Origin: Novosphingobium sp.
GTDB taxonomy: Bacteria > Pseudomonadota > Alphaproteobacteria > Sphingomonadales > Sphingomonadaceae
Length of the DNA stretch: 64,000 nt
Direction of reading: 5' to 3'
NCBI GenBank assembly: GCA_024236215.1
Contig: JACKKX010000002.1
Coordinates: 496,001-560,000 of the forward strand
Below the pieces are notes generated by a model that saw only the letters and a list, made by a program, of their open reading frames with translations, did not search any database and had not been told where the DNA came from. The translations under genes were made by a program, and so were the position numbers. Position 1 is the first letter of the stretch. Each line of letters opens with the position of its first letter. Positions 1-64,000 of this stretch are shown one piece after another.

Positions 1-204
1 GCCCGGGCCAATGCCTATGAATTGACCAACGATGTCATCACCGAGCTCAACCTGCTGATCCCGGCAAGCAAGATGCAGCTGGTTCCGCCGGCCGGCTGGG
101 TGCCGCGTCAGGTCCGCGAACAGCAGGCGGCGCAGCAGGGCGCAGCCGCGCAGCCCGCGGCGCGTCCGGCCCAGCCCGCCGGGCCGCAGCCCGACGGCCG
201 CTAA
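1..204 (+). CDS. C-terminal end of an OmpH/Skp-like periplasmic chaperone (partial)
   Basis: The frame is open from the first base of the window and stops at 204, so only the last 67 codons of a longer gene are present. The visible part reads [17 protein letters not shown], followed by a hydrophobic [12 protein letters not shown] stretch and a low-complexity Ala/Gln/Pro tail. Sphingomonad OmpH/Skp-family proteins, as I remember them, end this way, and the gene next to fabZ is often skp in Gram-negative bacteria. Skp-type proteins bind unfolded outer-membrane proteins in the periplasm. The fabZ start follows 19 nt after the stop, so the two are probably co-transcribed. The family call rests on context and the short tail; the body of the protein is outside the window. 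Confidence 0.6.
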
Positions 205-223
205 GCCGCGCAGCGGGGACGCG

Positions 224-682
224 ATGAGCGAACCGGTCAGCTACGACATCCCGAAGATCCTGGCCGCTCTGCCGCATCGCTACCCGATGCTGCTGGTTGA
301 CCGGGTGGTGAGCATCGTTCCCGATGGCGAAATCCACGCGATCAAGGCGGTCAGTTTCAACGAGGGGTTTTTCCAGGGCCACTTTCCGGGCCGCCCGATC
401 ATGCCGGGCGTGCTCCAGATCGAGGCCCTGGCCCAGGCCGCCGGGATTCTGGCGATCGAAACGCTGGAGCTCGCGGGGACCGGCAAGCTGGTCTATTTCA
501 TGGCGATCGAGGAAGCCAAATTCCGCGCTCCGGTGGAGCCGGGGGTGCTGCTCGATCTTCAGGCCGGCTTCGTGCAGAAGCGCGCGCGGGTGTGCAAATT
601 TTGGGGCAAGGCCAGCGTTGGGGGCAAGGTGACCTGCGAGGTGCAGTTCACCGCGATGATCGCGGATGCGCCAGGCGCTTGA
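224..682 (+). CDS. fabZ: 3-hydroxyacyl-[acyl-carrier-protein] dehydratase FabZ
   Basis: A protein of 152 aa, normal for FabZ. It dehydrates (3R)-hydroxyacyl-ACP to trans-2-enoyl-ACP in the fatty acid elongation cycle in the cytoplasm. The hot-dog fold signatures are clear: [13 protein letters not shown] near residues 16-28, and [20 protein letters not shown] near 52-71, which holds the catalytic His of GHFPG and the Glu of QIEA. The start is the ATG at 224. It lies downstream of an OmpH/Skp-like gene, the usual envelope and lipid A neighbourhood of fabZ. Two other fatty acid genes, acpP and fabF, lie about 25 kb downstream and are not linked to it. Assignment is secure. Confidence 0.96.
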
Positions 683-760
683 TTTCTGGTCGAGGCCCAG
701 CTAAGGGCGCCGCTCCCATTCGAGGCCGGTCGGAACCGGCCACAGCGAAAGAGAATTGCG

Positions 761-988
761 ATGAAGGCCGATACCCATCCCGACTATCACACCATCAAGG
801 TGCAGATGACCGACGGCACCGTGTTTGAAACCCGCTCCACCTGGGGCGCGGAAGGCGACACGCTGGTGCTCGAAATCGATCCCACCTCGCACCCGGCGTG
901 GACTGGCGGCACTCGCCAGCTCGATCAGGGCGGCCGCGTCGCGCAGTTCAACAAGCGCTTTGGCGGGCTTTCGCTCAAGAAGAGCTGA
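761..988 (+). CDS. rpmE: 50S ribosomal protein L31
   Basis: A protein of 75 aa with the L31 pattern: [19 protein letters not shown] at the N-terminus, TRSTWG near residue 26, then the [11 protein letters not shown] segment. It contains no cysteine, so it is the zinc-free form; the CXXC positions of the zinc-binding form are absent. The [11 protein letters not shown] stretch is typical of alphaproteobacterial L31. A purine-rich AGAGAA sequence precedes the ATG. The gene stands alone and is followed about 25 nt downstream by a good rho-independent terminator. It acts in the large ribosomal subunit. Confidence 0.95.
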
Positions 989-1013
989 TCCGCGATCCAG
1001 CGCTGAAGCGAAC

Positions 1014-1039
1014 AGGGCGGCCATCACGGTCGCCCTTTT
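1014..1039 (+). terminator. Rho-independent terminator after rpmE
   Basis: An inverted repeat AGGGCGGCC (1014-1022) / GGTCGCCCT (1028-1036) has a 5-nt loop and one G-T pair and runs into TTTT. It lies 26 nt after the rpmE stop, so it most likely ends that transcript before tRNA-His. Confidence 0.75.
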
Positions 1040-1136
1040 CATTTCCGGCGCAATGGAACGCACATTTCTTCTTCCCTTTGCGCGCGGCCTGTGCAAAGGC
1101 GCAGCCCCTGTTTTGCCTGCCCCGTCGGCAGGCCGT

Positions 1137-1214
1137 GGCGATCGTAGCTCAGTTGGTTAGAGCGCCGGTTTGTGGTACCGGAGGTCGTGGGTTCGGATCC
1201 CATCGGTCGCCCCA
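1137..1214 (+). tRNA. tRNA-His (GTG)
   Basis: A full cloverleaf can be folded. The acceptor stem is GCGATCG (1138-1144) with CGGTCGC (1204-1210). The extra G-1 typical of tRNA-His is at 1137, opposite C73 at 1211. The D-arm is TAGCTCAGTTGGTTAGAGC, and the anticodon stem CCGGT/ACCGG encloses a loop with anticodon GTG at 1172-1174. The T-arm is GTGGG-TTCGGAT-CCCAT, and CCA is encoded at 1212-1214. The G-1:C73 pair confirms histidine identity. Confidence 0.95.
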
Positions 1215-1340
1215 TTTTCCCCTTCCTGTCGATAAGCTTGCAAGTGTGCGGCAAAGGCAGGATTCTTGCTTGCGGGGCGGGCACACAGGTGCCAAAGCGG
1301 GCGCCAATTCTACCCTGTCACACGCGAAAAGCCTGGGTCC

Positions 1341-2072
1341 ATGCACGGCTTTGCCAATCCTGCCCGTTTCCTGCGCCTCGCCCGGTTGCTGACCGCTCCC
1401 TTGTTGCTGGGCGGCGCGCTGATCGCCCTCGCGGCGCTGGCCTGGGGTCTGCTGGGGGCGCCGGCCGAACGTCTGCAAGGGGATTCGGTGCGGATCCTGT
1501 TCATCCATGTCCCCGCCGCCTGGCTGGGGATGGGCGGGTGGAGCGCGATTGCCGCGGCAAGCCTTGTCGAACTGGTCTGGCGCCATCCGCTTGCGGGTAT
1601 CGGCGCGCGCGCGATCGCGCTTCCCGGTGCGTTCTTCGCGCTGCTCTGCCTTGTTACGGGATCGCTCTGGGGCCGGCCGGCTTGGGGCACCTGGTGGGTA
1701 TGGGACGGGCGGCTGACCTCGATGCTGGTGCTGTTCTTCCTTTACTGCGCCTATGTCGCGCTGGCCGATGCCGCTTCCCGCGATGGCGAGGGCAATTCGC
1801 GTATCCCGGCGATCTTCGGGCTGGTGGGCGCGGTCAACATTCCGGTGATCCACTATTCGGTGCTGTGGTGGAACAGCCTGCACCAGCCGCCCTCGATCAC
1901 CATGGGGCAAAGCCAGATGGCGCCCGCCTTCCTCTGGGGTTTGCTCGCGGCGACACTGGGTTTCTCGTTGCTGTTCGGCGGCATCGTGCTGGCGCGGATG
2001 CGTACGATCCTGGCCCATGCCCAGGCCGAGGCGCGGCTGCGCCGCCGGGCGATGGAGGCTGGGGATGCGTGA
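1341..2072 (+). CDS. ccmC: Cytochrome c maturation heme-handling protein CcmC
   Basis: A protein of 243 aa with about six membrane segments. CcmC binds heme in the inner membrane and helps load it onto CcmE. The tryptophan-rich motif WGTWWVWDGRLTSMLVLFFL lies near residue 115, and the HYSVLWWNSLHQPPSI segment (two His heme-ligand candidates) lies near residue 173. I chose the ATG at 1341 (MHGFANPARFL) because the frame upstream is arginine/cysteine-rich and unlike CcmC; an upstream start at 1266 is possible. The stop overlaps the start of ccmD by 8 nt. It is the first gene of the operon; ccmA and ccmB are not in the window. Confidence 0.93.
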   Translation: MHGFANPARFLRLARLLTAPLLLGGALIALAALAWGLLGAPAERLQGDSVRILFIHVPAAWLGMGGWSAIAAASLVELVWRHPLAGIGARAIALPGAFFALLCLVTGSLWGRPAWGTWWVWDGRLTSMLVLFFLYCAYVALADAASRDGEGNSRIPAIFGLVGAVNIPVIHYSVLWWNSLHQPPSITMGQSQMAPAFLWGLLAATLGFSLLFGGIVLARMRTILAHAQAEARLRRRAMEAGDA

Positions 2073-2205
2073 AGGGCTCGATCACTGGACTTTCGTGATC
2101 GCCGCCTATGCGATCGGCGTGGCGGGCACCGCCCTGCTGGCAGGGTGGAGCTGGATCGCGATGCGCCGCGCAGAAGCCCGGCGCGAGAGGAGCCGCGAGC
2201 AATGA
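2065..2205 (+). CDS. ccmD: Heme exporter accessory protein CcmD
   Basis: A protein of 46 aa with one membrane helix (WTFVIAAYAIGVAGTALLAGW) and a charged C-terminus (RRAEARRERSREQ), the usual CcmD architecture. CcmD helps release heme-loaded CcmE from the CcmABC complex. The ATG at 2065 overlaps the end of ccmC, and the stop overlaps the start of ccmE in an ATGA. The sequence is too short to prove by itself; position between ccmC and ccmE makes the call strong. Confidence 0.85.
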   Translation: MREGLDHWTFVIAAYAIGVAGTALLAGWSWIAMRRAEARRERSREQ

Positions 2206-2660
2206 GCGCACCGATCAAGGCCAAGCATCAGCGGCTCGTGCTGGTGGTGATCGCGCTGGTCGCGCTGATCGGCGCGGGACTGCTCGCGATGTGGGCGCTG
2301 CGCAACCAGGCATCTTATTTCTACCTTCCCGCCGAGATGGCCGCGAACCCGCCCGAAGCGGGCCGCGCGGTGCGGCTGGGGGGCATGGTTGAGGCGGGCA
2401 GCCTCAAGACCGACCCCGACGGGGTGACGATCCGCTTTACCGTGTCCGACAGTACGGCACGGGTGCCGGTGGTGTTCAAGGGGATCGTGCCCGATCTGTT
2501 CAAGGAAGGTTCGGGCGTGGTGGCCGAGGGGCGGCTCGATCCGCGGGGGCAGTTTGTGGCCGACAATCTGCTCGCCAAGCATGATGAGAAATACGTGCCG
2601 CGCGAAATGAAGGACATGACCGCGGCCCAGGCCCGCCAGACGATCGAAGAGACCAAATGA
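2202..2660 (+). CDS. ccmE: Periplasmic heme chaperone CcmE
   Basis: A protein of 152 aa with an N-terminal membrane anchor (LVLVVIALVALIGAGLLAMWAL, residues about 10-31) followed by a beta-barrel OB-fold domain. The motif LLAKHDEKYVP near residue 126 contains the histidine that binds heme covalently and the nearby tyrosine. CcmE carries heme from CcmC to the CcmF/CcmH ligase in the periplasm. The start is the ATG of an ATGA overlap with ccmD; the stop overlaps ccmF the same way. Confidence 0.95.
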   Translation: MSAPIKAKHQRLVLVVIALVALIGAGLLAMWALRNQASYFYLPAEMAANPPEAGRAVRLGGMVEAGSLKTDPDGVTIRFTVSDSTARVPVVFKGIVPDLFKEGSGVVAEGRLDPRGQFVADNLLAKHDEKYVPREMKDMTAAQARQTIEETK

Positions 2661-4600
2661 TAGCCAATCTGGGTCTTGCCGCGCTGTGGCTGGCTGCGGC
2701 ACTGGCGCTGTTGCAGCTGCTCGCGGCATGGCGCGCGCTGCGCATGGCCGGGGCGAAGGAGGGCGCGCTGGTGCGTCCGGTGGCGATCGTTCAGGGGCTG
2801 CTGGCCGCCCTGGCGTTCGTCTGTCTGATCGCGGTGTTTTGCCAGACCGATCTTTCGGTCAAGCTGGTGGCGATGAATTCGCATTCGGCCAAGCCGATGC
2901 TCTACAAGTTCGCCGGTGCTTGGGGCAATCACGAAGGCTCGATGCTGCTGTGGGTGACGATCATGGGGCTGGCGGGCGGCTTGGTCGCGCTGGTCGAGCG
3001 GCGCCTGCCCGAGCCGACCATGCTGGCGACGCTGGCCGCGCAGGCCTTTGTCAGCCTGGGGTTCTATGCCTTCCTGCTGATCAGCTCAAACCCGTTCGAG
3101 CGGCTTGATCCCGCGGCGCCCGAGGGGCAGGGGCTCAACCCGCTGCTGCAGGACCCCGGCCTCGCCTTTCACCCGCCGACGCTCTACATCGGCTATGTCG
3201 GGCTTTCGATCGCCTTCAGCTTTGCGGTAGGAGCGTTGATTACCCGTGAGGTTTCCCCCGCCTTTGCCCGGGCGATGCGGCCTTGGGTGCTGGGAGCGTG
3301 GATTTTCCTGACCATCGGCATCGTCGCGGGATCCTACTGGGCCTATTATGAGCTTGGCTGGGGCGGCTGGTGGTTCTGGGACCCGGTGGAAAATGCCTCG
3401 CTGATGCCCTGGCTGGCGGCCACCGCGCTGCTCCATTCGGCCTCGGTGCTGGCCGCGCGCAATGCCCTGCGCGCCTGGACCGTGATGTTGGGGGTGGTGG
3501 CATTCTCGATGTCGATGGTCGGCACCTTTCTGGTCCGCTCGGGCATCCTTACCTCGGTCCATGCCTTTGCGGTCGATCCCGAACGGGGCAGCTTCATCCT
3601 TGGCCTGCTGGCGCTCAACATCGGTGCGGCGCTGGTGTTGTTCGCACTTCGCGCCGCGACGGTGACCGAGGGCGAGCGCTTTGCCGTGACCAGCCGCGAA
3701 GGCGCGCTGGTGTTCAACAACGTGATGCTGACTGGCGCGCTGGGGATCGTGCTGATCGGCACGCTCTATCCGCTGCTGGCCGAGGCGCTGGGAACCAAGG
3801 TTTCGGTCGGTCCGCCCTATTTCAACCCGATGACCGCAGTGTTCGTGGTGCCGATGCTGGCCGTGCTGGCGGTCGGGCCGCTGCTGCGCTGGCGACAGGA
3901 CAGTTTTGCCCGGATCACCCCGATGGTGGCAATCCCCGCGCTGCTGACTGGCGCTGCGGCGTCGGTGCTCGTGCTCAAAGGGATGGCGGTGCTGCCGCTG
4001 CTGGGCATGGCTCTGGCGGCGGGACTGGCGCTGGCCGCCTTCATGCCCTTGCGCGGGCGCAAGCTGAGCCGGGTCAACCTGCCGCTATGGGGTATGATCG
4101 CGGCGCATTTCGGGGTTGCCGTGGCCCTGTTCGGCATGGCTGCCGACAGCGCCTGGACGGTTGAACGGCTGGTGGCGGTGCAGACCGGGCAGGCTGTGGA
4201 AGTCGGGCCGTGGAAAGTGACTCTGCGCACGATTGTGCCGGTTGCCGGTCCCAACTGGACCGCGCTGGAGGGGGAGATGGAGGCGCGCTACAAGGGCGGC
4301 GATCCGCGCATGCTCCACCCCCAGGCCCGCGCTTTCTGGGCGCCGCCGCAACAGACAAGTGAAAGCGCGCTGGCTACCCGCTGGAACGGCCAGCTCTATG
4401 CCGTGCTGGGCGAACAGGCCGAGGACGGACGCTGGCAGCTGCGGCTGTGGTGGAAGCCCTTCGTGACCATGATCTGGTTTGGCGGCCTGTTGATTGCGCT
4501 GGGGGGAGTGCTAGCGCTGATCGGCCGGGTGTGGAGCGACCTCAAGCGGATCATCGCGCGCGGCAAGATCGCCTATCGCCGCGAAAGGCAGGGCCGATGA
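2657..4600 (+). CDS. ccmF: Cytochrome c heme lyase subunit CcmF
   Basis: A protein of 647 aa, normal for CcmF, with many membrane segments. The WWD signature is WGGWWFWDPVENASLMPW near residue 235. Histidines in FHPPTLYIGYVG (near 170) and in ALLHSASVL and SVHAFAVDP are in the expected positions for heme ligands. CcmF with CcmH attaches heme to the CXXCH motifs of apocytochromes c at the outer face of the inner membrane. Both ends overlap neighbours by ATGA, so it is translated within the ccm operon. Confidence 0.96.
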   Translation: MIANLGLAALWLAAALALLQLLAAWRALRMAGAKEGALVRPVAIVQGLLAALAFVCLIAVFCQTDLSVKLVAMNSHSAKPMLYKFAGAWGNHEGSMLLWVTIMGLAGGLVALVERRLPEPTMLATLAAQAFVSLGFYAFLLISSNPFERLDPAAPEGQGLNPLLQDPGLAFHPPTLYIGYVGLSIAFSFAVGALITREVSPAFARAMRPWVLGAWIFLTIGIVAGSYWAYYELGWGGWWFWDPVENASLMPWLAATALLHSASVLAARNALRAWTVMLGVVAFSMSMVGTFLVRSGILTSVHAFAVDPERGSFILGLLALNIGAALVLFALRAATVTEGERFAVTSREGALVFNNVMLTGALGIVLIGTLYPLLAEALGTKVSVGPPYFNPMTAVFVVPMLAVLAVGPLLRWRQDSFARITPMVAIPALLTGAAASVLVLKGMAVLPLLGMALAAGLALAAFMPLRGRKLSRVNLPLWGMIAAHFGVAVALFGMAADSAWTVERLVAVQTGQAVEVGPWKVTLRTIVPVAGPNWTALEGEMEARYKGGDPRMLHPQARAFWAPPQQTSESALATRWNGQLYAVLGEQAEDGRWQLRLWWKPFVTMIWFGGLLIALGGVLALIGRVWSDLKRIIARGKIAYRRERQGR

Positions 4601-5145
4601 GCGCACCCGCCAAACCCTCGCGCTGGGCGCTGTGGCTGCCGGTGGTTCTGTTTGTGGGCTTCATCGCGCTGGTGGCGGTCGGACTGTGGCGGCCGGCCAG
4701 CCGCGATGTCCACAGCGCCATGATCGGCAAGGAATTGCCCCGGTTCGATCTGCCCCCCGCGGTTCCGGAGCGACCGGGTCTGGCCCGGGGCGACATGCTC
4801 GGGGGCAAACCGCGTCTGCTCAATATCTTCGCGTCGTGGTGCATTCCCTGCGCGGCCGAGGCGCAGCAACTCGAACAGTTGCGCCAGCTTGGGGTTGAGG
4901 TCGATGGGGTGGCGATCCGCGACAAGCAGGATGATCTCGCCGTCTTTCTGGCCCGCAACGGCAACCCCTATGCCCGGATCGGCGCCGATCCGGTCAGCAA
5001 GATCCAGTTCGATATCGGCTCGTCCGGCGTCCCCGAAAGCTTCGTGGTCGATGCGCGCGGGGTGATCCGCTATCAGCACATCGGCGTGATCGCGCCCGAT
5101 CAGGTGCCGATGATTCTCGCCAGGCTCAAGGAGGCGGAGCAGTGA
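4597..5145 (+). CDS. ccmG: Thiol:disulfide interchange protein CcmG/DsbE
   Basis: A protein of 182 aa with an N-terminal membrane anchor (LWLPVVLFVGFIALVAVGLW) and a periplasmic thioredoxin fold. The active site is WCIPC in the segment NIFASWCIPCAAEAQQL near residue 80; the cis-Pro segment is SSGVPESFVVD near 147. It reduces the CXXCH cysteines of apocytochrome c before heme ligation. The ATG at 4597 overlaps the ccmF stop. It lies between ccmF and ccmH, the standard position. Confidence 0.94.
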   Translation: MSAPAKPSRWALWLPVVLFVGFIALVAVGLWRPASRDVHSAMIGKELPRFDLPPAVPERPGLARGDMLGGKPRLLNIFASWCIPCAAEAQQLEQLRQLGVEVDGVAIRDKQDDLAVFLARNGNPYARIGADPVSKIQFDIGSSGVPESFVVDARGVIRYQHIGVIAPDQVPMILARLKEAEQ

Positions 5146-5552
5146 GGCGCGCTGCGATCGCCCTGCTGCTCGCCGCTGCCGCGCTGCCTGCTGCGGCGCA
5201 GGACAAGCTGCCTCCGGCGCCCTATGCCTATACCCAGCTGGAAGACCCGGCACAGGAGGCCCGCGCCAAGGCGCTGATGGAAACGCTGCGCTGCCTGCAA
5301 TGCCAGGGCCAGTCGATCGCGGATTCCGATGCGCCGATCGCGGGGGACATGCGCAGCCAGGTGCGGCTTAAGATCAAGGCGGGTGAGGATCCCGAGGCGA
5401 TCCGGGCCTGGCTGGTGCAGAGTTATGGCGACTATGTCAGCTATGCCCCGCGGCTGACCGACGCGACCTGGCCGCTGTTTGCCGCGCCGCTGGTCCTGCT
5501 GGGGCTGGCTATCGTGTTGTTGCGCCGTCGGTTTGGCGGGAAGGGGGCATGA
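5142..5552 (+). CDS. ccmH: Cytochrome c maturation protein CcmH (CycL)
   Basis: A protein of 136 aa with a signal-like N-terminus (ALLLAAAALPAAAQ), the redox motif LRCLQCQGQSIADSDAPIA at about residues 49-67, and a C-terminal membrane helix (FAAPLVLLGLAIVLLRRRF). The two cysteines of LRCLQC take part in thiol exchange with apocytochrome and CcmG. This is the short form; the TPR half found fused in E. coli CcmH is encoded separately by the next gene. It overlaps both neighbours by 4 nt. Confidence 0.94.
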   Translation: MRRAAIALLLAAAALPAAAQDKLPPAPYAYTQLEDPAQEARAKALMETLRCLQCQGQSIADSDAPIAGDMRSQVRLKIKAGEDPEAIRAWLVQSYGDYVSYAPRLTDATWPLFAAPLVLLGLAIVLLRRRFGGKGA

Positions 5553-6196
5553 TGGGCTGGGTCATGGTTATCGCACTGGCTGCGGCAACCTTTGCCCTTC
5601 TGGTGGCGGTGTTCCGTCTGCCGCGTGGATCGTGGGAAATGGCGGCTGCGGCGCTCCTCGCCGGGATTGTGGGCTTTGCCTGGCAGGCGCAGCCCGGCTT
5701 GCCGGGGGCGCCCAAACAGGCCGCCGAGCAAGCCCGGGCATCGGGCAAGGAACTGGTCGCCGCGCGCAGGGCTTTGGCCGACAAGACAATGCAATCGTCG
5801 GATCGTTTGGCGATGGCCGCCGATGCCTTTTCGCGCAACGGCCAGTTCGCCGAGGCCGCGGGGATTCTGCGCGGCGTGGTCGCAAAGGAGCCGGGCAACG
5901 GCGATGCCTGGCTGGCACTGGCCAACAACCTGATGGCCCACTCCGAGGGCAGCCTGACCCCGGCGGCGCAATTTGCCTATCGCCGCGCGGCCATGGCCGA
6001 TCCCGCCAACCCCGGCCCGCCCTATTTCCTCGGCCTGGCACTGGCCCAGAATGGCGACCTGGCCGGGGGCAGGGCGCTGTGGGCGGACTTGCTCAAGCAT
6101 ACACCCGCCGACGCACCCTGGCGCGCCGAACTTGAGCAGCGCCTTGCCGAACTCGATACCTTTATTGCACGGCAGAATGCCGGTTCGGGACAATAG
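5549..6196 (+). CDS. ccmI: TPR-containing cytochrome c maturation protein CcmI (CycH)
   Basis: A protein of 215 aa. The first ~50 residues hold two membrane segments (MGWVMVIALAAATFALLVAVF and a second near 30-47). The remainder contains TPR-like helices such as ALADKTMQSSDRLAMAADAFSRNGQF and PGNGDAWLALANNLM. CcmI binds apocytochrome c C-termini and presents them to CcmFH. It starts at an ATGATG; either Met could initiate. It is the last gene of the ccm operon. The periplasmic part is shorter than in many CcmI proteins. Confidence 0.85.
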   Translation: MMGWVMVIALAAATFALLVAVFRLPRGSWEMAAAALLAGIVGFAWQAQPGLPGAPKQAAEQARASGKELVAARRALADKTMQSSDRLAMAADAFSRNGQFAEAAGILRGVVAKEPGNGDAWLALANNLMAHSEGSLTPAAQFAYRRAAMADPANPGPPYFLGLALAQNGDLAGGRALWADLLKHTPADAPWRAELEQRLAELDTFIARQNAGSGQ

Positions 6197-6274
6197 GCGG
6201 GCGCTGTTGCCGCCCTGCGGGCATGCTGCTAAGCGCCGGGGCCTGATTCCGGATTTGCAGGGGTTTGCATCAGC

Positions 6275-8218
6275 ATGAGCGACCAGACGCAGGTTGACGC
6301 TGTGGACCATGCCCCTTCCGGGGATAACCCGGCATTGCACGACTCATCCGCCAGCCACGGACAGCACCACGGCGGCAAGATCGCGCTGGCGATCGGCGCG
6401 ATCGGGGTCGTGTTCGGCGATATCGGCACCAGCCCGCTCTACGCCATGCGCGATACCTTCGCCGGGCACCACGCCCTGCCGCTCGATCGGTTGCATGTGT
6501 TCGGCATCGTCAGCCTGATGTTCTGGTCGATGATGATCATCGTCACGATCAAATACGTCAGCGTGATCATGCGGGCCGACAACAAGGGCGAGGGCGGGAG
6601 CCTGGCGCTGCTGGCGCTGATCAACCAGAACATTTCGGGCAAGGCGTGGTCGCGCGGGATCGTGCTGCTGGGGGTTTTCGCCACGGCGCTGTTTTATGGC
6701 GACAGCATGATTACCCCGGCGGTTTCGGTGCTGGGCGCGATCGAGGGCGTGGCGGTCTATAACCCGGCAATGGAGCGACTGGTGGTGCCGATGGTGGTCG
6801 GCATCCTGATCTTCCTGTTCCTGATCCAGAGCCGCGGCACAGCCAAGGTTGCTGCTTTCTTCGGCCCGATCATGCTGGTCTATTTCGGCGTCATCTCGGT
6901 GCTGGGGGTGATTTCGATCGGCGCGCGGCCCGATGTGCTGTGGGCATTGAGCCCGGATCACGCGGTGCGTCTGTTCGTCAACGATCCCTTCAAGGGCTTT
7001 TTGGCGATGGGTTCGGCGGTGCTGGCGGTGACCGGGGCCGAGGCGCTCTATGCCGACATGGGCCATTTTGGCCGCAACCCGATTCGGATTTCATGGCTGG
7101 CGATCGTCTTGCCCGCACTGGTTTGCAACTATCTGGGCCAGGCCGCGCTGCTGATGCGCGATCCAGCGGCACTGGAAAGCCCGTTCTATCTGCTGGCGCC
7201 CGAATGGTTCCAATGGCCCTTGCTGCTGATTGCCAGCGCGGCGGCGGTGATTGCCTCGCAAGCGGTCATCACCGGGGCTTTTTCGGTCACCCAGCAGGCG
7301 ATCCAGCTGGGCTTCATCCCGCGCATGTCGATCAAGTACACCAGCCTCAAGGCCGGACAGATCTACATCCCGGTGATCAACACCGCGCTGATGATCGCGG
7401 TTATCCTGCTGGTGCTGCTGTTCCAGAAGAGCTCGAACCTTACCGCCGCCTATGGCATCGCGGTGACCGGCGCGATGACCATCGACAACGTGCTGCTGGC
7501 GGTGGTGCTGTTCCAGATGTGGAAGTGGCGCCCGTGGCTGTCGCTGCCGTTGCTGCTGGTGTTCTTCGCGCTCGATGCGGCCTACCTGTCGGCCAACTTC
7601 ACCAAGATTCCCGACGGTGGCTGGGTGCCGTTGATGATGGGCTTGGGGATCTTCACCCTGCTCACCACCTGGTCGCGCGGGCGGGCCTTGATGCGCCAGA
7701 ACATGGCCGAAGGCACCATCCCGATGGAAATCTTCGCCAAGAGCGCGCATTCCAGTGCCACGCGGGTGCCGGGAACCGCGATCTTCATGGCCAGCACCAA
7801 TTCGGGCGTTCCCTCCGCGCTGCTGCACAACATCAAGCACAACAAGGTGTTGCACGAACGCGTGGTGATCCTGACTGTGGCGATCCAGGACGTGCCCTAT
7901 GTCGATCCGGCGGAGCGCGCCGTAGCCAAGGAGCTGGGACAGGGATTCTACCGCCTGACGCTGAAATTCGGTTTTCTTGAGGAAACCGACGTTCCCGGTG
8001 CGCTCAAACAGGCCAATGCCTGTGGCGGCCAGTTCGAGATGATGAAGACCAGCTTCTTCCTCTCGCGCCAGACCCTGATCGCCTCGGCCAAGCCGGGCAT
8101 GGCTCTGTGGCGCGAAAAGCTGTTCGCCTGGATGCTGCGCAACGCGGCCAGCGCGATGGAGTTCTTCCGCCTGCCGACCAACCGGGTGGTCGAACTGGGC
8201 AGCCAGGTCGAGATTTAG
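6275..8218 (+). CDS. kup: Low-affinity K+ uptake protein Kup
   Basis: A protein of 647 aa with a soluble N-terminus of about 30 residues and then ~12 membrane segments. The family signature [16 protein letters not shown] lies at residues ~44-59, and [14 protein letters not shown] near 105. It imports K+ with H+. The C-terminal cytosolic region, with [15 protein letters not shown], is typical. The gene converges on the aminotransferase gene, with the two stops overlapping by 4 nt. It follows the ccm operon by 78 nt and is probably a separate unit. Confidence 0.94.
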
Positions 8219-9360
8219 CTCCTGATGCCGCGGTTGCGGCTGGCCAGCCAGGGGCCGATGCGGCGGATTGCCCCTTCCACTTCGGGGGTGGAGACCGCGA
8301 AGCTGAAACGCACGAAATGGCGGCCTTTGTCGGGGTCGAAATCGATCCCCGGGGCGGCGGCCACACCGGTCGCTTCAAGCAGCTGCATGCAGAATTCCAT
8401 GCTGTCGTCGGTGAAATCGGAAACGTCGGCATAGATGTAGAAAGCGCCATCGGGCGGCGCGATCCGGCCGAGGCCCATGCCCGGCAGCGCGGCGAGCAGA
8501 AGCTCGCGGTTGCGGGTATAGGTGGCGATATTGGCCTCCAGCTCGTCGCTGCAGTCCATCGCCACCAGCCCGGCATGCTGGCTGAGCGAGGGAGGGGTGA
8601 GGAACAGGTTTCCCCACCGGGCCTGTGCTGCGGGCACCGCGCCTTTGGGAACGACCATCCAGCCCAGGCGCCAGGCCGCCATGCTGAAGTATTTGGAAAA
8701 GCTGTTGATCACCAATGCCTCGGGCAGCTCCTGAAGCATCGAGGGGGTGTCCAAGCCATAGCTGATCCCGTGATAGATCTCGTCCGAAATGACGGTGATC
8801 CCGCGTTCGCTGCAGACCTTGGCGATGGCGCGCAGCTCCTCGCGCGGGATGATCGTGCCGGTCGGGTTGGCCGGGCTGGCGAGGATCAGGCCCTTGGGCG
8901 CGGGATCGAGCGCCGCGAGCGCGGCGGCGGTGATCTGATACCGCTCTGCCTCGCCGCAGGGCAGCTCGAGCGGAACCATGTGCAGCGCGCGCACCGTGTT
9001 GCGATAGGCAACATAGCCGGGGCGCGCCATGGCCACGCTATCGCCCGGGGCGAAGCACATGTTGAGGGCCAGCACCAGAGCGGGCGAGGCGCCGCAGGTA
9101 AGGATTACCTGCGCCGGCTCGATCGCAACCCCATACCATTCGGCATAGTGGCGGCAGATCCGCGCCTTGAGCTCGCCGCTTTCCCAATAGCCCATCGGAT
9201 CGCTGTCGAGCACCTGATGCGCGCGGGCAATTGCCGCGCTTGGCGCGCCGGTTGAAGGCTGGCCGAACTGCATCTGGATCACGCTGCGCCCCTGGGCCTT
9301 GAGGCGGTGGGCGAGCGCGGACACGGAAATGGCGTGAAACTGGTCGATCTGTGCGGTCAT
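8215..9360 (-). CDS. Class I/II pyridoxal-phosphate aminotransferase
   Basis: A protein of 381 aa of the fold-type I aminotransferase family. The PLP lysine lies in [16 protein letters not shown] near residue 230; [15 protein letters not shown] near 170 holds the Asn and Pro-Thr-Gly pattern, and [10 protein letters not shown] near 205 the PLP-ring Asp/Tyr. [10 protein letters not shown] at the C-terminus has the substrate-carboxylate Arg. Members use aspartate, aromatic or branched amino acids, and the substrate cannot be assigned here. I chose the ATG at 9360 ([12 protein letters not shown]); the upstream extension overlaps a terminator-like repeat. It is convergent with kup. Confidence 0.87.
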
Positions 9361-9392
9361 GCGCGCCGGGTTAGCATGTGGCTGGCAAAAGA

Positions 9393-9424
9393 AAAGGCGC
9401 GCGGCCCGGTGGCCACGCGCCTTT
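9393..9424 (-). terminator. Hairpin terminator downstream of the PuuD-like gene
   Basis: AAAGGCGCG (9393-9401) pairs with CGCGCCTTT (9416-9424), with a further GGCC/GGCC inner pairing. On the minus strand it ends in a short T run (complement of 9392-9395). It lies 22 nt past the stop of the 9446-10024 gene and upstream of the aminotransferase start. Confidence 0.65.
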
Positions 9425-9445
9425 CCCAATTGCCTCGGGCGGGGA

Positions 9446-10024
9446 TTACATATTGATGTTGGCGTTGGCCATGCACCAGAGCATCGGCAGCGAGAGCAAG
9501 GTGTTGAGGCGGCTGGCGATCAGCGCACGCGGAGCGGCAGCAGCCTTTTCCTCTGCGCTCGCCTCGACGATACCGAGAATCTTCTTCTGTGCCGGCCAGA
9601 TGATGAACCATACGTTGAACGCCATCACCAAGGCCAGCCACATGCCCAGGCCGATCATGTTTTCGGCCCTGGTCGCTCCAGCAAAAGTCATCGCGCGGTG
9701 AGCGTAACCGGCGTTGATCGCGATGGTCAGCCCGGTGATCACGGTGAGCAGCGCGGCATAGCGGAAGTAGAACAGCACCTTGGGGGCGATATGCCCGGTG
9801 ATCGCACCCTTCTGCTCTGCCGGGATGGCGGGCATGGTCGGCACTTGCACGAAGTTCAGATAATAGAGCAGCCCGATCCAGAGGATGCCCACCACCACAT
9901 GCAGCCAGTGAAACAGGCTGTTGACGTCAATCGGGGCATATTCGGCGTAGCAAAGCATGACGCCAATCGCCAATGCGAGCCCGGTGGCGAGCACCAGATT
10001 GAGGTTTCCGAAAAACTTAGCCAT
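9446..10024 (-). CDS. PuuD-like (urate hydroxylase N-terminal domain) membrane protein
   Basis: A protein of 192 aa with about five membrane helices and conserved histidines (SLFHWLHVVVGILWIGLLYY, near 37-56). This fold resembles the membrane domain of PuuD urate hydroxylases. The C-terminal cytochrome c domain seen in full PuuD is missing, so activity on urate is not supported, and no purine genes are nearby. It may be a heme-binding membrane protein of unknown role. A terminator follows it; no obvious operon partner. Confidence 0.65.
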   Translation of the reverse strand: MAKFFGNLNLVLATGLALAIGVMLCYAEYAPIDVNSLFHWLHVVVGILWIGLLYYLNFVQVPTMPAIPAEQKGAITGHIAPKVLFYFRYAALLTVITGLTIAINAGYAHRAMTFAGATRAENMIGLGMWLALVMAFNVWFIIWPAQKKILGIVEASAEEKAAAAPRALIASRLNTLLSLPMLWCMANANINM

Positions 10025-10125
10025 TGCTTCCCCCTAACTCGAAGCGTTGTCATTAGCCCGCAGCGGGGCGCCGGTGCATTATTGCGCTTCGGGCGGCGCT
10101 TGTCAGCCCTTTTTGCGAATTGTTT

Positions 10126-10776
10126 TCATTCGTGGGGCGGATCGCTCAGCACTTCGCCCTCGGCCTGCTCGGCCAGCCCGTGGCGCAGCAGCATCGGGAT
10201 GTGGGCAAAGGTGAAGAGAAAGGTCAGCGGCATGAACAGCCACAGCTTGGCCGCGATCCAGTCACCAAAGGAAAGCTGGCGGCGCAGGACCTCGTTGAGC
10301 GCAGCGAGTGCAAAGAAGAACAGGCCCCAATTGCGCGAAAGCTTCATCCAGCCAAGATCGTTCAGCCCCTCGAACGCGGCCTGAAGCAGGTATTTGAGCA
10401 GCGGTCTGCCCCGCGCCACGCCGATCAGCAGCGAGACGCCGAACAGCAGGTAGATCGCGGTCGGCTTGATCTGGATCCAGGTTTCATCGTGAAGGAATAC
10501 GGTCAATCCACCGAAGACCACGATCAGCGCGGTCGAAAGCCACAGCATCGGTGAGATCTTGCCCAGCTTCCACTTCGATACCGCCAGGGCGATCACCGCC
10601 GCAACCATGAAGCTGCCGGTGCCGCGGATTACCGCCGCCACTTCGGCGACCGCATCTTCACCGGCGGGCGGGCTGTAGTGCTTGTAAACCGCAAAGAACA
10701 CGGCCACCGGGCCATAATCGACCAGCAGGTTGAGCAGGCCCGATCCGGCGGGCTTGGCGTTCGGCTCCTGGCTCAT
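10126..10776 (-). CDS. yciB: Inner-membrane septation protein YciB/IspZ family
   Basis: A protein of 216 aa with ~5-6 membrane helices. The N-terminal LVDYGPVAVFFAVYKHY and the middle stretch FHDETWIQIKPTAIY with GVSLLIG match the intracellular septation protein A (IspZ/YciB) family, which is linked to cell envelope and division. LGWMKLSRNWGLFFFALAALNE is also typical. The start overlaps the stop of ftsY by 4 nt, so it is translated with ftsY, a common arrangement in Alphaproteobacteria. Confidence 0.9.
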   Translation of the reverse strand: MSQEPNAKPAGSGLLNLLVDYGPVAVFFAVYKHYSPPAGEDAVAEVAAVIRGTGSFMVAAVIALAVSKWKLGKISPMLWLSTALIVVFGGLTVFLHDETWIQIKPTAIYLLFGVSLLIGVARGRPLLKYLLQAAFEGLNDLGWMKLSRNWGLFFFALAALNEVLRRQLSFGDWIAAKLWLFMPLTFLFTFAHIPMLLRHGLAEQAEGEVLSDPPHE

Positions 10777-11711
10777 GCAATCCCCGCGATCACCCGGGCG
10801 ACCAGATCGGGATCGAACGGGCGCAGATCGTCGATCTTTTCGCCCACGCCGATGGCATGGATCGGCAGGCCGTATTGTTCGGCGGCGGCAACCAGCACGC
10901 CGCCGCGCGCGGTGCCGTCAAGCTTGGTCATCACCAGTCCGGTCACCCCGGCAACCTCCTTGAAGATCTCGATTTGCTGCAAGGCATTCTGCCCGTTGGT
11001 GGCATCGAGCACCAGAACCACGTCGTGCGGCGCCTCGGGGTTGAGGCGGCCGAGGACGCGGCGGATCTTGGCCAGCTCGTCCATCAGTTCGCGCTTGTTC
11101 TGAAGCCGTCCGGCGGTATCGACGATCAGCACGTCGGTGCCGCGATCGGTTGCCGCCTTGACCGCATCGAACACCACGCTGGCGGGATCGCCGCCTTCCG
11201 GCCCCTTGATCACCGGAACGCCCAGCCGCTCGGCCCAGACCGCAAGCTGGCCGATCGCGGCGGCACGGAAGGTATCCCCCGCCGCCAGCATCACCCCGTA
11301 ATCCTGCTCCTGAAACAGATGCGCCAGCTTGGCGATGGTGGTAGTCTTGCCCGAGCCGTTGACCCCGATCACCAGCACCACCTGCGGGCGCGGAAAGGCC
11401 ACGATCTCTAGCGGCTTGGCGACAGGGCGCAGGATGGCGGCCACCTCGTCGGCAACGGCCTGCTTGATCGCTGCCTCGTCGATCCCGCGCTCAAACCGTT
11501 CTCCGGCAAGCCGCTCGCGAATCCTGTGCGCGGCGCGCGGCCCCAGATCGGAAAGGATCAGGGCATCCTCGATGTCGTCGAGCTGTTCCTCGTCGAGCTT
11601 CGACTTGGTGACGACGGCGGCAAGGTTTTCGGTCAGCCGCTCGGAAGTCTTACGAAAGCCTCCGAACAGACGGTCGCTCCAGCTGGGGCCGCTCGTTTCG
11701 TCCTGGCTCAT
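10773..11711 (-). CDS. ftsY: Signal recognition particle receptor FtsY
   Basis: A protein of 312 aa comprising the N and G domains of the SRP-type GTPase. G1 is [16 protein letters not shown] (~113-128), G3 is DTAGR, and G4 is [10 protein letters not shown] near 270. It receives ribosome-SRP complexes at the membrane. The long acidic A domain of E. coli FtsY is absent, as in many Alphaproteobacteria. It overlaps mtaB upstream and yciB downstream by 4 nt each. Confidence 0.96.
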
Positions 11712-12883
11712 TCCAGCAGTCCTTCAACGATCCGGGTCGGGGTAACGCGCACGATTGTTCCAGCCTTGGTTCCAGCGGGCAGACGTACCCGGGCGAAGTT
11801 CGGCGCATGGCCGGTTCCGTCGCGTTCGGCAAGCACCTCTTGGGGCTGACCGACAAGGCGCCTCAGCCAGTGATCGCGCTGGGCGGCGATCGCCGCACGC
11901 AGCTCGGCCGCGCGGGCCTTGATCGCCTGACGGGGAACCTGGGGCATTCGCGCCGCCGGGGTGCCGGGACGCTGCGAATAGGGAAAGACGTGGCCGTGGA
12001 CGATCCCAAGCTCGGCCGCGATGGAGAGGTTGGCGCCGTGCGCCGCATCGTCCTCGGTCGGGAAACCCGCGATCAGATCGGCACCGACCGCAAGGTCCGG
12101 TCGGCGCGCCTTGAGCCGCGCAACCAGCGCCACGGCATCGGCGCGCGTGTGGCGGCGCTTCATCCGCTTGAGGATCAGATCGTCGCCATGCTGGAGCGAC
12201 AGGTGAAGATGCGGCATCACCCGCGCTTCGCCGCCGATCAGCTCTTCAAGCACGGGGTCGATCTCTATCCCGTCGAGCGAAGACAGCCGCAGCCGGGTGA
12301 GCTGCGGAAAAGCCGCAAGGATCGCCGCGACCAGCGCGCCAAGGCGCGGCTCGCCCGGCAGATCGTGGCCCCACGAGGTCAGATCTACCCCTGTAAGCAC
12401 CACTTCGCGAGCGCCCGCCGCAAGGTGCTGTTCGACCTCGCGCCGGACCACTGCGACCGGCAGCGACCGGCTTGGTCCGCGCCCTTGCGGGATCACGCAG
12501 AAGGTACAGGAATGGTCGCAGCCGTTCTGCACGGCAACGAAGGCGCGGGTATGGGCAAGGCTTGGCCCCCGCGCTGCGGCGGCGGGCACGTTCCAGGCGC
12601 GCGGATCCAGCTTTGCATGATTGGCGATCAGCCCATCGACTTCGGGCATGGCGCCCAGCGCGGCGCGCTCGACCTCGGCAGCGCAGCCGGTCACCAGCAA
12701 GCGCGCGTCCGGGCGCGCCTGGCGGGCCTTGCGGATCGCCTGGCGGGTCTGGCGTACGGCTTCGGAAGTGACGGCGCAGGAATTGATCACCACCAGATCA
12801 CGTTCGGCCGCGAGCAGGGCGCGCAGGTCCTCGCTTTCCGAAAGGTTGAGCCGGCACCCCAGCGAAATGACCTCAGCCGCCAA
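11708..12883 (-). CDS. mtaB: tRNA t6A37 methylthiotransferase MtaB
   Basis: A radical SAM methylthiotransferase of about 391 aa that converts t6A37 to ms2t6A37 in tRNA. The N-terminal UPF0004 domain begins VISLGCRLNLSESE. The radical SAM triad is CDHSCTFCVIPQGRG near 130. A TRAM-like C-terminus ends the protein. No ATG is available near the N-terminus. I prefer the TTG at 12883, giving M-A-A-E-V-I-S-L-G-C-R, with GAGAG upstream; the TTG at 12898 is the alternative. The start lies inside the end of dapF, so translation is probably coupled. Confidence 0.9.
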   Translation of the reverse strand: MAAEVISLGCRLNLSESEDLRALLAAERDLVVINSCAVTSEAVRQTRQAIRKARQARPDARLLVTGCAAEVERAALGAMPEVDGLIANHAKLDPRAWNVPAAAARGPSLAHTRAFVAVQNGCDHSCTFCVIPQGRGPSRSLPVAVVRREVEQHLAAGAREVVLTGVDLTSWGHDLPGEPRLGALVAAILAAFPQLTRLRLSSLDGIEIDPVLEELIGGEARVMPHLHLSLQHGDDLILKRMKRRHTRADAVALVARLKARRPDLAVGADLIAGFPTEDDAAHGANLSIAAELGIVHGHVFPYSQRPGTPAARMPQVPRQAIKARAAELRAAIAAQRDHWLRRLVGQPQEVLAERDGTGHAPNFARVRLPAGTKAGTIVRVTPTRIVEGLLE

Positions 12884-13685
12884 AGTCCGCGCTCTCAAAG
12901 CTGCCGGTAAAGCTGATCGCCGCCGGGCCGGTCATGGTGATGCGGTTGTCGTCACCCCATTCGATCCGCAGCTCGCCGCCGGTCATCGCCACGGTGACGC
13001 TGCGTTCGACCAGGCCGCGCCGCATCGCGCCGACCGCCGTGGCGCAGGCGCCGGTGCCGCAGGCGCGGGTCTCGCCCACGCCGCGCTCCCACACGCGCAG
13101 GGCGATGCGGGTGCGGCTCTCGATCGCGGCAACGTTCACGTTGACCCGCGCGGGAAACAGCGGATCGTGCTCGATCTCCGGGCCGAGCCGGTCAAGCTCA
13201 ACCACCTGGCAGTCGTCAACGAAGAAGATTGCATGAGGATTGCCGACATTGACCGCGACCGGGCTTTCCAGACCATCCCAGCCGACCGGCATGGTCAGAG
13301 TGTCCATCGCGTAGGCGAGCGGAATCTGATGCCATTCAAAGCGCGGCTCGCCCATGTCGACACTGACCCCTGCGCCGTCGGGGCTGACGGCAAGGTCGCC
13401 GCCCAGCGTCTCGATTGTCGCCGCTTTGCCTAGCAGCAGCCCGACCGCCCGGGTGGCATTGCCGCAGGCTTCCACCTCGCCGCCGTCGTGGTTGAAGATT
13501 CGCATCCGCAGGTCGGCGCGCTGGCTTGGCTCGATCACGATCAACTGGTCGCAGCCGATCCCGGTGCGGCGATCGGCGAGCGCGCGCGCTTTTACCTCGT
13601 CGATTGCCAAGGGCAGTCCTTCGCGGGCATCGAGCACCACGAAATCGTTGCCCAGGCCGTGCATCTTGGTGAAGGGAACGCGCAT
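12873..13685 (-). CDS. dapF: Diaminopimelate epimerase
   Basis: A protein of 270 aa that interconverts LL- and meso-diaminopimelate for lysine and peptidoglycan synthesis. The two catalytic cysteines are in EACGNATRAVG (~72-82) and RACGTGACATAVG near 210. The N-terminus, FTKMHGLGNDFVVLDAR, is classic for DapF. It is the first gene of the dapF-mtaB-ftsY-yciB run; overlaps link all four. Confidence 0.96.
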   Translation of the reverse strand: MRVPFTKMHGLGNDFVVLDAREGLPLAIDEVKARALADRRTGIGCDQLIVIEPSQRADLRMRIFNHDGGEVEACGNATRAVGLLLGKAATIETLGGDLAVSPDGAGVSVDMGEPRFEWHQIPLAYAMDTLTMPVGWDGLESPVAVNVGNPHAIFFVDDCQVVELDRLGPEIEHDPLFPARVNVNVAAIESRTRIALRVWERGVGETRACGTGACATAVGAMRRGLVERSVTVAMTGGELRIEWGDDNRITMTGPAAISFTGSFESADFGG

Positions 13686-13732
13686 CGCCAGCGCTCTATG
13701 CGCTGTATGGCGGCGCGTCCAGTAGCCTGCCG

Positions 13733-15433
13733 TCAGCCGTTGCTGGCGCGCCGCTTCCTGGTGCTGACCTGCCGGGCGGGCGCGGGCGGTTCGAGCAACA
13801 GCTCGAGCTGGGCCAGCTCGTCGCGCGTCTGTTCGGCGGTTGCGGGTTTGCCGAAGAAGTATCCCTGCGCGTTGAAACTGCCGAACTCAGCCAGCGCCTT
13901 GTAGACTTCCTCGGTTTCCACCCCTTCGGCGGTGATCGGCAGTCCCAATCCTTCGCCGAGCGAGGTGATCGAGCGGACAATGGTTGCGTATTCGGGGTTG
14001 TCGGGCAGCTGGGTGACGAAGCTGCGATCGATCTTGATCCGGTCAAACGGCAGAGAATTGAGCTGCGACAGCGAGGAATAGCCGGTTCCGAAATCGTCGA
14101 GGCTTACCTTGATCCCCTGATTCTTGAGGCTGACGATCATCGAACGGACCAGCGCAATATTCTCATGCAGGCAGCTCTCGGTAATCTCGATCTCCAGCCG
14201 TTCGGGCGGGAAATTGGATTCAACCAGCAGCTTGAGCAGCTTTTGGGCGAACCACGGGTCGCGCAGCTGAACCGGCGAGATATTGACCGACAGCGTCAGC
14301 CGCGGATTCCACTTGCGGGCTTCAAGCAGAGCCTGGGCGATCACGCTTTCGGAAAGATCGGCAATCAGCCCGATTTCCTCGGCCACGGGGATGAATATGT
14401 CGGGTTTTACAACGCCCAGCCGGGGCGAATTCCAACGCGCCAGCATTTCGAAGCCGACCAGCTCGCCGCTCGCCATGTCGATCTGCTTTTCGTAGTAGGG
14501 CACGAACTCGCCCGCTGGGATGCCCGAGCGGATCCCGGCCTCAAGCTCGCTGCGAAACCGCAGTTCGGTTTCCATGGCCGGATCGAACCAGGCATAGCCG
14601 TTCTTGCCGTGCTTCTTGGCGTGATACATCGCAATGTCGGCGACATGGAGAAGCGCTTGTGCGTCGAGCGGGCGCTCGTGCCCGTCGTTGCGGGTCAGTC
14701 CGAGTGAAATCGTGGTTTCGATATCGACGTTATTGTAGCGCACCGGCCTTGCCACGGCGTCGATCAGTGCTTCGGCAAGGCGATCGATTGCCTCGCCGTG
14801 AGCCGGATCGAAGGCCACCACGCAGGCGAACTCGTCTCCTCCGAAGCGGGAGAGAAGCGAGCCGGGGGGCAGCTGCGCCCCGATCCGCCTGGCGGCTTCG
14901 CGCAGCATCTCATCGCCCGCGAGATGGCCGTGGACATCGTTGACCTGCTTGAAGTTGTCGAGATCGACCATGATGACCGCCACGGCCCGGCCTTGGGCGC
15001 GGCTGGTCTCAACCAGAAAGTCCGTCTGTGCGGCAACGCTGCGACGATTGAGCGAGCCGGTCAAGGGATCGGTTTCCGCCAGCAGGCGCGCCTGCTCTTC
15101 GGCCCTGCGGCGCTCCGCCACTTCGCCGGTCAGGTCACGGTAGCGACGCCAGCCGAAGATGATGAGGGCAATGTTGAGCAGCAAGGCATTGGTGAGAAGC
15201 CGGTCCGGTCCGGCTCCATTTCCGGCCAGGGAGCGGACGATCCCGGAGAGGACCGAGCCGCCGGTACCGACGAACATGATGATCGCGCCAAAGGCGATGG
15301 CCAGGGCAAGCAGGTCGCGCTGCGCGGGCGCAAGCGCGGTATCGCGCTGCCCAGCCGGCTCTGTCAGCGATGCTTTCGCCCTGTCCATTCCCGGCATTCC
15401 CCTGTTCCGGTTTGGTCCAGAGAATCGCATCAA
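13733..15433 (-). CDS. Membrane GGDEF-EAL cyclic-di-GMP protein
   Basis: A protein of 566 aa. Two membrane segments (about 43-62 and 80-96) precede a GGDEF domain with an intact RFGGDEF active site near residue 205 and an EAL domain from about 300 to 545. The EAL signature is FEMLARW, so the motif reads EML rather than EAL. Other phosphodiesterase residues are present: NISPVQLRD, EIEITE, DDFGTGYSSL, the Lys of KIDRSF, and ITAEGVET. It could make, degrade or sense c-di-GMP. The start could be the first Met or the one at residue 16. No membrane-anchored partner is next to it. Confidence 0.9.
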   Translation of the reverse strand: MMRFSGPNRNRGMPGMDRAKASLTEPAGQRDTALAPAQRDLLALAIAFGAIIMFVGTGGSVLSGIVRSLAGNGAGPDRLLTNALLLNIALIIFGWRRYRDLTGEVAERRRAEEQARLLAETDPLTGSLNRRSVAAQTDFLVETSRAQGRAVAVIMVDLDNFKQVNDVHGHLAGDEMLREAARRIGAQLPPGSLLSRFGGDEFACVVAFDPAHGEAIDRLAEALIDAVARPVRYNNVDIETTISLGLTRNDGHERPLDAQALLHVADIAMYHAKKHGKNGYAWFDPAMETELRFRSELEAGIRSGIPAGEFVPYYEKQIDMASGELVGFEMLARWNSPRLGVVKPDIFIPVAEEIGLIADLSESVIAQALLEARKWNPRLTLSVNISPVQLRDPWFAQKLLKLLVESNFPPERLEIEITESCLHENIALVRSMIVSLKNQGIKVSLDDFGTGYSSLSQLNSLPFDRIKIDRSFVTQLPDNPEYATIVRSITSLGEGLGLPITAEGVETEEVYKALAEFGSFNAQGYFFGKPATAEQTRDELAQLELLLEPPAPARQVSTRKRRASNG

Positions 15434-15482
15434 GCCCTGAAATTTGCGTTAATCCCGCAGTTTTCCGCCGTTTTGCAGGAGG

Positions 15483-16421
15483 TTACTTCTTGAGGCCGAT
15501 CTCGCGCAGTCGCTGCTGCAGAAACTGGTCGGCGGTGATCGGCTCTGGATAGCGGTCAGGATTATCTGGCGTGACGCATTGCGGCAGGGTTTTGATCGGA
15601 AAATCGCTGCGCAGATGCAGGAAGAACGGCATCGAGAACCGGCTGAATGCGGCGCGTTCCGGGCTGGGGTTGCGAACCCGGTGGATAGTCGAGGGCAGGT
15701 AGTGGTTGGTCAGCCGCTCAAGCATGTCACCGCAGTTGATCACCATCGCGCCTTCGGGCGGGGAGGCGTTCATCCATTCCTTGCCCTGGAACAGCAGTTC
15801 CAGTCCGGCTTCTTCGGCCCCGAGTAGCAGGGTGATGAGGTTGATGTCGCCGTGCGCCCCGGCGCGGATTGCCTCGCCCTCGACATTGTCGAGCGGCGGG
15901 TAATGGAGCAGGCGCATCACCGAATTGCCATCCTCGATCGCCTTGTCGAACCAGTGCTCGTCCAGTCCGAGGTAAAGCGCGATGGCCGATAGAATCTTGG
16001 CGCCGGTGGCGTCGTATTGCCGATAAAGCTCGGTGAAGAGCTCCTGGAATCCCTCAGGGCGCTCGGGCCAGACATTGGGCGGCATCGAGGCATCGGCCAG
16101 CGGGCTGCCTTCGGGCAGGTCGCGGCCGATATGCCAGAATTCCTTGAGATCGTGCGCCTTGGCGTCCTTGGCAATCTCTACCCCGAATGGAGTATAGCCG
16201 CGCGCGCCCGAAATCGCGGCATCGTGATAGCGGCACTTTTCTTCCTCGGGCAGGGCGAAGAATTCCTTCGATAGCTGCATAGCCCGCTCGATCAGCGCGC
16301 GATCGATCGGGAAATCCTTGACCATCGCAAAGCCGAAAGTGCGGAAGCTCTCACCGATTGCCTGGGCAAATTCCGCCTTGGGAAGATCGAGCGAGAGGAC
16401 GGGGATCGAGGTAAGGGACAT
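15483..16421 (-). CDS. Isopenicillin N synthase-like Fe(II)/2-oxoglutarate oxygenase
   Basis: A protein of 312 aa with the double-stranded beta-helix fold. The iron site is visible as HGD in AGAHGDINLITLL (~187) and His in STIHRVRNP (~245), with the co-substrate Arg/Ser in ERAAFSRFSMPFF. The N-terminus (VLSLDLPKAEF and TFGFAMVKDF) matches the DIOX_N domain. The substrate is unknown; bacterial members of this group are usually annotated only as 2OG-Fe(II) oxygenases. I chose the ATG at 16421 (MSLTSIPVLSL). The divergent EVE gene starts 62 nt away. Confidence 0.88.
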   Translation of the reverse strand: MSLTSIPVLSLDLPKAEFAQAIGESFRTFGFAMVKDFPIDRALIERAMQLSKEFFALPEEEKCRYHDAAISGARGYTPFGVEIAKDAKAHDLKEFWHIGRDLPEGSPLADASMPPNVWPERPEGFQELFTELYRQYDATGAKILSAIALYLGLDEHWFDKAIEDGNSVMRLLHYPPLDNVEGEAIRAGAHGDINLITLLLGAEEAGLELLFQGKEWMNASPPEGAMVINCGDMLERLTNHYLPSTIHRVRNPSPERAAFSRFSMPFFLHLRSDFPIKTLPQCVTPDNPDRYPEPITADQFLQQRLREIGLKK

Positions 16422-16483
16422 GGGTGGACGCTTTCGCAAATCTGATGCAATGCGCCGCCATAGCCTTTCCCGCGAGTTCTGGC

Positions 16484-16903
16484 ATGACCAAAATCAAATC
16501 CTTCTGGCTGATGAAATCCGAACCCGACGTCTACAGCTGGGACGATCTGGTGGCCGAAGGCGAGGGAACCTGGGACGGCGTGCGCAACTACACCGCGCGC
16601 AACAATCTGAGGGCGATGGAGCCGGGTGATCTGGCATTCTTCTATCACTCGAATATCGGGATAGAAATCATTGGAATTGCAGAGATTACCGCGTCCAATA
16701 TCCCCGATCCAACCGATCAGACCGGGCGCTGGTCGGCGGTTCGGCTCAAGCCGCTACGCAAACTGAAGCGGGCCGTCACACTCAAGGAGATTAAGGTCGA
16801 CCCGGAGCTCGCCTCGATGGAATTGCTGACCAAGTTCCGGCTTTCGGTCTCAAGGGTGAACCCGGACGAATGGGATCATATCCTCAAGCTGGCAGAGCGC
16901 TGA
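16484..16903 (+). CDS. EVE-domain protein (thymocyte nuclear protein 1-like)
   Basis: A protein of 139 aa, essentially one EVE domain. Recognisable parts are FWLMKSEPDVYSWDDL at the start, WDGVRNYTARNNLRAM at ~35-50, and LAFFYHSN near 58, with VRLKPLRKLKRAVTLKEIK in the second half. EVE domains resemble PUA/YTH folds and bind modified bases in DNA or RNA. The ATG at 16484 is chosen since the family begins close to FWLMKSEP. The stop is directly adjacent to the stop of the convergent ThDP enzyme. Confidence 0.9.
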   Translation: MTKIKSFWLMKSEPDVYSWDDLVAEGEGTWDGVRNYTARNNLRAMEPGDLAFFYHSNIGIEIIGIAEITASNIPDPTDQTGRWSAVRLKPLRKLKRAVTLKEIKVDPELASMELLTKFRLSVSRVNPDEWDHILKLAER

Positions 16904-18574
16904 CTATTTCCCTGCTTTGGCCCGCAAGCCGGAGATCGTGGCGCCGCCAGCGCTGAGTTGCTCAGGGTCGATCAGGGCATGGATCAGGCGCAAGCCCTTG
17001 CGCTCGCGCGCTTGTTCGAGCGCGGCGATGAAATCCGCGGTTGTCTCAACGCGCTCGGACCATCCCCCGTATGCCTTGGCCAGCATGGCGAAGTCCGGGT
17101 TGACCAGGCTGGTTCCCGAAACCCGCGCCGGGAACTCGCGTTCCTGGTGCATGCGGATAGTGCCGTAGGTGCCGTTGTCGATCAGAATTACCAGCAGGTC
17201 GCAGCCATATTGCACCGCCGTCGCCAGTTCCTGTCCGTTCATCAGGAAATCGCCGTCGCCCGCCAGCGCCACGACTGTGCGTTCGGGGTGGCGCAGTGCC
17301 GCCGCGACCGCGGCAGGTACGCCATAGCCCATCGCACCGGCGGTCGGGGCCAACTGGGTCGGAAAGCCATTGTAGTGCCAATAGCGATGCCACCAGCCCG
17401 AAAAGTTTCCGGCGCCGTTGCAGATGATCGCATCATCCGGGAAAGATGCGCGCATCGCGGTGACGCAGGCAGCCATGTCGATTGGAAAAGCGGCAGGTTT
17501 GGCCGTGGTCCAGTCAAGCCATTGTAGATGGGCTTCTTCACCCGCATCGAACGGGATCACCTCATCGTCCCACAAGGCGGCCTCCTCGGCGAATTCGCCA
17601 ACATCGGCGCAGATCGCCAGGTCCGCGCGGTAGACCCGTCCCAGCTCGTCGGGATCGGGATGGATATGGATCAGAACCTGACCGGGGTGATCGGGGGTAA
17701 CCAGGGTGTAACCTTCGGTCGTGGCTTCGCCCAGCCGCGCGCCCACCGCCAGGATCAGATCGGCATCCTTGATCCGCTGAACCAGCTTGGGGTTGGGGCC
17801 ATAGCCGAGGTTTCCGGCCCAGACCGTGCTTGAATTGGCCACAGCGTCCTGGCGGCGAAAGGCGCCTGCGACCGGCAGACCGATCCGCTCGGCAAAGGCG
17901 GTGAAATGCTCGCGTGCCTTGGCATGCCAGCCCGCGCCGCCGACGATCGCCACTGGTGCGGCGGCATCGCCGATCAGCCGCATCATCGCGGTCATCGCAT
18001 CGGGGCACACTGCCTGCGCCGGTCGGTAGACCGGCGGGCGAGGGGCAATCCCGCTCACCTCGTCGAGCAGCATGTCCTCGGGCAGCACCACGACCACCGG
18101 GCCCGGCCGTCCGGAAATCGCGGTCTGCCAGGCGCGCGCGACATATTCGGGGATCCGGCGCGGGTCGTCGATCCGCAGTACCGCCTTTGAAAGAGGCGCG
18201 AACATCAGCCCGAAATCGACTTCCTGAAAACCCTCGCGGTCGCGCATCGAGCGATCGACATCGCCGATGAACAGCAGCATCGGCTGCGAATCCTGGAACG
18301 CCACATGTGCTCCGATCGAGGCATTGGTTGCCCCGGGACCGCGCGTCACGAAGCAAACACCGGGCTTGCCGGTCATCGCGCCGTCGGCACAAGCCATGAA
18401 GGCCGCGCCGCCTTCCTGGCGACAGATAACGGTCTGAACTTCGGGCGAATCGTGCAGCGCATCTAGCACGGCCAGAAAGCTCTCGCCGGGGACCGCGAAA
18501 ATCCGGTCGCACCCCTGGACGATCAGGCAATCGACGAGCAGGCGCCCGCCGTTAACGGTCTTGGTCTCTGTCAT
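16904..18574 (-). CDS. Thiamine-diphosphate enzyme, acetolactate synthase-like large subunit
   Basis: A protein of 556 aa with the three-domain ThDP fold. The catalytic Glu is in CRQEGGAAFMA (~51-61) and the ThDP/Mg motif is GDGDFLMNGQELATA through DNGTYG near 435-460. It resembles acetolactate synthase and benzoylformate decarboxylase-type proteins. No ilvH regulatory subunit is adjacent, so a role in branched-chain amino acid synthesis is doubtful; the substrate is not assignable. The gene is convergent with the EVE gene with no gap. Confidence 0.85.
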   Translation of the reverse strand: MTETKTVNGGRLLVDCLIVQGCDRIFAVPGESFLAVLDALHDSPEVQTVICRQEGGAAFMACADGAMTGKPGVCFVTRGPGATNASIGAHVAFQDSQPMLLFIGDVDRSMRDREGFQEVDFGLMFAPLSKAVLRIDDPRRIPEYVARAWQTAISGRPGPVVVVLPEDMLLDEVSGIAPRPPVYRPAQAVCPDAMTAMMRLIGDAAAPVAIVGGAGWHAKAREHFTAFAERIGLPVAGAFRRQDAVANSSTVWAGNLGYGPNPKLVQRIKDADLILAVGARLGEATTEGYTLVTPDHPGQVLIHIHPDPDELGRVYRADLAICADVGEFAEEAALWDDEVIPFDAGEEAHLQWLDWTTAKPAAFPIDMAACVTAMRASFPDDAIICNGAGNFSGWWHRYWHYNGFPTQLAPTAGAMGYGVPAAVAAALRHPERTVVALAGDGDFLMNGQELATAVQYGCDLLVILIDNGTYGTIRMHQEREFPARVSGTSLVNPDFAMLAKAYGGWSERVETTADFIAALEQARERKGLRLIHALIDPEQLSAGGATISGLRAKAGK

Positions 18575-18818
18575 TCATTGGCTTTAGCCGCAGCGCCGCC
18601 GCGCCGCAATCCGGGGGCACTGCGAAAGGGCTTGGGGCAAACCTGTCCCGCTTTGGGAACACGCGGATTAACCACGATTTTCCGGCTGGTGCGATGGTGA
18701 AGAAGTTCTTAACCGATGGCTCATGAGAAGGTCACTTGTCCTCACCGATGAAGCTGCCGGGAACGCGTTTCGCCGCAGCCTTCCGCCCCATGTTCGCACA
18801 GGCATCCAGCCGCGCGCC

Positions 18819-18914
18819 ATGAGCAGCTATGGCTGGTTCACGGCGCAGGATCTCAAGGAGTTCCTGCTGGCCTATTGTGCCTGCTTCCTTGCGGTAAGCC
18901 TCTACATCGCCTGA
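18819..18914 (+). CDS. Small single-helix hypothetical protein
   Basis: A 31-aa product from the ATG at 18819 (MSSYGWFTAQDLKEF) with a hydrophobic C-terminal helix (LLAYCACFLAVSLYIA). An ATG at 18723 would extend it to 63 aa with an arginine-rich N-terminus. The stop is 4 nt before the end of the convergent MFS gene. I do not recognise it. The open frame and membrane-like composition are the only support, so it may not be a gene. Confidence 0.35.
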   Translation: MSSYGWFTAQDLKEFLLAYCACFLAVSLYIA

Positions 18915-18918
18915 GCGA

Positions 18919-20223
18919 TCAGGCGGCCGCAATCTCTGCCGCAACCAGTTTCGATGCGATCCACGCCGAAATCAGGCACATCGCCGCACTCAGCAGCAAC
19001 TGGTGGATGATCGGTACGCCCATCGCGGACATTCCCCCCGCAACCAGCGTTCCTGCGACCATGGCCAGCGAATTGACGATATTGTTGGCCGCGATGGTGC
19101 GCGAAGTCTGCGATTTGTCCACGAAGGTGGTCAGGAAAGCATAAAGCGGCACCACAAACATGCCGCCGGCCGTGGCGATGCCAAGAAGGCACAGCATCAG
19201 CCAGATTGCGCGCGGCCTGGCGAGAAACTGGCTGACATCGAGCAAGGTCCCCGATGGCTCGGGTTGCCAGCCCTTGCTGACGAAATAGAAGGCCACCACG
19301 AACAGGCCCATGGCCAGCACTGAACGCGGCGAATATCGCGCGGAAACCGTGCCTTTGAGCAGTGCATTTACCGAAAGCGAACCCAGTGCGACCCCGACCG
19401 AGAACACCACCAGAAACAGGCTGGCGACCTCTTTGCTGGCCGAGAGTACGTTCTTGGCCAGCGGTGGGAACTGCACGAACAGCACCGCGCCGATCGTCCA
19501 GAAAAAGCTGATCGCCATCACCGCCAGGAACACTCGCGCATCGTGACTGGTGTTGCGGACCAGATCGATCGAGGCGCGGATGAAGTGAAAGTCGAGCGGT
19601 TCGGGCTCGTGATGCGGCGGAGCATCGGGAACCTGGCGGCTGGTGGCATAACCGATCAGGGCGGTGACGATCACCCCGGCCGCAGCCCATTCCACCGGCA
19701 GCCACCCGGCCAGGATCGTCCCGGTCAGGATCGCAATATAGGTGCCCGCCTCGACCAGGCCGGTTCCGGCCAAAACTTCTCCAGGGTGGAGGTGCTGGGG
19801 CAGGATCGAGTACTTGATCGGTCCGAAAAAGGTCGAATGCAGACCCATGCCGAACACCGCAAGCAGCATCAGCGGGATCGCAATTCCGGTCACCGCGATG
19901 CCCTTAGCCGCCATCATCAGGCCTGCCGCGCCAATCAGCATGATCCCGATTTCGGCGGTCTTGACGATCCGGATGATCCGCGCCTTGTCGCGCATGTCGG
20001 CCAATTGCCCGGCGATTGCCGAAAATACCAGGAAGGGAAGGATGAATAGCGCCGAGGCGATTGCGCTGAACTGCCCCTCGGCCTCTTCGGACTGATAGAC
20101 CCGATAGACCACGAACAGCACCATCGCGTTCTTGAACAGGTTGTCGTTGAAGGCGTTGAGCAGCTGGGTCGCGAACAGCGGCAGGAAGCGGCGGCTGTGG
20201 ATCAGCTTGGTCTGGGTGATCAT
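18919..20223 (-). CDS. MFS transporter, LplT-like lysophospholipid flippase family
   Basis: A protein of 434 aa with 12 predicted membrane segments. The N-terminal FLPLFATQLLNAFNDNLFKNA, with the NAFNDN motif, and the segment STFFGPIKYSILPQHL near 130 are shared with LplT and with the MFS half of Aas-type fusion proteins. Those members move lysophospholipids across the inner membrane for re-acylation. Here there is no fused or adjacent acyltransferase. The start is the ATG at 20223; pgsA, a phospholipid synthesis gene, lies divergently upstream. Confidence 0.8.
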   Translation of the reverse strand: MITQTKLIHSRRFLPLFATQLLNAFNDNLFKNAMVLFVVYRVYQSEEAEGQFSAIASALFILPFLVFSAIAGQLADMRDKARIIRIVKTAEIGIMLIGAAGLMMAAKGIAVTGIAIPLMLLAVFGMGLHSTFFGPIKYSILPQHLHPGEVLAGTGLVEAGTYIAILTGTILAGWLPVEWAAAGVIVTALIGYATSRQVPDAPPHHEPEPLDFHFIRASIDLVRNTSHDARVFLAVMAISFFWTIGAVLFVQFPPLAKNVLSASKEVASLFLVVFSVGVALGSLSVNALLKGTVSARYSPRSVLAMGLFVVAFYFVSKGWQPEPSGTLLDVSQFLARPRAIWLMLCLLGIATAGGMFVVPLYAFLTTFVDKSQTSRTIAANNIVNSLAMVAGTLVAGGMSAMGVPIIHQLLLSAAMCLISAWIASKLVAAEIAAA

Positions 20224-20332
20224 GCGCTCGCTTCAGGCAGCCGGATTTGCCTGACTCCTAGCGGCAGATCGCGGTGGAACAACCCCCAAACGGCTCTTTT
20301 GCACCGGGCGCGGCATGGCTATGCTGGCTGCC

Positions 20333-20926
20333 ATGCTGAGCCTGCCCAACTTGTTGACGCTATCGCGAATCCTGGCGGTTCCGCTGCTCGCCGGACTGCT
20401 GTGGTGGCCGCACTGGCAGACCGGCTACCTGATCGCCTTCGCGCTTTATTGCCTGATGGGGATCACCGACTATTTCGACGGTTATCTGGCCCGCGCGCAG
20501 GGAACGGTTTCCAAACTCGGACAGTTTCTCGATCCGATCGCCGACAAGATCATGGTCGCCGCGGTGCTGCTGGTGCTCGCGGCGCAGGGGGTGCTGACCG
20601 GGCCTTACGTGGGCGACATGCACGTGATCGCGGGGCTGGTGATCCTGATCCGCGAGATCGCGGTTTCCGGTCTGCGGGAATTCCTGGGGCCCTTGCGCGT
20701 TTCGGTGCCGGTCAGCCGCCTCGCGAAATGGAAGACGACTTTCCAGATGGTCGCGCTCGGCGCGCTGATTCTGGGCCGCGCCACCCCCTGGTGGACCGTT
20801 TCCGCCTTCGGAATCGAGATGAACTTCCCGCACACCGTCGGGCTGGTTACGCTCTGGGCGGCCGCCGTGCTGACGGTAATTACCGGCTGGGATTACCTCA
20901 GAGTTGGCCTGAAGCACATGGATTGA
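20333..20926 (+). CDS. pgsA: CDP-diacylglycerol-glycerol-3-phosphate 3-phosphatidyltransferase
   Basis: A protein of about 197 aa that makes phosphatidylglycerol phosphate in the inner membrane. The CDP-alcohol phosphotransferase signature D-G-x2-A-R-x8-G-x3-D-x3-D is complete in the segment at residues ~47-70 (DGYLAR through GQFLDPIADK). MLSLPNLLTLSRILAVP is the usual N-terminus, so I chose the ATG at 20333 over an earlier ATG at 20315. About four membrane helices are visible. It is divergent from the LplT-like gene. Confidence 0.94.
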   Translation: MLSLPNLLTLSRILAVPLLAGLLWWPHWQTGYLIAFALYCLMGITDYFDGYLARAQGTVSKLGQFLDPIADKIMVAAVLLVLAAQGVLTGPYVGDMHVIAGLVILIREIAVSGLREFLGPLRVSVPVSRLAKWKTTFQMVALGALILGRATPWWTVSAFGIEMNFPHTVGLVTLWAAAVLTVITGWDYLRVGLKHMD

Positions 20927-20934
20927 GGCCGGGC

Positions 20935-21831
20935 CTAACCCGCCCGCAGTTCTTCGGCGAGAAGGCGAAATTCTTCCGCCCGCGGGCTGTTCTTGCGCCA
21001 GACCAGCGCGATCTCGCGGTTTGCCGTGTCGCTTTTGAGCGGTCGGGCGACTACGCTGGTGCCGCTCAGGATCCCGGCGTCGAGCGCCATTTCGGGCAGC
21101 ATGGTCAGGCCCAGGCCATTGTCGACCATCTGCACCAGGGTGTGGAGCGAGGTGCCGATCATGGTTGCCGAGGCGCGCAGCTCGGGCCGGTTGCATGCGG
21201 CAAGGGCATGTTCCTTGAGGCAGTGACCATCCTCAAGCAGAAGCAGGCGGTGCTCGTCGATCAGTTCGGGGGCGACCTCCTCGGGCGGATCGCGCGGATC
21301 GCCCTTGGGAAAGGCGACGTACAGCGCGTCGAGCTCGATCGTTTCCTTTTCCACTTCGCCGGTGGGGAAGGGCAGGGCCAGCAGGACGCAATCCGCCCGG
21401 CCGTGGTGCAGCGATTCGATTGCCGCGGCGCTGGTTTCCTCGCGCAGGTAGAGCTTGAGCTGCGGGCGCTCGCGGCGCAGACGGGGGAGCATGCGGGGCA
21501 GCAGGAACGGGGCGATGGTGGGGATCACGCTCATCCGCACCTCGCCCGAAAGCGGCTGCCCGGCGCTCTGCACCATATCGGAAAGCTCTTCGGCCTCGCG
21601 CAGCAGCCGATGCGCCTTGGCCACCACCGCATTGCCCAGCGGGGTAAAGCGCACCGCGCGCTTGGTCCGCTCGACCAGAACCACGCCAAGCAGCGTTTCG
21701 AGATCGCGCAGTCCCGCCGAAAGCGTCGACTGCGAGACGAAGCAGGCATCGGCCGCGCGTCCGAAATGCCCATGCTCGTGCAGCGCAACGAGGTATTGCA
21801 GCTGCTTGAGCGTGGGCAGGTAGGTGGTCAT
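20935..21831 (-). CDS. oxyR: LysR-family peroxide sensor OxyR
   Basis: A protein of 298 aa. The N-terminal winged helix-turn-helix is HFGRAADACFVSQSTLSAGL. The C-terminal effector domain has the redox pair Cys-8-residues-Cys in GHCLKEHALAAC near 206-217, the same spacing as the E. coli sensing pair C199/C208. In that family, oxidation by H2O2 forms a disulfide that activates target genes. It starts in an ATGA overlap with the rnd stop, so it is co-translated with rnd. Convergent with pgsA. Confidence 0.92.
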   Translation of the reverse strand: MTTYLPTLKQLQYLVALHEHGHFGRAADACFVSQSTLSAGLRDLETLLGVVLVERTKRAVRFTPLGNAVVAKAHRLLREAEELSDMVQSAGQPLSGEVRMSVIPTIAPFLLPRMLPRLRRERPQLKLYLREETSAAAIESLHHGRADCVLLALPFPTGEVEKETIELDALYVAFPKGDPRDPPEEVAPELIDEHRLLLLEDGHCLKEHALAACNRPELRASATMIGTSLHTLVQMVDNGLGLTMLPEMALDAGILSGTSVVARPLKSDTANREIALVWRKNSPRAEEFRLLAEELRAG

Positions 21832-23021
21832 TCGGCGGCCTCGGCCGTAGGAGCGGCATCGTCGACGTGGGTCATCTTCAGCTTGCCGTTTACCACCGCG
21901 AAGGCCAGCTTGCCTTCGACCAGATCGAGGGCATCCTTGCCGAACACGCCGAAGCGCCAGCCTTCGAGCAGCGGGAGCTGCCGCACTCCGGCGGCGAGTA
22001 GTTCAAGATCCTCGCTGCGCGCGAGCAGGCGGGCGGCGACGTCGATTTCGCGGCTGCGGATCTTGAGCAGCAGCTTGAGCAGGTCAGCCACCAGCGCGCC
22101 TTCCTTGCCCAAGGGGGCGCCGCGCGGGGTGCGGGGCGGCAGTTCATCATCGCCAAGCGGGCTCGATCCCTCAAGCGCGGCGATCAGCCGCTTGCCGATC
22201 TCGTTATCCTTCCAGGCCGCGGAAAGGCCGCGGACCTTGGCAAGATCGGCCTGCTGTCGCGGCGGGTGGCTGGCGAGATCGGCCAGGGTTTCGTCACGCG
22301 CGATGCGCCCGCGCGGCAGGTTCTTGTCCTGCGCCTCGATCTCGCGCCAATAGGCCAGCGCCTTGAGCCGCCCGAGCATCGCCGGGTTGCGCCCCGCCGC
22401 CTTGATCCGCTGCCAGGCCGCGCCGGGATCGTTGCGATAGTTGTCCGGATCGGCGAGCTTTTCCATCTCGATGTCGAGCCAGGCGCCGCGTCCGGTCTTG
22501 ATCAGGCGCTGAAGGATCTTGGGGAAGATCTTGGCAAGATGGGTCACGTCGCCAATCGCGTAGTCGATCTGCCGTTCGGTCAGCGGGCGGCGCGACCAGT
22601 CGGTAAAGCGTGCGCCCTTGTCGATCTGGAGGCCCAGCCAGGATTCGACCAGGTTGGAATAGCCGATCTGCTCGCTCTGGCTGATCGCCATCATCGCGAT
22701 CTGTGTATCGAAGATCGGGTGCGGGGTCTTCCCGGTCAGATTGTAGACAATCTCGACGTCCTGGCCGCCGGCATGGAACACCTTGAGCACGTCCTCATTG
22801 TCAACCAGTAGGTCGAGCAGGGGGGAGAGATCGATGTCCTTGGCCAGCGGATCGATCGCCGCAGCTTCGTTCGTGTCGGCGATCTGGATCAGGCACAGCT
22901 CGGGCCAATATGTGTTCTCGCGCATGAATTCGGTGTCGACGCACACGAAATCGGCCTTGGCGAGCCGGGAGCAGAGATCCGAAAGCGCTTCGGAGGTAGT
23001 GATCAAAGGATGTATTTTCAT
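21828..23021 (-). CDS. rnd: Ribonuclease D
   Basis: A protein of about 397 aa: a DEDDy 3'-5' exonuclease domain followed by an HRDC domain. Exo motifs include [15 protein letters not shown] (~25-39), [16 protein letters not shown] near 82, and the Tyr/Asp of the third motif in [12 protein letters not shown] near 175. It trims tRNA precursors in the cytoplasm. The ATG at 23021 ([13 protein letters not shown]) is preferred. It shares a transcript with oxyR downstream and is divergent from aspS. Confidence 0.94.
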
Positions 23022-23059
23022 CTTTATCTTCTGTAGGTGACCCCGTGCGGGGCCTCGGC

Positions 23060-23088
23060 TTGACAATTGCGCGGGATTCGCCTGTTAG
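23060..23088 (+). promoter_or_regulatory. Candidate sigma-70 promoter for aspS
   Basis: TTGACA at 23060-23065, a 17-nt spacer, and TGTTAG at 23083-23088 lie 50 nt upstream of the aspS start. The -35 is a perfect consensus; the -10 is weak by the enterobacterial standard. This is a pattern match, not a mapped start site. Confidence 0.5.
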
Positions 23089-23137
23089 CCCGCGCTTTCG
23101 CCCCTGCATCAAAGTGGGCCGCTTGGAAAGAGTTTCG

Positions 23138-24925
23138 ATGCATCCTTATCGTTCGCACACCTGTGGCGCGCTTCGCGCCAGCGATGTTGGCCAGACCATC
23201 CGGCTTTCGGGCTGGGTCCACCGCAAGCGCGATCATGGCGGCGTACTGTTCGTCGATCTGCGCGATCACTACGGCATGACCCAGATCGTCGCCGATGTCG
23301 ACAGTTCGGCGCTGGCGCTGCTCGAAGGGCTGCGCGCGGAATCGGTGGTCACCATCGAGGGTGAGGTCAAGGCGCGCAGCGAAAGCACGGTCAACGCCGG
23401 CCTGCCGACCGGGGCGATCGAGGTCTATGCCCGCAGCGCGGCGGTGCTGAGCCGCGCCGAAGAGCTGCCTCTGCCGGTTGCGGGCGAGCAGGAATATCCC
23501 GAGGACGTGCGGCTCAAGTACCGTTTCCTCGATCTGCGCCGCGAAACGCTGCACGCCAACATCATGAAGCGCACCGCGATCATTCGCGAGACCCGGCGGC
23601 GGATGGAGGACATCGGTTTTACCGAGTTTTCCACGCCCATCCTCACAGCTTCCAGCCCCGAGGGCGCGCGCGACTTTCTGGTGCCGAGCCGGATTCACGC
23701 GGGCAAGTTCTTCGCGCTTCCGCAGGCCCCGCAGCAGTACAAGCAGTTGCTGATGGTCGCCGGGTTCGACCGCTATTTCCAGATCGCTCCCTGCTTCCGC
23801 GACGAGGATCCGCGCGCCGACCGCCTGCCGGGCGAGTTCTACCAGCTCGATCTGGAAATGAGCTTCGTCACCCAGGAAGAGGTGTGGGAGACGATGGAGC
23901 CGGTGATGGCCGGAATCTTCGAGACCTTCGCCGAAGGCCGCAAGGTGACCCCCGCCGGGTCTTTCCCGCGCATCCCCTATGCCAAGGCGATGCTCGATTA
24001 CGGCACCGACAAGCCCGACCTTAGGAACCCGCTCGTCATCCGTGACGTTACGGCGGAATTCCGCCAGTCGGGTTTCGGCCTGTTCGAGAAGATCGTCGGC
24101 AGCGGCGGCACGGTGCGCCTGATCCCGGCGCCCGCCACGGCCGACAAGAGCCGAAAGTTCTTCGATGATATGAACGAGTGGGCGCGCTCCGAAGGACACG
24201 CGGGCCTTGGTTACGTAACGCGCAAGGGCGGGGTGTTCGGCGGACCGATCGCCAAGAACCACGGTGAAGACCGGATGGCGGCGCTGTTCGACAGCCTCGG
24301 CCTTGGTCCCGACGATGGCGCCTTCTTCGCCGCGGGCAAGGAAGAGCAGGCCGCCAAGCTGGCCGGTGCCGCCCGCACCCGCGTGGGCGAGCAGCTCGAT
24401 CTGATCGAGCAGGATGCCTTCCGCTTCTGCTGGATCGTCGATTTCCCGTTCTATGAATGGAGCGAGGAAGAAAAGAAGCTCGATTTCGCGCACAACCCGT
24501 TCTCGATGCCGCAGGGCGGGCTGGAAGCGCTGGAAAGCCAGGATCCGCTGACGATCAAGGCCTATCAGTACGACATGGTCTGCAACGGCTATGAACTGGC
24601 TTCGGGTTCGATCCGCAACCAGCACCCGGACCTGATGGTCAAGGCCTTCGAGCTGGTCGGGCTGAGCAAGGCCGATGTCGAGGAACGCTTTGGCGGCATG
24701 TACCGCGCGTTCCAGTATGGCGCGCCGCCGCACGGCGGGATGGCAGCGGGTGTCGACCGCATGGTGATGCTGCTGTGCGGCGTGCAGAACCTGCGCGAGA
24801 TCACGCTGTTCCCGATGAACCAGCGCGCCGAAGACCTGCTGATGGGCGCACCGTCACCGGCCGCGCTCAAGCAGCTGCGCGAGCTGCACATCCGGGTGGT
24901 GGAGCCGCAGAGGCCCCAGGGCTAA
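23138..24925 (+). CDS. aspS: Aspartyl-tRNA synthetase (bacterial type)
   Basis: A protein of 595 aa, normal for the bacterial type with an inserted GAD domain. It has the N-terminal OB-fold ([20 protein letters not shown], ~24-43), class II motif 2 ([15 protein letters not shown], ~227-241), and motif 3 ([15 protein letters not shown], near 535). The His in [11 protein letters not shown] is the residue I recall from non-discriminating AspRS enzymes, which also charge tRNA-Asn. GGAAAG precedes the ATG. The gene is divergent from rnd and convergent, with a 4-nt overlap, with the following gene. Confidence 0.96.
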
Positions 24926-25434
24926 CTTGCCGACTTCTCGTCGGGACAGGTATCGCTCAGTTTGCGCATGGTAACGTGCATGGTGCTCTTGGGCGGGTCG
25001 CCTTGCACCGCGCCCATGGTGATCGAGAATTCGGCTGCTCCCGGCTGGTAGATGCCGCGGGCCTGAAACTGGAGCACGCGGGCCGGATCGCTGCCGCAGG
25101 TCAGATCGAGATCGAGCGTGCCTTCGCCGCCGCCGGTTGCGGTGCACGATCCCATGGCCTGCATCACCTCGGTCAGGCCGCTCATCGCGCCGACAAATTC
25201 ACCCCGATCCTGATCAGTGATGCAAGATGGGCGATCGTTGGTGTCGACCACCTGGCCCGAACTGTCGATCTCGGTGAAGGTGCCGGCCCAATAGCCGTTG
25301 GACAGCGCCGCGTTCAGGTGGGCCTTGTAACCGGCGACGGCCTGGGCGACATCGTCCGGGCTTGCGGCGGCCTGGCCACCGGCAAAGGCAAGCACGGTCA
25401 GGCTGGCGGCAAGGGCAAGGCGGCGGTTCGGCAT
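24922..25434 (-). CDS. Exported protein, probable DUF3617-like
   Basis: A protein of about 170 aa with a clear signal peptide ([21 protein letters not shown]). The mature part contains [11 protein letters not shown] near 46 and a [10 protein letters not shown] segment, then several further Cys residues that may form disulfides. The GxW followed later by CIT resembles the DUF3617 family of small periplasmic proteins common in sphingomonads; the function of that family is unknown. ATG choices are 25449 and 25434; the latter starts the signal peptide directly. Confidence 0.6.
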
Positions 25435-25623
25435 GGTCGGCGGCTCCATTGAATGGTCTGGCAGGGGCAGCCCTAGATCAGCTCACGCGTTGCATCCAGC
25501 CCGTAAACGCTTCGATCCTGCCGATCGCGGCGCCCAATTGCCGCATTGGACTTGCCAGCGCCCCGTGGGGGCATTAGGGCGCTTCCCAGATATTCCATCC
25601 TCCGTTTCAGAAGGGGCAAATAC

Positions 25624-25860
25624 ATGAGCGACACCGCCGATCGGGTTAAGAAGATCGTTGTCGAGCACCTCGGCGTCGAAGCTGACAAGGTTACCGAAGA
25701 CGCGAGCTTCATCGACGATCTGGGCGCCGATTCGCTCGACATCGTCGAGCTGGTCATGGCCTTTGAAGAGGAATTCGGCGTCGAAATTCCCGACGATGCT
25801 GCGGAAAAGATCAGCACCGTCACCGACGCGATCAAGTATATCGACGACCACAAGGGTTGA
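25624..25860 (+). CDS. acpP: Acyl carrier protein
   Basis: A protein of 78 aa, acidic, with the phosphopantetheine serine in [18 protein letters not shown] (~Ser37). It carries growing acyl chains in fatty acid synthesis. The ATG at 25624 ([17 protein letters not shown]) is clear. A long hairpin lies between it and fabF, so some transcripts may stop here while others continue, giving the excess of ACP usually required. Confidence 0.97.
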
Positions 25861-25926
25861 GCGGGGGCTGATTGCCGCTACGCTTGCCGATGCGCCGCGA
25901 TCGAACGATCCGGGCGCGGGGCATTG

Positions 25927-25965
25927 ACAGGCTCGGCCCGTAAGGGGCTGGGCCTGTTGTGTTTT
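25927..25965 (+). terminator. Hairpin between acpP and fabF (terminator or attenuator)
   Basis: ACAGGCTCGGCCC (25927-25939) pairs with GGGCTGGGCCTGT (25945-25957) across a 5-nt loop, allowing three G-T pairs, and is followed by TGTGTTTT. It fits a partial terminator between acpP and fabF. Confidence 0.65.
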
Positions 25966-25982
25966 CGGATTTGGAGAATTCA

Positions 25983-27245
25983 ATGCGTCGTGTTGTCGTT
26001 ACCGGACTGGGCCTGGTCACTCCGCTGGGCGCCGATGTCGAAACCACCTGGGCCAACCTGATCGCCGGCAAGTCCGGCGCGGGGGTGATTACCCGGTTCG
26101 ACACCGAGGGCCAGAAGTGCCTGATCGCTTGCGAGGTCAAGCCCAAGGATCATCCCTGGGGCTTCGATCCCGACAAGCGGGTCGATCACAAGGTCCAGCG
26201 CCAGGTCGATCCGTTCATCGTCTATGGCATCGATGCCGCCGGCCAGGCACTTGAAGATGCCGGGCTGACCGAGATGGACGACGATCTCAAGCTGCGGACC
26301 GGCTGCTCGATCGGTTCGGGAATCGGCGGATTGCCCGGGATCGAAAGCGAATCGCTGGTGCTCGCCGAAAAAGGGCCGGGCCGGGTTTCGCCGCACTTTG
26401 TCCACGGCCGCCTTATCAACCTGATCTCGGGCCAGGTCTCGATCAAATATGGCCTGATGGGCCCCAATCACGCGGTGGTTACCGCCTGCTCCACCGGCGC
26501 CCATTCGATCGGCGATGCTGCGCGGATGATCCGCGACGGTGATGCCGACGTGATGCTGGCGGGCGGGGCGGAAAGCACGGTCTGCCCGATCGGGATCGCC
26601 GGCTTTGCCCAGGCCCGCGCGCTCAATTGCAGCTACAACGACCGCCCCGAACAGGCCAGCCGCCCCTATGACAAGGACCGCGATGGTTTCGTCATGGGTG
26701 AGGGCGCGGGCGTGGTGGTGCTCGAGGAATATGAACACGCCAAGGCGCGCGGCGCGAAGATCTATGCCGAAGTGGTCGGCTATGGCCTGTCCGGCGATGC
26801 CTATCACGTCACCGCGCCGCACCCCGAGGGCAAGGGCGCCGAGCTTTCGATGCGCATGGCGATGCGCAAGGCGGGATTGGAGCCAGGCGACATTGACTAC
26901 GTCAACGCCCACGGCACCTCGACCATGGCCGACACGATCGAGCTGGGCGCGGTCAAGCGCGTGCTGGGCGACGATCTTGGCGGCGCTTCGATGAGCAGCA
27001 CCAAGTCTGCGATCGGCCACCTGCTGGGCGGCGCGGGCGCGGTCGAATCGATCTTCTGCATCCTCGCGATCCGCGATTCCGTGGTGCCGCCGACCCTCAA
27101 CCTCGACAATCCCGATGAAGGTACCGAGGGGGTCGATCTGGTTCCCAAGGTGGCGCGCAAGCGCAAGGTGCGCGCCGCCCTCAACAACTCGTTCGGTTTC
27201 GGCGGAACCAACGCCAGCCTGATCGTCAAGGCGCTGGAGGACTGA
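25983..27245 (+). CDS. fabF: 3-oxoacyl-[ACP] synthase II (FabF)
   Basis: A protein of 420 aa that condenses malonyl-ACP with acyl-ACP. The thiolase-fold catalytic triad is visible: Cys in VTACSTGAHSIGDAARM (~168), His in VNAHGTSTMADT (~309), and His in SAIGHLLGGAGAVE (~345). A GGAG sits 8 nt before the ATG at 25983. It follows acpP and its stop overlaps the start of mltG by one base. Confidence 0.96.
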   Translation: MRRVVVTGLGLVTPLGADVETTWANLIAGKSGAGVITRFDTEGQKCLIACEVKPKDHPWGFDPDKRVDHKVQRQVDPFIVYGIDAAGQALEDAGLTEMDDDLKLRTGCSIGSGIGGLPGIESESLVLAEKGPGRVSPHFVHGRLINLISGQVSIKYGLMGPNHAVVTACSTGAHSIGDAARMIRDGDADVMLAGGAESTVCPIGIAGFAQARALNCSYNDRPEQASRPYDKDRDGFVMGEGAGVVVLEEYEHAKARGAKIYAEVVGYGLSGDAYHVTAPHPEGKGAELSMRMAMRKAGLEPGDIDYVNAHGTSTMADTIELGAVKRVLGDDLGGASMSSTKSAIGHLLGGAGAVESIFCILAIRDSVVPPTLNLDNPDEGTEGVDLVPKVARKRKVRAALNNSFGFGGTNASLIVKALED

Positions 27246-28222
27246 TGCTGGGAAGCCGCCGGAGCGGCTGGCCAGTTCTGCTTGCCGCCGCCTTGCTGCT
27301 CGGCGTGGCCGGGTGGTTTGCGGGCGGCTGGTTCGTTTCCGGGCCGCTGGGCAAGGACAGCGCCTTCGTCGTCCCCGATGGAGCCACGCTGGGAACGGTG
27401 GCGGAAAAGCTCGCCAAGGAGGGCGTGGTTTCCAGCGCGAGTGGTTTCAAGCTGCGCGCGCGGCTCTTCGGCATCGGCGGGGCGATCAAGGCCGGCGAAT
27501 TCATGATTCCCAAAGGGGCAAGCGCCGCGCGGGTGCTGGCCATCATCGAGGGCGATGAGGTGTTGCGCCGCTTCGTCACCATTCCCGAGGGCATGCCCTC
27601 GATCATGGTCTACGAACGGCTGATGGCCAATCCGCAGCTGACCGGCAATATCGACGTGCCGGCCGAAGGCTCGGTCCTGCCCGATACCTACGAGATCCAG
27701 AACGGCGAAAGCCGCCAGGCCGTGGTGCTGCGGATGCAGGCAGCGATGCAGCGCGCGCTGTCCGAACTGTGGGCGGGGCGAGCCGCCAATATCGCGGTCA
27801 AGACCCCCGAAGAGGCGCTGGCGCTGGCCGCGATCGTCGAGAAGGAAACCGGCAAACCGGCGGAGCGGGGAATCGTTGCCGGGCTCTATTCAAACCGGCT
27901 TCGCCAGGGGATCATGCTCCAGGCCGATCCGACGATCATCTACCCCATCACCAAGGGCAAGCCGCTGGGTCGCCGCATCCGCCAGAGCGAGATCCAGGCG
28001 GTCAACGCCTACAACACCTATTCGATGCTTGGCTTGCCGCAGGGGCCGATCACCAACCCCGGCCGCGCCTCGATCGAGGCCGTGCTGCATCCGGCCGATA
28101 CCAACGTGCTCTACATGGTGGCCGACGGCACAGGCGGCCACCAGTTCGCCGCCACCCTCGAAGAGCACAACGCCAATGTCCAGCGCTGGTACACGATCCG
28201 CAAGGAACGCGGGGATTTCTAG
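27245..28222 (+). CDS. mltG: Endolytic murein transglycosylase MltG
   Basis: A protein of 325 aa with one N-terminal membrane helix (WPVLLAAALLLGVAGWFAGG) and a periplasmic YceG domain. The catalytic Glu is in AAIVEKETGKPAERG near 202, followed by YSNRLRQGIMLQADPTIIY and the PGRASIEAVLHPA segment, all diagnostic. It cleaves nascent glycan strands. ATG at 27245 overlaps the fabF stop (TGATG), indicating co-translation. The fabF-mltG order is common in Alphaproteobacteria. Confidence 0.95.
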   Translation: MLGSRRSGWPVLLAAALLLGVAGWFAGGWFVSGPLGKDSAFVVPDGATLGTVAEKLAKEGVVSSASGFKLRARLFGIGGAIKAGEFMIPKGASAARVLAIIEGDEVLRRFVTIPEGMPSIMVYERLMANPQLTGNIDVPAEGSVLPDTYEIQNGESRQAVVLRMQAAMQRALSELWAGRAANIAVKTPEEALALAAIVEKETGKPAERGIVAGLYSNRLRQGIMLQADPTIIYPITKGKPLGRRIRQSEIQAVNAYNTYSMLGLPQGPITNPGRASIEAVLHPADTNVLYMVADGTGGHQFAATLEEHNANVQRWYTIRKERGDF

Positions 28223-30183
28223 GGCTCGATGATATTGAACCCGGCGGGCATCGGATCGATCGCGTCTAGCCAGGCCTGAAGCGCCGTACGATCGCCATCG
28301 ATCTTGAGGCCTACGGCTTCGAGCCGATCGAGCGGCATCTTCATGAACAGCAGCCCCAGAACCAGCTGTCGCGGTCCGGTGATGGTCGCGGCGGGGGAGG
28401 GTATGGCTTCCATCCGCGCGAGCATGGTCGTTCCGGTCAGCTCGATCCCGGCCACCTCCTTGCGTTCGGGCATGACGATGTTGATCGCCATTGTCCGCCC
28501 GGCGAGCTTGGCGGGATCGAAGCGCGTGGCCGCCGAATCGAGCAGCAGCCGGGTCGGCACCGCAGCGATCATGTCGGCGCTGCCGGTGGCGAAAGTCCCG
28601 GCATAGCCCTGACGCAGTTCGCGCGCGGCGGTGAGGAACTGGTTGCGCCAGATCGCGCTTTCGGCCTGGTAACCCTGCTGCTCGTAACTGTCCGCCAGCA
28701 TTGCGCGCGCCTGCTTGTCGGCGGGATCGGCGAAGACCGCCTGATTGAGCAGATCGGAAGCCCAGCGATAGTCCCCCGCAGCCATCGCCTTGCGGGCAAG
28801 CGTGATCACCTTCCTTGTGCCGCCCATCGCCGCGACCGCCTTTTTCGCCCGTTCGGCCGGCGGCAGCGGGTTGAGATTGGCCGGATTGGCATCGTACCAG
28901 CCAAGATAGAACTGATAGACCGCCTTGGAATTGTGGCTGTAGGTTCCGTAATAGCCGTGGTTGAACCAATCGGCGGAAAGGGCAGGGGGCTGCCTGAGCT
29001 GCTCGGCGATCTCGACCGGAGTTTCGCCCCGGTTCATCAGCCGCACGGTCTGATCGTGAAGATAGCGATAGTTGTCGCGCTGGCTCGCGAGCATGTGCGC
29101 GACCCGGTCCTGCCCGAAGATCGGCCAGCAGTGGCTCGAAATGTCGGCGTCGCTGCGCGAACCGTAGAGCCGCAGCGCTTCGTCGAGAAAGCCCGCCCAG
29201 GCGTGGGCATCGCGCACTTTGGCGCCGCGCGGGGTCAGCACGTTATGCAGCGAGCAGGTCGACATCTCGGCCGAGAGGAACACCTTTTGCGGCACGATGT
29301 AGACGTTGAGCTCGCTCGGCGCTTCGCTGCCCGAAACGATCTGGAATTCCAGCGGCACGCCATCGACGGTGCGGGTTTCTCCGGTGTGGGTGATGGTATC
29401 GGTGGGGGCGATCAGGGTAATCTCGCCGCCCGAGACCGCCATTCCGATCCCGCCGCCCATCTGGCCCTGTGGCCCTGGGGTCAGCCCGGCGCCGAACTGG
29501 TAGTTGGCCCGGCGGCTCATCGCCCCGCCGGCCATGACCGATTCGGACGAGGTTTCTTCCATGAAGCGATCGGGGGCGATGATCGCCACCTTGCCCGCCT
29601 TGACCTCTTCCTCGCTCACCACGCCGCGCGCACCGCCAAAGTGGTCGGCGTGGCTGTGGCTATAGATCACCGCCGAAACCGGCCGCGCGCCCAGCTTCTG
29701 GTTGACCAGTTCGAGCGCGGCGGCGGCAGTTTCGCGGGTGGTCAGCGGATCGACCAGGATCCAGCCTGTTGCCCCGCGGATCACGGTCATGTTGGAAAGG
29801 TCGAACCCGCGCACCTGCCATATGCCCTCGGCCACTTGGAACAGGCCGTGGCGGTTGAGATTGGTCATCTCGCGCCACAGCGAGGGGTTGACCGTGGCGG
29901 GGGCATCGCCGCTGACGAAGTCATAGGCGGCCATGTTCCACACCGGCTTGCCGTCCTTGTTCCGGATCACCGGGTCCTCGCGGGTGCCCAGAAACCCATG
30001 TGCGGCGAATTCGCCGTCGCGCCCATCCTCGGCGGGCAGCGCGGCTGCGGCAGCCTTCTGCGCGGCAATCGTGGCGGGGCTGGCGGGTTTGGACGAAAGG
30101 TTGGGAGCAGCGGGCGCGGCGAGGGCAGTCGAAGCCGCCAGCAAGGAGACGAACGCGGCAATGCGGCGAGCGGTGGGGAACAT
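28219..30183 (-). CDS. Exported alkyl-sulfatase-like metallo-beta-lactamase-fold hydrolase
   Basis: A protein of 654 aa with a signal peptide (RIAAFVSLLAASTALAAPA). The metal-binding motif is SHSHADHFGGARG near residue 190, and further ligands occur in EMSTCSLHNVL and SSHCWPIFGQD. The dimerisation segment (~390-530) and the C-terminal SCP2-like sterol-carrier domain match the SdsA1/BDS1-type alkyl sulfatases, which release sulfate from alkyl sulfates such as SDS. I chose the ATG at 30183. It overlaps the convergent mltG stop by 4 nt. The substrate is inferred from family only. Confidence 0.85.
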   Translation of the reverse strand: MFPTARRIAAFVSLLAASTALAAPAAPNLSSKPASPATIAAQKAAAAALPAEDGRDGEFAAHGFLGTREDPVIRNKDGKPVWNMAAYDFVSGDAPATVNPSLWREMTNLNRHGLFQVAEGIWQVRGFDLSNMTVIRGATGWILVDPLTTRETAAAALELVNQKLGARPVSAVIYSHSHADHFGGARGVVSEEEVKAGKVAIIAPDRFMEETSSESVMAGGAMSRRANYQFGAGLTPGPQGQMGGGIGMAVSGGEITLIAPTDTITHTGETRTVDGVPLEFQIVSGSEAPSELNVYIVPQKVFLSAEMSTCSLHNVLTPRGAKVRDAHAWAGFLDEALRLYGSRSDADISSHCWPIFGQDRVAHMLASQRDNYRYLHDQTVRLMNRGETPVEIAEQLRQPPALSADWFNHGYYGTYSHNSKAVYQFYLGWYDANPANLNPLPPAERAKKAVAAMGGTRKVITLARKAMAAGDYRWASDLLNQAVFADPADKQARAMLADSYEQQGYQAESAIWRNQFLTAARELRQGYAGTFATGSADMIAAVPTRLLLDSAATRFDPAKLAGRTMAINIVMPERKEVAGIELTGTTMLARMEAIPSPAATITGPRQLVLGLLFMKMPLDRLEAVGLKIDGDRTALQAWLDAIDPMPAGFNIIEP

Positions 30184-30350
30184 GATCGACCTCTCCATCT
30201 GTTTGGAGGAAGGCTGCCCCCGCCGGGCCGGCAATGCAACCGGGTTCAATCGGATAATTAAATCATCATTCCGATTACAGTCTCCAACATTGCCGGTTTT
30301 TCCGATCAGATGGGGTGGGCTAGGGAAGCGGGCAGCAAAGGAGATACGGT

Positions 30351-30899
30351 GTGATCGGCAAGCAAATTCCAGATGTTGTCCTCAAGACCCGGGTCCGCGA
30401 TGAAAGCCTGGACAGCCCCAATCCGTTCCGCTGGCACGATCTGGCGGCGCGCGAGGAGTTCGCGGGCAAGAAGGTGGCGGTGTTCTCGCTCCCCGGCGCG
30501 TTCACGCCGACCTGCAGCAACGAACAGTGCCCCAACTACGAGCGGCTCTATGAGGTCTTCAAGGCGGCGGGGGTGGACGAGGTCTATTGCCTCTCGGTCA
30601 ACGATGCCTTCGTGATGTACCAGTGGGGCAAGCACCTCGGGCTGGAAAAGGTCAAGCTGCTGCCGGATGGTTCGGGGCACTTCACCCGCCGCATGGGCAT
30701 GCTGATCGACAAGGATCACCTCGGCTTCGGCATGCGCTCGTGGCGCTATGCGATGATCGTCGATGACAATGTGGTGACGCACTGGTTCGAAGAGCCGGGA
30801 ATCAACGACGATGGCAGCGACAGCGATCCCTATGGTGAGACCGCGCCGGAGAAGCTGCTGGGCGCGCTGACCGAAGAGCCGGTGGCCGAGGCGGCCTGA
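30351..30899 (+). CDS. Prx5-type peroxiredoxin
   Basis: A protein of 182 aa with the PxxxTxxC site as PGAFTPTCSNEQCPNY near 48-63; the first Cys is peroxidatic and a second Cys lies five residues later. The downstream VNDAFVMYQWGKHLGL and RRMGMLIDKDHLGFG match the Prx5/hybrid-Prx family. It reduces H2O2 and organic peroxides. The start is GTG at 30351 with AAAGGAG 8 nt before it. No glutaredoxin fusion is seen. Confidence 0.92.
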   Translation: MIGKQIPDVVLKTRVRDESLDSPNPFRWHDLAAREEFAGKKVAVFSLPGAFTPTCSNEQCPNYERLYEVFKAAGVDEVYCLSVNDAFVMYQWGKHLGLEKVKLLPDGSGHFTRRMGMLIDKDHLGFGMRSWRYAMIVDDNVVTHWFEEPGINDDGSDSDPYGETAPEKLLGALTEEPVAEAA

Positions 30900-30908
30900 T
30901 TCGGCTAG

Positions 30909-31463
30909 GTGCGGGCGGTGGATCCAGCCTCCCCCTCCCGAACGCCGCCCGCACCGTTCATCGTCACCGCCGAACTGCCAGGCGATGTGTTCGCCTGGGC
31001 CGATGCCCTGCGGCGCGTCCATTTCCCGCGCGGACGCAACAAGCTCAAGGCCCACGTCACCCTGTTCCATTCCTTCGCACCTTCGCTGCGCACAGAACTG
31101 CCACGGGTGCTGGCGCGGATCGCGGGCGAACATTCGCCGCCTTCCGCGCGGATCGATGGCACCATGGATCTGGGCCGGGGAACCGCGCTGGCGATCGTCA
31201 GTCCGGCAATGCTGGCGATCCGGGCCGAGATTGCCGGACATTTTCACGGCGCCCTGACCGCGCAGGACCTCCACGAACCGCGTCTGCACATCACCGTGCA
31301 GAACAAGGTCAGCCCCGAGGCCGCGCGGGCGCTGCAGCGCAGCCTTGGCAGCCAGCTGCAAAGGCGCGATTTTGCCTTCGCCGGGCTGGGGCTGCACCTC
31401 TACCGCGAAACCCATTGGGACGAGGCGGGACAATGGAGGTTTCGCGGCAAGCAAGGCGCTTGA
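30909..31463 (+). CDS. 2'-5' RNA ligase / 2H phosphoesterase family protein
   Basis: A protein of 184 aa (GTG start at 30909). The two HxT motifs of the 2H superfamily are HVTLFHSF (~49) and HITVQNK (~127), about 80 residues apart as expected. Members act on cyclic phosphates or RNA ends. The substrate is unknown. It begins 9 nt after the peroxiredoxin stop, so they may share a transcript. tRNA-Met follows. Confidence 0.8.
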   Translation: MRAVDPASPSRTPPAPFIVTAELPGDVFAWADALRRVHFPRGRNKLKAHVTLFHSFAPSLRTELPRVLARIAGEHSPPSARIDGTMDLGRGTALAIVSPAMLAIRAEIAGHFHGALTAQDLHEPRLHITVQNKVSPEAARALQRSLGSQLQRRDFAFAGLGLHLYRETHWDEAGQWRFRGKQGA

Positions 31464-31526
31464 CCGCTGGCAGCGGGCAACCTATGTGCGCCGCCTGCCC
31501 GCGCGATGGCGCGCAGTCTGGTGTGG

Positions 31527-31603
31527 GGCGGAGTAGCTCAGCAGGTTAGAGCAGCGGAATCATAATCCGCGTGTCGGGGGTTCGAGTCCCTCCTCCGCTA
31601 CCA
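31527..31603 (+). tRNA. tRNA-Met (CAT), integration site of the element
   Basis: The acceptor stem GGCGGAG (31527-31533) pairs with CTCCGCT, with a G-T first pair, followed by A73 and an encoded CCA (31601-31603). The D-arm is TAGCTCAGCAGGTTAGAGC, the anticodon CAT lies at 31561-31563 inside GGAAT...ATCC stems, and the T-arm is TCGGGGGTTCGAGTCCC. CAT could be elongator Met or lysidine-modified Ile; overall sequence resembles alphaproteobacterial elongator Met. Its last 15 nt are repeated at 58983-58997. Confidence 0.93.
31589..31603 (+). repeat. attL: 15-bp direct repeat (tRNA 3' end)
   Basis: CCTCCTCCGCTACCA at the tRNA-Met 3' end is repeated exactly at 58983-58997. Flanking bases differ on both sides, so the shared core is 15 bp. 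It marks the left junction of the integrated element. Confidence 0.85.
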
Positions 31604-31668
31604 TTCAAGTCATTTATCGCTTTGTTTTCAAAGGATAAAATGACTTTTTCGGAAAACCAAAACCACAT

Positions 31669-31681
31669 TCGTTCCCACATT
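31669..31681 (+). repeat. Candidate integrase arm site, left end
   Basis: TCGTTCCCACATT lies 66 nt inside attL. The identical 13-mer occurs at 58853-58865, inside attR. Shared sub-terminal motifs at the two ends of an integrated element suggest arm-type binding sites for the integrase or AlpA protein. Confidence 0.45.
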
Positions 31682-31703
31682 TTGTGCGGGTCGGAATGGG
31701 CTG

Positions 31704-32522
31704 TTATGCCCCTTTCTGGGATCGTGTCGCGGCCTCCACCTGCGTTGCGGCTGTTTTCCCTTCTTGACTGCTTTGACGAATCTTGACGGTGCATCGCACT
31801 GGCTGTTGCGACGTTGAAGCGGTCTTCCGGCAAGCGTCAATGGCATCGCGATTGTCGCGCTGGATGTCAGCGGCCTGCACCAGTGCATTCCATGCCTCGG
31901 GGCTGTCGCTTTTCATCATCCGTGCGCCAGTGTCCCAGCGGGAGGATGCGCCGACCATCCGCGCTGCCATGCGTTCGGGCCAGTGCCAACTTTCCGGCAT
32001 GACACGGGCAATGGTGCCAGGAAGAAAGGACCAAAGCAGTATGCCTGCCAGCAAGGCTCCGCCCGCTACCTGGTAAAGCTGCTGCCGCTGCTCGGCAGCG
32101 GTGCGCGCATTGGAGATGACGCTCCGCATTTCCTGGGCGGCGTGGCTCAAGTCGCTCCGGGCCTGGCTTATACTGTCCTGATCGCTGCGCCGCGCGGCTT
32201 CGGCTGCGGCTGCGATCCGATTGCCAATGCTGTCAGGGGTCATCTGCAATGCCGGATGGCGCGCAATGCCCTTCAGGCTCTCGCTGATCGCGCCCATCCG
32301 CTTGGCCATGTCGGTTAGGGTCGGGCCATAGTCGGGAATGACAATGTCCGCGCGCTCGGCGGCAAGGTGCTGAACCGCGCGGCGCATCAAAGCCAGTTCG
32401 CCTTCCAGGCGGGCGAAAGCCTCGGCGGCGGGATCGCCAGCGGTATCCGGGGGTGCCGGGTCGGGTTCCGGCTCCGGCTCAAGGTCGAGCGGCAGTTCTA
32501 CGTCATCGGTATCGATATCCAT
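31704..32522 (-). CDS. DUF6118-like membrane protein next to the relaxase
   Basis: A protein of 272 aa. An acidic Pro-rich N-terminus (LPLDLEPEPEPDP) is followed by an alpha-helical, probably coiled-coil region (~40-150), a single membrane helix (VAGGALLAGILLWSFLPGT), and a C-terminal part with CRKT and RCTVKI cysteines. Similar proteins sit beside TraA relaxases in sphingomonad plasmids and islands and are called DUF6118 as I recall. The role is unknown. AGGAGA precedes the ATG at 32522, 10 nt after the relaxase stop, so it is co-transcribed with traA. Confidence 0.65.
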   Translation of the reverse strand: MDIDTDDVELPLDLEPEPEPDPAPPDTAGDPAAEAFARLEGELALMRRAVQHLAAERADIVIPDYGPTLTDMAKRMGAISESLKGIARHPALQMTPDSIGNRIAAAAEAARRSDQDSISQARSDLSHAAQEMRSVISNARTAAEQRQQLYQVAGGALLAGILLWSFLPGTIARVMPESWHWPERMAARMVGASSRWDTGARMMKSDSPEAWNALVQAADIQRDNRDAIDACRKTASTSQQPVRCTVKIRQSSQEGKTAATQVEAATRSQKGA

Positions 32523-32532
32523 TACGCTTCTC

Positions 32533-35418
32533 CTACAGGCCCATGCCGATTGGCCGACTCCGCTCCATTGAGATGGAAGCGGCAAGGTCGCGGGCCAGAT
32601 CGCGACCGAGTTCTGTTTTGATGCCAAGCTCGCGGGTGCGGCTGCGCAGCAGGGATTCGACCTGCGCATCGCGCTCCAGCCCCTTCGCCATGTCCGTCAT
32701 GCGGTTGGTAAGCCGCTGCGCGCCCTTGCTGTCGCCATCGCGCTGCATGACCAGGCGCGCCTGCCCAAGCCGTTGCCAGTCGCTGACAAAGCGTTCGGCG
32801 CGCTGCGCGGGGTCGACGCGGATTTCGGCCTCAAGCTGCATCGCCCGCATCGCGCCCTGGCTGCGGCCATCGGCGGCCTCTCGGGCGAGCGAGGGTTGGC
32901 GCTGCAAGGCGCTGGCGAGGTCTGCTGTGCCATAGGGCCGGATCGCGTCGAGCGCCTTTCCGGCTCTCTCCAGCGCCTCGCGCTGGTGTGGCAGGACCGG
33001 CAATCCCTGTTCACGCATCTGCCCGATGTCGGCGGCGGCGCGAGCGTAGCGTTCGACGGCGCGGCGCTGGTCGGACAGGCCAGCCTGATCGCTCGGCAGG
33101 GCTTCGAGCCGATTGGCCTGCGGACGGAAGCCAGCGAAGATGGACTTCGCCCGCTCTGGCACCTGCCGCGCAATCGCCACGATGCGTTCGCGGAACGTGA
33201 TGCCGCGCCGTTCGGCAAACTGCTGCTGGGGCTTGTAGTCGCTCGCCATGTCCTTGCCGCGCTCGCGGCTGAGCGTGCGGACAAGTTTGGACTGATCGGC
33301 GAAGTCGTCGCGCCCATAGTGCAGGGCCAAGCCGTCACGGTGGCGGGACATCGCGACATAGGCCCCGTGGCTGTCCATACCCGGCGTCGCCAGCACATGC
33401 GCCCGGTCCACGGTCATGCCCTGCGCCTTATGGATCGTCGCTGCATAGCCGTGATCGATGTGCGCATAATCCTTGGTGTCGAAGGCGACACTGCGACCAT
33501 CGTCGGTACGCACAGCCATGCGCTGCGGCGTCACCTGCTCAATGGTGGCGAGTGTCCCGTTCTTGACGCCCAATCCCCGCTCGTTGCGCAGGAACATGAT
33601 GCGGTCGCCGCTGGCGAACTGGCGTTCGCCGCGTGTCGCACGGATCGTCACATCGACACCCAGCTCGCCACTGGCGCGCAGCTTTTCGCGCGCCGCGTCA
33701 TTGAGATCGCGCACCTCGTCATTGGTGTGGGTGAGGATTATCTGCGTATCGTCGGGGCTGGCCTGCCGGTCACGATCCCAGCGCTCGATCAGCTCGCCGC
33801 GTGCGGCTTCCCGCGTCTCGGCGGTGTGGACCATGCCGCGTTCGCCATACGCCTGAATGGCAAGACCTGTGCGCCCGGTGGCGAGGTGCCGCGTAGCGTC
33901 CTGTTTCCAGCCGTCATGCTGGCGGCGCACCTCGCTGATTTCGACGCCGCCGTGCCGTTCGTGGATCGACCGGAATGCAGACCCGGCTTCGATGGCTTGG
34001 AGCTGCTGCGGGTCGCCTACCAGGACAACCTTCGCACCTGCATCGGCGGCATGGGACAGCACGCGCTCCATCTGGCGCGTGCCGACCATGCCCGCTTCAT
34101 CGATCACCAGCACATCGCGCGAAGTCAGCAATTCGCGGCCTTGGCCCCACTGATGTTCAAGGCTGGCGATGGTGCGCGATGCAATGCCTGAACCGTGCTC
34201 CAGCCCCTCGGCGGCAATCCCGGACAGCGCCGCACCGCGAACGGTATAGCCCGTGCTCTCCCATGCCTCGCGGGCAACGCCCAGCATCGCGCTCTTGCCG
34301 GTCCCGGCATAGCCCACGACAACGCTGAGGCCGCGCCCATCCGTCACATGCTCGAATGCTGCGCGCTGCTCGCCGGAGAGGATCAGGCCGCGTGTCTCGG
34401 CGCGCGCCAGCGCTCCTTCCCGGCCATTGCCTTTGACGCCATGTCGCTCGCGCTCCGCGAGCAATTCCGAAGCGCGGCCAAGCCGCTGCTCGGTCTCGAT
34501 CATCTGGCGCGATGTGAACCGGTCCTCGCCGCGTCCGTCCTTGCCGAGTGCGACAAGGTCGGATGATCCGCGAACCGCCCTCATCGCCAAATCGAACTGC
34601 TCCTTCCCGTCGCTGTGCCGGTGCACGAACATGGCAAGGTCGCGGTTCGTGAAGGTGGCCTGGCTGCGCGTGATCGCGTCGAGCGCGACAGCGGGATTGG
34701 CGATAATCCGCTCGCCATTGCGCTGTGCGACAGCGCGGTGTTCCTCGATCCGCTCGGCCTCAAGCCCGCGCACGCCCATGCGCGATGCGGCGGGACCGAT
34801 CTTGTCCTGCGGCTCAAGCGCGATGCCCTGCGCCGCTAGGCTGCGGTGATCGATCCGCGCGTCGATATCGAGCTCGGCAAAGCGCTGGTTGACATGATCG
34901 GCCCAGCGCCCGCGCCACTTCTCGACCAGTTCGGCCTTATTCCACTCCCGCACCTTCGCGCCGAATCCATCTTTGCCGACCTCGCGCATGGTGAGCATGA
35001 CATGGGCGTGGGGCTTGGGCTGGCCGTCCGCGCCAATATCCCAATGGACATTGAGATCGGCGATCATGCCTTTTTCGACGAACTCGGCCTCGGCAAACTC
35101 CCGCGCCAGCTCGATGCCCTGTTCCTTGGTCAGCTCGCGCGGAATGGCGAATTCGACCTCGCGGGCAAGCTGCGCGTCCTTGCGCTTCTCGGCGGCCTCG
35201 ACCGCGTTCCAGAGCTTTTCGCGGTCGGCAAATTCCTCCCGCGCGCCTTCCGGCAGCAGCACTTCGGAATGGACGACGCCGTCCTTGTTGGTGAAGTCAT
35301 GGTCGCGGTCGAGGCGTTCGTCATGCAGCCGCTCGGCCCCGCGATAGGCGGCGGCAGCAACAGCGCTGCGCCCGCTCGACCGGCTGATGACTTTGACGGA
35401 GAGGTGGAAGATCGCCAT
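32533..35418 (-). CDS. traA: Ti-type conjugative relaxase/helicase TraA
   Basis: A protein of 961 aa. The N-terminal MobA/MobL relaxase domain (~1-220) begins MAIFHLSVKVISRSSGRSA and includes the metal-binding HAHVMLTMREV motif near 137. The second half is a RecD-like helicase with Walker A GYAGTGKSAML (~380), Walker B VLVIDEAGMVG, and VLVGDPQQLQAIEAG. The relaxase nicks oriT and the helicase unwinds the transferred strand. The start codon lies 30 nt from a candidate oriT. Length is slightly less than Ti TraA (~1100 aa). It is the main evidence that the island can be mobilised. Confidence 0.92.
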   Translation of the reverse strand: MAIFHLSVKVISRSSGRSAVAAAAYRGAERLHDERLDRDHDFTNKDGVVHSEVLLPEGAREEFADREKLWNAVEAAEKRKDAQLAREVEFAIPRELTKEQGIELAREFAEAEFVEKGMIADLNVHWDIGADGQPKPHAHVMLTMREVGKDGFGAKVREWNKAELVEKWRGRWADHVNQRFAELDIDARIDHRSLAAQGIALEPQDKIGPAASRMGVRGLEAERIEEHRAVAQRNGERIIANPAVALDAITRSQATFTNRDLAMFVHRHSDGKEQFDLAMRAVRGSSDLVALGKDGRGEDRFTSRQMIETEQRLGRASELLAERERHGVKGNGREGALARAETRGLILSGEQRAAFEHVTDGRGLSVVVGYAGTGKSAMLGVAREAWESTGYTVRGAALSGIAAEGLEHGSGIASRTIASLEHQWGQGRELLTSRDVLVIDEAGMVGTRQMERVLSHAADAGAKVVLVGDPQQLQAIEAGSAFRSIHERHGGVEISEVRRQHDGWKQDATRHLATGRTGLAIQAYGERGMVHTAETREAARGELIERWDRDRQASPDDTQIILTHTNDEVRDLNDAAREKLRASGELGVDVTIRATRGERQFASGDRIMFLRNERGLGVKNGTLATIEQVTPQRMAVRTDDGRSVAFDTKDYAHIDHGYAATIHKAQGMTVDRAHVLATPGMDSHGAYVAMSRHRDGLALHYGRDDFADQSKLVRTLSRERGKDMASDYKPQQQFAERRGITFRERIVAIARQVPERAKSIFAGFRPQANRLEALPSDQAGLSDQRRAVERYARAAADIGQMREQGLPVLPHQREALERAGKALDAIRPYGTADLASALQRQPSLAREAADGRSQGAMRAMQLEAEIRVDPAQRAERFVSDWQRLGQARLVMQRDGDSKGAQRLTNRMTDMAKGLERDAQVESLLRSRTRELGIKTELGRDLARDLAASISMERSRPIGMGL

Positions 35419-35447
35419 GACGGCAATCCATTTACGCCATGAGCGCC

Positions 35448-35476
35448 ACGTCGGCACGACGTATAAGCGCGCCCTC
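35448..35476. other. Candidate origin of transfer (oriT)
   Basis: A perfect inverted repeat ACGTCG-GCA-CGACGT (35448-35462) is followed at once by ATAAGCGCGCCCTC. The GCGCCCT core next to a short hairpin resembles the nic regions of IncQ/Ti-type relaxases as I remember them. It lies in the 172-nt divergent gap between traA and traC, the usual location. The nick position has not been shown. Confidence 0.6.
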
Positions 35477-35590
35477 CCATGATAAAATCCTGCTCGGGAC
35501 TATTCAGTATCAGGCCGTCTCGACGACTCTACAGCATTGGGAGAGCATCGATATTATCATCAGCGCATCACCTCTCAATGGAGAACTACG

Positions 35591-35896
35591 ATGCGCAAAC
35601 CCCGTGACTTTGATTCGGAACTGAAGGCGCTCGCCGACAAGGCGAAGCAACTGAAAGAACGCCGCGTGCAGCAACTCGGCGAACTGGTGATCGCCACCGG
35701 GGCCGATGCGACCGATGCGGAAACGCTGGCCGGTGCGCTGCTCGTCATCGCGGAAACCAGCGAAGCCCAGAGGAAGGAGGCGTGGCGCAAGCGCGGCGCG
35801 GCCTTCTTTCAGAGCAAGGCGCGCAAGCGTGGCGAAGGAACTCAAGGCCAGCCGGATGGCACTCTCCCGCTTGACGGCGGCGCGGCATCGGCTTGA
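35591..35896 (+). CDS. Conjugal transfer accessory protein, TraC-like
   Basis: A 101-aa charged helical protein starting MRKPRDFDSELKALADKAKQ, with a KERRVQQLGELVIATGAD segment and a C-terminal Gly/Pro tail. This resembles the small relaxosome accessory proteins (TraC type) encoded divergently from traA in Ti-like systems and helps the relaxase bind oriT in that family. The ATG at 35591 follows a GGAG about 12 nt upstream. Its last 68 nt overlap the start of the next gene in another frame. Confidence 0.7.
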   Translation: MRKPRDFDSELKALADKAKQLKERRVQQLGELVIATGADATDAETLAGALLVIAETSEAQRKEAWRKRGAAFFQSKARKRGEGTQGQPDGTLPLDGGAASA

Positions 35897-36158
35897 GGCA
35901 CGAAAGGCGCGAACCGACATGCGCGAATGGCAGGTCAAGCGCCGCGAACGCACGCGGCAACTGATCGAACTGGGCGGCCTGGTCGTGAAGGCAGGGCTGG
36001 TCGAACTGGCCGATGACGATCGGGCCACGCTCTACGGTGCGTTCCTCACCGTTGCCGCCAAGCTGCGTGGCGAGGAACGCGAACAAGCGTTGGTGCTGTG
36101 GAAGCGGAAGGGCAAGCGGGCGTTCGAATGCGAGGCAGAGACCTGTCTTCAGCCATAG
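35829..36158 (+). CDS. Conjugal transfer protein TraD (small Ti-type)
   Basis: About 109 aa from a GTG at 35829 (VAKELKASRMALSRLTAARH) or 100 aa from the ATG at 35856. The core, KARTDMREWQVKRRERTRQL followed by IELGGLVVKAGLVELADDD, is typical of the small TraD relaxosome protein of Ti-type systems (not the coupling ATPase). It reads in a different frame from the TraC-like gene and overlaps its end, so the two are likely translated from the same message. Confidence 0.72.
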   Translation: MAKELKASRMALSRLTAARHRLEARKARTDMREWQVKRRERTRQLIELGGLVVKAGLVELADDDRATLYGAFLTVAAKLRGEEREQALVLWKRKGKRAFECEAETCLQP

Positions 36159-36522
36159 CACCAAAGGGCTTTGTTGCGCGGCAAGGGGCTTCTGGCCATT
36201 TCGATTTCCACGTCAGCTGCATTCCGGCCAAACCGTTGCGAACGCTCGGACGAAAGCACCACCGCATTGGCGCGAACGCCGATCTTGGCCAATTCGGCAA
36301 CGATATATTCCGCGCAGTCCGAGGCCGCTCCACGCCTTCGTTGTCGGTATTGTCCTGTAAATATCCGCCGAACGGATTTTCAACGGTGGTATCGACGCTT
36401 CGCTTACCGCGAATGGGTCGCAGACTTGCAATTGTGCGGTGTTGGCAGGTCTGAGTCCGGCGTTTCAACGCTCATCACTATCGCCAGCTTAAGCTGGTCG
36501 AGAAGCGACCGTTTTGACGGCA
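36159..36522. other. Gene-poor junction between mobilisation and cargo modules
   Basis: A stretch of about 360 nt between traD and the carbonic anhydrase stop. Several short open frames exist but none resembles a known protein. It begins with AAAGGGCTTTGTTGCGC, which looks a little like an insertion-sequence end, but no matching inverted copy was found at the far side of the cargo. It may be a scar of cargo acquisition. Confidence 0.4.
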
Positions 36523-37149
36523 TCATGATGACTCGCCTTCGCCCTCTTCATCAAGAAAGTCGACCGCTCCGCTTGTGAGGGAGTAAAAGGCTCCGACCAC
36601 CTTTAACTGGCCAGCGCGAATGCGCCCGATGATCTCCGGCGAAGACTCTTGCGTTATGGTCTGCACGACGGACAACACATTAGCCCGTGCTGCCGCATCG
36701 ACCAGATCTTCTGACCATGGGTCAGCGCTCAGCACTGCCGGGAGCAGCGGATGCAGCGCTGCATCAATCCGGGCTGAATAGCGCCGCTGCTCGCGGACCA
36801 TTGCAACCGCTGCGCGCATTGCGCCGCACTGCTGGTGGCCCATCACCACGATCAGCGGAACGCCCAGATTGATGACGGCGAATTCCAGACTGCCAATGGC
36901 CGTATTGCAAAGGCTGTTGCCGGCATTTCGGACTATGAACAACTCGCCAAGGCCGCGTTCGAACAGCAATTCGGGCGGGACACGCGAGTCAGAACAGCTG
37001 AGATAGGCCGCGATCGGATGCTGTGCCGCCGCCAGTTGCAGGCGTGCCCGCCGGTCAGTAACCGGGGTAAAGGGTTCTCCGGCCAGAAAGCGGCGGTTGC
37101 CTTCCTTCAGGAGTGTCAGTGCGGCATCCGGGGAGAGGCTTGTCGTCAT
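36523..37149 (-). CDS. Beta-carbonic anhydrase
   Basis: A protein of 208 aa. Zinc ligands are visible in SCSDSRVPPE (Cys and Asp, ~51-60) and VVMGHQQCGAM (His and Cys near 105). It interconverts CO2 and bicarbonate in the cytoplasm; no signal peptide is seen. Its start overlaps the nnrS stop by 4 nt, so it is the last gene of a three-gene operon (membrane protein, NnrS, carbonic anhydrase) read away from FNR-type boxes. The role in nitrate respiration is unclear; bicarbonate supply or pH balance are guesses. Confidence 0.93.
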   Translation of the reverse strand: MTTSLSPDAALTLLKEGNRRFLAGEPFTPVTDRRARLQLAAAQHPIAAYLSCSDSRVPPELLFERGLGELFIVRNAGNSLCNTAIGSLEFAVINLGVPLIVVMGHQQCGAMRAAVAMVREQRRYSARIDAALHPLLPAVLSADPWSEDLVDAAARANVLSVVQTITQESSPEIIGRIRAGQLKVVGAFYSLTSGAVDFLDEEGEGESS

Positions 37150-38360
37150 CCGGGGCGTCCGTCAATGCGCGGTGAGAGATAGATCATCATGCCGCGTAAT
37201 GCCCATGGCAGTATGCCGATCGCCAGCAGCGACGCAGGAAAGAGAAGCATGGGCAATGCATCCCAGTGCAGAGCCGCCCTAAGCCGCAGTACCGCTGCAA
37301 CTTGCACCGCAGCAAAAGCAAGCCATGCCGCAGCAGGCATCGCAAGTGGCCGACCACTGTGCCCTTGCGTCACGCGGGTTACCATGGCCACCATCAAACT
37401 GCACCCCATACCGAGAACGAGCGCATGCGTTGCAGCGATGGCGGGCACCTGTCCGGCAGCGGCGAGCACGGCAAGCACGAAGCTGACCGGGGCCCAGCCG
37501 AGACCGATAACCAATACCCACAGCAGGCCCGGTGCGGTGCGGCGGGGTGTCCAGCGCCACAGCATGAGCAGGGTCAGCACGGCCAGCGCCACAGCTGGTA
37601 ATGCGCGCCACGGCGAACCCCGCCATGCCAGCGCCATGTCTGTCATCAGTAACGGCCAAAGCAGCGCCAGCAGCCAATAGGGGCGCCAGCAGACATAGCC
37701 TTCGACCGCATTGCCCGCGAAAAAGGGGATCATGCGGTGGCATACCGTCAGGAATATACCGAGGGTCAGGCCATGCGTGCCGAGAAGGATCGCCAAGCGC
37801 CTACCAGCCTGCCAATCGGCCAAGATGAAAGCCGAAAGGGCGGCGGTGCCGATCAGCGCAAGCATCCAGCCGGTGAGCGCAGAAATTCCATGCCAGTGCG
37901 GCTCGCTTGCCGTTTTTTGGTGAACACACAGCACTGTCACCAGCACGGCTGCGCCCCAAGTCCACGCGCCCGACATCAAGATGAGTGCGAGACCGAGAAT
38001 AGCCAGCCGGTCGGACCACAGGGCCAACGCAAGCGCCAGGCTGCCAAACGCCATCAAACCGGATGGTGGCAGAAAGCGCCCCGGCGGCAAATCGCTTATG
38101 CCCATCCAGCGTGGGAATACGGTCGAAAGAAAGCCCAGAATGAACGGCATGAACAGCGCATAGACTGTCAATGGCCCGTGCAGCGCTCCATCCAGTCCAT
38201 CGTGCTGGGGCAATGTCAGCGCAATACCATTTCGCGCAGCAAGGTGGCCCGCCCACCAAAGCGACAGCATGACCAGGTTGAACGCCCCGGTAAGAAAGGG
38301 CAGCCGGTGCGGCGCTGCGAAAAGAGGAAGTCGCTGCGGCGACGGGGGGCCCGCATTCAT
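37146..38360 (-). CDS. nnrS: NnrS family heme-copper membrane protein (island copy)
   Basis: A protein of 404 aa with about 12 membrane helices. It has the conserved FGSPHR-like start LFAAPHRLPFLTGAFNL, plus LGFLSTVFPRWMGI (~78), VCHRMIPFFAGNAVEGY (~235), MGCSLMVAMVTRVTQGHSGRP (~325) with conserved His. NnrS proteins protect against nitric oxide and nitrosative stress in denitrifiers. The ATG at 38360 lies in an ATGA overlap with the membrane gene upstream. A second, diverged copy lies at 61020-62219 outside the element. Confidence 0.9.
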   Translation of the reverse strand: MNAGPPSPQRLPLFAAPHRLPFLTGAFNLVMLSLWWAGHLAARNGIALTLPQHDGLDGALHGPLTVYALFMPFILGFLSTVFPRWMGISDLPPGRFLPPSGLMAFGSLALALALWSDRLAILGLALILMSGAWTWGAAVLVTVLCVHQKTASEPHWHGISALTGWMLALIGTAALSAFILADWQAGRRLAILLGTHGLTLGIFLTVCHRMIPFFAGNAVEGYVCWRPYWLLALLWPLLMTDMALAWRGSPWRALPAVALAVLTLLMLWRWTPRRTAPGLLWVLVIGLGWAPVSFVLAVLAAAGQVPAIAATHALVLGMGCSLMVAMVTRVTQGHSGRPLAMPAAAWLAFAAVQVAAVLRLRAALHWDALPMLLFPASLLAIGILPWALRGMMIYLSPRIDGRPG

Positions 38361-38824
38361 GGCGTCCACCCGTGCGCGCCCGCGACGGCACCTGCGATGG
38401 TCAGCAACCCCAGCATTGACAGGATGATGTGCATGGCCTGCAAACGTGCGTGCCATCGTTCATTGCGGGCTTCGCGACGTAAAAGCGGATGGATGACAAG
38501 CGGTTCTGCGATGAACAGGATCAGGACAAACAGCAGCCAGACGAGCAGCATGGCCCACATCCACCAATAGTCCGGACTGGAGAACCTCCACCACAAGTCC
38601 ATTTTCCAGGTCATCCAGAAACCGGAAGCCCCAGTCAGCAACACCCAGAACGCGGCCTGCGGTGCGAAACGCCCTTCGATGCGGTGGAATGCTTCGACTC
38701 GCCGCTCGGGTAGTTCTGATCGCCCGATCGCTGGCAGGATCACCAATGTGACAAACCAGACACCGCCAAACCACCCCACCACGGCGACGACATGCAAAGC
38801 GCGGGCAAGGAACAGATCGTCCAT
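38357..38824 (-). CDS. Four-helix membrane protein paired with NnrS (CopD/DUF2269-like)
   Basis: A protein of 155 aa with four membrane helices. The first helix, ARALHVVAVVGWFGGVWFVT, has a His typical of CopD-like or DUF2269-like heme-binding membrane proteins; other His residues occur in EAFHRIEGRF, PLVIHPLL and AMHIIL. It is upstream of nnrS with a 4-nt overlap. The same pair recurs at 62213-62683/61020-62219, so the two proteins probably act together, perhaps in heme or NO handling. It is the first gene of the operon preceded by FNR-type boxes. Confidence 0.7.
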   Translation of the reverse strand: MDDLFLARALHVVAVVGWFGGVWFVTLVILPAIGRSELPERRVEAFHRIEGRFAPQAAFWVLLTGASGFWMTWKMDLWWRFSSPDYWWMWAMLLVWLLFVLILFIAEPLVIHPLLRREARNERWHARLQAMHIILSMLGLLTIAGAVAGAHGWTP

Positions 38825-38859
38825 CAAGACTGGTCTCGAAACATGGGTTCCACATGCAA

Positions 38860-38892
38860 TTGATAAAGATCATTCACATTGATCAAAATCAA
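38860..38892. promoter_or_regulatory. Two FNR/DNR-type boxes in the divergent membrane-gene/porin promoter region
   Basis: TTGAT-AAAG-ATCAT (38860-38873) has one mismatch to TTGAT-N4-ATCAA; TTGAT-CAAA-ATCAA (38879-38892) is perfect. With activation centred at -41.5, the right-hand box would give a leader of about 20 nt for the minus-strand operon, and the left-hand box a leader of about 20 nt for the porin. That pairing is inference. Confidence 0.75.
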
Positions 38893-38927
38893 TTCTTTGA
38901 TGGTCTGCCGGGGTTAGGGCATGTCGT

Positions 38928-40217
38928 ATGGATACGACCCACTTCTGTTCAACCCGTCGTTTGGCGACGATTGGATCCGCTGCCATGGCCGTCTGCCTCT
39001 CGCAAGCTGCTGCGGCACAGAGTTCTGCAAGCCCGCCGCCTGCCGCCCCGGCTGCTGCAGCGCAAGCACCGGCTGCGACATCGCCGGACCCGGTTACGCC
39101 CTATGTGAATGCGCGCTACCGGCTGGAAACTGTCGATCAGGACGGCATTGCAGAATCTGCCCTTGCTTCGACGTTGCGGGTGCGGGCCGGGGTCCGGACG
39201 GCACAATGGCACGGCCTGAGCGCCGTTCTGGAAGGCGAAGCCATCGTTCGCCTTGGACGGGAAGACTATAATGACACTGTGAACGGGCGGACCGCCTTTC
39301 CGGTCGTGGCCGATCCGTCCGATATAGTGCTCAATCAAGCCTTTGTGCGGTGGCAGCCGGTTCAGCAGGTAGAAGCAACCGTCGGGCGGCAAGCGATCAA
39401 TCTGGACAATCAGCGTTGGGTCGGCAGCGTCGACTGGCGGCAGAATGACCAGACGCTCGATGCAGTGCGCGCGGCTGTTTCACCCTCCCGCAACACGCGG
39501 CTGGAATATGTCCACAGCTGGCGCGTCAACCGCATCTTCGGGCCCGATTCGCCACAGGGCATTTGGCGAGATACCGATATCCACTTGCTGCGCGGTTCAG
39601 TCACGCTTGCGCCTGTCGGCACCCTGAGCGCCTATGGCTATTGGCTGGACTTGCCTTCTGCCCCCGCGCTGTCTTCGCGCACGCTGGGCCTGCGTGTGAC
39701 CGGACAGCAAGCCGTAGGCGGCGGTGTGACCTTGCACTATGCGGCAGAGCTTGCGCGGCAGCGCGACCATGGCGTCAATCCAGCCCGCTTTTCCCACGAC
39801 TATCTGTTGATTGAGCCCGGCCTTGGCGTGGGGCCTGTCACCGTCAGGGTCGGCTATGAACGCCTGTCAGGCGATGGCAGCACGGCGCTGCAGACGCCGC
39901 TGGCCACATTGCACGCCTTTAATGGGTGGACGGACCGGTTCCTCACGACACCTGTCAATGGACTGCGCGATCTGTACGCCGATGTGCAATGGCGGCTTGG
40001 CCCGGTGCTGACCAGCGCGCCAGCGACGCTACGACTGCAGGTGCACGATTTCAACGCAACACGCACTGGTACAGACTATGGCCGGGAATATGGCGCATGG
40101 CTGATCGTGCCTGTCAGCAGGCAGATCAGCTCTTCGGTCAAATTCTCGCACTATGATGCTGACGCGTTTGCGACCGACACGACCAAATTCTGGTTCTCAG
40201 TGGATTTCCGCTTCTAG
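38928..40217 (+). CDS. AlgE/alginate-export-type outer membrane porin, candidate nitrate porin
   Basis: A protein of 429 aa with a signal peptide (IGSAAMAVCLSQAAAAQ), a Pro/Ala linker, and a predicted beta-barrel of alternating strands ending in WFSVDFRF, with the terminal Phe needed for outer-membrane assembly. Motifs such as VRWQPVQQVEATVGRQAINL near 145 match the alginate_exp family of porins. Its place between the NnrS operon and the nar regulator, with FNR-type boxes upstream, suggests it passes nitrate or nitrite. Substrate is inference. Confidence 0.75.
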   Translation: MDTTHFCSTRRLATIGSAAMAVCLSQAAAAQSSASPPPAAPAAAAQAPAATSPDPVTPYVNARYRLETVDQDGIAESALASTLRVRAGVRTAQWHGLSAVLEGEAIVRLGREDYNDTVNGRTAFPVVADPSDIVLNQAFVRWQPVQQVEATVGRQAINLDNQRWVGSVDWRQNDQTLDAVRAAVSPSRNTRLEYVHSWRVNRIFGPDSPQGIWRDTDIHLLRGSVTLAPVGTLSAYGYWLDLPSAPALSSRTLGLRVTGQQAVGGGVTLHYAAELARQRDHGVNPARFSHDYLLIEPGLGVGPVTVRVGYERLSGDGSTALQTPLATLHAFNGWTDRFLTTPVNGLRDLYADVQWRLGPVLTSAPATLRLQVHDFNATRTGTDYGREYGAWLIVPVSRQISSSVKFSHYDADAFATDTTKFWFSVDFRF

Positions 40218-40219
40218 GG

Positions 40220-40930
40220 TCAGTGCCGGTCAACCACCGGGTCCGGGCGCGCCAGTGCTTCCAAGGCGGTTCGGTCAACGATCTGCACGGTGGGTCCACT
40301 GACGATGGCGCCATGACCGGCGAGGGTTGAGCATGCGCGCGACAGATTCTCTGCGGTCATACCCAGCAGTGAGGCTATGACGCGCTTCTCCGCAGGCAGT
40401 TGAAACTGAACCGCGCCATCGAGGCGCGTGTGCTCCAGCAGCAGGAAATTCGCCAGCCTTTCCAATGTCTGTCGCATTTTCATGTCGGTTAGCGAGCGGA
40501 CAATATTGCGATAGCGCATGGCCAGTTCGGTCATGGCAGCTGCCGCGAGAGCGCCGTCGCGCGCAATAGCTCCACGCAGGAGTTGCGAAGGGATCAGCAA
40601 TATCCGCGATGCAGTGAGCGTTCGGGCCGACATGAGATAATGCTGATCGGTATATGCAGCCGCCAGAATGAAACTTGATACCGGCCGAACCAACTGCATG
40701 GTGACTTCGCGCGAGCCATCGACCGTGAACAGTTCAACCAGGCCATCAATCAATATGTGCAGAAAGTCTGCACGCCCGCCGGTTTCGATCATGGTCAACT
40801 GGGGCGGGAACACCTGAAGAAACGCCGAGCCGAAGATTTCATCGCGCACTTCCGGCTGCATGGTCGCGAACAGGGGAAGGGAGGAGATTTCAGGAATTTC
40901 TTCGGCGCGCATGATGATTCGGCTAGCCAT
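40220..40930 (-). CDS. Crp/Fnr-family regulator of DNR/NarR type
   Basis: A protein of 236 aa: cyclic-nucleotide-binding fold (~20-140) and a C-terminal winged helix. The recognition helix in IASLLGMTAENLSRACSTL has the E-x2-S-R pattern of FNR, which reads TTGAT half-sites like those nearby. There is no cysteine in the N-terminal part, so it cannot carry the FNR [4Fe-4S] cluster; it is more like DNR/NnrR/NarR proteins that respond to NO or nitrite. It converges on the porin with a 2-nt gap. The ATG at 40930 or the one at 40912 (MRAEEIP) may start it. Confidence 0.87.
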   Translation of the reverse strand: MASRIIMRAEEIPEISSLPLFATMQPEVRDEIFGSAFLQVFPPQLTMIETGGRADFLHILIDGLVELFTVDGSREVTMQLVRPVSSFILAAAYTDQHYLMSARTLTASRILLIPSQLLRGAIARDGALAAAAMTELAMRYRNIVRSLTDMKMRQTLERLANFLLLEHTRLDGAVQFQLPAEKRVIASLLGMTAENLSRACSTLAGHGAIVSGPTVQIVDRTALEALARPDPVVDRH

Positions 40931-40956
40931 TCACGGTCGACAGATCAAGCACGTAT

Positions 40957-40970
40957 TTGATATTTATCAA
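40957..40970. promoter_or_regulatory. FNR/DNR-type box near the regulator
   Basis: TTGAT-ATTT-ATCAA is a perfect palindromic match. It is centred 33 nt from the regulator ATG at 40930, too close for standard -41.5 activation unless translation starts at 40912. It may instead autorepress, or serve as an upstream site for narK. Confidence 0.75.
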
Positions 40971-41049
40971 GCAGTTTGCCGGATCAGCAACAACCCCAGA
41001 TTGTCGGGTGTCAAGGCACACTGAAAATACTGCCTTGCCCGGGCGTTGT

Positions 41050-41063
41050 TTGATCCAAATCAA
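41050..41063 (+). promoter_or_regulatory. FNR/DNR-type box for the narK-narGHJI-moa operon
   Basis: TTGAT-CCAA-ATCAA is a perfect match, centred 69 nt before the narK ATG. Activation from -41.5 would start transcription near 41098 and give a leader of about 28 nt, which is a normal class II layout. Confidence 0.8.
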
Positions 41064-41125
41064 CCTTTCAGGCTGTCGCCTGTCCTTGGTTGCCTCCATG
41101 AATTTCTAAGATGGAGGAACCGATC

Positions 41126-43879
41126 ATGGCCAGCGCAGCGAACCTGCAGCCAGGCAAAAGCCAGCAGACCAGTGCGCTCAGCCTGAGTACGATTGCTTTT
41201 ACAGCCTGCTTTGCGGTGTGGACGATCTTCGCGATCATCGGTGTGGAGATCAAAGCGCAGCTTGGTCTCAATGATACCCAGTTCGGCCTGCTCGTCGGCA
41301 CGCCGATCCTGACCGGCTCGCTAGTGCGCGTTTTTCTGGGTGTGTGGACTGATCAATATGGCGGTCGGCTGGTCTTTCCGCTTACCATGCTGGCGTCCGC
41401 GCTATCGACCTGGCTGCTCTCCATCGCCGACAGTTACGGCCTGATGCTGGTGGCTGCACTCGGCCTCGGCCTGGCCGGTGGCGGTTTTGCGGTCGGCGTC
41501 GCCTATGTCTCCAAGTTCTTCCCGGCAGAAAAGCAGGGTACGGCTCTTGGCATTTTCGGCATGGGCAATGTCGGGGCAGCGGTGACCAAGTTCATCGCGC
41601 CGTTCGTCATGGTGGCGATGGGCTGGCAGGCGGTTGCGCAAATCTGGGCCATGGGCCTCGCGGTCATGGCGGTGCTCTTTTTCCTGTTTGCCCGCAACGA
41701 TCCCGCGTTTGAGGCGCGCAAGGCGCGCGGTGAAAAGCCGCGCACTCTGATGGAGCAGCTAGAGCCGCTACGCCATCAGCAGGTTTGGCGCTTTTCCATC
41801 TACTATTTCTTTGTGTTCGGGGCCTTCGTCGCTCTCGCGCTTTGGATGCCTAACTATCTGGTCGGCGTTTATGGCGTCGACATCAAGGTCGCAGGTATGC
41901 TCGCGGCAACCTTCTCGCTCTCGGCCAGCCTGTTTCGTGCCTATGGCGGTATGCTGTCGGACAAATATGGCGCACGCAAGATCATGTACGCGACGTTTGG
42001 CGTTTCGCTGCTGTGCCTATTCATGCTGGCCTATCCCTCGACCGATTATGTGATCCACGGGATCGACGGCGACATCCGCTTTTCCACCTCTATGGGTCTG
42101 ATCCCGTTCGTGGTCACGGTGTTCGTGCTTGGTTTCTTCATGTCGCTGGGTAAGGCAGCGGTCTACAAACATATTCCGGTCTATTATCCTGATCATGTCG
42201 GTTCCGTTGGCGGAATGGTTGGCATGGTCGGCGGTCTGGGCGGCTTTATCCTGCCAATCGTGTTCGGGGCTGCGAACGATCTCACCAATGTCTGGACCAG
42301 CTGCTTCATGGTCCTGTTTGCTCTGGTCGGCATTGCGCTGGCCTGGATGCACATTGCGGTGCGCCAGATGGAACAGAAGGCCAGCGGCATCGATCCGCGC
42401 AGCCTGCCCCAGTTCCCGGAAATGGCGTCGATCCACGAGGAAGAACGCCATGCTGCCGCACAGCCTTCGAAGGTCATCAGTGAATGGCGACCAGAGGACA
42501 AGGCGTTCTGGGAAGACACGGGGCAACGCATCGCGCGGCGCAACCTGTACCTTTCGATCCCGGCGCTGCTCCTTGCCTTCTCGGTGTGGATGGTCTGGTC
42601 GATGGTGGTCGCCAAATTGCCGTCCATCGGGTTCAATTATTCGACGGACCAGCTGTTCTGGCTGGCTGCGCTGCCCGGACTTTCGGGTGCGACCTTCCGC
42701 ATCTTCTATAGCTTCATGGTGCCGATTTTCGGCGGTCGGCTTTGGACCACGCTTTCCACTGCGTCGCTGCTGATCCCCGCGTTCGGCATCGGCTATGCGG
42801 TGCAGAACCCGGACACGCCTTATCTCATCTTCCTCGTGCTGGCGCTGCTGTGCGGCTTTGGCGGCGGCAATTTCGCCTCGTCGATGTCCAACATCAGCTT
42901 TTTCTTTCCCAAGGCGCAAAAGGGCAACGCGCTGGCGCTTAATGCCGGGCTGGGCAACCTTGGCGTATCGGTGATGCAGTTTGTAGTGCCGCTGGTCATC
43001 ACCGCAGGCGTGTTTGGGGCGTTCGGCGGAGAGCCGCGCACGGCCGCCGATGGCACTCAGCTTTGGCTGCAAAATGCCGGATTCATCTGGGTGCCGTTCA
43101 TTATCGCCTCCACCTTGCTCGCTTGGTTCGGGATGAACGACATTGCCGATGCCAAGGCCAGCTTTGCCGAACAGGCGGTTATTTTCCAACGCAAGCACAA
43201 CTGGCTGATGTGTTGGCTCTATACCGGCACTTTCGGCAGCTTCATCGGCTTCTCGGCTGGCCTCCCGCTGCTTGCCAAGCATCAGTTCCCCGATGTCGAC
43301 GTGCTCAAATATGTCTTCCTCGGGCCGCTGGTTGGCGCGCTCAGCCGCGCTGCCACGGGCTGGCTGTCCGACCGCTGGGGCGGGGCGCGGGTCACGCTGT
43401 GGGTCTTCTTCATGATGATGCTGGGCGTGCTGGGCGTGATGTACTTCCTGGAAGCCGCCAACTGGTGGGGCTTCCTGGGCATGTTCATCTTTATGTTCTT
43501 CATGACCGGGGTGGGCAATGCCTCCACCTTCCAGATGATCCCCAACATCATGCGGCTGGAAGTGCCGCGGCTGATGCCGACGCTGTCTGCTGGCGAACAG
43601 GTCCGGCAGGCGGAAAAGGAATCGGCGGCGATCGTCGGCTTTACTTCGGCGATTGCTGCCTATGGTGCCTTCTTCATCCCCAGGAGCTTCGGTTCGTCGA
43701 TCTCGGCAACCGGCAGCCCGATGGGGGCGCTGATCGGGTTCCTCATTTTCTATGCCAGCTGCGCTGCGCTGACATGGTTTGTCTACACCCGGCGCGGCGG
43801 ACTGTTGCACGACATCGAACGGGGCCGTGCCCCCGCGCCCGCCGGATCGCCCACCTTCACGCAAGGAGTTGCCGCATGA
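41126..43879 (+). CDS. narK: Fused nitrate/nitrite transporter NarK1-NarK2
   Basis: A protein of 917 aa made of two complete MFS units. The first (~10-430) has GLAGGGFAVGVAYVSKFFP and GIFGMGNVGAAVTKF; the second (~475-900) has LLCGFGGGNFASSMSNISFF, the nitrate-signature region of NarK2. In Paracoccus-type fusions, one half acts in nitrate/H+ symport and the other in nitrate/nitrite exchange. The ATG at 41126 is preferred over 41111 because GGAGG (41113-41117) stands 8 nt before it. The stop overlaps narG by ATGA. It is the first gene of the operon. Confidence 0.94.
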   Translation: MASAANLQPGKSQQTSALSLSTIAFTACFAVWTIFAIIGVEIKAQLGLNDTQFGLLVGTPILTGSLVRVFLGVWTDQYGGRLVFPLTMLASALSTWLLSIADSYGLMLVAALGLGLAGGGFAVGVAYVSKFFPAEKQGTALGIFGMGNVGAAVTKFIAPFVMVAMGWQAVAQIWAMGLAVMAVLFFLFARNDPAFEARKARGEKPRTLMEQLEPLRHQQVWRFSIYYFFVFGAFVALALWMPNYLVGVYGVDIKVAGMLAATFSLSASLFRAYGGMLSDKYGARKIMYATFGVSLLCLFMLAYPSTDYVIHGIDGDIRFSTSMGLIPFVVTVFVLGFFMSLGKAAVYKHIPVYYPDHVGSVGGMVGMVGGLGGFILPIVFGAANDLTNVWTSCFMVLFALVGIALAWMHIAVRQMEQKASGIDPRSLPQFPEMASIHEEERHAAAQPSKVISEWRPEDKAFWEDTGQRIARRNLYLSIPALLLAFSVWMVWSMVVAKLPSIGFNYSTDQLFWLAALPGLSGATFRIFYSFMVPIFGGRLWTTLSTASLLIPAFGIGYAVQNPDTPYLIFLVLALLCGFGGGNFASSMSNISFFFPKAQKGNALALNAGLGNLGVSVMQFVVPLVITAGVFGAFGGEPRTAADGTQLWLQNAGFIWVPFIIASTLLAWFGMNDIADAKASFAEQAVIFQRKHNWLMCWLYTGTFGSFIGFSAGLPLLAKHQFPDVDVLKYVFLGPLVGALSRAATGWLSDRWGGARVTLWVFFMMMLGVLGVMYFLEAANWWGFLGMFIFMFFMTGVGNASTFQMIPNIMRLEVPRLMPTLSAGEQVRQAEKESAAIVGFTSAIAAYGAFFIPRSFGSSISATGSPMGALIGFLIFYASCAALTWFVYTRRGGLLHDIERGRAPAPAGSPTFTQGVAA

Positions 43880-46800
43880 GCCATCTGCTCGATCGCCTGA
43901 CCTTTTTCCGGCAGGCCAAACAGCCCTTTTCCGATGGTCACGGGGTCACCACCAACCAGAACCGCGACTGGGAGGACAGCTATCGCAAGCGCTGGCAGCA
44001 CGACAAGATCGTGCGCTCCACGCATGGCGTGAACTGCACCGGCTCGTGCAGCTGGAAGATCTACGTGAAGGGCGGGATCATCACTTGGGAAACCCAGCAG
44101 ACCGATTACCCGCGCACCCGGCCCGATCTGCCCAACCACGAACCGCGCGGCTGCCCGCGGGGAGCGAGCTACAGCTGGTATATCTATTCCGCACAGCGGC
44201 TGAAATATCCGATGGTGCGTTCGCGCCTGCTCAAGCTGTGGCGCGAAGCGCGGGCGATACGTACCCCGGTTGCGGCTTGGGCATCGATTGTCGAAGATCC
44301 CGCCAAGCGCAAAAGTTATACCGCGATCCGCGGCCATGGCGGTTTCGTCCGCTCGACCTGGGACGAGGTCAACGAGATTATCGCGGCGGCCAACGCCTAT
44401 ACCGCCAAGACCTACGGGCCGGACCGCGTGATCGGCTTCTCCCCCATTCCGGCCATGTCGATGGTCAGCTATGCTGCCGGGTCGCGCTACCTGTCGCTGC
44501 TCGGCGGCACCTGCATGTCGTTCTACGACTGGTATTGCGACTTGCCGCCGTCCTCCCCGCAGACCTGGGGCGAACAGACCGACGTTCCCGAAAGCGCCGA
44601 CTGGTATAATTCCGGCTTTCTGATGATGTGGGGATCGAACGTGCCGCAAACGCGCACGCCCGACGCCCATTTCATGACCGAGGCGCGTTATCGCGGGACC
44701 AAGGTCGCGGTGGTCAGCCCTGACTATGCCGAGGCAACCAAGTTCGCCGACCTGTGGCTCAACCCCAAGCAGGGCACCGACGCGGCGCTGGCGATGGCGA
44801 TGGGCCATGTCATCCTGCGCGAATATCATCTCGACCGGCAGGCCGAATATTTCGAGGATTACTGCCGCAAATATTCCGACATGCCGATGCTGGTGCGGCT
44901 GGTGCCGGGCAAGGGCGGGCTCGTGCCCGAACGGCTGCTGCGCGCCTCCGATTTCAAGGGCGCGCTGGGAGAGACGAACAACCCCGAATGGAAAACGGTC
45001 GCGATCGATGCCAAATCGGGCAAGCCAGTGGCACCCAACGGATCGGCTGGCTTTCGCTGGGGCGAGGAAGGCAAATGGAACCTCGAGGAGAAAGACAGCA
45101 AAGGCGCGGAAACCCATCTGCGCATGACTGCCATCCTCGACAGCGATCATGACGATGTGGTCGATGTCGCCTTCCCTTATTTCGGGAACCGCGAGCATGA
45201 CCATTTTCAGGGGACAGACCATCCGGACATTCTGAACCGCCGCGTCCCGGTGCGTGAAATTGCGCTGAAGGACGGCAAGGCGCTGGTGGCCACGGTGTTC
45301 GACCTGTTCTGCGCGAACTATGGTCTCGACCGGGGTCTGGGCGGCAGCCATGTCGCGCGCGATTACAATGAAAATGTGCCCTATACCCCCGCATGGGCGG
45401 AAAAGATCACCGGGGTGCCGGCCGACCACATCATCACCACCGCGCGCGAATTTGCGTCCAATGCCGAAGTGACCAAGGGCAAGTCGATGGTCATCCTCGG
45501 GGCCGGTCTCAACCACTGGTACCATATGGACATGAACTACCGCGGCATCATCAACCTGTTAGTGATGTGCGGTTGCGTCGGCCAATCGGGCGGCGGTTGG
45601 TCGCATTATGTCGGACAGGAAAAGCTGCGCCCGCAAACCGGGTGGACAGCACTGGCCTTTGCGCTCGACTGGAATCGCCCACCGCGCCACATGAATTCGA
45701 CCAGCTTCTTCTATGCGCATACCGACCAGTGGCGCTATGAAACGCTGAATGTTGAGGAGATCCTCTCTCCGACAGCGCCCGAGGGTGACTGGGACGCCAG
45801 CCTGATCGACTATAACGCCCGCGCCGAACGCATGGGTTGGCTGCCATCCGCACCGCAGCTCAAGACCAATCCGTTGGCCGTCGGCAAGGCGGCGAAGGCA
45901 TCGGGCAAGGACCCGAAGGACTATGTTGCTGCGGCGCTAAAGGCGGGTGAGCTGGAACTGTCCTGCCTTGACCCCGATGATCCCGCCAACTGGCCGCGCA
46001 ACATGTTCGTGTGGCGCTCCAACCTGCTCGGTTCATCGGGCAAGGGCCACGAATATTTCCTCAAGCACCTGCTCGGCACGGCGCATGGGGTGCAGGGCAA
46101 GGATCTCGGCGAAACCGGGGCTCAGAAACCCAGAGAGGTGAAATGGCATGACGAGGCGCCCAAAGGGAAACTCGATCTGCTGGTCACGCTCGATTTCCGC
46201 ATGTCGACCACCTGCGTCTATTCCGACATCGTGCTGCCGACCGCGAGCTGGTATGAAAAGGACGATCTGAACACGTCCGACATGCACCCGTTCATCCACC
46301 CCTTGTCGGCGGCGGTCGACCCAGTTTGGGAATCGCGCAGCGACTGGGATATTTACAAGGGCATCGCCAAGAAATTTTCGGAAGTTGCACCCGAAGTGCT
46401 GGGTGTCGAACAGGATCTGGTGCTGACCCCGATCCAGCACGACAGCCCCAACGAAATTGCCCAGCCTTTCGATGTCGCCGACTGGGGCAAGGGCGATGTC
46501 GACCCCATTCCGGGCAAGACGATGGCAACCGTCGCACTGGTCGAACGCGACTATCCCAATCTCTACAATCGCTTCACTGCGCTTGGGCCGCTGATGGAAA
46601 AAGTCGGCAATGGCGGCAAGGGCATCGGCTGGAACACCAATCATGAAGTGGACAATCTGCGCAAGCTCAATGGCACGGTGCCGCACGAAGGTCCGACCAA
46701 GGGCATGGCGCAGATCGACACCGCGATTGACGCCGCCGAAGTCATCCTGATGCTGGCACCTGAAACCAATGGCGAAGTCGCAGTGAAGGCGTGGGCGGAC

Positions 46801-47613
46801 CTGTCGAAGAAGACCGGGCGCGACCACACCCATCTCGCCCTGCCCAAGGAAGAGGAGAAAATCCGCTTCCGCGACATTCAGGCCCAGCCGCGCAAGATTA
46901 TTTCCTCGCCGACCTGGTCGGGGCTGGAAAGCGAGCATGTCTGCTACAACGCCGGTTACACCAATGTGCACGAGCTGATCCCCTGGCGGACGCTTACCGG
47001 ACGGCAACAGCTCTATCAGGATCACAAGTGGATGCGCGCCTTTGGCGAAGGCTTCTGCGTCTATCGCCCGCCGATTGACACCAAGGCGGTCAAACCAATG
47101 CTCGATGAGGCCAAGGATGCACCGCACGTCATCCTGAACTTCATCACCCCGCACCAGAAATGGGGCATCCATTCGACCTATACCGACAATCTGCTGATGC
47201 TGACATTGTCGCGCGGCGGGCCAATCGTATGGATGAGCGAGGTCGATGCCGCCAAGGCCGGTCTGGTCGACAATGACTGGGTCGAAACTTTCAACAGCAA
47301 TGGTGCGCTGGTGGCCCGGGTGGTCGTCTCTCAGCGCATGAAGGAAGGCACCCTGTTCATGTATCACGCGCAGGAGAAGATCGTGAACGTTCCCGGCTCG
47401 CCGCTCACCGGTCAGCGCGGCGGCATTCACAACAGCGTGACGCGCGCGGTGCTGAAACCGACGCACATGATCGGCGGCTATGTCCAACTGGCCTATGGCT
47501 TCAACTATTACGGGACGGTCGGTTCCAACCGTGACGAATATGTGATCGTCCGCAAACTGTCGAAGGTCGACTGGCTCGAAGGGGCCTTGGCCGAAGGGGA
47601 GCACGCAGCATGA
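43876..47613 (+). CDS. narG: Respiratory nitrate reductase alpha subunit NarG
   Basis: A protein of 1245 aa, standard length. It reduces nitrate to nitrite at a bis-MGD molybdenum centre facing the cytoplasm. The FS0 cluster ligands are His50, Cys54 and Cys58 (HGVNCTGSC) and Cys93 (RGCPRGASYSWY), one residue offset from E. coli. The Mo-coordinating Asp lies in SFYDWYCDLPP near 217-225, followed by the family hallmark QTWGEQTDVPESADWYNS. The N-terminus SYRKRWQHD is the usual vestigial twin-arginine-like region. ATG at 43876 overlaps the narK stop. Confidence 0.97.
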   Translation: MSHLLDRLTFFRQAKQPFSDGHGVTTNQNRDWEDSYRKRWQHDKIVRSTHGVNCTGSCSWKIYVKGGIITWETQQTDYPRTRPDLPNHEPRGCPRGASYSWYIYSAQRLKYPMVRSRLLKLWREARAIRTPVAAWASIVEDPAKRKSYTAIRGHGGFVRSTWDEVNEIIAAANAYTAKTYGPDRVIGFSPIPAMSMVSYAAGSRYLSLLGGTCMSFYDWYCDLPPSSPQTWGEQTDVPESADWYNSGFLMMWGSNVPQTRTPDAHFMTEARYRGTKVAVVSPDYAEATKFADLWLNPKQGTDAALAMAMGHVILREYHLDRQAEYFEDYCRKYSDMPMLVRLVPGKGGLVPERLLRASDFKGALGETNNPEWKTVAIDAKSGKPVAPNGSAGFRWGEEGKWNLEEKDSKGAETHLRMTAILDSDHDDVVDVAFPYFGNREHDHFQGTDHPDILNRRVPVREIALKDGKALVATVFDLFCANYGLDRGLGGSHVARDYNENVPYTPAWAEKITGVPADHIITTAREFASNAEVTKGKSMVILGAGLNHWYHMDMNYRGIINLLVMCGCVGQSGGGWSHYVGQEKLRPQTGWTALAFALDWNRPPRHMNSTSFFYAHTDQWRYETLNVEEILSPTAPEGDWDASLIDYNARAERMGWLPSAPQLKTNPLAVGKAAKASGKDPKDYVAAALKAGELELSCLDPDDPANWPRNMFVWRSNLLGSSGKGHEYFLKHLLGTAHGVQGKDLGETGAQKPREVKWHDEAPKGKLDLLVTLDFRMSTTCVYSDIVLPTASWYEKDDLNTSDMHPFIHPLSAAVDPVWESRSDWDIYKGIAKKFSEVAPEVLGVEQDLVLTPIQHDSPNEIAQPFDVADWGKGDVDPIPGKTMATVALVERDYPNLYNRFTALGPLMEKVGNGGKGIGWNTNHEVDNLRKLNGTVPHEGPTKGMAQIDTAIDAAEVILMLAPETNGEVAVKAWADLSKKTGRDHTHLALPKEEEKIRFRDIQAQPRKIISSPTWSGLESEHVCYNAGYTNVHELIPWRTLTGRQQLYQDHKWMRAFGEGFCVYRPPIDTKAVKPMLDEAKDAPHVILNFITPHQKWGIHSTYTDNLLMLTLSRGGPIVWMSEVDAAKAGLVDNDWVETFNSNGALVARVVVSQRMKEGTLFMYHAQEKIVNVPGSPLTGQRGGIHNSVTRAVLKPTHMIGGYVQLAYGFNYYGTVGSNRDEYVIVRKLSKVDWLEGALAEGEHAA

Positions 47614-49151
47614 AAATCCGCGCGCAAATCGGCAAGGTTCTGAACCTCGACAAATGCATCGGTTGCCACACCTGTTCGGTCACGTGCAAGAACGTGTGGA
47701 CCAGCCGCGAAGGCATGGAATATGCTTGGTTCAACAATGTCGAAACCAAACCCGGCATCGGTTATCCCAAGGATTGGGAGAACCAGAAGCGCTGGAACGG
47801 CGGCTGGGTGCGAACGCCCGGCGGATCAATCCGCCCCCGGATGGGCGGCAAATGGCGGATGTTGGCGAAGATCTTCGCCAATCCCGATCTGCCGGAAATC
47901 GACGACTATTATGAACCCTTCACCTTCGATTATGCCCACCTGCAAAAGGCGGGCGAGAGCAAGGCTTTCCCTACCGCGCGTCCGCGCAGCCTGATTTCGG
48001 GAGAACGGATCGAAAAGATCCAGTGGGGTCCGAACTGGGAAGAAATCCTGGGCGGCGAATTCGCCAAGCGCTCGGAGGATTACAACTTCGAAGGGGTGCA
48101 GAAGGACATCTACGGGCAGTTCGAAAACACCTTTATGATGTATCTGCCTAGGTTGTGCGAACATTGCCTCAACCCGACCTGCGTCGCCGCCTGCCCATCA
48201 GGCGCGATCTACAAGCGCGAGGAAGACGGGATCGTCCTGATCGATCAGGAAGCGTGCCGAGGCTGGCGCATGTGTGTATCCGGCTGTCCGTACAAGAAGA
48301 TCTACTACAATTGGAAAACCGGCAAATCGGAAAAGTGCATCTTCTGCTACCCGCGCATAGAGGCGGGGCAGCCGACGGTGTGCAGCGAAACCTGCGTCGG
48401 GCGCATCCGCTATCTCGGCGTGATGCTGTATGATGCCGACCGGATCGAAGCGGCGGCTTCGGCCGAGAATGTCGAGGATCTGTATCAGGCGCAGCTCGAT
48501 ATTTTCCTCGATCCCAACGATCCACAGGTGATCGAACAGGCGCGCCGGGATGGCGTGCCGGAAGCCTGGCTGGAGGCCGCACGGCATTCGCCGGTCTACA
48601 AGATGGCGATGGAGTGGAAGGTCGCCTTCCCGCTCCACCCCGAATATCGCACGCTGCCGATGGTGTGGTACGTACCGCCGCTGTCGCCGATCAATGCTGC
48701 GGCAAGCGCCGGGCAGATTTCGGTCAACAACAACATGCCCGACATCCGCAGCTTGCGTATCCCGCTCAAGTATCTCGCCAACCTGCTGACCGCGGGTGAC
48801 GAGGAGCCGGTCGCCGCCGGTCTGGAACGGATGCTGGCCATGCGCGCCTATATGCGCGCAAAGACGGTCGACGGAGTGCACAATGAGAGCATTGCGACCG
48901 CCGTCGGCCTGACAGGCGCGCAGATCGAGGACATGTACAAGGTAATGGCGCTGGCGGATTATGAAGACCGCTTCGTCATTCCGACCGGCCATCGCGAAGA
49001 TGCCGAAGACATGTTCGAAGAGCGCGGCTCATGCGGCTTTTCCTTTGGCAATGGCTGTTCGGGCGGCACGAGCGAGAGCAACTTGTTCGGCGCACCCGCG
49101 CGCAAGAAGCTGCAAACACCGACTCCCCATATTGCGAAGGAGGCGTTTTGA
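47610..49151 (+). CDS. narH: Respiratory nitrate reductase beta subunit NarH
   Basis: A protein of 513 aa that passes electrons from NarI heme to NarG through four Fe-S clusters. Cys groups are CIGCHTCSVTCKNVW (near 16), CEHCLNPTCVAACPSG (near 184), CRGWRMCVSGCPYKK (near 217) and CIFCYPRIEAGQPTVCSETC (near 244). The third group has Trp where a Cys would be, as in E. coli, fitting the [3Fe-4S] cluster. It overlaps narG and narJ. Confidence 0.97.
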   Translation: MKIRAQIGKVLNLDKCIGCHTCSVTCKNVWTSREGMEYAWFNNVETKPGIGYPKDWENQKRWNGGWVRTPGGSIRPRMGGKWRMLAKIFANPDLPEIDDYYEPFTFDYAHLQKAGESKAFPTARPRSLISGERIEKIQWGPNWEEILGGEFAKRSEDYNFEGVQKDIYGQFENTFMMYLPRLCEHCLNPTCVAACPSGAIYKREEDGIVLIDQEACRGWRMCVSGCPYKKIYYNWKTGKSEKCIFCYPRIEAGQPTVCSETCVGRIRYLGVMLYDADRIEAAASAENVEDLYQAQLDIFLDPNDPQVIEQARRDGVPEAWLEAARHSPVYKMAMEWKVAFPLHPEYRTLPMVWYVPPLSPINAAASAGQISVNNNMPDIRSLRIPLKYLANLLTAGDEEPVAAGLERMLAMRAYMRAKTVDGVHNESIATAVGLTGAQIEDMYKVMALADYEDRFVIPTGHREDAEDMFEERGSCGFSFGNGCSGGTSESNLFGAPARKKLQTPTPHIAKEAF

Positions 49152-49858
49152 TGAAGAGCCTGCATCTCTTTTCGCTGTTGCTCAGCTATCCGACCCAAGA
49201 CCTGCAAGCCGTGTGCAGCGAAATCCGCGATCGCTTGTCAGCGGACAAGAGCCTGCCGCCCGACACCGCCAAGCGGCTGCATCCGTTGCTGACCCGTCTG
49301 GCGGCCAGTGACGTTTACGATGCGCAGGAAGCCTATGTGGAACTGTTCGATCGCGGGCGGGCGCACAGCCTGCACCTGTTCGAACACGTGCATGGCGAAA
49401 GCCGCGATCGCGGTCAGGCGATGGTGGACCTGCGCCAGCGCTATCTGGACGGGGGGCTGGAACCGCAGGGGAACGAACTGCCCGACTATCTCCCGCTGTT
49501 CCTCGACTATTGCTCGACATTGCCCGATCCGCTGGCCCGCGAGACCTTGGCCGAACCGGGTGTCGTGCTGATCGCGCTGGCGGCGCGGCTGGCCGAGAAG
49601 CAGTCGGATTATTCAGCGCTGTTCGAATTGCTGTGCGACATTGCGGGGCTGGAAATGGATGAGGAAGCGGCCAACTCCCTGCCGCCTGCAGAAGATCCCG
49701 AAACGCTCGAGGAACTGGATGCGCAGTGGGAGGAAGAGGAAATCCGCTTCACCGCCGATGCTGCACCCGACCCCAACGCTGCCTGCCCGCAGGTGAGTGC
49801 CATTCTCGACCGGATGCGCGCGCCCGCGCCTGTCGATACCGCAAATCAGAGGAATTGA
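49151..49858 (+). CDS. narJ: Nitrate reductase assembly chaperone NarJ
   Basis: A protein of 235 aa of the TorD/NarJ fold. Typical segments are LHLFSLLLSYPTQDL at the start, EAYVELFDRGRAHSLHLFEHVHGESRDRGQAM at ~57-88, and NELPDYLPLFLDYCSTLP near 109. It binds NarG to allow cofactor insertion and is not part of the final enzyme. The start ATG overlaps the narH stop by one base (TGATG). The C-terminus is acidic. Confidence 0.94.
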   Translation: MKSLHLFSLLLSYPTQDLQAVCSEIRDRLSADKSLPPDTAKRLHPLLTRLAASDVYDAQEAYVELFDRGRAHSLHLFEHVHGESRDRGQAMVDLRQRYLDGGLEPQGNELPDYLPLFLDYCSTLPDPLARETLAEPGVVLIALAARLAEKQSDYSALFELLCDIAGLEMDEEAANSLPPAEDPETLEELDAQWEEEEIRFTADAAPDPNAACPQVSAILDRMRAPAPVDTANQRN

Positions 49859-49861
49859 GCC

Positions 49862-50563
49862 ATGGACGCCTTCATCAACCATCTGCTCTACGGCGTGTAT
49901 CCTTATATCGCTCTGGCGGTACTGGCGATCGGTTCCATTATCCGCTTTGACCGCGAACCCTATAGTTGGCGGTCCGGGTCCAGCCAGTTGTTGCGCCGCA
50001 AGCAGCTGATTTGGGGCTCGGTGCTGTTCCATGTCGGCGTGCTGTTCATCTTCTTCGGCCACCTTGTCGGCCTGTTGACGCCCATCGCCCTGTTTGATGC
50101 ACTCGGGATCAGCCACGGTGCCAAGCAGCTGCTCGCGATCATCGCGGGCGGGATCGCCGGTGTTATGGCGATTGTTGGCGCCACCCTGCTGATCCATCGG
50201 CGCTTTTTCGACCCAAGGGTGCGCGCAGCATCAACCTTCAGCGACAACATGATCATTCTGATCCTGTGGGTTCAGCTGGCGTTGGGGCTGGCCACCATTC
50301 CGCTCTCGGCAGGCCACCTGGATGGCAGCGAAATGGTCAAATTCATGAGCTGGGCACAGGGCATCTTCACCTTCCGCAGCGGTGCCGCAGACCACATCAG
50401 CGAGGTGCACATCATCTTCAAACTGCATCTGTTCCTGGGCTTGACGATCCTGCTGCTGTTTCCCTTTACCCGCCTCGTTCACATGCTCAGCGCGCCGGTG
50501 CGCTATCTGTGGCGCGGCGGCTATCAGATCGTCCGGTCGCGGCGGAGCCTGAGCCATGGCTGA
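49862..50563 (+). CDS. narI: Nitrate reductase gamma subunit NarI
   Basis: A protein of 233 aa with five membrane helices and two b-type hemes. Heme ligands are candidates in SVLFHVGVLFIFFGHLVGLL (two His, ~54-73) and in HISEVHIIFKLHLFLGLTIL and TRLVHMLSAP near 180-215. It oxidises quinol at the periplasmic side and passes electrons to NarH. It starts 3 nt after narJ and overlaps the ppiC gene by 8 nt. Confidence 0.95.
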   Translation: MDAFINHLLYGVYPYIALAVLAIGSIIRFDREPYSWRSGSSQLLRRKQLIWGSVLFHVGVLFIFFGHLVGLLTPIALFDALGISHGAKQLLAIIAGGIAGVMAIVGATLLIHRRFFDPRVRAASTFSDNMIILILWVQLALGLATIPLSAGHLDGSEMVKFMSWAQGIFTFRSGAADHISEVHIIFKLHLFLGLTILLLFPFTRLVHMLSAPVRYLWRGGYQIVRSRRSLSHG

Positions 50564-51368
50564 GGTCATCGAACGCACCGCCGTTATGGTCGGCGGGGTT
50601 GAAATCCCTCCCGCCGACATCGCTGCCGAAGCGCAGAACCATCCCGCCCCCGATGCGGACACCGCGTGGCACGAAGCGGCCAAGGCGCTCGCCATACGCC
50701 AGCTGTTGCTGGCCGAGGCAGACCGATTGGGTATCGACGCAACAGAGCGGCGCGATGCGCAAGGACAGGCGCTCGCGCCGGATGATGCCCGCATCGACGC
50801 GCTGCTTGCCCGGCAAGTGGCGGTGCCGCAGGCAACCGCAGAAGAGGCGCGCCGCTACTATGATCGCCATCAGGCGCGTTTTGCCAGCGAGACGCTGATC
50901 GAGGCCGAGCACATCCTGTTTTCCGCCAATCCATCGGATGAATTCGCCTACAGTCTCGCCGTTGGCGATGCGCGCATGGCGATCCGTGCAGTTCAGGCCG
51001 ACCCTTCGGCCTTTGGCGATCTGGCAGAGTCAAAATCGGCATGCCCCTCAAAGGACCAGAGCGGCAAGCTGGGTCAGATCGGTCGGGGGCAAACCGTCCC
51101 CGAATTTGAGGAAGCCTTGTTTACGCTGGGTGAGGGCGAACTCTTCGCGGAGCCGGTGCGCACGCGCTTTGGCGTTCACGTTATTCGCGCCGGACGCCGC
51201 GCGGAAGGTCAGCAATTGCCCTTCGAGGCGGTGGAACCAAGCATCCGCGACTATCTGGAGGAAGCGAGCACACGCAAGGCGATGGCGCAATATCTCTCCA
51301 TTCTGGCCAGCCAGACCACGGTCAAGGGTGTCGATTTGCCGATCGCCGAAGGGCCGCTTGTCCAGTGA
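50556..51368 (+). CDS. PpiC-type (parvulin) peptidyl-prolyl isomerase of the nar operon
   Basis: A protein of 270 aa with an N-terminal helical SurA/NifM-like part and a C-terminal rotamase domain (~115-235) including IEAEHILFSANPSDEF, QSGKLGQIGRGQTVPEFEEALF and TRFGVHVIRAGRR. No signal peptide is seen, so it probably works in the cytoplasm, perhaps on NarGH. The order narI-ppiC-moaA matches the Pseudomonas aeruginosa narK1K2GHJI cluster as I recall it. It overlaps narI and moaA. Confidence 0.88.
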   Translation: MAEVIERTAVMVGGVEIPPADIAAEAQNHPAPDADTAWHEAAKALAIRQLLLAEADRLGIDATERRDAQGQALAPDDARIDALLARQVAVPQATAEEARRYYDRHQARFASETLIEAEHILFSANPSDEFAYSLAVGDARMAIRAVQADPSAFGDLAESKSACPSKDQSGKLGQIGRGQTVPEFEEALFTLGEGELFAEPVRTRFGVHVIRAGRRAEGQQLPFEAVEPSIRDYLEEASTRKAMAQYLSILASQTTVKGVDLPIAEGPLVQ

Positions 51369-52399
51369 CAGAACTACGCATCCCGGACCGGTTGCTGGAG
51401 CCGACGACGGAGCGGGCATCCCCCGTGCTGACCGATGCCATCGGGCGGCGGTTCGAATATCTCCGCCTGTCGCTGACCGACGTCTGCAATTTCCGCTGCA
51501 CCTATTGCCTGCCCGACGGCTATCGCAAAGTGGCGGGGCGCGCGCCCGATCTGTCGCTTGACGAAATCCGCTGCGCGGTGACGGCCTTTGCCCGCCTGGG
51601 GCTGTGGAAAGTGCGGCTGACAGGCGGCGAGCCGACGCTGCGGCCCGATTTCACAAGCGTCGCGAAAGCGGTTGCAGCGGTGCCTGGCATCCGCCGCGTA
51701 GCCATGACCACCAATGGCTACCGCCTGGCAGAGCGCGCAGCTGAATGGCGCGATGCCGGGATCAGCGCGATCAATATCAGCGTCGATTCGCTCGACCCCG
51801 CCCGCTTTGCGTCGATCACCGGGCATGACCGGCTGGAAGAGGTGCTGCGCGGCGTTGCCGCGGCCAAGGCGGCGGGTTTTGACAGCATCAAGCTCAACGC
51901 GGTGCTGATGCGCGGTGTGAATGACGATGAACTGGCGGCGATGGTGGCCTTTGTGCAGGACCATGATCTGTCGCTGCGCTTTATCGAGGTGATGCGCACC
52001 AACGACAATGCCGCGTTTTTCCGGGAGCGCCATGTCGCGGGTCAAAGCGTCATCGCGCGGCTGGAAGCGGCGGGCTGGACGCGAATTGCACGTGCAGTAG
52101 GAGCCGGACCGGCGGTCGAATATGCCCATCCCGATGCCAGCGGACGGATCGGCATCATCGCACCTTACGCAAGGGATTTCTGTGCGAGTTGCAACCGGTT
52201 GCGGCTGTCGAGCGACGGCAAGCTGCACCTGTGCCTGTTCGGTGATGGCGGACTGGATCTGCGGCCCTTGCTGCAGGAAGGCGCTGAAGCAGCGCTGTCT
52301 GAACGCATCGCTGCCTTGACGGCGACCAAAGCGCCGGCTCACCGCCTGCATCAGGGTAGCAGCGGGGCAACCCCGCATCTGGCGTCGATCGGTGGATAG
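51365..52399 (+). CDS. moaA: GTP 3',8-cyclase MoaA
   Basis: A protein of 344 aa, radical SAM enzyme for the first step of molybdopterin synthesis. The N-terminal cluster is CNFRCTYCLPDGYRKV near 40; the C-terminal cluster is CASCNRLRLSSDGKLHLCLF near 275. The protein ends in Gly-Gly, the tail that MoaA inserts into its own active site. It starts in an ATGA-type overlap with ppiC. Confidence 0.95.
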   Translation: MTELRIPDRLLEPTTERASPVLTDAIGRRFEYLRLSLTDVCNFRCTYCLPDGYRKVAGRAPDLSLDEIRCAVTAFARLGLWKVRLTGGEPTLRPDFTSVAKAVAAVPGIRRVAMTTNGYRLAERAAEWRDAGISAINISVDSLDPARFASITGHDRLEEVLRGVAAAKAAGFDSIKLNAVLMRGVNDDELAAMVAFVQDHDLSLRFIEVMRTNDNAAFFRERHVAGQSVIARLEAAGWTRIARAVGAGPAVEYAHPDASGRIGIIAPYARDFCASCNRLRLSSDGKLHLCLFGDGGLDLRPLLQEGAEAALSERIAALTATKAPAHRLHQGSSGATPHLASIGG

Positions 52400-52661
52400 A
52401 GTTCGAGTGACTGAAGTGCAGATAGAGCTTTGCGGCCGACTGGCGGACCAACTCGGCCGACAAATATCCGCAGTCGTGCCCGATAGGGGGCTTGCGGTAG
52501 AAGGATTGCTGGCGACGCTTTCGACCACATTCCCCCCGCTGGAGGTGCCGATTGCCAGCGGGCGAATAAAGGTCTGCGTCAACGATGAGATCGTTTCTCA
52601 GGATTATGTCGTGCAACCGCAGGACGAGGTGGCCTTGTTCCCGCCCGTGTCCGGCGGATGA
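52392..52661 (+). CDS. moaD: Molybdopterin synthase small subunit MoaD
   Basis: A protein of 84-89 aa with the ubiquitin-like fold and the C-terminal Gly-Gly (FPPVSGG) that is thiocarboxylated to give sulfur to precursor Z. Starts are GTG at 52392 (MDRVRVTEVQIEL) or GTG at 52407 (MTEVQIELCGRL); I favour the latter by homology but keep the longer limit. The activating enzyme MoeB is not in the island. It overlaps moaE by 4 nt. Confidence 0.9.
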   Translation: MDRVRVTEVQIELCGRLADQLGRQISAVVPDRGLAVEGLLATLSTTFPPLEVPIASGRIKVCVNDEIVSQDYVVQPQDEVALFPPVSGG

Positions 52662-53128
52662 CCATGCGGGTTGAACTGGCGCTGGCTCCCTTTGATCCGG
52701 CCGAGCGACTGGCGGAATTTTCACGCACTGCCAGCTGGGCGGGAGCGATTGTCAGTTTTACCGGGCTGGCACGCTCTGCGGCGCGCGATGGCACGCTGGT
52801 GTCAGCCCTGGTGCTGGAAAGCTACCGAGGAGTTACGTTGGCGTCGATGCAGACGATCGCCGACGATGCGGCGGCGCGCTTTGACATCAGCGCGGCGGAC
52901 ATTGTGCACCGGGCGGGCACCATCGCGCCGGGCGAGCCGATTGTGTTTGTCGCCACTGCTTCGGCGCATCGCCGTGCTGCCTTCGAGGCCGCGGATTATC
53001 TGATGGACCGTTTGAAAACGGAGGCCATATTCTGGAAACGCGAAGAGGGGCCAGATGGCAACCGCTGGATCGAGCCGACCGCAGAGGATGAGGCTGACCG
53101 TGACCGCTGGAACAATCGACAGGATTAA
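52658..53128 (+). CDS. moaE: Molybdopterin synthase catalytic subunit MoaE
   Basis: A protein of 156 aa. The catalytic lysines are in DRLKTEAIFWKREEGPDGNRW near 114-134; the GAIVSFTGLAR segment near 28 and HRAGTIAPGEPIVFVATAS near 82 are typical. It forms the MoaD-MoaE heterotetramer that makes molybdopterin. The moaB gene starts 2 nt after the stop. Confidence 0.94.
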   Translation: MTMRVELALAPFDPAERLAEFSRTASWAGAIVSFTGLARSAARDGTLVSALVLESYRGVTLASMQTIADDAAARFDISAADIVHRAGTIAPGEPIVFVATASAHRRAAFEAADYLMDRLKTEAIFWKREEGPDGNRWIEPTAEDEADRDRWNNRQD

Positions 53129-53130
53129 TA

Positions 53131-53667
53131 ATGGCCGGAATTGACGAAACGCTCCCTTTCCACCCGCTCAACATCGCGGTGTTGACGGTGTCCGATACCC
53201 GCACCATGGAAACTGATACGTCTGGGGCGCTGCTGGCGGACCGGCTGGTCGGCGCAGGACACCAGCTGGCTGCACGCGCGATCGTGACCGATGATGTCGG
53301 CGCGATCCGCGCGCAGATGCAGGCATGGATCGCCGACCCCGCCGTCGACATCATCCTCTCGACCGGCGGCACGGGTTTTACTCCGCGCGATGTGACGCCC
53401 GAGGCGGTAATGCCGCTGCTGCGCCGGGTTATGGACGGGTTCAGCGTCGTGTTTCATCAGGCAAGTATGGGCACCATCGGCGTGTCGACGCTGCAATCAC
53501 GCGCCTTTGCCGGACAGGCGGAGGACACGTTCATCTTTTGCGTCCCCGGTTCGACGGGCGCCTGCCGCGATGCGTGGGATCTGGTTCTGGGGCTGGAGTT
53601 CGACAGCCGCTACCGCCCCTGTTCGATCGCGGGGCAGTTACCGCGTTTGCAGGATTTGTGCGCATGA
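53131..53667 (+). CDS. moaB: Molybdopterin adenylyltransferase MoaB (MogA-like)
   Basis: A protein of 178 aa with the MoCF_biosynth fold: [19 protein letters not shown] at the start, the [19 protein letters not shown] loop near 72-90, and [19 protein letters not shown] near 131. It adenylates molybdopterin before Mo insertion by MoeA, or is a MoaB paralog of MogA. The stop overlaps moaC. Confidence 0.93.
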
Positions 53668-54140
53668 GCGGACTGTCGCATCTGGATGGCGAGGGGCGGG
53701 CGCGGATGGTCGACGTCGGCGACAAGCCCGTCACCACGCGCAGGGCCGAAGCGCGCGCCGCGCTGCGCTGTAATCCGGCGACGTTGGCGGCGGTCCGGGC
53801 GGGCACGACACCGAAGGGCAGCGTTATTGCCACCGCAGAACTTGCGGGCGTGATGGCTGCCAAGCGCACGGCGGACCTCATCCCGCTGTGTCACCCGCTG
53901 GCGCTAACCAAGGTCGTTGTCGACATTGCCATAGACGACGCAATGCCTGGCTTTTCGATCCGCGCCGAGGTGCGCACCAGCGGGCAGACCGGGGTGGAGA
54001 TGGAGGCGCTGACCGCCGCGACGCTCGCCGCGCTGACGCTGTTCGACATGCTGAAGGCCATCGACCGGACGATGGTGATCGAGCAGGTTCGCATGACCGC
54101 CAAATCGGGTGGCCGTTCGGGCGACTGGACGGCGGCATGA
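53664..54140 (+). CDS. moaC: Cyclic pyranopterin monophosphate synthase MoaC
   Basis: A protein of 158 aa that completes formation of cPMP with MoaA. Motifs: [20 protein letters not shown] (~13-32), [20 protein letters not shown] (~66-85), and [19 protein letters not shown] near 112. ATG at 53664 overlaps the moaB stop, and its own stop overlaps moeA. Confidence 0.95.
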
Positions 54141-55321
54141 TCAGCTATGCAGAGGCAATCCGGCTGATCGAGGAGACCGTCACGCCGCTGGGTGTGGAAC
54201 GATGTGCCTTCGCCGAATGTGCCGGGCGGATCCTTGCCGAACCGCTCCATGTCCGCTGCGCCGCACCGCGCGTACCGGTGGCGGCGATGGACGGCTATGC
54301 AGTCTGTGACGGCACGACCCGGCCCGGCGAACCTTTGACAGTGATTGGTGAAAGCCGCGCCGGTTCCGGCTTTTCCGGCACGCTCGCTCCCGGCCGGGCG
54401 GTGCGCATTTTTACCGGCGCACCGATGCCCGATGGCGCGGATCGGTGCATCATGCAGGAATATGCACGCCGCGATGGCGACCAGGTGCGCTTCACCGACG
54501 GCTACGGCCCCGGCTGGCACGTCCGTGCTGCGGGTAGTGACTTTGCCGCAGGCGATATGCTGCTGGCGGCGGGCACCCGGCTGACCCCGCGCGCGATGAT
54601 TGCGGCGGCAGCAGCGGATGTCGCCAGCCTGACCGTGGCACGGCCGGCGCGCGTCGCTATCATCGGCACCGGCGACGAACTGGCGGCACCGGGCAGTGCC
54701 CATCTGCGCGCCGACGCCATTCCCGACAGCGTGACTTATGGCGTGTCTGCCATGGTACAGCAGGCGGGTGCGCTGGCCGTACGCCGCTCCATCGGGCTGG
54801 ATGATCTGGCGGCGCTGGAAAAAGAAGCCGGTGAGGCGCTGGCTGAGGCTGATCTGGTCATCGTCACCGGCGGCGCTTCGGTGGGCGAGCGGGATTTTGC
54901 CAAGCCGATGTTTGCCCCTCATGGCCTTGAGATCTTTTTCTCCAAGGTTGCCATCAAGCCTGGCAAGCCGGTCTGGCTGGGACGCGCGAAGGAAACATGG
55001 GTGCTGGGCCTGCCGGGCAATCCGACCTCTGCGATGGTCACCGCGCGGTTGATTCTGGTACCCTTGCTTGCCCGGTTCCACGGCCAGCCGCTGGCCAGCG
55101 TCCTGCACTGGCGCAGCTTGCCGCTGGCCACCGCGATGGGCGCGACCGGGACGCGCGAGACCTTCGTGAGGGCGCGATGGGATGCCATTGGGCTGTCCCC
55201 GTTGGGCAATCAGCACAGCGGGGCACAGCATGCGCTTGTTGAAGCGGACTGGCTTATCCGGTGCCCGCCCGATCAGGCGGCGCTCGATGCTGGAACGCCG
55301 GTCACCGCGCTGCCTTTTTGA
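54137..55321 (+). CDS. moeA: Molybdopterin molybdotransferase MoeA
   Basis: A protein of 394 aa that inserts molybdate into adenylated molybdopterin. It has [20 protein letters not shown] (~50-69), IIGTGDEL near 176, [17 protein letters not shown] near 242, and the [12 protein letters not shown] motif near 294. It is the last gene of the 12-gene narK-moeA unit and is convergent with mobA with a 20-nt overlap. Confidence 0.95.
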
Positions 55322-55910
55322 GCCGCTCTTCCGCCTCTGCCAGGGCGAGTTGATCGTTGACATTGGCGAACGGATCCGGCGTTTCGGTCCACGCGACTTC
55401 GACCATTCCGGCATGACGGGCATAGCGCCATAGCGATTGCCCCCCGCCGGCGATCCACGCATCGATCCCGTCGGGGTCGCACCGCCACAGCCCCGCCATG
55501 GGATGCAATCTGCCCGCGCTGGTCGGCAGAGACGCGGCATGGCCAGCCAAACTCGCCTGCAGCCGCAAGACGAGATCATCAGGGAGAAACGGCATATCGC
55601 ACCCCAGCAGCAGCACCGTTTCGCGGCCCAAGACGCGCGCACCATGCATGGCGCTGGCCAATGCACTGATCGGCCCGATTCCATCGTGGGTGTCGGTCAG
55701 CACCGGCAGGCCCGTGCCCCACTCATCGCTGCCCGCGCGCACCGCGAGTGCCACGGCGTCGCTGTGGCCTCTCGCCCAATCGATCATGCGGTCGATCAGC
55801 CGCTGGCCATTCAGCCGTCGCAGCGGCTTGTCGCCCCCCATGCGCGTGCCATCGCCACCGGCGGCAATGACGATCATGGGAGCATCGGCGCGGGACATTT
55901 CAGGTGCCAA
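55302..55910 (-). CDS. mobA: Molybdenum cofactor guanylyltransferase MobA
   Basis: A protein of 202 aa with the GTP-binding motif IVIAAGGDGTRMGGDKPLRRL at ~13-33 and LLGCDMPFLPDDLVLRL near 100. It attaches GMP to Mo-molybdopterin to form the bis-MGD that NarG needs. The start overlaps the end of the TauE/SafE gene, so these two form a minus-strand pair facing the nar operon. Confidence 0.92.
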   Translation of the reverse strand: MAPEMSRADAPMIVIAAGGDGTRMGGDKPLRRLNGQRLIDRMIDWARGHSDAVALAVRAGSDEWGTGLPVLTDTHDGIGPISALASAMHGARVLGRETVLLLGCDMPFLPDDLVLRLQASLAGHAASLPTSAGRLHPMAGLWRCDPDGIDAWIAGGGQSLWRYARHAGMVEVAWTETPDPFANVNDQLALAEAEERLKKAAR

Positions 55911-56628
55911 GCAGCTTGCCCCCTGCGATCAGCAGAACCAGCGCGAGCAACCGGATCAGCGCCACCCGGGGGAGGCGCGTTGCGCTCAGCCCGCTACCGA
56001 TCAGTCCGCCCGCCACGACAGCACCGACAAATAGGGAGGTTGATGTCGGCAATGCCGAAAGGCTCGCTCCTTGCCCGAAAAGCCCGGCCGCGCTGTTGCA
56101 GAAAATGAAGGCCGCGCTGATGCCAGCCACCGTCCTTGCCTCGGCCCAGCGCATGAAGATGAGAAGCGGGCTGAGGAATATGCCGCCGCCCGTTCCCGTA
56201 AGCCCCGCAACAAGCCCCAGCGCGCCGCCAACGGGCAGGGTCGCCGCTGCTGATGGCGCAACGGGATCCGCATCGGCAACTTGCGGTCGAAACACCAGCG
56301 CCGCTGCCGAACCGAGCAGGATCATGCCCAACAGCCGCCGATACCAGTCGCCGTTCAGCGCGACGCCGCCTCCCAGATAGGCCATCGGGATGGCAGCGAT
56401 TGCGAACATCAGAAACAGGCGAAGATTGAAAGCGCCGGTTCGACGGAACTGAATGAACGCGATGGCCGACACAAACAGGTTTAGCACCAGCGCTAGGGGG
56501 CGCATTTCCTCAGGCGCAAATCCGGTGAGCGCCATCAGCGCTAGATAGGCTGAAGCGCCGCCATGGCCGACTGCCGAATAGAGGGCGGCCGCGCCAAAGA
56601 GGAGGATGGCAAAGACAAGCGGGTCCAT
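55900..56628 (-). CDS. TauE/SafE-family (TSUP) membrane permease
   Basis: A protein of 242 aa with about 8 membrane helices and the two repeated family motifs: SAVGHGGASAYLALMALTG (~18-36) and GLVAGLTGTGGGIFLSPLL near 138. TSUP proteins export or import small organosulfur or other anions. Its location with mobA in a nitrate/Mo package could mean export of sulfite/nitrite-like anions, but this is only inferred. ATG at 56628. Confidence 0.85.
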   Translation of the reverse strand: MDPLVFAILLFGAAALYSAVGHGGASAYLALMALTGFAPEEMRPLALVLNLFVSAIAFIQFRRTGAFNLRLFLMFAIAAIPMAYLGGGVALNGDWYRRLLGMILLGSAAALVFRPQVADADPVAPSAAATLPVGGALGLVAGLTGTGGGIFLSPLLIFMRWAEARTVAGISAAFIFCNSAAGLFGQGASLSALPTSTSLFVGAVVAGGLIGSGLSATRLPRVALIRLLALVLLIAGGKLLGT

Positions 56629-57217
56629 GGCCTAATGAATCGTCTATACGCTGGCTGCCAGCAACCCCCTATGACCTATTACCTCATGGAAGCGACACCA
56701 TTGCGGGCATCAAAAATGACCTGCATCCATAATCCTGGACCATTCCAGCCTTGAAAATTCCAGCCGTGCCCGGATTGCGGACTATTGCGTCACGATCCCG
56801 ATGCAAGCCATTGCAAGGCTTGCGGCGCGTTGATCCATATCGTCCATGACAATGATTGAGAGCCTCTTAGCGACCTGACGAATCGGGGTCGCGAATCGGC
56901 GACGCAGAATATCGTCCCTATCGTCGCAGAATCCGTCCGATGTTGGCGCATTTCTGCGCCGGTATCGCGCAAATACCGCGTACTTGCCGAATTCTCCGTT
57001 CGGCAGCTAAATTTTCTCTACCCCACGGCTTCCCATCGTTAGCTGACGATAGCCGTGCCATGTCTTCTCTAACCGTTCGCTTCCGTCCGCCTGTCTGTGT
57101 TGCCCTGCCTCTTCCCGGCTTCGCTTGCCGGAGGAACGCTCTTGCCAGCGCTCCTTATTCGCCGAATGCTCAGTCCAGTGGGGAACCAATGACGACCAAA
57201 CGATGGAAGAATGTCCC
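56629..57217. other. Region without a clear gene between the cargo and the integration module
   Basis: About 590 nt with no convincing protein-coding gene. It holds one zinc-ribbon-like remnant (listed separately), the presumed promoter region of the minus-strand TSUP-mobA pair, and the leader of the alpA-like gene. Codon-like composition is weaker here than in the genes around it, judged by eye. Confidence 0.5.
56755..56859 (+). pseudogene. Zinc-ribbon protein remnant
   Basis: A 34-codon open stretch between two stops reads KFQPCPDCGLLRHDPDAS and then HCKACGALIHIVHDND. The CPDC...CKAC arrangement looks like a real zinc ribbon, and the codon use suits coding, but there is no start codon and no upstream domain. 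It may be the 3' end of a lost gene at a recombination junction. Confidence 0.35.
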
Positions 57218-57424
57218 ATGTCCAACCTTGAAAAAATCATCCGCCTGAAAACCGTCCTCGCCCGCACCGGGCTGTCTCGCTCGACCATGTATCGCAAGAT
57301 GAACGAGGGCACGTTCCCCAAGCGCGTGCCGATCAGCGTGCATGGCACGGGGTGGTATGAATCGGCGATAAACAACTGGATCGCCAATCCGGCTGGCTAT
57401 CGTGATCCGGGCGCCACGAGATGA
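57218..57424 (+). CDS. AlpA-family regulator / excisionase-like protein
   Basis: A protein of 68 aa with the AlpA helix-turn-helix: KIIRLKTVLARTGLSRSTMY followed by RKMNEGTFPKRVPIS, then GWYESAINNWI. AlpA proteins in P4-like elements activate the integrase gene or act as excision factors. The ATG at 57218 is chosen because the family starts just before the HTH. The stop overlaps the next small HTH gene by 4 nt. Confidence 0.85.
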   Translation: MSNLEKIIRLKTVLARTGLSRSTMYRKMNEGTFPKRVPISVHGTGWYESAINNWIANPAGYRDPGATR

Positions 57425-57612
57425 AAGCGCCACCAATCGAGCCGATTTGCGTCAAAATCAACGACGCGGCACACATGATCGGCGTTGGCCGAACCAAACT
57501 ATACGAATTGATCGCCAGTGGCGAGATTCAAGCGGTTAAGATCGGCAAGGCCACTCGGATCACAACCGCCAGCTTGCAAGAGCTGGTTAGGCAGCAACAC
57601 GAACCTCTATAG
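57421..57612 (+). CDS. Small excisionase-type helix-turn-helix protein
   Basis: A protein of 63 aa: VKINDAAHMIGVGRTKLYEL followed by IASGEIQAVKIGKATRITTA, the pattern of MerR-like HTH_17 / Xis proteins. It is co-translated with the AlpA-like gene and convergent with the integrase (10-nt gap), so it probably takes part in excision control. Confidence 0.78.
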   Translation: MKAPPIEPICVKINDAAHMIGVGRTKLYELIASGEIQAVKIGKATRITTASLQELVRQQHEPL

Positions 57613-57622
57613 GTTCATCCGC

Positions 57623-58792
57623 CTATTCGGCTGTCAGCGTATCGGCATTGGGCGGGCTCTGCAGGTAGTCCGCCCATAGCTTCATCAAGCCGCGCCGCTT
57701 CTCGAAAAAGTCAGTCCGGCGATAGGCCGCTTCGACCTTGTCAGGCAGTTTGTGGGCCAGAGCCTTGTCCGCAACTTCCTTGGGATAGTCAGTGCATTCT
57801 GATGACCAGTCAGTGAAGGCAGAGCGAAAGCCGTGAACAGTCACGCCGCTTATGCCGTCATCGCGAAGAAGCTTGGTCATCGTCATGTCGCTCATCGGCT
57901 TCTTGCCATCTTTGGAAAAGACCAAGCCAGTGTCGTCGGCGCGCTCGTCCCATCGCCTGCGAAGGAGGGCAACCGTAGGTCTGGACAGCGGCACGACATG
58001 GGTCTCTCGCGCCTTCATGCGCTCGCCGGGTATGGTCCAGACGGCGTTGTCCAAGTCGAATTCGGTCCAGACCGCCAGCCGAGTTTCGTTGGACCGGACA
58101 GCGTTGTAGATCGTGAAGCGCAAGGCGTCGCGCCCAATAGTCGGCGCACCTTTCGCCAACTGCCGCATGAGGGCAGGGACTTCAGCATACGGCATGGCTT
58201 CCATGTGGCCGCGTTTGTCATTTTGGCGAGGTAACCCCTTGCGCACGGATCGCAGCGAGACTTCCTCCGGCACCCAACCTTTGACATGTGCGAAGTCCAA
58301 CACCACGCCAATCCGCTGCAACATGCGTCGGGCCGTTTCGGGAATTTCCAACCAGATTGGGGAGAGTGCTTCGACAACGCAGGCGCTATCAACTTGATCG
58401 ACCTGCTTCCTTCCGATCCGGGGAAAGACATGCCGTTCGAAGCCGGACAGCCAACGTGCGTGATGACCCTCCTTCCAACCATCGCCTAGCGTTTCGTGGC
58501 AACTGCGGGTCGCAGCTTCAAAAGTCGGGATGACCTCTCTTGCTTTGCGGCGCTCGGCGACAGGATCGAAGCCTTCACGCACTTGCCTGCGCAACACGCT
58601 CGCCGCTTCTCGCGCCTCGGCCAGCGATATGTCGAGCGCCGAACCCAGGCCGTAGTCGCGACGCTGCCCATTCAACTGCATCCGCAGCATCCAGGTCCGC
58701 GCACCGCTCGGCTTAACCAACAGACAAAGGCCTCTACCATCGACATGGCGTCCGGGCTTGGCATTCTTCACTTTCAGGATCGTCAGCGGCAT
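57623..58792 (-). CDS. int: P4-type tyrosine site-specific integrase
   Basis: A protein of 389 aa with an N-terminal DUF4102 arm-binding domain (VKNAKPGRHVDGRGLCLLV) and a C-terminal catalytic domain. Catalytic residues are visible: Arg in NAVRSNETRLA (~233), Lys in RMKARETHVVPLS, HGFRSAF (~320), His in ALAHKLPDK, and the Tyr nucleophile in EAAYRRTDFFEKR near 357. This family integrates at tRNA 3' ends. Its start is 190 nt from attR, the standard arrangement. All catalytic residues are present, so it may be active. Confidence 0.94.
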   Translation of the reverse strand: MPLTILKVKNAKPGRHVDGRGLCLLVKPSGARTWMLRMQLNGQRRDYGLGSALDISLAEAREAASVLRRQVREGFDPVAERRKAREVIPTFEAATRSCHETLGDGWKEGHHARWLSGFERHVFPRIGRKQVDQVDSACVVEALSPIWLEIPETARRMLQRIGVVLDFAHVKGWVPEEVSLRSVRKGLPRQNDKRGHMEAMPYAEVPALMRQLAKGAPTIGRDALRFTIYNAVRSNETRLAVWTEFDLDNAVWTIPGERMKARETHVVPLSRPTVALLRRRWDERADDTGLVFSKDGKKPMSDMTMTKLLRDDGISGVTVHGFRSAFTDWSSECTDYPKEVADKALAHKLPDKVEAAYRRTDFFEKRRGLMKLWADYLQSPPNADTLTAE

Positions 58793-58840
58793 CGGGTTCG
58801 GGTCCCTGCAAAGGATTCATACCCCCGAATAGGAGGCATT

Positions 58841-58865
58841 TCGTTCCCACAATCGTTCCCACATT
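58841..58865 (+). repeat. Tandem candidate integrase arm sites, right end
   Basis: TCGTTCCCACA (58841-58851) and TCGTTCCCACATT (58853-58865) lie in tandem, 12 nt apart. A partly inverted GGTGGGAA follows. The second copy is identical to 31669-31681 at the other end of the element. They sit between the int start and attR. Confidence 0.5.
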
Positions 58866-58982
58866 CTGGTGGGAATTTACGCAATTCGAAGCGACCGACC
58901 ACGAACGCACTACAACATAAATTGTTGATTTTACAGCGGGCTTAGGGACGCTTTGAAATCGTCTGGGACGAAAGTTATAGCG

Positions 58983-58997
58983 CCTCCTCCGCTACCA
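58983..58997 (+). repeat. attR: 15-bp direct repeat
   Basis: An exact copy of the last 15 nt of tRNA-Met (31589-31603). The upstream bases do not continue the tRNA, so it is only an attachment remnant and not a second tRNA. Confidence 0.85.
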
Positions 58998-59085
58998 ATC
59001 CATTATCCGGAAGCTTCCGACAGCTTCCGCATTTTTCCAAAAATCGAAAGAAAAGCAGAGGGTTGCGGGTGATTCGCGTCCGCAT

Positions 59086-59295
59086 GTGCCCATGGCCTTC
59101 CACATGCAGCCAGATTTGGTGTGGGGGTATTTTGGGGGTAGTTTTGCGGAGTATCGGAAAGGAGCGATATTCGAGGGTGTGCTCGGCCATTTCGGGCGTT
59201 GGCGCTCACCGGCGCACCATCGCTGGGAACGCCTCGATAAGGCCGCAGCATTGGCTCACCAGCTGTCCCCGGACGGCCTGGCGGTTGTAGACTGA
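59086..59295 (+). CDS. Short hypothetical open frame after attR
   Basis: A 69-aa frame (GTG start, or internal ATGs) beginning MPMAFHMQPDLVWGYFGG and ending LDKAAALAHQLSPDGLAVVD. I do not recognise it and see no good ribosome binding site. Overlapping minus-strand frames are equally open, so this may be non-coding flank left from earlier integration. Confidence 0.22.
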   Translation: MPMAFHMQPDLVWGYFGGSFAEYRKGAIFEGVLGHFGRWRSPAHHRWERLDKAAALAHQLSPDGLAVVD

Positions 59296-59440
59296 TGCTT
59301 GAGTGGCGCGCGGATCAAGCCCACGCATCCCGCGGCAGTGCGAAGCCGCGCGCCCTCATACAACCAGTTTTGTCGTAGCCCTGGCATATCGAACGCTGGC
59401 CAGCGGTGGCCCGCATGCTCGCTCAACAGGAGAAAAGCCT

Positions 59441-60532
59441 ATTCGCACCTACATTTGTCCACGCTGCCGAACCAAATCCGGCGTCAACATCATCTACGGC
59501 ATGCCCGGTCCAGACCTCATTGACCGTTCCGATCGCGGTGAAATCGTGTTGGGCGGGTGCGTCATGGGTGAAGATATGCCCGATCGTAGGTGCCGCGATT
59601 GCGGCCATGAATGGCAAGTCACAAAGCGCCCGGAACGTCTTGGCGGGCAATCTCTTGCGGGCCACGCCAGCGGTCACGCTTTGGCTCTGGTTCTCGATGC
59701 GGCAAGCTTCGCCGCGGACCGGCACCGGCAGCAGCGTCGCAAGGATGTTGATGCTTCGCCGTACATCAACCATCCGCTCGCCCTCGCTCGCATTCTCGCC
59801 CTCGAGGCAGGAGTCTCTGATCCCCAAGTGATTGCCGCCGCGCTCCTTCACGACACGATCGAAGACACAGAAACGTCTCTTGAGGAGCTCGAAACGAGGT
59901 TCGGAGCGCTGGTCGCAAGGATTGTCGCGGAAGTGACCGACGACAAGTCAAAACCCAAGGCTGAGCGCAAACGTCTCCAGGTCGAGAAGGCTCCCACGAA
60001 ATCGTCTGAAGCCAAACTGGTGAAGCTTGCGGACAAGATCAGCAACCTTCGGGACATCGTCGCCTCCCCTCCGGCAGATTGGCCGCAGGAGCGGAAGGCT
60101 GAGTATTTCAAGTGGGCGAAGGATGTCGTATCTGGCCTTCGCGGCGTAAGCCCGCAGCTCGAGGTCGCCTTCGACACCATTCACGCGCAGGGTGCCGCGC
60201 TGGTTGGGTTGCCACAGGCACCAGGTTCCAAAGTCTCGACGAGGACGCCGTCAAACTCGAATAAAGGCCATACCTTCATCGTTGAGGATGGCGCAGTCGT
60301 AGCTGACTATTACCACTTCGGCGCCGACGTCGATTACGAGTTCGCCGTGCAGATCCGCTTCGGTCCCGACGCGCAGGAGCGGCTGGCAGAACTGCTGGTG
60401 CTTGCACAGCCATTTTCGCCTGACGCACTGGCTGAGGCTCTGCGAGACCGGTTCGGTAGCTATTACGCTACTCGTGATTTCGCCGATGAGAATGGCATCA
60501 GCTATGAGGCGCGGCGGGACATGTGGCCTTGA
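59441..60532 (+). CDS. Zinc-ribbon / RelA-SpoT-like HD hydrolase fusion protein
   Basis: About 363 aa. Residues 1-60 form a zinc ribbon (YICPRCRTKSGVNIIYGMPG followed by RRCRDCGHEWQV). Residues ~75-235 are an HD-domain hydrolase of the SpoT/MESH1 kind, with ASPYINHPLALARIL, LLHDTIEDTETSLEEL and KLVKLADKISNLRD. The last ~85 residues are an unassigned alpha/beta domain (GHTFIVEDGAVVADYYHFGA). I suggest an ATT start at 59441 because AGGAG stands 8 nt before it and the family zinc ribbon normally begins M-R-T-Y; an in-frame GTG at 59303 is the alternative. Confidence 0.6.
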   Translation: MRTYICPRCRTKSGVNIIYGMPGPDLIDRSDRGEIVLGGCVMGEDMPDRRCRDCGHEWQVTKRPERLGGQSLAGHASGHALALVLDAASFAADRHRQQRRKDVDASPYINHPLALARILALEAGVSDPQVIAAALLHDTIEDTETSLEELETRFGALVARIVAEVTDDKSKPKAERKRLQVEKAPTKSSEAKLVKLADKISNLRDIVASPPADWPQERKAEYFKWAKDVVSGLRGVSPQLEVAFDTIHAQGAALVGLPQAPGSKVSTRTPSNSNKGHTFIVEDGAVVADYYHFGADVDYEFAVQIRFGPDAQERLAELLVLAQPFSPDALAEALRDRFGSYYATRDFADENGISYEARRDMWP

Positions 60533-60954
60533 ACGGGGTGCGGTCCTTCCACGCCGTAGCCACATACAAGGAAGCGGACGCGGTGCCGCTTCGCGGATTC
60601 GCAGCTTCAGATGCACATCTCTGGTCTTGGTTTTGCTCTCAAACCGGTTGGCCGCATGGAAGGTGCACCCCGTCGGAAAAGGGCCAATCGATGAGCTTTC
60701 CATCCGGTCATGCCGCAAATTCCGCGCTGGTCTATCTCACCATCGCCGCGCTCGCGAGCGATGTGGAACCAGGCCGTTCGGCGCGAATCTACATAATGGC
60801 TGTGGCCATGACTCTGACGATCCTGATCGGATTGTCGCGGCTCTATCTCTGCGTCCACTGGCCTAGCGATGTCGCGGCTGGCTGGGCACTTGGTGCGGGT
60901 TGGGCACTGGCGTGGAGATTGGCTGCGGCCCGCTATCTCTGGTCTACGTCGTGA
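60523..60954 (+). pseudogene. 5'-truncated PAP2 phosphatase
   Basis: The frame carries PAP2 motif 2 (FPSGHAANSALVYLTIAAL) and motif 3 (SRLYLCVHWPSDVAAGWALG) followed by a last membrane helix. Motif 1 (K-x6-RP) and the N-terminal helices are absent, and the codons before residue ~55 do not look like the family. A short product from the ATG at 60691 would lack half the catalytic site. I take it to be a truncated gene; it begins 10 nt before the end of the HD-fusion gene. Confidence 0.55.
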
Positions 60955-61019
60955 AGGCGATGCTCATGGTCTGAAAATAAACGCCATGGAGCGTGACTAG
61001 GCCAACTTGCGCCATGGAG

Positions 61020-62219
61020 TCATCCTGCCTTGCCGTCCACGCGAGGTTGAACGTAAATCGCCATCGCCCGGACGGCCCAGGGCAACAGGCCTGCCGCGAG
61101 GCAGAAGGCGGACAGGATCAGCAAGGGGAGCGCTTCACCGGACAACGCCGCAGCCAATCGCAGCACGGTTGAAACCTGGACCAGAGCAAAGGCAATCCAG
61201 GCGAGGGCGGGCATGGTCAGCGGTCGGCCCGAATGCCCCTGGCTCACGCGCGTGACCATGGCGATTACGAGACTGCCCGCGAAACCGATCGTAAGCAGGT
61301 GGATGCCTCCCCTGACGCTCTGCGGTGCGAACAGGCCGGACCAGGCGATCCAGGCGAAGCCGATCGGCGCCCAGGCAAATCCCAGGATGAGCACCCACAG
61401 CAAGCCGGGCGCACGGGTTCCGGGCCACCACTTCCACAGCATGAGGCCGGTCAGACCGGCCAAGGCTGCATGACTGGCTGCGGCCACGCCGGGAGCGGAA
61501 ACGAAATAGGCGCCAGCTCCGGCAAGACTTGCGATCCAGAAGGCAGCCAGGACCCAGAATGGCCTCCACGGCAGATAGCTCTTCACCACGTTGCCCGCGA
61601 AGAACGGGACCATGCGGTGACACACGGTGATGAAGACCGGGAGAGTGAACAGGGCGAGGCCGGCCAGGTTGGACACGTGGATCAGCATGCCGTCCAGCGA
61701 CCTCAAACCAACGATAACCCCGATCAGGCAGCTGAAGCCTGCGCAGCAGGCGGCGAAGATCGACCAGCCATGCCACGTTGGCGACCTGCCGGCACGCAAT
61801 TCGCGAACCAGCCAGCCAAGCATCCAGCCCAGCGCCCAGATCCAGCCTGTCGCCGCCGCGCCGAATGCGATGACAATGGCAAGGGGCACGGCGGCAAGCA
61901 GGCCCGTCCACAGCATGATCGTTGCCAGGAGGAAGGTCGCGCCAACCGGGGTGTAGATGATCGGCGCCGAATCAGGAAAGCCCGTCCAGCGCGGAAATAC
62001 CGTGAGGAGGAAGCCGAAAAAGAACGGCGGAAGCACGAGAAACAACATGATCGGCGCATGCAGCAGGCTTGCGGGGATGGGTTGCTCAAGGTGCGGCCCC
62101 ATCCCGCCGAGGGCGAACAGCGTTGCGCCCCACCACATTATGACCAAGGCGAACTGGGCCGCGCCAACGAGAAACAGCAGCCGGTGCGGGGCCGCAAGGA
62201 CGACCGGGGCTTTTACCAC
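61020..62219 (-). CDS. nnrS: NnrS family heme-copper membrane protein (chromosomal copy)
   Basis: A protein of 399 aa with ~12 membrane helices and the same signatures as the island copy: LAAPHRLLFLVGAAQF, FGFLLTVFPRWTGFP, VCHRMVPFFAGNVVKSY, and AMVTRVSQGHSGRPLTMPAL. The start is GTG at 62219, overlapping the upstream membrane gene. It lies at the end of a minus-strand cluster with cbb3 oxidase genes, which fits low-oxygen expression and NO protection of respiration. Sequence divergence from the island copy shows it is not a recent duplicate. Confidence 0.9.
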   Translation of the reverse strand: MVKAPVVLAAPHRLLFLVGAAQFALVIMWWGATLFALGGMGPHLEQPIPASLLHAPIMLFLVLPPFFFGFLLTVFPRWTGFPDSAPIIYTPVGATFLLATIMLWTGLLAAVPLAIVIAFGAAATGWIWALGWMLGWLVRELRAGRSPTWHGWSIFAACCAGFSCLIGVIVGLRSLDGMLIHVSNLAGLALFTLPVFITVCHRMVPFFAGNVVKSYLPWRPFWVLAAFWIASLAGAGAYFVSAPGVAAASHAALAGLTGLMLWKWWPGTRAPGLLWVLILGFAWAPIGFAWIAWSGLFAPQSVRGGIHLLTIGFAGSLVIAMVTRVSQGHSGRPLTMPALAWIAFALVQVSTVLRLAAALSGEALPLLILSAFCLAAGLLPWAVRAMAIYVQPRVDGKAG

Positions 62220-62683
62220 AAGCCATGGCTCCCGCCAGCAGCGCCGATGATCGTGATCAGCGAGGCCGCCAGCAGAACACGATGCATGATCTCCATCCGG
62301 CGAAAATCGGCGGCTGGCGTGGACGAATGGCGCATGCGCTTATGGATGACGAGCGGTTCGAGCACGAACAGCATCATGGCAAACATCGTCCACACGGCCA
62401 CCATGGCCGTCATCCACCAAAATTGCGGTTGGCCGAACCGTTCCCATAAGCCGGCGCGCCAGACCATCCAGAAGCCGCTGAGGCCGGCCAGCGCCACCCA
62501 GACGCGCGCCTGCCGGGCAAAGCCGCGTTCGAACCGATGAAATCCCGAGAGCCGCTCATCCGGCAGAGTGTCGCGCCGGATCGCTGGCAAGGCCACCGTG
62601 GTGACAAAGGCGACGCCGCCGATCCACAGCACGACGGAGGCTATGTGGATCACTCGGGCCATCAGGAAGTCATCCATCGCCAT
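62213..62683 (-). CDS. Four-helix membrane protein paired with NnrS (CopD/DUF2269-like)
   Basis: A protein of 156 aa homologous to 38357-38824. First helix ARVIHIASVVLWIGGVAFVTT with the conserved His; further His in SGFHRFERGF, PLVIHKRM and IMHRVLL. Four membrane helices. It overlaps nnrS by 7 nt. The conserved pairing at two loci argues for a shared function in heme or NO handling. Confidence 0.72.
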   Translation of the reverse strand: MAMDDFLMARVIHIASVVLWIGGVAFVTTVALPAIRRDTLPDERLSGFHRFERGFARQARVWVALAGLSGFWMVWRAGLWERFGQPQFWWMTAMVAVWTMFAMMLFVLEPLVIHKRMRHSSTPAADFRRMEIMHRVLLAASLITIIGAAGGSHGLW

Positions 62684-62728
62684 GCTCCTGCGATCCTGTC
62701 GCCTTGCCGGGGGTGGAACCTGTCCCGG

Positions 62729-62881
62729 TCACAGCGGCTTGTCATCCTCGTCCCGGAAAATCCGCTCCGACGCTCCGGTAACATCCTCGTACTGGCCCGT
62801 CCTGCATGCCCAGAAGAATACTGCGAGACCCAGACCGCCAAGGGCGATCGACACCGGGATCAGGAAGGTCAGTGCACTCAT
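62729..62881 (-). CDS. ccoS: cbb3-type cytochrome oxidase assembly protein CcoS
   Basis: A protein of 50 aa with one membrane helix (FLIPVSIALGGLGLAVFFWA) followed by CRTGQYEDVTGASERIF and an acidic tail, the standard CcoS pattern. CcoS is needed for cofactor insertion into cbb3 oxidase. The ATG at 62881 overlaps the DUF2189 gene stop by 4 nt, which fixes the start. The copper ATPase CcoI, usually next to ccoS, is not seen here. Confidence 0.9.
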   Translation of the reverse strand: MSALTFLIPVSIALGGLGLAVFFWACRTGQYEDVTGASERIFRDEDDKPL

Positions 62882-63666
62882 CGGCAAATCGCGCGATAGG
62901 CATGCCATGTCGCATGGCCCAGCCACGGAAATACGACGATCAGCCCGATCATCCCGGTCGCCACCGAAAGCACAAACAGCGCCAATACCACCGCACCCCA
63001 GACAACCAGCGCCGGCAGATTGTTCCAGACCAGCGCCCAACTCGTGCCCATCGCGGTCAGGCTATCCAGCCGCCGGTCGAGCATCATCGGAATCGAAAAG
63101 GCCGAAATGGCAAAGGCGAAGGCGGCGAACAGGCCGCCGACTGCCGAGCCGACCAGCAACATCGCCAGCCCCGTCGGTGTGGCGAACAGCATCTGCACGA
63201 TATGGTTGAATCCCGGAAACGGCCGGACACCGAAGAACAGGGCGTAGATCAGCACCGCTGCCCGCATCCACAGCAGCAGCAGCCCGCACAACATCGCGCC
63301 AGTGAACAGGATCTGCCCCCCCGACTGCGCCCGGGGCATCAGCATATGCGCCAGCTTAATGGGCCGGCCTTCCTCTAGCGAGCGGCTCTTGTCGTAAAGT
63401 CCGATGGCCAGCGCCGGAGCAAGGATGAGAAAGCCGGCAAGCACCGGGAAGATGGCAAAATCCCATTCCAGCACCACCAGTCCCACGATGAGCGCAGCGG
63501 ACAGCAGGAACACGAACAGGCCGTAGAGCAGGCTGGACAGTGGATTGCGCGTCAGGTCGTGCCATCCCGCGCGCAGCCAGACGGTAGCGCTGCTGACCGG
63601 CAGGTTCCGGGCATAGGGACTGATCCGGGGGAGCGGCGGGACGACGGGGGGGATGGTGGTCATCAT
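62878..63666 (-). CDS. DUF2189 family membrane protein
   Basis: A protein of 262 aa with about six membrane helices. The start region holds WLRAGWHDLTRNPLSSLLYG and LAIGLYDKSRSLEEGRPIKL, both typical of DUF2189 proteins, which are often found in cytochrome oxidase clusters. The role is unknown. It overlaps ccoS and follows the small 61-aa gene by 15 nt. Confidence 0.82.
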   Translation of the reverse strand: MMTTIPPVVPPLPRISPYARNLPVSSATVWLRAGWHDLTRNPLSSLLYGLFVFLLSAALIVGLVVLEWDFAIFPVLAGFLILAPALAIGLYDKSRSLEEGRPIKLAHMLMPRAQSGGQILFTGAMLCGLLLLWMRAAVLIYALFFGVRPFPGFNHIVQMLFATPTGLAMLLVGSAVGGLFAAFAFAISAFSIPMMLDRRLDSLTAMGTSWALVWNNLPALVVWGAVVLALFVLSVATGMIGLIVVFPWLGHATWHAYRAICR

Positions 63667-63681
63667 CGTCTCCTGATCATG

Positions 63682-63867
63682 TCAGCATGACGGCTGGGCC
63701 GCGGTGAAGATGCCGGGGCTTGCGGGTTGTGCACCGGCCTTGGCATGCGCCACGCAGCGCGGCTGCGAACTGATAGCGACATAGACAAGATGGGCATTGG
63801 CGAGCAGCACGACGACGAGCGCGATGACGGACCATATCACGATCGAGCGGCGGGATGGTGCGGTCAT
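63682..63867 (-). CDS. Small single-helix protein in the cbb3 cluster
   Basis: A protein of 61 aa with one membrane helix (IVIWSVIALVVVLLANAHLV) and a C-terminal part with two Cys. The start ATG overlaps the ccoP stop in an ATGA, good evidence that it is translated. I do not recognise the family; it is too short for FixH/CcoH. Confidence 0.65.
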   Translation of the reverse strand: MTAPSRRSIVIWSVIALVVVLLANAHLVYVAISSQPRCVAHAKAGAQPASPGIFTAAQPSC

Positions 63868-64000
63868 CGCCGGCTGGCTCCCTTGTCGAGGAGATAGACC
63901 ACGAGGATCTTGCGATCGACCGGACTGAGCTGGTTCTGCCAGGCGGGCATTTCGCCCTGCCTTCCATCGTAAACCGAAGTATAGACCGACTGCGCATCGC
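63864..64000 (-). CDS. ccoP: cbb3-type cytochrome c oxidase subunit III CcoP, C-terminal end (partial)
   Basis: The last 44 codons of a gene running in from beyond the window end. They read DAQSVYTSVYDGRQGEMPAW then QNQLSPVDRKILVVYLLDKG, which matches the end of CcoP after the second heme c domain (GEMPAW is the usual Met-containing segment). Its stop overlaps the next gene. The heme motifs lie outside the window. Confidence 0.85.
   Translation of the reverse strand, partial: DAQSVYTSVYDGRQGEMPAWQNQLSPVDRKILVVYLLDKGASRR

Follow-up and report, generated by a model that had tools for sequence, protein, structure and literature searches.

The window, by which we mean the whole 64,000-nucleotide stretch of Novosphingobium DNA that was analysed, carries a tRNA-Met gene, a block of transfer genes, a long run of genes for nitrate respiration and an integrase module (Table 1). 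As the first-pass annotation had reported, the last 15 bp of the tRNA gene are repeated exactly farther downstream, and the mobile element delimited in this way spans 27,394 bp (~27 kb; window 31604-58997). Three copies of this core were found in the whole 3.08-Mb assembly, on the same strand and all inside 51 kb, the third being located at window-equivalent 82237-82251; the control with the backward-read sequence gave 0 matches.

Table 1. Features of the element and its borders, in window positions.
Feature	Position	Strand	Evidence
tRNA-Met (cat), integration target	31527..31603	+	ARAGORN
attL core CCTCCTCCGCTACCA, last 15 bp of tRNA-Met	31589-31603		exact repeat
Left end of element	31604..31700	.	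89-97% identity over 80-97 bp, 10 other closed elements
DUF6118 protein, after traA	31704..32669	-	PF19613
traA, MOBQ / Ti-type relaxase-helicase	32533..35418	-	TIGR02768, MobQ, MobA_MobL
Candidate oriT	35448..35474	+	hairpin ACGTCG-GCA-CGACGT, then ATAAGCGCGCCCT
traD-like 1	35591..35896	+	PF06412
traD-like 2	35919..36158	+	PF06412; ORF 35706-36158, start chosen by eye
Variable cargo slot	36128..57180	.	homology breaks vs other elements
Carbonic anhydrase	36523..37149	-	PF00484
NnrS	37146..38456	-	PF05940
CopD-like membrane protein	38357..38827	-	PF05425 below cut-off; syntenic homologues
FNR/NNR-type box TTGATCAAAATCAA	38879..38892	+	motif search of window
Alginate_exp-type porin	38928..40217	+	PF13372
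FtrB-type Crp/Fnr activator	40220..40930	-	NF006901 270 bits, over cut-off
Two FNR/NNR-type boxes between ftrB and narK	40957-40970, 41050-41063	+	motif search
Double NarK-type nitrate/nitrite transporter, 922 aa	41111..43879	+	TIGR00886 over cut-off, two stretches
narG	43876..47613	+	TIGR01580 2152 bits, equivalog over cut-off
narH	47610..49151	+	PF13247, PF14711
narJ	49151..49858	+	PF02613
narI	49862..50563	+	PF02665
PpiC-type peptidyl-prolyl isomerase	50556..51368	+	PF00639
moaA	51365..52399	+	PF04055, PF06463
moaD, C-terminal -GG	52392..52661	+	ThiS family
moaE	52658..53128	+	PF02391
moaB/mog-type	53131..53667	+	PF00994
moaC	53661..54140	+	PF01967 175 bits
moeA	54137..55321	+	PF03453, PF03454
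mobA-type NTP transferase	55302..55910	-	PF12804
TauE/SafE family transporter	55900..56628	-	PF01925
AlpA-type regulator	57125..57424	+	PF05930
Excisionase-type HTH	57421..57612	+	TIGR01764 over cut-off
P4-type tyrosine integrase	57623..58792	-	Arm-DNA-bind_3, Phage_int_M, Phage_integrase domains
attR core	58983..58997	+	exact repeat of 31589-31603
Left end of second (class B) tRNA-Met element, integrase gene missing	58998..59169	+	sequence comparison

Besides its three domains, the integrase shows AVRSNE, HGFR and C-terminal Tyr residues, presumably the catalytic ones, and it stands next to AlpA-type and excisionase-type genes, in line with the P4-type integrase with all catalytic residues and the AlpA/Xis-like genes first annotated. 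The TraA relaxase claimed at the same time passed the thresholds of both TraA_Ti (TIGR02768, 938.3 bits; cut-off 590.45) and MobQ (NF041496, 258 bits; cut-off 200); its ORF extends to 35457 (32533-35457), and the model start is residue 14. The origin of transfer had been proposed with no coordinates and is placed here as listed in Table 1. It is a candidate identified by conservation only: there was zero variation among 10 elements aligned (L007 omitted), and the core lies upstream of traA in 4/4 MOBQ plasmids compared, differing by two bases in 3/4 (one additional loop base and one changed base). The hairpin folds weakly (z -1.9) and was not listed by a repeat finder working at 8+ bp, for which it is too short.

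No VirB, Trb or coupling domains were detected in the ORFs scanned between 31604 and 58997 (small ORFs only partly scanned), and an integrative conjugative element (ICE) was rejected because no type IV secretion genes of its own were found in these ORFs. Five ORFs were dropped, as no family was found for them and other frames fitted homologues better where compared. The region combines a site-specific recombinase and direct repeats with a relaxase and a candidate oriT, and lacks mating-pair genes of its own; it is very probably a site-specific integrative mobilisable element (IME) with nitrate-respiration cargo. Judging from the protein families and the repeats, the P4-type integrase, aided by the AlpA/excisionase-type proteins, would recombine the 15-bp core at the 3' end of tRNA-Met, and TraA would nick the candidate oriT and pilot one strand. 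Since mating-pair and coupling genes were not found in the element, the type IV system for its transfer must be borrowed, and the trb genes and coupling protein present elsewhere in the host genome (C1:814-834 kb) may serve it.

The first-pass annotation had described narK-narGHJI with cofactor, regulatory, porin and NO-response genes, and profile searches recovered every one of these, the cofactor set being larger than noted as it also includes moaD and moaC. The reading frames of NarG, NarH and NarI are open, and with narG over its equivalog cut-off and narH, narJ and narI present, the enzyme was assigned to the respiratory nitrate reductases NarGHI. TTGAT-N4-ATCAA boxes occur three times in the window versus 0.06 expected (three or more in 0/100 shuffles), and all three lie in the cargo, within two gaps that separate divergent promoters. 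In the host genome nirK gave no match over the cut-off and one weak partial match. By its gene content the cargo looks like a nearly complete nitrate-breathing kit, in which a transporter, NarGHI with NarJ, MoaA-E/MoeA/MobA, an FtrB-type activator with likely boxes, a porin and NnrS would form one unit filling a single slot between the tra and int modules. A recipient would be expected to gain nitrate-to-nitrite respiration under low oxygen, and the conversion of an aerobe into a nitrate respirer in one step, as first proposed, is plausible.

We compared the locus with other sphingomonad genomes (in gene comparisons across loci, only matches covering at least 40-50% of the query were kept) and obtained 11 closed tRNA-Met elements of a class defined here as class A, to which the present element belongs by its core, left end, backbone and slot edges. 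All 11 terminate in the identical 15-bp core, and the final 30 bp at the right end are identical in 11/11. The alpA-xis-int block (~1.8 kb) is common to all, and the traD-oriT-traA-DUF6118 block (~4.5 kb) to 10/11, with 2.3 kb in L007. On the left side of the slot, homology to 9/10 other elements stops at 36124-36128 (at 33916 for L007), and on the right side it resumes at 57165-57203 in 10/10. The element is beyond chance because 10 other elements share its ends and backbone. Elsewhere in class A the slot is filled with different cargo, among it restriction enzymes and an efflux set; the cargo of the G219 element includes a methylase, split over two loci. Cargo with nar genes was seen in 2/11 closed elements, a count that gives no frequency because the elements were not a random sample but the best integrase matches plus G009, which was picked for nar.

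Relatives in which 31603 is joined directly to 58998 had been proposed as the empty site. This junction does exist in six of them (G005, G006, G011, G013, G016 and G018), in which tRNA-Met runs directly into 58998-type sequence (77-97% identical), but the flank is not the chromosome that had been assumed. Chromosome immediately right of 58998 was rejected, as this sequence is the end of another tRNA-Met element, here called class B: positions 58998-59169 are 92-97% identical to the sequence after tRNA-Met in G005, G006, G011 and G016 and 98% identical to L011, and in the six relatives the 58998-type sequence forms the left end of an element of this other class, which has an integrase of its own, complete or in part. 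Among the 10 other loci compared, an integrase follows in 6 and a partial one in 3; there is none at the present locus. Since 58998 is a class B end, the junctions are tRNA genes joined to that element, that is, sites without the present element and not empty chromosome. An empty site against the true right flank (beyond 82251) was searched for in the relatives and none was found; in G024 this flank and tRNA-Met lie on separate contigs.

The adjoining class B element without integrase, the existence of nar clusters without int or tra, and the absence of the circular junction 25-mer (attP) from viral contigs and 238 loci, a search that did not sample the strain itself, would fit a fixed and decayed genomic island, formerly mobile and now a resident nar locus. 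This is unlikely, however, as the present element has apparently intact copies of int, alpA, the xis-type gene, traA, the candidate oriT and the two att cores, and the same holds for int, traA and the cores of G009.

The int-tra-nar order, which the first-pass annotation had suggested seeking elsewhere, is present in G009 (taken as Novosphingobium cyanobacteriorum HBC54), in a syntenic IME of 26,794 bp flanked by tRNA-Met (77/77) and the identical 15-bp core. That another species has a related element at this site, with another version of the kit, suggests that the trait is exchanged as a package, and the ends, the backbone, the 10 related elements and G009 support the original idea of a nitrate-respiration package on a mobilisable element in tRNA-Met. 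In the NarG+H+K tree (24/41 family genomes with NarG plus one from another family), sisterhood of the present genome (G000) and G009 was rejected (p-AU 3.5e-117), as it was in the integrase tree (rows >=85% of query; p-AU 6.4e-26) and in the trees of the middle and left parts of the cargo; the TraA tree (rows >=70% of query) was resolved too weakly to be used (p 0.24). From the integrase and TraA trees L012 was omitted as a duplicate of G461. Going by these trees, the slot of G009 holds a different lineage of the nitrate-respiration unit than the present slot. The rejection of both the nar and the integrase sisterhood suggests two separate entries of nar into the slot, or a single entry followed by replacement of most of it.

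Under a single loading, nar would have entered an IME ancestor, G009 would represent the older form, and homologous recombination with a cluster like that of G338 would have replaced most of the present cargo (left, nar, middle). The cargo edges and orientation, which are identical in G000 and G009, point in this direction, as does tauE, found at the edge only in G000, G009 and G055 among 15 flanked nar contigs (some cut short by the contig end). The right-end tree (moaE, moaB, moeA, mobA; 9 rows) also groups G000 with G009 and G055 (support 82/87), with the G000+G009 grouping not rejected (p 0.35), so that this end of the cargo may share its history with G009. In contrast, the integrases belong to different lineages, the nar, middle and left trees reject the pairing, and these same edges bound the cluster of G055, where a search of 40 kb found no class-A backbone. 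We regard a single loading as possible but rather doubtful, and give about even credence to the view that nitrate respiration is an interchangeable cartridge among sphingomonads, with the tRNA-Met IME slot loaded at least twice from separate nar lineages.

NarG was detected in 4/58 other genomes of the genus and in 37/397 family genomes at E<=1e-200, two of these partial. Among the 41 nar-bearing genomes, narG and tRNA-Met share a contig less than 20 kb apart only in G000, G009 and G213; in the other 38 the two are >230 kb apart or on separate contigs, which in draft assemblies does not exclude nearness, and several single-contig relatives have nar away from tRNA-Met. In G213, of another genus, homologues of the present upstream genes precede the tRNA, the nar cluster begins ~10 kb downstream of it, and class-A int and tra are absent from the visible part. 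The first-pass annotation had named close relatives with nar at the same place and flanks, and no int or tra, as evidence against it; G213 comes near this, but its contig ends inside narG. G319 has a class-A element that contains no nar, and its nar genes are found ~6 kb beyond the attR of that element. Both cases would suit an ancestral nar locus downstream of tRNA-Met, with the IME merely integrated around or beside it. Such an origin is highly improbable given that so few of the 41 genomes have narG near tRNA-Met and that nar in G000 and G009 sits between the backbone modules, inside the repeats.

No class-A int or tra was found beside nar in the stretches compared of G055, G338, G175, G263, G417, G115, G351, G392 and G297. 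G338, of another genus, is the nearest kin of the present nar; there nar is flanked by a trb/traG system on one side and a relaxase-like gene on the other, and is probably on a conjugative element. Since G213 has nar near tRNA-Met with no class-A genes in view, a class-A IME is not the only setting in which nar resides or moves.

If the proposed reading of an IME with exchangeable nar cargo is true, anaerobic respiration would belong to the accessory traits of a group that is considered aerobic, and the element would be a concrete carrier for the patchy nitrate respiration of sphingomonads. It predicts that one transfer gives an aerobe the trait together with cofactor supply and control. With its fixed slot edges, the family is suited to the study of how IMEs load large metabolic operons.

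Among the matches listed in open-licence PMC texts, none was seen to describe a sphingomonad IME with nar; mobile or patchy nar has precedents in Thermus and in Sphingopyxis granuli TFA. The nitrate respiration conjugative element (NCE) of Thermus thermophilus is reported to have been transferred as a ~30-kb fragment to the aerobic strain HB27 (PMC7694296), and, as proposed here, its nar operon moves as one unit, in the NCE together with its own sensors (PMC5748679, PMC7694296). It belongs to an unrelated phylum; strain NAR1 has it on a megaplasmid that contains insertion sequences, and neither a tRNA-Met site nor a P4 integrase or a MOBQ relaxase appears in the description consulted (PMC7694296). 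Strain TFA resembles the present element in having a sphingomonad nar operon (narUGHJI) with a divergent ftrB, a cluster seemingly absent from other Sphingopyxis strains; it grows anaerobically on nitrate with nitrite accumulating, narG deletion abolishes this growth, and, in contrast to the present case, these accounts assign the cluster to no defined mobile element (PMC4741004, PMC6472365). In 2019 TFA was named the sole member of the sphingomonad group with nitrate respiration (PMC6472365). The backbone resembles that of four sphingomonad MOBQ plasmids (e.g. the Sphingopyxis alaskensis F plasmid NC_008036 and Sphingobium fuliginis KK22 p2), which carry TraD gene(s), the oriT core, traA and DUF6118 in like order; DUF6118 follows traA in 4/4, with two small genes between in one. 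They differ in that no integrase is annotated in the 7.7-9.0 kb stretches compared, and their TraA is 63-74% identical. Plasmid pPDL2 of Sphingobium fuliginis differs in being a replicating plasmid with a tRNA-Ser site and organophosphate-degradation cargo, but it is likewise a sphingomonad integrative mobilisable element with an att site at a tRNA 3' end, and its site-specific recombination was demonstrated in E. coli (PMC3516476).

Judged from its sequence, the vehicle is an integrative mobilisable element of an ordinary kind, and its respiratory cargo is unusual, nearly complete, and seen twice with different nar lineages. As the first-pass annotation had proposed, the 15-bp 3′ end of tRNA-Met(cat) is repeated at the right end of the element; a backward-read control gave 0 copies, and a third copy was found in the assembly (3.08 Mb, 7 contigs; window at C2:496001-560000). 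The P4-type integrase, AlpA, excisionase-type HTH, TraA, and oriT candidate described as enclosing the nar cargo were all located between the repeats.

Features of the element and of the host genome (window positions unless contig C1 or C2 is named)
Feature	Coordinates	Content or remark
tRNA-Met(cat) with left core	ends at 31603	
Element (27,394 bp)	31604-58997	
Left module, left to right		DUF6118, MOBQ/Ti-type TraA, oriT candidate, two TraD-like genes
End of shared left homology	36124-36128	
Cargo, first stretch		carbonic anhydrase, NnrS, CopD-like protein, porin, FtrB-type regulator, double NarK
Cargo, second stretch		NarG, H, J, I, PpiC, MoaA, D, E, B, C, MoeA, MobA, TauE
Restart of shared right homology	57165-57203	
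Right module, after TauE		AlpA, excisionase-type HTH, P4-type integrase
Right core	58983-58997	
Class-B element	58998-64000 plus locus L069 1-18251 (C2:554998-578251)	integrase lost; ends at third core; HD protein, second NnrS, small membrane protein resembling CopD-like, DUF2189, cbb3-type CcoN, carbonic anhydrase, sulfite-reductase-like genes
219-bp repeat (93% identical)	60464-60682; C2:577929-578146	one copy just before third core
Short frame	C2:563795-564178 (-; L069 3795-4178)	weak partial copper nitrite reductase match, far under cut-off
Third core	82237-82251 (window-equivalent)	
trb and coupling genes	C1:814-834 kb	with DUF3363 protein scoring just under Relaxase model cut-off
Second integrase of same family	C1:1094246-1095412	77% identical; with alpA-like genes

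The integrase query returned 35 loci from the species genomes, and the gene was present in 29 of 397 family genomes (E ≤ 1e-120). From opened loci and genomes we compared 11 closed elements of this tRNA-Met family (class A), the window element included, ranging from 7.3 to 27.4 kb. The final 30 bp were identical in all 11, and in 9 the left core terminated a complete tRNA-Met; only 26 bp of the tRNA lay left of the element in genome G211 and only the 15-bp core in G319, remnants that, as expected, fit a position behind another element. The left 4.5 kb was common to the window element and 9 of the 10 others (85–91% DNA identity; in the exception, locus L007, homology ended at 33916), and right homology restarted in all 10. 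These near-constant points define one cargo slot. It held a type IIG-like restriction enzyme in G130 and G461 and a DrmMI-like methylase in G211 (PADLOC), a methylase in G219 (judged from sequence likeness), and, on manual reading, an efflux set in G365 and other genes in the remaining elements. The nar cargo occupied it in the window element and in G009 (taken as Novosphingobium cyanobacteriorum HBC54); this 2/11 should not be read as a frequency, G009 having been selected because it carries nar.

In a quick tree of NarG, NarH, and NarK (25 rows), the window element grouped with G338, from another genus (support 100), and G009 with G055 (support 98); sisterhood of the window and G009 nar genes was rejected (p-AU = 3.5e-117), as it was for the middle (p = 3.8e-6) and left (p = 3.2e-54) parts of the cargo. 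The integrase tree placed the window element with nar-free G365 rather than G009 (p-AU = 6.4e-26 against G009), while TraA gave no decision either way (p = 0.24). A live rival is a single nar loading with most of the cargo replaced later: in the right part of the cargo the window element joined G009 and G055 (moderate support, 82/87), and pairing with G009 was not rejected (p = 0.35), whereas the nar, middle, and left parts each speak against it. We favour the reading that the slot would have been loaded with nar twice.

narG lay within 20 kb of tRNA-Met on the same contig in 3 of 41 nar-bearing genomes (the host, G009, and G213); where the remaining genomes had both on one contig, the separation exceeded 230 kb. 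In G213, of another genus, nar began about 10 kb from tRNA-Met, and the visible stretch held no class-A gene; in G319 it lay about 6 kb past attR, outside a class-A element that itself lacks nar. The G338 cluster (L191, L192, L234; C3) had traG/trb genes on one side and anaerobic ribonucleotide reductase plus an apparently relaxase-like DUF3363 protein on the other. On the G034 nar contig (L065-L066, C35) a P4-type integrase adjoined tRNA-Pro, with no second repeat found within the contig; in G055 an IS240-type transposase adjoined tauE; and in G332 C1 (L243-L244) the nar operon and ppiC were directly followed by an integrase 64% related to that of the window element, at a site other than tRNA-Met. 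Three query integrases had no match in the fetched stretches of eight nar contigs (G175, G263, G417, G115, G351, G392, G297, G001). Separately, Porphyrobacter sp. YT40 plasmid pYT40 (L207) carried a class-A integrase (96% identical) with alpA-like genes, next to a further integrase and with resistance genes in the vicinity; class-A TraA was not found in the 41 kb opened. The MAG Sphingobium sp. HKST-UBA133 (L038) encoded proteins identical to the window's from NarH as far as the C-terminus of the integrase. The host genome nevertheless groups with G009, a presumed Novosphingobium, and one of the names may be wrong.

An empty site joining 31603 to 58998 had been predicted. This junction exists in relatives, but what it joins to the tRNA is an element of a second class (class B), whose left end starts at 58998, and not empty chromosome. 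The first 172 bp followed tRNA-Met directly in G005, G006, G011, and G016 (92–97% identity) and the class-A attR in L011 and L030. A class-B integrase began about 178 bp in at G005, G006, G013, G018, L011, and L030, with partial matches in G011, G016, and G050 and no match in the host genome from 58998 to window-equivalent 84000. Tandem elements thus occupy tRNA-Met. Against the flank beyond 82251 no empty site appeared: this DNA followed tRNA-Met in none of 9 relatives compared, and in G024 it sat on a different contig than tRNA-Met. Downstream of its tRNA-Met, locus L145 (G024 C2) repeated the 3′ portion of that tRNA in two additional 45-bp copies, possibly an array of elements.

NarG scored about twice the cut-off of the narG equivalog model, and the cargo regulator exceeded that of the FtrB model; an FtrB-type regulator likewise adjoins nar in Sphingopyxis granuli TFA. 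The motif TTGAT-N4-ATCAA occurred 3 times in 64 kb against 0.06 expected, each time in the cargo, within one of two gaps holding divergent promoters. The cofactor path (MoaA, B, C, D, E, MoeA, MobA) looks complete, the MoaD-activating enzyme aside; the host has a second MoaC. A profile search for the copper type found no nitrite reductase over cut-off in the host genome, which points to nitrite as the likely end product of nitrate reduction.

The oriT candidate core, ACGTCG-GCA-CGACGT followed by ATAAGCGCG, was invariant in 10 class-A elements aligned and presumably resembles an RSF1010-type nic site. Its hairpin was weak as a fold (z = −1.9) and absent from the repeat-finder output (≥8 bp), which reports other repeats. 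The host trb and coupling genes are a possible helper, whose action on the element we infer. TraD gene(s), oriT, traA, and DUF6118 together form the module of MOBQ plasmids from sphingomonads. In each of four such plasmids opened, DUF6118 followed traA (two small genes intervening in one), two TraD genes lay upstream (a single one in one plasmid), and the oriT core was situated upstream of traA. One plasmid had a core identical to that of the window element; in the other three the loop was longer by one base and a single base just beyond was substituted.
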